Below, one piece after another: positions 1 through 30,059 of a DNA stretch of 30,059 bases. The notes under the pieces are model-generated. The model saw nothing but the letters and a program-made list of their open reading frames with translations. It was not told the DNA's origin and made no database searches. The translations under genes and the position numbers were made by a program. Source of the DNA: Zarea fungicola (lineage: Eukaryota; Ascomycota; Sordariomycetes; Hypocreales; Cordycipitaceae); contig FWCC01000271.1 of assembly GCA_900169235.1 (NCBI GenBank), forward strand, positions 1 through 30,059, written 5' to 3'. The stretch's first letter is position 1. The number at the start of each line of letters is the position of its first letter.

Positions 1-628
1 GTGGGGGCGTGGCACATGTACTGATTAAAAAGAGAAACAATAAAAACTGATAATTATTATTTTAATATGTCACTATGATTATTCTTAAATATTACCAGCG
101 GAAATAGTAGGGTCTGTTCAGCTGGTTCTAGCATTTTGTCGTTGAGCTAACAATTCTTGAGCCATGTGAATGACATTTTCCTTTTTTCTTTTTTTCATAA
201 AAAACCCATCTGGGCGAATTGGTGAAACAAATTGGTCATCGCGGTAACCTCTGTTAGCAATGTCTTGTATGTGCGCTGTCCTGACTCCGAATCCACAGAA
301 GCAGCTAATAAGTGCAGATTCATTTCGTTACTACCCTAGGCATCATTTCCAGTCCAGTTTCATGGTAGCACTAGGCCAAGAGTAGGTGAAGAGTGGAAGC
401 GCATGTAACAAGTTCATACTGCATTTAAAATCTATGTACATTTCTGTTCTTTTTTCTTGGAACCGTGTCCACCAGAAACTGTTGAAGTTTACTCTGCATC
501 TACCATGTTGCGCCAGTGAAGAAATGCTCACAAGTCTATTTACGGGATAAGCAAAAAACCGATATGGATATAATAAAAATCCCCGAGAATAAAAAAAGGT
601 TGAAAAATAAACACGTCAAAAAATATTT
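1..628. other. Intergenic, no gene seen
   Basis: AT-rich sequence downstream of the mitochondrial carrier. The only open frame (343-531, minus) has no recognisable domain and no supporting structure, so I see no gene here. The part next to 628 is probably the 3' untranslated region of the carrier. Confidence 0.6.
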
Positions 629-1534
629 TTAATCCAGAGCACGCAGCGTCGTCTCGACAACAGCAAAGGTGCCGGCGCTGACCGGCATGGCCCTCAGCAG
701 GGTCGGGCCAATGCCCTTCCAGAACCCGCGCAGGCCGCTCTCACGGAACGTGGCCGCAAAGCACGCCCGCATGGTCGCGTACTTTTGGTTGCCGGCGCCG
801 AACCCGTCCGTCTGCATCTTGCTCTTGACCACGTCAAACGGGTACGACGCGAGCCAGAGCGCCTCGCCCGCCAGGCCACCGTAAAACGCAATCTTGTAGC
901 CGGGAATGTCCTTGCGGTCGACGCCCGTGCGGCGCGCGTCGACGTTGACCATCCACTCAAAGGCGGTGAACCACGCGCCGTACGCCGTGGCCTCGCGGAG
1001 CAGCGTGACCGAGGTGCCGCGGTACAGACCCCCCAACACGCCCTGGTGCGCGACGAGCTTGCGCACGCAGTCGAGGGGGCCCGAGTAGAGGCGGCCGGCG
1101 CCGTGGGGCTGGCTCTGCAGGCGGATGCGGATGTGCTCGATGGGGGACGAGAGGACCGTGTTGGCGACGCCCGCAAAGGCGCCCGCGGCGTAGTACTGCG
1201 AGTAGGCGAGGCGGGCGCCGGGCACGCCGTTGCGCTCCTCGAACCAGCGGCGGGCCGAGTGGAAGGCGGCAAACTGGACAGAGACGCAGGCGCCGATGCC
1301 GATGAGCGGGGTGAGGGTGCCCTTGTAGAAGGCGAGGGCGCCCTCGTGGCGGTAGATGGACTTTGCGGCGTCGAGGGCGCCCGAGTACTGGGTGGTGGTC
1401 TGCAGGCGGACCTTGACAATGTCAAAGGGCTGGCCGATGAGGACCTGGGCGATGCCGCCCATGGCGCCGGAGAAGAGGTCCTTGACGGCCTGGCTGGGGC
1501 CCTGGGGGAGTTGTTGCTCGACGGCGGCGTCCAT
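629..1534 (-). CDS. Mitochondrial carrier family protein, YMC1/YMC2-like
   Basis: Intronless gene of 301 aa, the usual length of the SLC25/mitochondrial carrier family. Each of the three carrier repeats has its signature: QPFDIVKVRLQ near residue 35, SPIEHIRIRLQ in the middle repeat and YPFDVVKSKMQ in the third. The stretch KGTLTPLIGIGACVSVQF and the motif RKDIPGYK closely resemble yeast Ymc1/Ymc2, proposed amino-acid (glycine/glutamate-type) carriers of the inner mitochondrial membrane. The frame stays open upstream to 1903, but I start at the Met at 1534: it gives the family length, and the upstream part is low-complexity and not carrier-like. The gene is strongly GC-rich, unlike the AT-richer genes after 2 kb, so it is probably a conserved flanking gene rather than part of the lipid cluster. 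The exact substrate cannot be read from sequence. Confidence 0.93.
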   Translation of the reverse strand: MDAAVEQQLPQGPSQAVKDLFSGAMGGIAQVLIGQPFDIVKVRLQTTTQYSGALDAAKSIYRHEGALAFYKGTLTPLIGIGACVSVQFAAFHSARRWFEERNGVPGARLAYSQYYAAGAFAGVANTVLSSPIEHIRIRLQSQPHGAGRLYSGPLDCVRKLVAHQGVLGGLYRGTSVTLLREATAYGAWFTAFEWMVNVDARRTGVDRKDIPGYKIAFYGGLAGEALWLASYPFDVVKSKMQTDGFGAGNQKYATMRACFAATFRESGLRGFWKGIGPTLLRAMPVSAGTFAVVETTLRALD

Positions 1535-2766
1535 TGTGATTTTTTGTGCTGGAGGTGGGCGGTGGGCGGTGGGCGTCGGTGTTTGTTCCGGTGTCGGGTT
1601 CGAATCGATTGACGTCGATTGACAGCCGGCGGGAGGATTCAAGAGAAAATGACTGGCACGGGAGAATTCCAGCACCCGTCCACCTATGCAGGGAAAAAAC
1701 ACCGAATGGTGAAGAGGAAAAGAAAGGACGGACGGTTTCGTGCTGGAGATGGAGATGGAGAAGAAAGTTGTGGAGGGGCGCGGCGTGGTACGGCGACAGG
1801 CCGAAGGGCTAGAGGTCCGATGTCGTGCTTGGGAGCCGCCATGACAAACGGTTTCTGGTGGCGGCCAATTTCGCTTTGTCATAGAATACTCCGCACAAAT
1901 CACTGCAGGATATAATCAAGCTTTATCTGGGGTGCCAGTAGCGCCGTTGCTATAAAAATAGTCCCGCAGTCTACAATCCACAGCACCCACTGCGCCCTCT
2001 CGAGTTGCGCGGTACAGACTAATTCGGATATCAAGATGGAGAATGGCAAAGGAGTATCTCAGTTTTTAGATTGTTAATTTCCCTTTTTGTCGTCGACGCT
2101 TGGGCTACTGTCATTTTCATCATCTTCAGCTCTTGTCAGAATCAGTTAGACCTCCCAACAACCAGTGCTGATTGATAGGATCCGGGCTAAAAACTGATTG
2201 ATTACTTGCACCCTTCTTAATCTAATTGAATGGCTGATTAGTAAGTGTGGGACAGGATGTGCTGGTATTCACCGCGAGCATTTAAATATATCTGCTTCTC
2301 AACACACATCGTATGGCATATTCCACTCTATCCTGAGAACAAGACCAATTCATCACCGAAATAGCTGCCAGTAGCCGATGTACAATCACGGTGCGTGAAA
2401 TATTACATGTATAAAACTACAGAACATGTATATAGAAAATTTTATCCTTGTTTCTCCAGCTTCAAAATTACTTTGTCAACTCCATCGTCTCCCCCCTAAG
2501 ACGTGCGCGATCAAACGACATGGTGCATCCAATGCTGTCCAAGACAGGTTCTGCGAGACACAATCTAAAGCACATCAAGAGTTATTTCATGCAAGCGCGG
2601 GTATCCCGTTCGCTGTTCCTCCCTGCCCTAAAAGCACTAACAAATCGTCTTCAGGTTGATTGCGTGCTAGCCACTCTGTACGTCCTCTATACATGAAAAT
2701 ATGATGAGATTTGGCTCGACAATGCAATGATGTTTCATTTGCTGTCCACGATTATATGAAAATCGG
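1535..2766. other. Carrier upstream region and intergenic spacer; cluster left border
   Basis: The first 350 bases are GC-rich, purine-rich low-complexity sequence (GGTGGGC and GGAGAT runs) that fits the carrier's 5' untranslated region and promoter. From about 1900 the sequence becomes AT-rich. Small open frames at 2426-2696 show no domain. Composition changes here, between a conserved gene and the lipid cluster. No gene seen. Confidence 0.55.
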
Positions 2767-4430
2767 CTATTTGTTCTTGTTAGCAAACTTGCTCAAGAGG
2801 CTGAGATGACTTCTCACTGCCCCAAACAGGTTGGGAAGAACGCGATAATCAACACCGTACTCTGCGCAGGTTTGCTTGACGATTTTCGCAATATCAGGGT
2901 AGTAGCACTGGTTGATCTGTCTCACATTAGTTACTAGACGCTGAAATAGCGTGTTTGGCAATACGTACGTGCGGAAACAAATGATGGACGACTTGGTAGT
3001 TCAACGAACCTGTTAGAAACGTAACAACTCGGCTACCGTGGCTATAGTCCTGTGCTGTCTGTATTTGTAGAACAGCCCAGTCCACGTTCATGGTGTTGTC
3101 CTTCTCTGGGGTGTACCAGTGCACCCCATCGACTACATGGTTTGCCTCGAATATAAATGCAGCAAACCATGAAGTTAAGAACTCAGATGCCAAGAATAGC
3201 GAAATTACTCGGAATTTGCTGCTCTTAGACAGGAAAATAGGAATCATGAGTTTGTAAACGAGAAAAGTGACCTTGGATGAGCGACAAATCAGCAAAGTAG
3301 ATCCTGCCCACAACCGTTCCAGCGTACATACCTTGCCTCCCCAAAATAACAGGGCCTGAGTTTTTGTAAATGGGTTAACTGGTATGGTGTCAAATTTCTG
3401 GGAAGTATACGCAATGATATCGCCGAATCTTGCGTAGTGAGTCCAAAAGCCATATAGTATTGGTGCGTATGCCAGCTGCGCTGCGTAAATTGGAAACCAA
3501 GCTTGTGATGAAAGATAGCGGGTCGGAGAGAAGGGCTCCGTTGCAATGTCAGGGTCTGCTCCGACTACATTGGTATAGGGGTGGTGCCCAAGCACTATAC
3601 TATACTTAACAATAGATGCTTCATGGGACCTTCAGCATGCTTACCGTGTTTGTAATACCAGAATATGTCTGAGATGCCAAAAATGAAATTGTGTAAGCCT
3701 GTCATGGTATCCCACACTTTCGGATTGTGCGTTATTGCCGAGTGAGATCCATCATGAACCCAGTAAACAGCGAATCCAAAATATGACCATGACCAGAGTA
3801 TCAGAACCATGACTGATAATCCTAGGCTATTGATGACTGGTTTAAACCAGTGTAACGCCCAATAACCAGCAGAAATGCCGGTAATGGGTATGGCGTACTG
3901 CAACAGAGCATAATGGCAGTACTTGGGGTCTTGACCTGTATGACGGAAGTATTCTCTGACACGCTAGCTAGGAGAATCAGCAGTGCTTGATATGCCAGTT
4001 TTTGAGAGGCTCATACCTTCCGCAGTTGCAAGGCAAACTCATTCGGAGCTCCAAAGGATGGAACGTTGCTCTCTAGCAGTTCGCCTACATAATACTTGCT
4101 TGTGAATGTTAGCACTGCCTTCATTCCTGCATGCAGATTTCTATTCCTAAAAGTCGGTGGAGGGCTCACTCTAAAATTTTCAGCGTAGAAGGCTCATGCG
4201 TTGTCTCGACTACAACAGTGGCGTCTCGGCCAGCCGCCAACTGCAGCCTGAGCTTCCCCCCCGGATGAGCGTCTTGAAATGTAGTCAAGTCATATACCTA
4301 TAAAGAGATTAGCTTATGACGTAGTGAAAGATGCTGGAAAGCACACTTTGCCCCTGATAGCCACAAGACACTTCCCTTTTGCGGTAGAATCGCGAAGGGC
4401 GCCTATGGAAAACTGAATGGGCGAGCTCAT
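2767..4430 (-). CDS. Front-end fatty acid desaturase A (cytochrome b5 fusion, delta-5-like)
   Basis: Predicted 442 aa from seven exons: 4347-4430, 4170-4297, 4017-4098, 3645-3963, 3332-3594, 2969-3271, 2767-2916. Residues 1-98 form an N-terminal cytochrome b5 domain with HPGG (His39) and a second heme ligand, His62 in ETTHE. The membrane desaturase domain has three iron-binding histidine boxes: HDGSH (168-172), HVLGHH (204-209) and QVVHH (385-389). A Gln in box 3 plus fused cytochrome b5 defines front-end desaturases, which insert a double bond between an existing one and the carboxyl end. The HDxSH / HVLGHHPYTN / NYQVVHHLFPH pattern and length match Mortierella alpina delta-5 desaturase (about 446 aa) rather than ascomycete sphingolipid delta-8 desaturases. 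The intron 2 acceptor is AAG with a good GCTAAC branch site. Paralogue of desaturase B; divergent from elongase 1. Regiospecificity is inferred. Confidence 0.9.
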
Positions 4431-5222
4431 CTTCGCAAGAGACTAGTAGACAGCTTAGGTGACAATTCCAGCATGATACTCTGGTCCCTAATAACACCTT
4501 TTTGTAATATTGTGTTAGGGGATTGGGGTTAATTATATATTTATTGGTAGTTTGCAAGCCCCGAAAAGAAACCGGCGGCAGGTCATATGTATGATATGAG
4601 ACTTTAAGATGATAAGAACTATTTTTTGATTAGTTCTCTTGAGGTAGGTGACATAACTAGCCTTGAAGTTTTGACCCACTCTGCCTCAAAGTTCGTAATT
4701 GCATAAGATGGCTAGGAAACGTGAGCCCAAGCCCACATAGTCTGGGTGTTTAAAAGGCGCATTTCCCAGGTACTGGCCCAGGCGGTCAAGTCAGTTCATA
4801 GTTCGTGCAATTTGCAAACTGGAAATCGTAAGCTGACCAACTCTGGAATCATAGAGACCCTCTTTTGTCTTGCTCGGATGTACCTGCAGATAAAACACTT
4901 ATGAACTCGTAAAAAATCGCATTATCATAGTTAGTAATTCGCTCAACCCATTAAACACCGCGGCGGGAAAATCCCGGCCAACGTGACGATCGTGATATGT
5001 GATGCTGCTAGCTCCAAGGCCACATTACTATTGTCTCTCGAGAAAGACATAAATTTCGTGGAAGCTCCATACACTGATGCAGTAAACACTAGGGAGTTAC
5101 ACATTGATGAAGCCTTGCAAGAAATTTCATGTTCATCATCTCTTAAGCACAAAAGTTAATGTCAAAACCAGTGTATTTTTGACCAATACCAACTCTACGA
5201 GATACAGAACCACTTATCAGCC
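4431..5222. promoter_or_regulatory. Shared upstream region of desaturase A and elongase 1
   Basis: About 790 bp between two divergent start codons (4430 minus, 5223 plus), so it must hold both promoters. It contains GTCATA at about 4582 and an ACGATCGT palindrome near 4986. I saw no convincing binding site for a named factor. Small open frames here (for example 4943-5152, minus) are not supported. Confidence 0.6.
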
Positions 5223-6228
5223 ATGACGAATAATTATCTCAGCCTTCCGCTTATCAAGAGCAATCTAGTATCTTCTGAGATATACAAACTGAGTCTAGAT
5301 GCTCGGGTTCCCATCACTATCGCCATTCTCTACATTACTATATGCACTACCTTGCAGCAGCGCGTTACTTCGGGGAAGCTCAATGGATTTAGCTTCTGTC
5401 AAGGGAAAGCATTCTTCCGGCTTACCATTATCCACAATTCTCTTTTAGCAATTTATTCTGCGGCAAGTTTTATGGGATTTGCGCGTGTGTTGTTTCACGT
5501 GGCATCAACTGCTTGGAATACCGGAGACCAGAGCTACCGAACCGAGCGCATCATGGACCTTATCTGCCATTTAGACATCAACCTGCTCAAAACAAGTGGT
5601 GCAGCTTCTGAATATATTCACAGTCGCACGCGCGAGTCATGGCTCGAAGCAAATCTTATATATGGGTGGTTTTTTTACATCAGCAAGATATATGAGCTAC
5701 TTGACACATTCATCATTGTTGGTCGCGGTAAACCGCCCGGTTTATTCCAGATATATCACCATGCGGGGGCGTTAATTTGCGTTTGGGCAGGTCTGGTTTA
5801 CCGCGCAACGCCCTTGTGGAGCTTTATATTCATGAATTGTGGGATTCATGCCCTAATGGTAGGTAGCAAAAATCACATTTCGGATGGTTCCTATGACTGC
5901 TGACTTCTTCCAGTATACTTACTACAACTTGGTGTTGCTCAAGGTGAAAATTTCAAGGAGGATTAAAATCACTTTAACAACGCTACAGATATTACAAACT
6001 ACTGTTGCTGTTATATATGCAGCTTGGAGCCTTTTTGGTGTCCATCCAATTAGTGGTCGTTCGCTAGACTCAGCAGGGCACGGCAAAGGTCACATTTCTC
6101 GCATTCCCTGCACTTTGAGAGCTGAAGAAAGGACGGCAATAGCCCTAAATATTGTCTACCTGGTACCGCTTCTCTTTCTTTTCCTTAAATTTTTCTTGGC
6201 AAACTATTTACGCATCACCGCACGATGA
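5223..6228 (+). CDS. ELO-family fatty acid elongase 1
   Basis: Predicted 316 aa from exons 5223-5858 and 5914-6228; the 55-nt intron begins GTAGGT and ends TTCCAG. ELO proteins are multi-span ER membrane 3-ketoacyl-CoA synthases that condense malonyl-CoA with an acyl-CoA, the first step of two-carbon elongation. Family motifs are in order: KIYELLDT (155-162), the histidine box region FQIYHH (box residues 176-180) and N-x3-H-x2-MYTYY (205-216), which forms across the intron. The first His of the usual HxxHH box is replaced by Gln (QIYHH). This QxxHH form is known from PUFA elongases such as the Isochrysis delta-9 elongase IgASE1 and differs from yeast Elo1-3. Upstream regions are shared with desaturase A; the 3' end converges on desaturase B. 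Substrate range is inferred to be polyunsaturated acyl-CoA. Confidence 0.92.
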
Positions 6229-6608
6229 AGCGGAGCTCCAGAATTAGATCAATAAGCAGTTAAACTTCATAGCCATTTGATTTATAACGCCACACATTCT
6301 ATCACCTATTACAACAAAAATACGGCCCCATACATAGCTTTTGAATTTGCTCAGAAGAAGCCCTGATACGTTGTTATCCTGCTGCAGTATCGGCCGTTTA
6401 TGTATTGCTATAGAGTAATTGAGCTAGACGCCCAGTTTTGGACAGCGTGTTTCGGCATCAGGTCCGCTTTCTAGGAAGAAACGATTCATTACTTTTATGA
6501 CGGTAGTTAAAATGTCCTGATTTCTGAAAAGACGCATACAATGAATAATTCTGACTTGTAGAATGGCTATGCTTTTCTATGTGCTAGCAGAGCGGTGCTA
6601 GTATTCAT
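6229..6608. other. Convergent 3' spacer, no gene seen
   Basis: 380 bp between the stop codons of elongase 1 (plus) and desaturase B (minus). AT-rich, presumably both 3' untranslated regions and transcription ends. No open frame or repeat of note. Confidence 0.5.
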
Positions 6609-8339
6609 CTAAGATCTGTGTCGACCCATTCTCCTTAACAATCGAAGGTGTCCAGCAAACGCCTCTAACCATCCTGTACGGATACTGTAAACTACACCAA
6701 ACTCTTCACTGGTTCGCTTAAGAATCTCTGCTAGATCGGGATAGTAACTCTGATTTATCTGATTGGGTTGGTAATACTTTAGCAATGTGAACTAATTCTC
6801 TGACGCTTCAAATGTAACTTACATGAGGAAATATATGGTGTACCACCTGATAATTCAGCGCCCCTGTTAGAAAAGTGGTTATCGCGTTACCGTGGCCATA
6901 GTCTTGAGCGGTGGCCACTTGAAGCTCGGTCCAGTCGATTGGCATAACCTCATTTGAGGCCGGCTTTGCGTACCACTTTACATCTTCAACGACATGATTA
7001 GACTGGAACACGTATGCTGCTATACAGGATATGGCCATTTCCGTAAGTATAAAAGTGTAGATGACCCGCCAAGCGCTACTAGGCGAGAAGATGATCGGGA
7101 TGACTAGCCGGTATTGGAAAAAAATCACCTAACTTTGTTACTTGACCCGTGCTAAATTATACGTTGAGAAGGAGCGTACCTTGCCAGTCCAGAACACAGC
7201 TTTGTCAAGTTGAGTGAATGGGTTCAGTTCAATGGAGTCAGTGCGCATTCTCACCACTGCTAGTACGTCTTGAAGTCGAGAGAAGTGGGTTAGCAAACTG
7301 TAGAGCGCTGGCGCGTATACATGCTGCAGTCTGTAGGATGGACTCCATTCTTGGCTAGGGAGGAACCTCGTAACTGAGAATGGTTTGACAGATATATCTG
7401 GGTCAACGTCGACGATGTTTGTAAACGGGTGGTGCCCTAGAACTGTCAAAGTGTAAGCCAGGAGTGTCCTGTATTAGGATCATGTCATCTTACCATGCCG
7501 GTAGAACCACACCTTATCTGAGAAGCCCATGATGAAATTGTAGGAGTGGCCCATCATATCCCAGACGAGTGGACTATGCGTGATAGAGGCATGAGAGGCA
7601 TCGTGCACCCAAAAAACGGTAAACCCGAAATAAGCCCAGGCCCATACCCATATGTTGATGTGAGTCCACAGCGAGCTTGATAGGACGGCGCTATTCCAGT
7701 AAATTTGCCAGTAACAGATGAAAATACCCGCAATCGGCCAAAGATATCGCCATAGTGAATCCTTGGAGTACTTGGGATCTTTATTTTGGCTCTCGAAATA
7801 CCCTTTCACACGCTAGTCGTAAAGAATGATAAGGCTCTTCTCTATCTGGAATCGGAGAGTGTATTTCTTACCTTTCGTAAAGTCCTTGCGAATTCGTTTG
7901 GCGGATGAAAAATGGGAAATTCTGTCATTTCCAAACGCCCCACTCGATATTTCCTACCATTCTTAGCAAAGAAAGGCGTGGAACTAGACAAGTTCTGGGG
8001 GTGCAAACCGCAGTACTAGCTCAGCTCCTTCACCATGTGTTGTTTCGAAGACAACAGTTACATCTCGGCCCGCCGCCATCAGCAAGCGTGCCAGCCCACC
8101 AGGGTGCTTTGATTTAAACTTGGATATGTCATATACCTATCATTTGAACTATCTGTTAGTGGCGGTTTTTTCTCAGTTTTGAACATGTTGGGCTTACATA
8201 TCCGCGTACTGCGACGAGACAACGGTCTTGAAGTACAGAGTCTCGTAGATTTTGGAGTGTGTAAATGTGGTCTTCCTGAGCACAGGTATTAGTGACTGAA
8301 ACTACGGAAGCTTGTCATTTGGAGACTTAATAGTACCAT
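6609..8339 (-). CDS. Front-end fatty acid desaturase B (cytochrome b5 fusion, delta-5-like)
   Basis: Predicted 442 aa from eight exons: 8337-8339, 8198-8275, 8009-8136, 7872-7953, 7494-7812, 7180-7442, 6823-7128, 6609-6758. Same architecture as desaturase A: cytochrome b5 domain with HPGG (His38) and second heme ligand His61 (FETTH), then HDASH (167-171), HVLGHH (203-208) and QVVHH (385-389). Exon lengths 128, 82, 319, 263 and 150 nt equal those of desaturase A, so the two are paralogues from one duplication. The first coding exon appears to be only the ATG: a 61-nt intron (GTACTA...CACTAATACCTGTGCTCAG) follows it and restores the frame to EDHIYTLQNLRD. Desaturase A lacks this intron. No other in-frame start with a sensible intron was found. 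Divergent from the FAD2-like gene. Two front-end enzymes may act at different positions or on different chain lengths (inference). Confidence 0.88.
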
Positions 8340-8849
8340 TGCACAGCCTGTAAGTGAACTTATCAGAGCTGGGCTTTTGCTCTCTCTTTTTTTTCCCTTT
8401 TCTATTCGACGTATGGTGCGATGGGGGAACTCTGGTTCTCTAGGAAGCCTTGCATAGGAGGCGGAGGGTTTTATCGAAGTTCAGGATTCACATCTCCAGT
8501 AGACACGTCTCAGGCATCCGAAAGTTTCCAGGCCGTGCATAGCTATGAATACTCAGACATATAGCAACTTGACTAAGACAACGGATATGACACGTCATAT
8601 TGCAGTCAAGCAACAACTTATTATTTCAACAATAATATCATATTAATAGAGATATCATAATATATCAAAAGAGTGGCCATAATTGTCTCGCATTTTAACC
8701 GTTGCTTTTTTCGTGTCTATGGCATTATATACTTGGATTTCGTATCGGTCATATACCAACAAACTAAAATCTATTCAATTCAAGATTGAAAAGGTATCCT
8801 CCTGCCATATCATTGTACAATATCGTGACTATTAGGGACCGCCAGAATA
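8340..8849. promoter_or_regulatory. Shared upstream region of desaturase B and FAD2-like desaturase
   Basis: 510 bp between divergent start codons (8339 minus, 8850 plus). It contains a perfect 16-bp inverted repeat at 8585-8600 (ATATGAC, AC, GTCATAT), a pyrimidine tract near 8378-8402 and an AT-rich stretch at 8620-8680. The inverted repeat resembles the half-site of another palindrome at 23066-23082 in a second shared promoter of the cluster. A regulatory role is inference. Confidence 0.55.
8585..8600. repeat. 16-bp perfect inverted repeat in shared promoter
   Basis: ATATGAC, 2-base spacer, GTCATAT. It lies about 250 bp from both start codons of desaturase B and the FAD2-like gene. Candidate dimer-binding site. 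Confidence 0.6.
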
Positions 8850-10081
8850 ATGCAGCCTCAGCTCAAAACACCAAGCATTCGGGAGTTGCGAGCATGTATC
8901 CCGCCTCGATGTTTCAAACCTTCAGGTGCAAAGTCTACTTACTACATTGCAAGGGATCTTCTTTTAGCCGCCTCAATCTTTCGGTTGATACTTTTTATAC
9001 CTCAAGTAAACGCTTTATCCATCCGTTTTACTTTATGGGTAATACTGGGGCTGGCACAAGGGCTGGTATTCACTGGGATATGGATACTTGCTCACGAATG
9101 CGGGCATGGTGCGTTGTTCAGCTCTAGGCGTATCAATGATGCAGTTGGATTTGTTCTTCATAGCCTGCTATTGGTGCCGTTTTATTCGTGGAAGTTTACG
9201 CATGCGCGCCACCATCGTTACACCAATCATTTGACCAAAGATACGGTGTTTGTCCCCAATCGATCGAAAGAAATTACGTGGCAGTGGCAGTTGCGTCAAA
9301 AATTAGGTTATGCTGAGGATTCCCCAATAGTCCTCTTTTGTTCCCTAATTATTCATCAACTTGCCGGATGGCCGGCATATGTCCTCTTTTACATACGTGG
9401 AGGCGAATCAAACACCACAGGGCCGGGCAGATATCGAACGCGCAGTCATTTCGACCCTACTAGCACATTATTCTCACCTGGGGAGAGCACTCATGTGGTT
9501 ATATCTAACATTGGCATTCTGGTTACGCTTTACCTGCTCTGGAAAGCGAGCCAGGCATTTGGAGCTTGGAATCTTGTACTGGGATATGGAATTCCATATC
9601 TATGTACAAACCATTGGATTGGTATGTTTCTACCTAGACGCGTTATCGACTTTTCTAATATAAGACCTAAAAGTTGCGATCACATTTCTTCATCATACCG
9701 ACCCTGATATTCATCACTACGATAAATCCACTTGGAGTTATGTCGATGGTGCACTATCAACCGTAGATCGTGATTTTGGCTGGATTGGTAAGCACTTGTT
9801 CCACGGTATTATTGAATACCATGTGATACATCACTTATTCCCGTGAGTGGCCCTCAAGACAAATTATAATGTAATCTCCAATTATTGATGTTTGTTTACA
9901 TTGCAGCCGCATTCCTTTCTACAATGCTGAAGAAGCGACAAGAGCAGTCGCCCCGCTGCTCGGGGACCGGTATAATTTTGACAAAAGAGGATTCCATCAC
10001 GCATTATGGGAGACATTTAGAGCGTGTCAATATGTGAAGGAAGGAGAGTGTGCTGGTGTCTTTGAATGGCGCGCGAAGTAG
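8850..10081 (+). CDS. FAD2-like (delta-12 / omega-3 type) membrane fatty acid desaturase
   Basis: Predicted 371 aa from exons 8850-9621, 9674-9842 and 9907-10081; the introns of 52 and 64 nt keep the frame. Histidine boxes are HECGH (82-86), HARHH (118-122) and HVIHH (307-311). The region [20 protein letters not shown], then [11 protein letters not shown] matches fungal delta-12/omega-3 desaturases. These ER enzymes place a methyl-side double bond in acyl lipids, for example oleate to linoleate. There is no cytochrome b5 domain. Oddities: the residues after box 1 are GALF where plant and fungal FAD2 have HAF; box 3 is followed by LFP as in omega-3 enzymes; and the N-terminus is short (fungal FAD2 is often 400-480 aa). 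FAD2 relatives with changed boxes include acetylenases and conjugases, so the product may not be a simple cis double bond (inference). Divergent from desaturase B. Confidence 0.9.
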
Positions 10082-10577
10082 GAGTAACGGGCTGAGGTCT
10101 TTTCTCATAGTGAAGATGTATTTTGGACATAAATTTATGCATGCAACCAAAAGAATAAATCAAGTCTGCGCGGTCAGGATAGTTAGATGAATTTCTTACG
10201 CTGTAAGTCCTGTTCAGCCTCTAAAGTAATATTGAGCCAATTTTTTTTAACTACCGATTTATAGTGTACGTGTTGTGACTGCTGACTCAGGTCAAGCAGC
10301 GTATCCAGCGATTCCTGAGTTCTGCTGCAGGCTGCCGTCGGTCACGGTATACGAGATCATCATGGCAACTGAGGAGGAAAGAGGGATCTTCTTATTTGCT
10401 GTCTGCTTTGTTTAATACTGCATTTCTGCATATAGGGGAGGAATTCCCCACACATTTGTAGATAGCTTCAATCAATCAACTAGTTGCTACCGCATTACTA
10501 CTGAGAGACGCCCCTCTTAGTGCTGTGCCCAGTAACGTAGTTATGATTGTACCAACAGTACGGCTCGTCGTAATTCA
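10082..10577. other. Convergent 3' spacer, no gene seen
   Basis: About 500 bp between the stops of the FAD2-like gene and the alpha/beta hydrolase. No supported open frame and no repeat noted. Confidence 0.5.
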
Positions 10578-12244
10578 CTAGCTACCAGACTCAAGTTCAT
10601 GAACATTTAAGCGCCTCCGCATTGGGTCAAAGTCAGTTCCATCTCGCACACTTCGAATTTCTGTAGAAGGCGATGATATCGTTGTCAATTTTAGTTCAAT
10701 ATCGTTTGCTATATTATCGAGATAGTTGCAAATCTTTACATTGCAACCAATGTCTTAGCATGAGAAGTATAATAACGGTTTGGTTCTTGGATGTAAGGTG
10801 AAGACTTACCGAACGTGCGTTCCAGCGGCTGCCGCCAATCTCAAACCAACCTAAATGTCCGCCAATAGATGTGGTGATCAATACGGTGTTCGGATTACAG
10901 CTGAACTCTTCATAAGGAACAGCTTCATTCAGTGCGATCTTGATTCAGGATTAGGTATCATTAGCCTAGCACAATGCTAGCAGCTCATTGAGAAGCATAC
11001 AGGGTCATCCGTTGAGTGGAATGCCACAAACGGTATTCTTATTGATAAGATAGAGTCAATAGACGCAGAGTCTCGATAGTAGGCTGTTTCGGTGGGGTAT
11101 CCCCAGCTGTGACGCCTGGGATTTGTCAGAGAATTCGTGTTTCAGTACAAAAGAAATGTGTGAATGATGGACAAACTGTATGCTATGGTCGAAATCTTGA
11201 ACGTATTTTATCTTGTTAATGAGTGGTATGACATTCTTTGCATATCTCTCGAGAGCATCCATGTTTTTATACAGGTACTTTCGAACAGCACCTTATCATT
11301 GCTGGAGTCAGTATCGATATGCCAGTTGCAAACAAACTAGCAACTTACTGCCCATCCCACGGAGGTATAATTCGCGACCAATGTACCTTGTCTTTAATAT
11401 TCTAGTTGTTATATCCAAACTGTAAGGATTGGCACAAATTACTGCGGACGTTAAGAGACAACGGCTGCCCTCCTCGCCACAGTACTTGACCACGTCAGAA
11501 AACCTTGCGTTATATAGTAAGTGGAGGAGATTTTGAACGAACATTGGTGAGAATATTTGCACCTAAGGAGAAGCCTACAGCAAAAAGTGGCCGATTCGGA
11601 AAAGTGACATTGCACCATTGTACAAGCTAAACAGTCGGTGATGTTAGATTTTATTTGTATCAGAAGCCAGAGTTTGCGAGTTCGAAGTTCTTGCTCACCT
11701 GTCGAAGGTCCCAAGTCGCTCTCGCATTGAAAAGAATGCCAGTAGTAATTTCACTGTTGGCACACCCACGAGCGTTGAGGACGCACACTTTCCAGCCCCT
11801 AGAAAGGAGTGGAGTAACTGTATGGCGAATGTATCCCTCATTCGAGCCGCCAGTTAGACCGGGAAGCACAATAACCATTGGGGTCGAATCTTCCGATGCA
11901 AGAGAATGAAGCTGGTCGTCCGAAAAATACCTAGTGCGCTTAGGCAGCGTGGCGTCCTCGTCATCAAATTTCTCTGCAACGAAGTCAACAGCAAATGAGC
12001 CTGTATAGGTAGGATGATTTGCTTCAAAGACCTTGCGACAGTAGTAGACGCAAGGGCCATAGCCCTGCAATGCTGCCCATATGGTCTGCAGGTGCCCATT
12101 GAACAGAAAAGGGTTGAGGATACAAGGCTCAATCGACTTTTTGCATATTTGCAATAGTGTCATATCATTGCCGTCATGGGTCTTTAATCGCCTTGGAACG
12201 GGCGAGTGTATAAAGCAAATACGTGCGATACCAAACCAATCCAT
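10578..12244 (-). CDS. Alpha/beta hydrolase of the EHT1/EEB1/EMB8 (YheT) family
   Basis: Predicted 426 aa from seven exons: 11699-12244, 11543-11626, 11349-11484, 11177-11291, 11001-11115, 10810-10938, 10578-10733. Exon phases all agree. Family features in order: LPGLTGGSNEGYIR (oxyanion region), LNARGCANS, the nucleophile elbow GFSLG (Ser202), YCGEEG, WGYPTETAYYRD, the acid in HSTDDP (Asp330) and the catalytic His in GGHLGWFE (His360). The Ser-Asp-His triad is therefore intact. Yeast Eht1 and Eeb1 make and hydrolyse medium-chain fatty acid ethyl esters from acyl-CoA; YMR210W is an acylglycerol lipase. In this cluster it could esterify, transfer or release the modified acyl chain (inference). 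It is divergent from the acyl-CoA synthetase, about 660 bp apart. The C-terminal 50 residues are least certain. Confidence 0.87.
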
Positions 12245-12906
12245 CTACACAAGGTGCGAAGTATCTGATGTGTGAGATAGAAAATTGTCTTCAAGTGTGA
12301 AGCTAGTGAATTTTGATCGGAGTTTGAGTGAATGGCTGCCTCTACCATCCTCGATCCCACCGATCTTATACCTCTTCACGAGTGAATGGAGCGCCGAGAA
12401 GAAATATTTAATCATCTTAGCTATAGAGGCATGACCAAAATATCGTTTTTAGGAGCCTCTAAGCAATTCCCAACCTCTCGAATATTCCATACACATCATT
12501 GCATTCCATGGCCGTACAATTCCTCTCTAGAGCTCACCGCCATTTGAATGTTTCACCCTAGAACTATGAGGTCATTTAATGTCCCTATGTTATTATATAT
12601 GAGTATAATAGAAGAATAAATAGATAATAATATTGATCTCAATAAGTGGCGTTATAGCTGCTTTTATAAGGGGGCTGTGTGCGTGTCTAATCTTAAATCA
12701 GTTGTATAAGACGTCTGCCAGTCCTCCACCACATTGAGCAGAAGAATGCCAGCACCGACAAATTACACGCTTTGGCACTAAGGAACGCTCTTTTACCAGT
12801 ATTTATCTTCTTTTCACATGCTTCAGCAGACTACAACTACATTTCATAGATGTCTGCTGGTGCAAGACTTCTTCTATAATTCGACCGCTTCATCAGCCCC
12901 AGGACG
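12245..12906. promoter_or_regulatory. Shared upstream region of alpha/beta hydrolase and acyl-CoA synthetase
   Basis: 662 bp between divergent start codons (12244 minus, 12907 plus). It includes an AT-rich block around 12590-12650 and a short inverted repeat ATGA-GG-TCAT near 12566. Pyrimidine-rich sequence precedes the synthetase start. No known binding site can be assigned. Confidence 0.5.
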
Positions 12907-15192
12907 ATGGACTACCGAGTTAGTCAACCACCCTTAGTGCCCATCCACTTACCACCATTTACCACTGCCCTACCGGACTCTGTGGACATTCCAGGAGAGT
13001 CGATCCCCCGCCGCCATCCTCGCGCAGTGAATGGGCTTATCTCGCGTCCTTCACAAGATGTAGGCACTGTATTTGACATTGTAGTGCGCAGCGCCAGGGA
13101 CTTCCCTTGCCGCATGGCCGCGGCATATCGTTCGCTGCGGAAACTGCACATAGACGATTGCATGCGAAATTCTTCAGGCAGAGACAAGCAGTACTATGAG
13201 CTTTCTCCGTACGTTTATGTCTCATATAAGGACTATAGGGATATGGTACTTGAGGCAAGTTCTGGTCTCCACAAACTGGGGATGGCCAGACATGACAAAC
13301 TTTACTTTTTCGGGACAACAAGGTATGATCCACATGCGATGACACTCTCCATCGAATACAGGAAGACTTTGCGTTGAGGAAATATGTTCGAAACGGCGAA
13401 ACAAAGTTATACAACTGACATACGAACGTTTAGCTTGCCATGGATCACTTTGTCACATGCCTGCGCAGCACAATCTATGACCATGGTCACTGCCTACGAC
13501 ACACTCGGCGAAGCGGCCGTTGAGCATTCTCTATTACAAACCAAAGCCTCAGTTATCTACACTGACCCACATCTCCTCAAAGTTATATCTAGAGTTATTC
13601 AAAAGTCCGCTGTTCACACTATAATCGTCAATGGAGATTGCATCTTTGCCTCTGGAGACGAGGAAGACGCATTTAGGCGGGATCATCCACGTATTCAAGT
13701 GGTGAATTTCCGACGAGTGCTGGAAATAGGTCGTAAGCATGTCATTGCGCCTAGTCCAGCTAGTCCAGAGGATTTGTACTGTATTATGTATACATCTGGC
13801 TCGACTGGAAAACCAAAGGGAGTCTGTATCACGCATAAAGCGTTCATCGCCAGTGGTGAGCCACAGTATCTCGGACAGCATTATAACTAAGCTAACGATA
13901 TCGTCTTGACTACAGTGGCCGGGGCGCTCGCCTGTCTTGACGAGTGCATTGGTGAGGATGACATCTTATTGTCATACCTACCCTTAGCTCACATCATGGA
14001 GCTGGTTACGGAAAATGCTGCCCTTTTCGCTGGCATTACTCTAGGCTACAGCAGCCCTCGCACTTTGACAGACATATCGGTGAGAAACTGCCGTGGCGAC
14101 CTACGAGAGTTGCGGCCTACAATAATGATAGGCGTACCACAAGTATGGGAAACGATAAGGAAGACTATCTTGTCCAGACTTCAATCAGCCAACTTTGCCC
14201 TTCGTTTCACTTTTTGGGCATGCTACACTTTCAAGGCGCTGATGGTCAAATCCGGTCTCCAATTTGGGGAGGTTTTTGATGGCGTTGTTTTCTCAAAGGT
14301 GCGTGAGGCTACGGGAGGCAGGCTACGCGTTATAATGAGTGGCGCCAGCGGCATTTCCAGTAGCACAAAGGAGTTCTTATCTTTGACGGTTGCACCAATG
14401 CTTGTCGGATATGGCCTAACTGAAACATGCGCTGCCGGGTCTCTGGGATGTCCTCTTGAGTACAGCGCCGGCTCAATAGGACCTGTGTCTGCATGTATTG
14501 AAGTAAAGCTTGTCTCTGTTCCACACCTAGGCTATTATACGGACGATGTCAATGTCGCGCAAGGAGAGATTGTGATTCGTGGCGAATCAGTCATGACCGA
14601 GTATTTTGAGGATACAGAGGCTACCAGCCAGGCGTTCACACCCGATGGCTGGTTCCGCACTGGCGATATTGGGGAATTTGACGAAGTCGGTCACTTACGG
14701 GTCATAGATCGCATCAAAAATCTTGTCAAGATGCTGGGGGGTGAGTATATTGCGCTTGACAAGGTTGAAATGAGCTACCGAATATCTCCGGCAGTTTCGA
14801 ACGTCATGGTACATGCCAACAGTATGCACAGAAGACCAATTGCGATTGTTGAGCCAAACAAAAATATCCTCCATCACAGAGCCGCAAAGCTTGGGCTGCT
14901 AGGTCATGACGTCCATAGGAATCTAGACCTCAGAAAGTCTTTCTTAGAGGATCTCAGAGAGGCCGGAAACGCATCAGGTCTGGTTTCGATGGAACTCGTT
15001 ACCGGCGTAATCCTCAGCGACATCGACTGGACAACAGAGAGTGCAAGTCTTAAGCGAACTGTGTCAAGTACTGCAAAAGGCTAATATTTGAGTCAGGGCC
15101 TCGTAACTGCCACCCATAAGTTAAAACGTCACGCCATCTACGCCAAGTTTAAAAGAGAAATCGACGAATGCTATGAGACTGAGGTGTCTTAG
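12907..15192 (+). CDS. Long-chain acyl-CoA synthetase (FAA1-like)
   Basis: Predicted 684 aa from exons 12907-13322, 13434-13855, 13916-15060 and 15121-15192. It activates a free fatty acid with ATP and CoA. AMP-binding motifs: YTSGSTGKPKG (258-268), GYGLTET (444-450) and the acyl-CoA synthetase signature beginning DGWFRTGDIG (523), followed by IDRIKNLVK and GGEYIALDKVE as in yeast Faa1. The last exon is placed because the frame read straight through stops at 15084, whereas splicing 15061-15120 out gives LKRHAIYAKFKREIDECYE, the conserved FAA C-terminus. The first intron is long for this locus (111 nt). No obvious PTS1 peroxisomal signal: the protein ends ETEVS. It probably feeds the elongases and the reductase, which use acyl-CoA (inference). 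Divergent from the alpha/beta hydrolase. Confidence 0.92.
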
Positions 15193-17463
15193 GTGGAAGG
15201 AATTGCCTAATACTGTAGCGAGAAGATACTGACTGCTGGCTGTGTTTTATGCCCAAGATTTAAACTGAACAGATTAGAAAAGTCGAGTTATAGCATAGAA
15301 TAGACAAAATGCAATATGGCTTGGGATTCTCGACGAACATTTAAAAACCATACTAATGATATCCGTTGGTTGCTTCATAGAGAGGGGACTGTGTGTCAAA
15401 ATAAGGAATGCATAACGTAGTGCTCTGTAAGGTATAGCTGGAGGACCTCTGAGAGGTCTAATAAAGTTAGTCTAATAGTTAATTCTACGAGGATAACTCC
15501 TATCTTAGAAGACGGCATCTTAATGAAATTTAACAATAGTTTGAATCTTAGCTACTTTATATAAGAATAATTGGGGTGTTTTGAGTTCATTGATATAAAA
15601 TTTATATGCTATTGTTGTCTCAATTGAAAGCTTTAAGCGTGGGTCTGGGCTCATCACTATTACGTTATGTGAGAGGCTGTTACATGTTAGCGAAAACTGC
15701 TGTTCTCCTTCGTTTAAAAAGCTTGTCCTTTCTCCTCCATAAATTTAACAACCCGGCATAAGATACATCTGGAAACCCGCTGCGTGGAAGGCGACAGCGG
15801 CACCACAAAATTTGCCACCCAAGTAGAAACGCTTGCGTATTGAGCGAATAAGGCAGCGTCCTCGGACAACTGCTGCCTTGCTTCAACATAATACTCATCG
15901 ATACACATGATGCCGGAGCTGCTATCGTCTAAAATCCAGGAAACTGGAGTCACGACTGCGTGCTAAGGTCTTCCCCAACTTTGTTGTGTATAAAACGGCC
16001 AACTCAAGACCCGAGGCTGAATAAACCAACAAAGTTGCCGCCGCAATAACCTTCGCAGGTAAAGAAAGCTGCCCATTTCTAACGCGTGAAATGCTGATAG
16101 CTAATCATCCAAGCCTAGAGAATCATTCATGTCATTGCCTCATAATCCCACGAGACATCGTACATGTGCATCCAATTAGAGTAATCGTTGTCTATACCTG
16201 AGTCTATGTTTACGTAGAATAATCATATCAATAGTTGTGATCATAATAATCATAAGTTGCAAACACCATCCCAAACATCCTGTGAATTGGGGTCGGTGTA
16301 ACCGCCCGAAAAGTGTCGGCCAGGGTTCCACAGGCCTCCTCCACTATCATAGGCTCTGCACCATTATTTCAGTCCCGTATTATGCAGGTACTCTCGGGGC
16401 GCACCATTACTTCGTGCTTACCGCTATGTATTGTGTATAGAAACTACTTTTGACGGCATGTAGGCAACATTTGATCAGTTGCCTTACCACTTGCGTCACA
16501 ATTAATGATTATACATGGCTGGCAATGCCGCAAAAATCACGGGGCAGGACGGCCAGCGCAACAGTAGGCACTGAGCATGGAGAGCAAGCAAACTAAATGT
16601 TGATCAAAGCAGATGCTTAACTCGGAAGAAGCTACCATTACAGCAGGATGCCATAACTTGATGCAAGCACCCTTTGATTATAGGGCAACGAGGATCCTTG
16701 CAAGGTCACAGAAACTAGGCCCGGACCGTTCCGAGCCTCTGTCCCCATATCTCGTCCACTTTAATCCAGACATTAGACAGCACAGCAACCATGCTATAAT
16801 GCAGGGGTGGATAGGGCTGGCTACGCCCTCACCGCCCCTGGTGACGAATGTTACGTTTGACTGGTGATCCAGCAAGAGATTCCAAATCCGGTACCCACTA
16901 GTGTGCTCTCAGTGCGTCGGAAGACGAAAGTACACGTACCTAGTCAGTCTTCTTTCTGCCCCGATGTCGTCATTTTCACCGCTTGCGTACTAAGTAGAAG
17001 GCACCTGTGATGTGGCGCAACAGCCCTTGAACAACATACAGAAACCTTTCCAGCGTATGGCGACAGTGATAGTGCTGTAGTTGGCTTATTAGTTGGCAGC
17101 GCTACTGCATGGTTAGCTCTGTATACTCCCCACTCTTGCCGGCTATTGCGAGGGAACAAATCATTTACCAGGATGTCATAGCACCTAAAGTGCCCCCTGC
17201 TTCGGCCTGTCTGCTTCTAGAACATACTGCTCAGAATGTTGCAAACGATGAAGAATTGACCACTAATCGATAGCTTTGTTTGGAACCGAAACAGTGACAT
17301 ATGCTCCATCTCTGATCTCAATATCCTGCCCATCATCGACAGTTTGGTGGCAGATCGGTAATGAGCCTCCATTTCTAATGCTTAAATATTGGCACATGCC
17401 ATGCAACGCAGTTCCGCGGTAAATAATTGTCCCTAAATCTGTCATAATATATCATAATCTGCA
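15193..17463. other. 2.3-kb AT-rich region without a convincing gene
   Basis: Gene-poor sequence between the acyl-CoA synthetase and the Myb gene. Overlapping minus-strand frames at 15680-15953 and short frames at 16237-16867 and 17263-17445 show no domain I recognise and no clear exon linkage. The part 15400-15650 is TA-rich, as in RIP-mutated DNA. It may contain a decayed gene or repeat, and the Myb promoter near 17400. Confidence 0.45.
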
Positions 17464-18289
17464 ATGGAATATCGGGTTGATGCCTCATCAGCAAATGCTA
17501 GTAATGGCCGTGTTCTCTCCCATTTTCGCCATGGCACCAAGAACCTCCCGGGATGGCCTCCCTTCATCACTAATGACGAGTATAAAGGGGAGCAGCAACA
17601 GCATGGGCTGCGAGACAACACTCCGTCATTTTTGGAAGATCTCGACATTGACTTGGACTTTTCGAAGGAGCTCGTTGGCTATGATACACCAGGATTGGCC
17701 AATTCTAGTTGTATTTGCGATACACATCTCTCTCACTGTTATACACTGCCGCAAGATGCCTCAAAGCCGTCCATGACGTCGTACCATTATAATGAAAATA
17801 ACTTCGATCTGACTTTAAGTCTGGATCTGGACAAGCCTGCCATCTGGGGTGGGACGAGTGCTACGGCCACCCCCTTCGAGACTTGCTCCAATCTGGAGCT
17901 CATAAGCAAACGAGCCCGTGCGAAATTCACTCAGAGGGAGGACGACACCATAATCAACCTACGAAGGAATGGCAAAACTTGGAAAGAAATTGCCGAAGAA
18001 CTGCCAGGGAGATCGCCTGGTGCACTGCAAGTGCGGTATAGCACGAAGCTACGATGGAAATCAGTAGACTGGACTGCACATCTTGTAAGCTTGTTCCTTT
18101 TACTTTTGGTTTCCCTTAGCAGAAAAGAAAAAGTAATTATTAACTAACTATGAATAGGATCAACAAATCGAGGAAGCACTACTAAAATACGAGCAAGAAC
18201 GGTGGATATTTGTTGCCTCGTACGTTGGTTGCGATATTAGCCCAGAAGCTTGCCGAGAGCGTGCTTTCAACAAGTTCAAACTACTCTAA
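17464..18289 (+). CDS. Myb/SANT-like DNA-binding protein, candidate cluster regulator
   Basis: Predicted 250 aa from exons 17464-18084 and 18158-18289; the intron has GTAAGC, a perfect CTAAC branch site and ATAG. Residues 154-196 form a Myb/SANT repeat (KFTQREDDTIINLRRNG...WKEIAEELPGRS) with the typical acidic start, spaced bulky residues and a recognition-helix-like GALQVRY. A second, weaker helix-turn-helix repeat follows the intron at about 208-247. The N-terminal half is polar, with an acidic patch (LEDLDIDLDFSKE, 58-70) that could serve as an activation region. Small two-repeat Myb proteins of this kind occur in fungi as transcription factors. Its position inside the lipid cluster suggests pathway-specific control, which is inference. 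It converges on the lipocalin-like gene. Confidence 0.82.
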
Positions 18290-18752
18290 GTTGGTTTATA
18301 GTCATTAACGTGTTCAAAATGAATATCAACAATTTTATTATACTCAAAGCACTTTTAGGTCTCGCCAGTAATGCAATAAGATGCTAGGGATAGGAAAAAC
18401 TAGAGTTCGTAGAGGGAAACCTGTCTTGCTACCGCTCCTGCTACATGTGGCGGCAGCTACTTTTAGCCGCCCGCCAGCCATAAATAGCAGTGCTCTATCA
18501 TAACTAGACTAGACAATCATCTTACTACTCTTGCTGCCTATAAGGATAATGAGAAATGCAGTTTTCACGAACCTGCCGGCTATTTTATCAGTTAATGGCA
18601 GCGGCTTATTATTCCTAACAAGCTCCCGGTCAGAGTTAACAATCCACAACTCATAGCCAGAGGGCATCTGTGCTATAAATGTATTATTATGACACAGAGG
18701 AGGCTGAGGCGGCTCGGGGGAGACCTTAGAATTCCAAACTAAAAGATTACCA
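18290..18752. other. Convergent 3' spacer, no gene seen
   Basis: 460 bp between the ends of the Myb gene and the lipocalin-like gene. A minus frame at 18509-18796 overlaps the lipocalin end in another frame and shows no domain, so I do not call it. Confidence 0.5.
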
Positions 18753-19374
18753 TCAAGACATATAGTCATAGACAAGGCGAAGATATACATGTTCATATTC
18801 CCCCTTGATCATCACGTTACGGCAGTATCTTGGATGCCCATTTACGGTCTGGAAGCCCCAGACCTGAGTAGAAGTCCACCTGTTCTTTAAGCTCACAGAG
18901 TAGCTCATTATTAAACTTTGTCTCCCTCCGCCCGTTATCCAACCCCTTTTTAGAATCTCATCCTGAATATCAGCTGGACTGACAAATTGGCTTCGGTCGG
19001 TTACGGTGCCGAACACCCAATCCGTATGCTCTCGAACGTATCCGTCGAGGCAGCGGCTCTCCTGCGTTCCAGCTAGCTTATGAGCAGATTGTTTGATATC
19101 AATATGTGAGAAAATTTCATTTGACTGGTTTGGAAGTGAAGAACGAGCTTCGTATTGGGTAATGTCTAGCTGCACTGCGGCGAGGCTAAGTGCTTTGCGT
19201 AGGAGGAAGGGAACCCCTTGTAATCGGAGGGCAGGTTCGATTGGATCAGAGAGGGAGTGGTTCTAAATTGTCAATTAGTTTGAAATATCCTGGATTAAAG
19301 ATCAATCATCTTTAACTTACTAAAATCCACTTTCCATTCAGATCGTGAATAGTTTTGTCCGTGGGGCAAGCCAT
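18753..19374 (-). CDS. Fungal lipocalin-like protein (possible pericyclase-type family)
   Basis: Predicted 187 aa from exons 19321-19374 and 18753-19262, with a 58-nt intron (GTAAGT...TTTAG). The start MACPTDKTIHDLNGKWIL is followed by SLSDPIEPALRLQGVPFLLRKA, HIDIKQ, REHTDWVFGTV, WTSTQVWGFQ and RLVYDYMS. This matches a widespread family of small single-domain ascomycete proteins with a lipocalin-like (calycin) beta-barrel, without a signal peptide. From memory, the family includes pericyclase-type enzymes such as PydY of pyrrocidine biosynthesis; that link needs a search. In a lipid cluster it could bind a hydrophobic intermediate or catalyse cyclisation of a polyene (inference). It converges on the Myb gene. 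Confidence 0.75.
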
Positions 19375-21532
19375 TAGGTGGAATGCTTTGGGAAACTGCC
19401 TAGGAGAATCCCAACTGATTGCTTATTGAGAAGCTTTCAGAAAAGGCGGCAATTTTGTTGAATTTTGAACTGGTATTAAGGGGAGTATATGAACATTGCA
19501 GCTAGACGGCAAGAAACATATGTAAAAAGAAAGCATACATCACATTGTAAGACAGTAAAAAAAATTGTTCTAGACCGCTATGCTTTTATGAGACTTTTAA
19601 AACTATGTCTTAGACGAAAGTTTTGTACTTATTATCCCTAGCTTGCTTAGATAAAACTTACAGATCTCACATGAATCATGAAACTTAAAAGAATTATAAG
19701 AGTCATAATAATTTTATTAGCCCTGCTGTCTAAGCGAAGCATATTTATATTTGAACGCTTAATAAATTATGACTACTGACGGCCACCCCGTGAGAACAAG
19801 CCTGTCATGGCAAACCCTTCTGGGTAAAACGGTTAATAACGACCACGGGATGATTTAATTGTAAAAAGAGTTATGCCTTAACGCAAGGCACCCCCACATC
19901 TGACCACCCTTCAACAACAGAAATAGCCATTTCTATTACTGGACAAAAGCTATTCAGTTATACTTCAAGTTTATTAATTCTACAACTAAAGAAATTAGCT
20001 CTATAGTCTTTTTTTAGGCCTAAGGTTTCTTGAAAAAATCTAATACCTGTCTAAAGGTAAACCATTCATAGCACCCTTGTTATCATTCCCAACACAAGGT
20101 GTTAAAGCTTCATCTATTCCTCAGGACTAAACCAACGCGAATGTACCCCTTTTTGTGTAATAGCAAAATTCTCTTGTGCAACCTCTCCGATGGTCTCTAT
20201 AACGTCAATGATAATTCTGGCGCATCTTGCTATCGTGGCACCGCACTGATCTGTTCGCTGATTCGTTTTAGGGGATAAAAAATTGAGCCGACAAGAAGTT
20301 TTCAGTTTCTTGGAGCTTAATGCCATGCAATCCAGACTAACATCTCAATTTTGATGCTTGTGCAGCTTGATCAATAACAAGTCTGATGTCGTTTGTACCC
20401 ATTTCCTTCGGGGTTCCGTATATGAGGGCACTTAAGCACTTCTTTAGGATCCGCTACCAAGCTGCAAAGGGACTGAGCCTGGAGCTATTAAACTTGAAAA
20501 GTCTTTCTTTCCCCAGCGACGGGGCTCATTCGTGTTCCCTGCCAATGATACATTAACAAGCCGAAAAGAAACCCACAAGTCCAACTACAAATTTAGCAGC
20601 AGACGTTCTAAAGCGAGTAAGCATCTGTGCATTAACCATATTAAGTAGCGCAAGGTAGTTTTTTTTAAATACAGTAGCTTGACGGTGTGCCAGCGAGTCA
20701 GCACATGACAGCGGTTCTCATGGAGCGACGTCAAGCTTGCTCCGTAGGATCCTGGTAAGTAATAGTTTCCGCAAACAATAAACTGAATCTATTCGATCTG
20801 CCATAAAAGAAGTGGATACTTAGCCCTCTTTCATCGCTGGCAGGCTGTGTTGCAGCGGCTAATTGGTGCCTCCGGCTCACATTCCCGGGCGGATTCATGT
20901 CTTACCTTGCGCATAGCTCCTTTTTCTGTGAAAAACTTGCTTTTCCCTTACACTGTCTATTGATAATAATTGGACCTCGACAAAAGTAATGACTCAAATA
21001 CCGACAAATTTCGGTGCGGGCCGTGTTTCAGTCTTTGTTATGAGATTATTCATTTCAGGGTGGGAAAAGAAAATGATGTTAAAATGCCAAATTATAGCCG
21101 AGGTTTGGATTGTGACCTAGTATTCCAGACATCGGAGCTTTGAGATCTGTCTTGAATGCGGTCAGGGTGGCAGCAGGACCTGGTGAGATTTCACAGTTCA
21201 TGCCTCTCTCCCCTGTGATGAAATGCCTGAATCGTCTTGTCTGTTCCACTACAATTACTATCTCCTTAATTACCAAGTAACTAGAAAATAATAGTTGGTG
21301 TGCTGCATAATCGTTTCGTAGCATTAACATACATACGCTTGATTCCCTTATCAATGATACCGAAAACAGTTTGTTACCAAAAAACCACTAAAGACTCTTT
21401 GAGGCATCCTACAATTGATACAGCGCCGAAGTGGAACTGCAATAAAAGCTTATACTTTTGTTTAGTTGTATAACCCTAATTAAATAGTTCTTTGTTAACG
21501 TAACTGCTAGAGCACTGCTATACATATCATCA
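19375..21532. other. 2.1-kb AT-rich region without a convincing gene
   Basis: Upstream of the lipocalin-like gene and beyond the 3' end of the TLC gene. Only short frames (20114-20326 and 21079-21354, both minus) without recognised domains. TA-rich stretches at 19540-19760 resemble RIP-decayed repeat DNA. The promoter of the lipocalin-like gene must lie just above 19375. Confidence 0.45.
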
Positions 21533-22532
21533 TTATTTTCTTTCTGTTCTGTTGTTAGCGCATACATCTAATCGCCCGATTGCAGACGTACCTTTGATAA
21601 TCCGGTTGGAGACTCTGAACCGTTTGCGTATTGCATGGATCATCAGGATAAGCCAGTATACATTCAAGCTATGGAGAACTAAGCTTGCAATGGTGCAAAC
21701 AACCGCAAGCCATGTAGGGACAGCTGGCTCGCTAAGCGAAGACGGTGAATTCTTTGGCAGTAATAGAGATTGAGGCCCGTGAGAAGACCATACATCGCTA
21801 AGTATTTTGGTGGACTGATAAGTACCATAGAGCAGTCGAGAGGTGACAAAGCTAAAAAGAAGAAGAAGGCCGTTGATACGCTGAGCAGCAGTACCTGTCA
21901 TATTCACTTTGTCCATAAACCAGTGAATATTTAAGAAGGGAGTCGACAATTCCCACAAGAGAAACACAGGGCCATAATACATGGCAAATGGTCGCTAGCG
22001 GGACACGTAAGCATTAGCATGTTGAAAGTGACGGGGCAAGGAGGTCACATACAAACCCGAGTGAGTATACTAATAAGACTGCGGATGCGTGCATTAGATT
22101 CGGAATACCAAATGCATCTATGTTAAATGCAGTAACAATTAAGTCCCAGACAAAGTAGCCGGTTGCAATAGCTTGTACCAGGCCTGCCGCCCCGAAATAG
22201 CCCCATAGGCGCTGTTCACGGCTTATATACCTTCGCCCGTCATCCGCCATTACTACCCATAGAGAAAGGACGCAAATTATAGAGCTGTGAAGAAGTGAAA
22301 CAACATGTGCATCCCAATTAAGCCGTCCCTTTTTCGGTAATCGTTTGTAGTACCTTCCAGCCACCAAGGGGGATATTGTCGGCGATATTACGCTATAAAC
22401 AAACCAGCAGAATGATGTCGATAACATTATTTCATGTATATGTAGTGCCATTGCTGGAAGGTTTATTGCCGTGCAGTAGGGCTTGGTGGCCCGGATCAAC
22501 CATTCGGGCGGCAGGGTGACGGGGTCTTTCAT
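21533..22532 (-). CDS. TLC-domain multi-span membrane protein
   Basis: Predicted 313 aa from exons 22053-22532 and 21533-21994, with a 58-nt intron (GTATGT...GCTAG). The start MKDPVTLPPEWL and the stretches RLNWDAHVVSLLHSS, QAIATGYFVWDLIVTAFN, FGIPNLMHA and ELSTPFLNIHWFMDKVNMTG are typical of the fungal TLC (TRAM-LAG1-CLN8) family, with several hydrophobic helices. TLC proteins include ceramide synthases and lipid-handling proteins of the ER; this one belongs to the TLCD/TMEM56-like group, whose biochemical role is unclear. The C-terminus is uncertain: a GTACGT donor at about 21590 and a GCTAAC branch site could define one more intron, replacing the last 18 residues or so. Divergent from elongase 2 by about 1.1 kb. 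A role in membrane remodelling for the product is inference. Confidence 0.85.
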
Positions 22533-23065
22533 TGCAGTAGTCTTTCAGACAGACGCTGTAAGTGAGAGGATGGCGCCACAAAGTCCAAGAAGGAGCTGAT
22601 TTGGAGAACGACGACGACTAGAAAGTGAAGATACGCAAAAGCAGTGTAGTGAAGAAGCTGCGTTGCTGGTCATGGAGTAGAAAGTATCGAGAGAATTAAG
22701 TAACTTAATACTGGCCGAGTATGGCTGTCCTCTAGGCATCTGAGATTGAAAGCCCACCACCTGCTAGAGTCTGCCTATACTTCATTCAGCGAGATGATAA
22801 TAACTTCTGATAGGCTAATTTATTATTTATAAAAAGCATAGACATAAAATAGGGAGTTGAGACACCGCTAAGATGGCCCATATAAATTATTAGTTGCTTA
22901 CCCATATGTAACCTTTATATGCTGATCCGCTTGTGACATCACAGAAACCTGAATAAAACCTTGTGATGCTAACATCCAACAATCTTCTCGATCGCCTGTT
23001 GCCTTGTAGGCCACTATGAATATTTATCACACTCCTCCCGTAGCAGCCAATGGTCTCTATCCACT

Positions 23066-23082
23066 TATGACACAGTGTCATA
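23066..23082. repeat. 17-base palindrome in shared promoter
   Basis: TATGACAC, one central A, GTGTCATA. It shares the half-site TATGACAC with the repeat at 8585-8600. Candidate dimer-binding site. Confidence 0.6.
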
Positions 23083-23543
23083 TGACTGCATAGACTTATG
23101 ATCAGTTAGGCCATAAGATATGCCGGGAATGTATGAAAATATTGAAAGTGGGGTGACTCGTTAATTTCTCATTTTGGAAGCGACAAAAAGCTGCAGCTGG
23201 AACCAGTGTAACACTGCATTGGATGATGGACGTACCTCGTACTGAGCTAGTCAGCATTTCATCCTTTCTTTTACACATAGAGGGTACGTATGAGGGTAGC
23301 CGATAACAGCTGGATTGCCGGCTGGACAATTCACGAACATCTTCCTCTGCGTATAACAGGCTGTTATGGGCAGCCCAAGACTTCTGAGACACGTCTGGGT
23401 CTGAGCACAATTAATGAGTCAAATGCTGACGGTTCTACCCGACATGATTGTATCCCGGGAGTAACATGGGTACCTACGCACAAACAGCGCTGGGGACACA
23501 TTGATGCCCGTCTCCTTGCACTTTTACAGAATGTTCGCAATTA

Positions 23544-23563
23544 CCCCCCCCCCCCCCCCCCCC
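23544..23563 (+). repeat. Run of 20 C bases
   Basis: Homopolymer about 60 bp before the start codon of elongase 2. It could be real and variable in length, or its length could be a sequencing artefact. Confidence 0.8.
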
Positions 23564-23623
23564 GAGCGTTCGACTCTACTATAAATTCATAGTTGATCCT
23601 ATGCAAGCCGATCCCGTTAAATT

Positions 23624-24705
23624 ATGACATTTTCTCTTACACTTATACGAATGCCTCGTTTTTATCTCTATAATTTGAACCCCATGATATCGAATGCCAT
23701 CAAGATGTCGCAAGGCAGTTTCGATTTGAAGCAGTTCTATGACTTGACTATGGACAAAATGGTTCCCATCACCATTTGCACCATTTACATCATCCTGTGC
23801 ATGATTGTGAAGCTTCGTCGAACTGGAAAAGTCTGTTCTGCCAAACGGCGCCTCAATTGCCAGCTTTTTTGGTTCAGCGTTTGGCATAATGCTCTGCTAG
23901 CGATGTACTCTTCGATCACCTTCTACAGTTTTGCCGGTATCGCCTGGTCCGTATTCAAAGTCGCCTGGACAACTGGTAGCCCTGCCGCAAGAGTTAGCAG
24001 GGTTGCCGACTTATTATGCTATTTGGACGGGTCCACGAAACTGTCAAACACTACGGTGGCTCCAAATACTGAAGAGCTACGTCATATTTGGAGCAGCGCT
24101 ATTGCAGGCTATGGGTGGACGTTTTATTTGAGCAAGATCTACGAGCTCGTCGACACGCTGATCGTGATAGCCCAGGGAAAGCCGCCGACATTCTTTCAGA
24201 CATACCACCACGTCGGTGCCATAGTTACCATTTGGTCTGCTTTGGTGTATAGAGTTACGCCAGTCTGGAGCTATATTCTGATGAATTCTGGTATTCACGC
24301 CCTAATGGTATGTAGCGAAATCATGCTTCCCTGCGCATCAATATCGATTTATGGGTTATACTTACAGGGGTCTAGTATACATACTATGTTCTAGCTTTAT
24401 TGAAAGTTCAAATACCAAAGCAAGTAAAGATGACACTCACTATCCTGCAGATAGTGCAGTTGACAGTTGCTTTGTCGTATGGTATTATTAGCCTTATAGC
24501 CTCCTATGAAGTCCCATATATGAGTAAAGTGGATGGCAAATTGTTCAAGGTGGTTACTAAACCATGCAGCTATGGGTTAGAGGATAAATTCGTTCTGTCT
24601 GTGGGTGTTGGCTATATTGGAGCGCTCCTTGCCTTATTCGCCCGGTTTTTTTACAAGACTTATAGGGGCAGCCCTGTGGCAAAAGAAGCTCGGAAGATAC
24701 AGTAG
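23624..24705 (+). CDS. ELO-family fatty acid elongase 2
   Basis: Predicted 337 aa from exons 23624-24307 and 24376-24705. The intron lies exactly where elongase 1 has its intron (after IHALM, before YTYY), showing common descent. Motifs: KIYELVDT (171-178), QTYHH (192-196) and N-x3-H-x2-MYTYY. As in elongase 1, the first His of the HxxHH box is Gln. The start could instead be the Met at 23684, since the alignable region begins near DLTMDKMVPIT; I keep the longest frame. The protein ends KEARKIQ, a lysine-rich tail that could act as an ER-retention signal. The two elongases differ in about half of their residues by eye, so they are old paralogues and may act on different chain lengths or unsaturation patterns (inference). 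Converges on the acyl-CoA reductase gene. Confidence 0.91.
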
Positions 24706-25311
24706 CAAGGCTTTCAGACAGTTACCAAAGTGCGCTCCCTAGTCGACAATAAGGCATCATACAACTGTGTGGCAATTTTCTTGCCACTTGATGCGGTGCG
24801 CTCTGTCAAGCTAACATAATGTTACGAATGCAATAAACCAATAAGGCCAGACAAAAGACAAGCAGGCTAAAGTAAGATAACTAGTTACAGCCTAGATAAG
24901 AAGGAGGGCTATAGTTATATAGCCACTTAATGTAGCTAATAAAAGAAATAAGTATACCATATATACAAAGTAGTAAAAAGTAATAGAAATTAAAGAAATA
25001 TATTGTTATTATTATTATNNGGCTATTGAAGCGATTCTAGCAAAAATGGTAGGCGTATATATAGTATGATTTGGTACATAATTACTGCATACTGGCGCTA
25101 TACGTCTCTATCTAGATATTCAAAATTGTATGCAATTCAAAATTAAATATAAACCCCGCAACTAGGACTTATTTCCCTTGCGATATTAGGCAGCCTTGAG
25201 TTAGCCTTGCCATTCAATACATAAGCTAATCTACAGCGCGAGAAGAAACTAAATTGATTTTCTCCAATACTTTCCAGCGGCCAATAAAGCAAACCTCTCT
25301 CCTTTGGCCAA
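24706..25311. other. Convergent 3' spacer with assembly gap, no gene seen
   Basis: 606 bp between the stops of elongase 2 and the reductase. The part 24880-25018 is highly AT- and TA-rich and runs into two N bases at 25019-25020, which probably mark a joined contig or a low-quality call. Small decayed repeat DNA is likely. Confidence 0.5.
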
Positions 25312-26677
25312 CTACCAAATGAAAAATTTTTGTACAGCCCGTGGTATCGAAAGGCAATTAGTCATGAATAGTCTTACATTCTTCATTCTGTCCTCCATTG
25401 CCAGGAAGCTGCTCGAACCCGTCGCCCATAGTGGCCATGCTTCCTTGTCCGCCTCGCTCATTTGCTCCCACAGTGCCTTTGTCTTGGCATCATCAAATTG
25501 AAACGCGCACCCTAGTGCAGCGAAAACTCTGGCTACAAACCAGAGACGGCAGTCGTGCCAGTCGTAGTTACAAATTGTCACGAACGGCCGGCCCCACCAC
25601 CACCGCCGTCGTCGCACGAATGCTTCCCCTGCTGTGGCTATGTTGACAATAGTATCACGGCCCGCGACTGCATGGACACAACCCGTCGTTCCTACTGCTG
25701 TGTGCATGATGAGACGGTTGACGACCATGTCCACGGGGATCTCATTGCCCTCTGCCATGCCGATATCCTGCAGGTACGATGGGACGCGTATAGTGCGTGG
25801 CGGACAGAGCAGGTAGCCTGCAGCAATGGCCGTGAATGGCGCGGACCCGGACCGCTCGTAGAAGGGGAACGGCAATTTTTCCGCTGGTCCCACCATAGAG
25901 GGCCTGAATATAAGGAGAGCCTCTGGTTTTCCACTCTCAGCAAATCCGCGGAACAAAAGACGCTCAGTCAGATGCTTCGCGTAGGTGTAACTGGACATGT
26001 GTCGAACATAATTAAATTCGACACTGTTGCCAGTGCGCCGGACTTGCGCAAGCTCGTTGTCCAAGCTCGCCGAGCTTTTGTCAGAGATGGGATGGATGTC
26101 TTCAGTGATGAGGGCGTCACTGCCTGTAGGGCAGTCGTCGCCGTTAAAGCGCAGAAATGCACTCGCATACGCTGTCGATACATAGACAAAGCGAGTAAGA
26201 CTTTTACTTTGGAGAGCAAATTCCATGATGGCAAGCGAGGGTTCGATAATTTGATCTCTCATAAAGGACAATTTCTTAGTCAGTTGAATCGTCGATGCAG
26301 CGTGGATCAAGATGTTAACTTCCGTCTTGAAGGTGCGCAGTTGCTCATGGCAGAGACCCAAGTTTGGCTGCGTTATATCGCCGTCCCAGATGAATATTTT
26401 ACCGGTTAGTCGAATCTGGTTTACAATGTCGGTAGATAGATGCTTCGCCATCTCCGTCCAAAAGTGGCTGTTTGAAAAATGGTTAATACAGGCTAGATTG
26501 CCACGCATTACCACTGACTCACCCCTCTCCGCCTCGTACGAGCAGGTAAACCCTAGCTATAGGAGTATCAAGCATTAGGCGCTGGAGGAGTGCTACTCCG
26601 ATAAACCCCGTAGCACCAGTCACAAGTACAGTCTGCTGGGCATAGAATTGTGTAAACGAGCATTGTTTCGTTGCCAT
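25312..26677 (-). CDS. Fatty acyl-CoA reductase (NAD_binding_4 / male-sterility type)
   Basis: Predicted 436 aa from exons 26523-26677 and 25312-26467; the 55-nt intron (GTGAGT...AAACAG) joins GG to C in frame. Extended short-chain dehydrogenase fold: nucleotide-binding TGATGFIG (20-27), then YLLVRGG, DGDITQPNLGL, FVYVSTAY, the catalytic YTYAK (Tyr212, Lys216) and IFRPSMVGPAEKLPFPFY. This is the pattern of acyl-CoA reductases, which reduce an acyl-CoA with NADPH to an aldehyde or primary alcohol. It lacks an adenylation or carrier domain, so it is a stand-alone reductase rather than part of a synthetase. The C-terminal 100 residues are less conserved. It is the likely chain-end step of the pathway (inference) and is divergent from the P450. 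Confidence 0.88.
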
Positions 26678-27293
26678 GTTTGAAGCTCTGGGAGTATGAT
26701 GACAAAGAAAAAAAAAATTGCTTGCTCTCGCGAGCCGTGAATAAAAGGAGATTTCGAATTACTAAACGCAATAGAAGATGATGTTCGGCTTTTTTAGATA
26801 TCGAATGGACCCGCTAGAGGTGCAGTTGAACACCTCAAAGCTAGGTATACCCCCCATTTAGGGGTGTAATTTTCCGTTCCAAGACCTACTTTAAGGAGTT
26901 ATTATCTTATTATCATAGATGGCATAGAGACAGCATGAATGTTATATGTCTCACCTATAAAGCAGGTAAGCTACCCACAACTTTCCAGTTCTCTAATGCG
27001 CATTCCTCATTGCTTTTTTTACTTCATAGGTGGTTTTCTTTTTTCTTTTTTGTATTTTATTATTTTATATTATACCATAACTACTATGTATTACTATAAG
27101 ACATCTATTATTAAAGCTCTTAATACTTTTAATTAAAATCACCAAAACCTTTTAGACTTGTGTCGTTTTGCTGTTTCCAATTAAGCCATAAATAGCCAAT
27201 ATTTCTCTGCTTGGTGGTAATCAACAGTTTAAGATCCAGATCTAGATATTAAAACAAAATTATCGATCTCCAATCATTGATTGCACTTTCGAT
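26678..27293. promoter_or_regulatory. Shared upstream region of acyl-CoA reductase and P450
   Basis: 616 bp between divergent start codons (26677 minus, 27294 plus). It holds an A-rich tract at about 26704-26718, a short hairpin ACCCC-N-GGGGT near 26850-26866, and a T-rich block at 27014-27080. I saw no copy of the palindromes found in the two other shared promoters. Confidence 0.5.
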
Positions 27294-28956
27294 ATGCTCC
27301 TAATTAAAATAATCCTTTTGCTGACCGTCTCAGCACTTGCGTGTATTCGACTACGGCAGATCAAACGCGCAGTCAAATGTGCCGCTCCACAATCTCTCCG
27401 TGGCAGTCTCCCCTTTAGTATGTGCTGAATAAAATTCCCTATATTAGTGATGCTAACCTTTTATAAACCTTGATATTCTTTTTAAGTTTATTACCTCGCT
27501 ACAGGGAAACACAGTACTTCAGTTCTACCGCGACGTCTTTGCCTCGTCAAAAGCGTGGACTGTGGAGGCAGCTGTGCTCAATGTGCGGGTCATTTTTACT
27601 GCAGATCCAGACAACATCGACGCCATATTCGGATCCAACTTCAGCAATTTTGAAAAAGGCGCTGTCTGGCGTCTTGGTGGTGCTGATCTCCTCGGAAAGG
27701 GCATCTTTACTTCAGACGAGCAAAGGTGGCGACAGCATCGAAAGCTATTGCACCCATACTCGACAGTAATCTCAGAAGTCAAGTTGATGGCCTTTGAAGA
27801 AGCATTTCAAAGCTTTGTCCACTTCTGCAAGAGTCGTTCTGGACTTATTGGAGAAGAACTCAAGGCTGGCCAGACTTTATGTTGCCCAGATATTTCCAAT
27901 GTGCTTCGCCGTCTCCAGCTCGATACCAACATTTCGGTGATGTTTGGAGAGCAACTGAATGCAATATTGTAGGTATTTGATACCAAAGCTTTATCTGTTT
28001 ACCATTGACGATGATTGTGGAATAGCGACGATAATCATGAATTCTCCCGAGCTATGCGCCAGGCATCCATCGAACAGGCTCATGCCTTTCAGTACATTGG
28101 ATCGGGTGTCCTTGGAGCCAAGCTCTTCTACAGTCGAAAATCTATGAGGATCGCTGTTAACACAATTAACCAGTTTATATCACGGTATACAGCCATGGTA
28201 CTGAAGGCACGAAATGACATAGACATGGCTAGTAAGGAGCACGGCAAGGAGAAAGAAACAGCTGACTTTATTAGTCAACTGGCCGCGTCAGACTATGATG
28301 AGTTAATGCTCCGAGATGCAATCTTTGACCTGATTCTCGCGTCTACTGAGGCAAGTGCCACAACCATGTCTTGGATTCTCTACGAGCTCTCTCAGAACCT
28401 GGCCGTCGTTAAGGACCTCACCGATGAGGTTTCACGTACTATCGGGCTGAAAAAGCTACCCACAACCGCTAACCTTAAGAAAATGGCATTTCTGCGTGCT
28501 GTCATTCACGAGACTTTGCGCCTTCATCCCGCTATCCCTTTCAACTTCCGCACCGCGGCGGCCGACACGACACTTCCGCGTGGGGGCGGCACTGATGGCC
28601 GGGAAACTGTTCGTGTTCTAAAGGGAACGATCGTTATTTTTTCGCTAGATGCTCTGCATCGGCGTGATGATCTACATCGTATTGGTGCTGCAGCAGATGT
28701 GTTTGATCCGCATCGCTGGTTGCTGTCGGACTCGCCAGGCAAGGGTCACTTTGCCGCCTTTCATCTTGGCAGAAGGCCATGTCTAGGAACAGACCATGCA
28801 ATGATGCAAATTTCGTATATGCTATGCAGAATTTTGCAGAATTTCGACAGCCTTGAATGTAAGGAGGGTGCGGCTCTTTTAGAAAAGGCGTCGCTATTTA
28901 ATTATCCAACTAGAAGGAGGACAATGAAATTTCGCACTCGAGCAGTGAACCCCTAA
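27294..28956 (+). CDS. Cytochrome P450, CYP52-like, with altered I-helix motif
   Basis: About 505 aa from exons 27294 to about 27417, 27505-27968 and 28026-28956. An N-terminal membrane anchor (MLLIKIILLLTVSALAC) places it on the ER. P450 marks: FTSDEQRWRQHRKLLHP, ExxR in FLRAVIHETLRLHP, FDPHRW and the heme loop FHLGRRPCLG (Cys codon 28780-28782). CYP52-like enzymes hydroxylate fatty acids or alkanes near the chain end. The I-helix, normally AGxDTT, reads ASTEAS (28339-28356), so the acid-alcohol pair used for oxygen activation is changed. At the first junction the protein should read SLPF-GNTVLQFYRD, but the only good donor (GTATGT at 27418) leaves one extra base and puts exon 2 out of frame. 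This means a frameshift, a base error, or use of a weak donor (27372, GTCAAA). The rest of the gene is intact. Confidence 0.82.
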
Positions 28957-29257
28957 ATGATATTTCTGGGTGGCTGCAAAAGGAGGCTATGATTGGTTGC
29001 TTTGCAAACTGGGAAAATAACGGTAATGTTTCCCGAGATGTCAAGACAGAAAAGAAAGCTCCATTTTGATTGAGTACATGGGTTTAGAAAACGAAATGAT
29101 AAAGACATTCACTTCATTAGGGAGCCTTGAACACGTAGGAGAGGCCAATTTATAGAAAGCATGCAAATTCATAATATCTCGGATTGACTTATTAGAGCAA
29201 AATACAATCACAGGCTGCAAAAAGCGGTCTTCGTGTCACGGTCGGAGCCTACTAGNN
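28957..29257. other. 3' flank of P450, no gene seen
   Basis: 300 bp of ordinary AT-rich sequence ending in two N bases (29256-29257) exactly at the edge of the inverted-repeat element. Confidence 0.5.
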
Positions 29258-29356
29258 AGTTCCTATAGGGGTAGCTGTGAGATCCCTATTGGCTCTACCA
29301 TCTGTAATGTACACGGCGCAGTCGCGTACTTTCCACCTAGGCCTAGGCCTGTAACA
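29258..29356 (+). repeat. Left terminal inverted repeat
   Basis: Pairs with 29933-30033 on the other strand. Differences between the arms are mostly transitions, as expected from RIP or age. Confidence 0.75.
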
Positions 29357-29932
29357 TTACCCCCCCCCCCTCTAGGGTCTTAGATAAGTCCCTAGTCGTA
29401 CTTAGCGAAGGCAACTATATCTACTAGGGCAGTCCTTAGTTCTTATATTATCTTATTATAATTAACCCATTTAATTAAGACCTGCTTGACTTTGCCGCGA
29501 CCTCGCTGCTTAGTTCTTATGTCTATAATGTGCTTAACCTTATATTTTACTTTACTGTTGACTAGTATAGGCGCTAGTTAGGAGTTGTCTGTAACTTGTC
29601 CTAGTAATGGGTCTATTATTGCTCTTTATAGGAGGTTAATATAAAATCGCAGGTAGATTATAGAGGGGACGTTAAGCTTAATTATATGTGACCTAATTAC
29701 CTTAGTTATTATATATTTCTAGTATAGATTATTAAGTTTCTTATTAGGTCATAGAGACCTATAATTCTAAAGGTCTAGCTAGACCTTATTACTAACTTTA
29801 AAGTATTTTATAGGATATTGCTACTTATTAATAGCTTCTTTATATTATTATACTATTACTACTAACACTGCTAAGGCGAACTCTATTACTAGGCGTTATT
29901 TCTTTAATAAGGCCTTTATAGCGACCTCCTTA

Positions 29933-30033
29933 TATCACAGGCCCAGGCCTGGCTGGAAGGTACGCGACTGCGCCGCGTACATTATATACAAGGTGGAGCC
30001 AACAGGGATCTCACAGCTACCCCTATAGGAACT
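29933..30033 (-). repeat. Right terminal inverted repeat
   Basis: Inverse copy of 29258-29356; its outer edge reads GGGGTAGC when the minus strand is read inward, as at the left end. Confidence 0.75.
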
Positions 30034-30059
30034 CATAGTGACCTCATAGCTAGTTAGAT

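Follow-up and report, generated by a model that had tools for sequence, protein, structure and literature searches.

Twelve adjacent genes at positions 2,767 to 28,956 of the window, which is the whole of a single contig (C155, 30,059 bp), probably form a gene cluster that makes specialised lipids without a core synthase, and their families point to a reduced, oxidised polyunsaturated acyl derivative as its product. The set comprises an acyl-CoA synthetase, two cytochrome-b5 front-end desaturases, an FAD2-type desaturase, two ELO elongases, a FAR-like reductase (FAR) and a cytochrome P450, together with an alpha/beta hydrolase, a TLC protein, a Myb protein and a small barrel protein, LIPO. Pfam identifies eleven of the twelve and LIPO was recognised from its homologues and predicted fold, so that the gene set listed in an earlier note on this DNA is indeed present. 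Each gene is open in its splice model and all sequence motifs looked for in the models were found; Rfam returned zero families at gathering score. The features are as follows.

FED1, 2,767 to 4,430, minus strand: cytochrome-b5 front-end desaturase, 442 aa, 7 exons (splice check)
ELO1, 5,223 to 6,228, plus strand: ELO-family fatty acid elongase, 316 aa, 2 exons
FED2, 6,609 to 8,339, minus strand: second cytochrome-b5 front-end desaturase, 442 aa, 8 exons (splice check)
D12, 8,850 to 10,081, plus strand: FAD2-type (delta-12-like) desaturase, 374 aa, 3 exons
HYD, 10,578 to 12,244, minus strand: alpha/beta hydrolase, 426 aa, 7 exons
ACS, 12,907 to 15,192, plus strand: acyl-CoA synthetase, 674 aa, 4 exons
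MYB, 17,464 to 18,289, plus strand: protein with two Myb-like stretches, 250 aa, 2 exons
LIPO, 18,753 to 19,374, minus strand: small barrel protein with predicted FABP fold, 187 aa, 2 exons
Relic, 20,114 to 20,430, minus strand: likely broken ene-reductase of old-yellow-enzyme type
TLC, 21,533 to 22,532, minus strand: TLC-domain membrane protein, 2 exons (splice check)
ELO2, 23,624 to 24,705, plus strand: second ELO-family elongase, 337 aa, 2 exons
FAR, 25,312 to 26,677, minus strand: FAR-like acyl reductase (NAD_binding_4), 436 aa, 2 exons
P450, 27,294 to 28,956, plus strand: cytochrome P450, 502 aa, 3 exons

Gene grouping, paralogues and composition

The absence of a polyketide or peptide synthase, as the earlier note had it, is borne out to the extent that no PKS, NRPS or terpene synthase occurs among the Pfam matches of the window genes and that none of 66 ketosynthase matches lies on C155, in a list that is perhaps incomplete (a KR-bearing contig, C73, is also missing from it). 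Cluster finders take a PKS, NRPS or terpene synthase as their starting point, and a cluster that only tailors fatty acids could therefore be missed by them. The locus shows the physical grouping of non-homologous genes fit for one pathway that is one of the marks of a fungal metabolic gene cluster, with twelve genes in 26 kb. The 43.1-Mb genome yielded 16 desaturase matches, equivalent to 15 genes (two matches are exons of one), and five ELO genes above the cut-off, and C155 holds three of the former and two of the latter. When genes of the two families were scattered at random over the genome, three desaturases came to lie within 26 kb in 84 of 200,000 trials and two ELOs did so in 2,397 trials, but no trial gave both together, which rules out chance grouping of the two families in a simulation where the families were chosen after viewing the window and tandem duplication was ignored. 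Since the window is one whole contig, a right-hand continuation is possible, and the cluster may extend beyond the right end of C155.

Of the eleven genes searched (all but MYB), nine (FED1, FED2, ELO1, ELO2, D12, HYD, ACS, TLC and LIPO) are roughly 28-57% identical to a paralogue at some other place in the genome; apart from the copies on contig C138 described below, FAR and P450 have only remoter relatives (C112, 35%, and C111, 37%, respectively). Such diverged paralogues are the pattern expected for primary enzymes recruited into a cluster. The same nine paralogues would also suit an island of redundant primary lipid enzymes that tunes polyunsaturated phospholipids or sphingolipids and makes no dedicated small molecule, and the TLC and front-end desaturase families do act in sphingolipid metabolism as well. 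We consider this explanation quite improbable. The copies are strongly diverged, and neither FAR nor P450 is known to take part in making membrane lipids. FED1 and FED2 are placed in the tree outside a clade in which five of seven sequences carry a delta-8 sphingolipid desaturase label. GC3 across the cluster is similar throughout (0.43-0.57, ten models) and mostly below that of the paralogues on C364, C346, C175 and C374 (0.56-0.72), although a front-end desaturase on C57 (0.42) and a desaturase on C112 (0.48) are equally low.

Inactivation of the region by RIP was ruled out, with TA/AT ratios of 0.80-0.94 in the cluster against 0.71-0.97 at twelve other loci; the sole outlier along the stretch is a value of 1.46 at its right end. 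The ene-reductase relic matches Oxidored_FMN at 5.8e-4 over 20,117-20,344 by hmmscan, under the family cut-off, and is absent from the 12 genome-wide matches; presumably further old-yellow-enzyme-like text lies in another frame, with stops between. A broken relic inside the cluster suggests that the cluster may be decaying.

Desaturases, elongases and accessory genes

Both FED1 (Cyt-b5 4e-17, FA_desaturase 1.3e-25; HPGG, HDGSH, HVLGHH, QVVHH) and FED2 (Cyt-b5 5e-16, FA_desaturase 7e-24; HPGG, HDASH, HVLGHH, QVVHH) carry the front-end desaturase hallmarks of an N-terminal cytochrome b5 and a QxxHH third histidine box; the N-terminal exons of the FED2 model depend on two weak donors. Among the matches listed (the best 120 of 218), FED1 is closest to a Xylogone 'delta-5 desaturase' at 56%, and the species with the closest proteins are Xylogone and Talaromyces proteolyticus. 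We read 'delta-5' on these relatives as an annotation label that does not imply the regioselectivity of the FED proteins. In a tree of 29 of the listed matches, FED1, FED2, the C57 protein and those of Xylogone and T. proteolyticus group in a separate clade (100/100), within which FED1 and FED2 are not sisters, and this rules out simple tandem copies. The genera of the relatives we take to be ascomycete, Hypocreales or chytrid, as the case may be. The delta-5 front-end desaturases known from Mortierella and chytrids, which are early-diverging fungi, share the cytochrome b5 fusion and the QxxHH box at about 38-44% identity, but stand apart from this clade. PMC13161914 describes multiple desaturases, delta-5 included, as encoded by Ascomycota, Mucoro- and Mortierellomycota, which counts against rarity, and the literature searched, seen in part, yielded no clustered delta-5 pathway.

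D12 matches FA_desaturase at 9e-28 and has the boxes HECGH, HARHH and HVIHH. A eukaryotic precedent for clustered desaturase-family enzymes that alter a ready-made fatty acid chain is the falcarindiol cluster of tomato (Jeon et al. 2020, described in PMC8418127), for which the accessible text gives an acetylenase, a desaturase and a decarbonylase and names no PKS. By analogy D12 might be an acetylenase, with FAR and P450 giving a shortened or oxidised acetylenic product. The features examined do not separate acetylenases from desaturases, no decarbonylase gene was recognised in the cluster, and front-end desaturases do not appear in the falcarindiol gene list as given in PMC8418127; a polyacetylene cluster is thus very improbable. 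In contrast to the plant cluster as described there, the fungal set adds elongases, front-end desaturases, a FAR-like reductase, an FABP-fold protein and an acyl-CoA synthetase.

Both elongases are well matched to the ELO family (ELO1 3e-44, with the motif QIYHH; ELO2 9e-43), and ELO2 also matches 'elongation of very long chain fatty acids protein 7' in the PDB (1.6e-6). ACS (AMP-binding 3e-68; YTSGSTGKPKG, GYGLTE) has paralogues on C73 (55%) and C364 (52%). The extent given for HYD corrects an earlier, shorter gene and includes the catalytic His region: the full model holds the triad-like motifs GFSLG, STDDP and GGHLG, the last of which the shorter model lacked. HYD matches Abhydrolase_1 (9e-14) and, under that family's cut-off, NCBIfam PRK10985 (2e-28), has paralogues on C214 (54%) and C301 (51%) and gave zero PDB matches at 0.001; judged by family, it is possibly an acyl-CoA:alcohol acyltransferase or a lipase, and the earlier note's 'EHT1-like' is a putative label. 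TLC matches TRAM_LAG1_CLN8 (3e-36) and has a paralogue on C175 (46-48%) and no PDB match under E 0.2. MYB, with Myb_DNA-binding at 2e-14 over two stretches, is a possible regulator.

The barrel protein and its reductase and P450 partners

LIPO had been called lipocalin-like. A barrel protein gene is present, at 18,753-19,374, but its predicted fold is better termed FABP-like: the model has a ten-strand barrel with a helix-turn-helix cap after the first strand. A LIPO model ending at 18,509 was ruled out, since the DNA there is an interspersed repeat (18,475-18,630, outside the gene) and the named homologues are mostly 186-200 aa long. A 176-aa piece of LIPO has no Pfam family at E<=0.1. A LIPO profile run against the PDB found an FABP homologue (E 0.0032) and ReP1-NCXSQ (0.017-0.018) over the N-terminal part only, with an unrelated neuraminidase next (0.043). 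The homologue search, made with a query without the last 11 residues, gave ten matches labelled hypothetical, lipocalin-like or LCCL, and Tyr183 is invariant across 11 sequences. Further LIPO copies, which are not known to belong to clusters, lie on contigs C346, C196 and C190; two of the ten genome matches (C191, C132) were left out as repeat matches. Compared with animal FABP/iLBP proteins, LIPO is fungal and has longer loops and 187 residues.

Lipocalin-like Diels-Alderases are larger proteins than LIPO, and in the structure comparison of the predicted model the top matches were FABP-type, with no Diels-Alderase among those listed (50 per list), which weakens that assignment. According to PMC9701702, such enzymes are encoded in fungal PKS-NRPS clusters, where the barrel protein gene neighbours that of a megasynthase ending in a reductase-type domain. 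A PKS locus on C172, which has an NAD_binding_4 domain, a LIPO paralogue and a P450 inside about 7.6 kb, resembles this arrangement, whereas C155 has no detected ketosynthase and a single 187-aa barrel of predicted FABP fold.

FAR matches NAD_binding_4 (2.6e-32) and has the Rossmann motif TGATGFIG. The FAR_C/Sterile domain of the animal alcohol-forming type (PF03015) is absent at E<=0.001, so that its product may be either an alcohol or an aldehyde; among the best 120 of 187 relatives only five (P0246-P0250) carry it, the four named carriers being arthropods. P450 (p450 2.6e-52; heme loop FHLGRRPCLG) shows ordinary P450 similarity in the PDB sequence search and has Ala where vitamin D 24-hydroxylase carries the I-helix Thr; 'CYP52-like', as the earlier note has it, is a putative label.

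Contig C138 carries LIPO(-), FAR(-) and P450(+) in the same order as C155, at identities of 60%, 57% and 57-60% (by exon), respectively, and the two loci are sister pairs in the trees of FAR (100/100; 33 of the 120 listed homologues) and LIPO (100/99; nine of the ten homologue matches with four LIPO copies of this genome). On this comparison of sequences, FAR, P450 and the FABP-fold protein are a separate module that the genome contains in duplicate. Elsewhere, on C112, another FAD2-type desaturase stands beside a FAR-like gene and a CoA-transferase III. As the 10 kb of C138 examined hold only these three of the twelve gene types, and as a gap of about 2.3 kb, whose three open frames have no Pfam match, separates ACS from MYB, C155 could instead hold two adjoining systems with a product each: a left polyunsaturated fatty acid block (FED1, ELO1, FED2, D12, HYD, ACS and perhaps MYB) and a right block of LIPO, FAR and P450 with TLC and ELO2. 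This division we regard as unlikely, since ELO2 and TLC, which are fatty-acyl and membrane lipid genes, sit within the right block and GC3 is alike along the stretch.

The earlier note's interpretation is supported in part, by the gene content, the lack of a ketosynthase match on the contig, the non-random clustering, the intact motifs and the copied LIPO-FAR-P450 unit; against the preferred reading of one cluster, the full set was not seen together at any other locus examined. The note would have counted homologues scattered singly against itself, and this is partly so: Xylogone and T. proteolyticus are not named among the ten LIPO matches and the best 120 of 187 FAR matches, many of which are nameless, and part of the set thus appears to occur without the rest, which speaks against a conserved twelve-gene set. 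No fungal cluster with this gene content was found among the titles and abstracts that searches of open-licence papers listed.

Proposed pathway and wider relevance

In the proposed single pathway, ACS would form the acyl-CoA, D12, judged by its family, would introduce a methyl-side double bond and the two cytochrome b5 fusion enzymes FED1 and FED2 would introduce front-end double bonds, while ELO1 and ELO2 would extend the chain in the endoplasmic reticulum (ER). FAR would then reduce the resulting polyunsaturated acyl-CoA and so yield an aldehyde or an alcohol, which P450 would oxidise. LIPO may shuttle a lipophilic intermediate between the ER enzymes and the cytosol, HYD may esterify or free the product, TLC could be an ER-membrane accessory and MYB a regulator of the pathway. 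The most likely product, to judge from the genes, is a polyunsaturated fatty alcohol, aldehyde or ester with extra oxygen.

The insect pheromone and cuticular hydrocarbon route uses desaturases, elongases, FAR, P450 and lipid carriers, from genes with no clustering known to us; it and C155 are alike in logic only, and no CYP4G identity of the P450 is implied. A bolder proposal, rather unlikely as a whole, is that ascomycetes possess an unrecognised FABP family, that a cassette in which an FABP-fold protein is combined with an NAD_binding_4 reductase and a P450 recurs and has been joined to different chain-makers, a desaturase-elongase pathway (C155) or a PKS (C172), that C155 is the counterpart of the insect route leading to a polyunsaturated alcohol, aldehyde or hydrocarbon signal, and that the P450, with Ala at the I-helix Thr position, may perform unusual chemistry such as aldehyde C-C cleavage. 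A fungal FABP-fold family would bear on the view, stated in PMC3796463, that FABP-type proteins arose after the animal-fungal split. If the cluster is real, a front-end desaturase or ELO gene combined with FAR and an FABP-fold gene would serve as a search seed, and the finding would open a class of fungal polyunsaturated metabolites and an overlooked specialised-lipid route.

Gene content and non-random clustering

In a genome of 43.1 Mb and 456 contigs, C155 (30,059 bp) is one entire contig. The earlier note described twelve lipid-type genes side by side, and this is borne out: FED1, ELO1, FED2, D12, HYD, ACS, MYB, LIPO, TLC, ELO2, FAR and P450 are all open in splice models, and Pfam families were assigned to eleven, all but LIPO, a barrel protein of predicted FABP fold for which a 176-aa query found no Pfam family at E<=0.1. 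The models derive from a simple splice predictor, with FED1, FED2, LIPO, FAR, TLC and ACS re-checked by direct splicing; introns are short and GT-AG, and the two donors needed for the first exons of FED2, a front-end desaturase like FED1, are weak (GTACTA and GTACTG). Motifs found include the desaturase His boxes, HPGG, the elongase QxYHH, the glycine motif of the reductase (FAR), the AMP loop of the acyl-CoA synthetase (ACS) and the heme loop of the P450; the GGHLG of the hydrolase HYD is present in the full model and absent from the shorter one used for the motif check. A mitochondrial carrier gene (Pfam 4e-63) occupies the left flank, with a GC3 of 0.81 versus 0.43-0.57 for ten cluster models.

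Three of the 15 desaturase genes in the genome (from 16 matches, of which a pair are exons of a single gene) and two of the five ELO genes above cut-off lie on C155. When genes were placed at random in 200,000 trials with a 26 kb span, three desaturases fell together 84 times, two ELOs 2,397 times and both never, these families having been picked post hoc. The C155 lipid cluster is real and non-random. None of 66 genome-wide ketosynthase (KS) matches falls on C155 or on contigs C138 and C112, and no core synthase was found in the cluster, the KS list being possibly incomplete because C73 bears a KR domain yet has no KS listed. On C73, locus L048, the closest ACS paralogue (55%) adjoins this PKS-type KR domain.

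A repeated LIPO-FAR-P450 module

On C138 (12.7 kb, of which 10 kb were examined) LIPO(-), FAR(-) and P450(+) recur in the order of C155, with identities of 60% for LIPO, 57% for FAR and 57-60% by exon for P450, the next P450 match within the genome being at 37%. The FAR and LIPO pairs are sisters in trees (100/100 and 100/99, respectively), and the C138 FAR also occurs in the protein database (P0132, from a 4,302-bp contig). Nothing convincing was found for the nine other cluster genes in the examined 10 kb (tblastn to E 5, best 0.33), and genome-wide lists for eight of them, all except MYB, place none convincingly on C138. The coherence of the cluster is backed by this duplicated sub-module and by the predicted fatty-acid-carrier fold of LIPO. 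A related arrangement was seen on C172:

C172:61214-79661, PKS frame with NAD_binding_4, then LIPO paralogue, then P450

Here an open frame of 3,978 residues carries KS and NAD_binding_4 domains. A LIPO paralogue (31%) follows it at 74318, then a P450 (32%) at 78573.

The best PDB match of the C155 P450 is vitamin D 24-hydroxylase, whose AAV-E-T-T-A aligns to AST-E-A-S-A, placing Ala at the Thr position; the latter stretch is also present in the C138 P450. We infer that the chemistry could be unusual.

Between LIPO and the membrane protein gene TLC lies one further feature:

20114-20430, minus strand, likely ene-reductase relic (old-yellow-enzyme type), broken

A short stretch of this interval matches Oxidored_FMN (5.8e-4, below cut-off), and a second frame holds text that appears similar, with stops in between; none of 12 genome-wide Oxidored_FMN matches is on C155. 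The stretch looks like a lost ene-reductase gene. Directly beyond the LIPO gene, 18475-18630 is an interspersed repeat (71% to a C191 stretch). At the right contig end, 29258-29333 and 29960-30056 are a repeat in common with C112 (78-79%), and a retroelement remnant is suggested because 29446-29577 gives a weak chromodomain match, below cut-off.

Relatives of the cluster proteins

Among the matches listed, FED1, FED2, a copy on C57, Xylogone and T. proteolyticus form one clade (100/100), and seven other ascomycete sequences form a second, five labelled delta-8 sphingolipid desaturase, two of these five also delta-5. Among the same matches the partner of FED2 is T. proteolyticus (99/94), with FED1 in the outermost position, which makes the FED1/FED2 split old; the patchy distribution could reflect transfer or loss. 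One paper states that Ascomycota encode delta-5 desaturases (PMC13161914).

P0121-P0130 are fungal LIPO relatives of predicted FABP fold that databases label as hypothetical, lipocalin-like or LCCL; Hirsutella, Tolypocladium and Drechmeria are among the genera named. The names Xylogone and T. proteolyticus are both absent from these ten and from the best 120 of 187 FAR matches (a word-based search, with many matches nameless), and the twelve-gene set is therefore probably not shared with them. Among the matches listed, the FARs of C155 and C138 form a group (100/98) with Lecanicillium saksenae and one nameless sequence, nested in a larger group whose named members are Hypocreales; the named LIPO relatives, and most named FAR relatives among the matches listed, are ascomycete genera. 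The C112 FAR is far from both and adjoins Mycena (again among the matches listed). It belongs to another group:

L026 (C112:73000-82999), second lipid gene group, no listed KS

CoA-transferase III, FAD2-type desaturase and FAR-like genes stand in a row on one strand, with a thioesterase match (weak, below cut-off) and a FAD-binding gene on the opposite strand.

The nearest published idea found for the C155 cluster is the tomato falcarindiol cluster, as presented in PMC8418127. According to PMC12565241, gamma-linolenyl alcohol, a polyunsaturated alcohol, influences mating in Sporisorium, and polyunsaturated alcohols can therefore matter to fungi.
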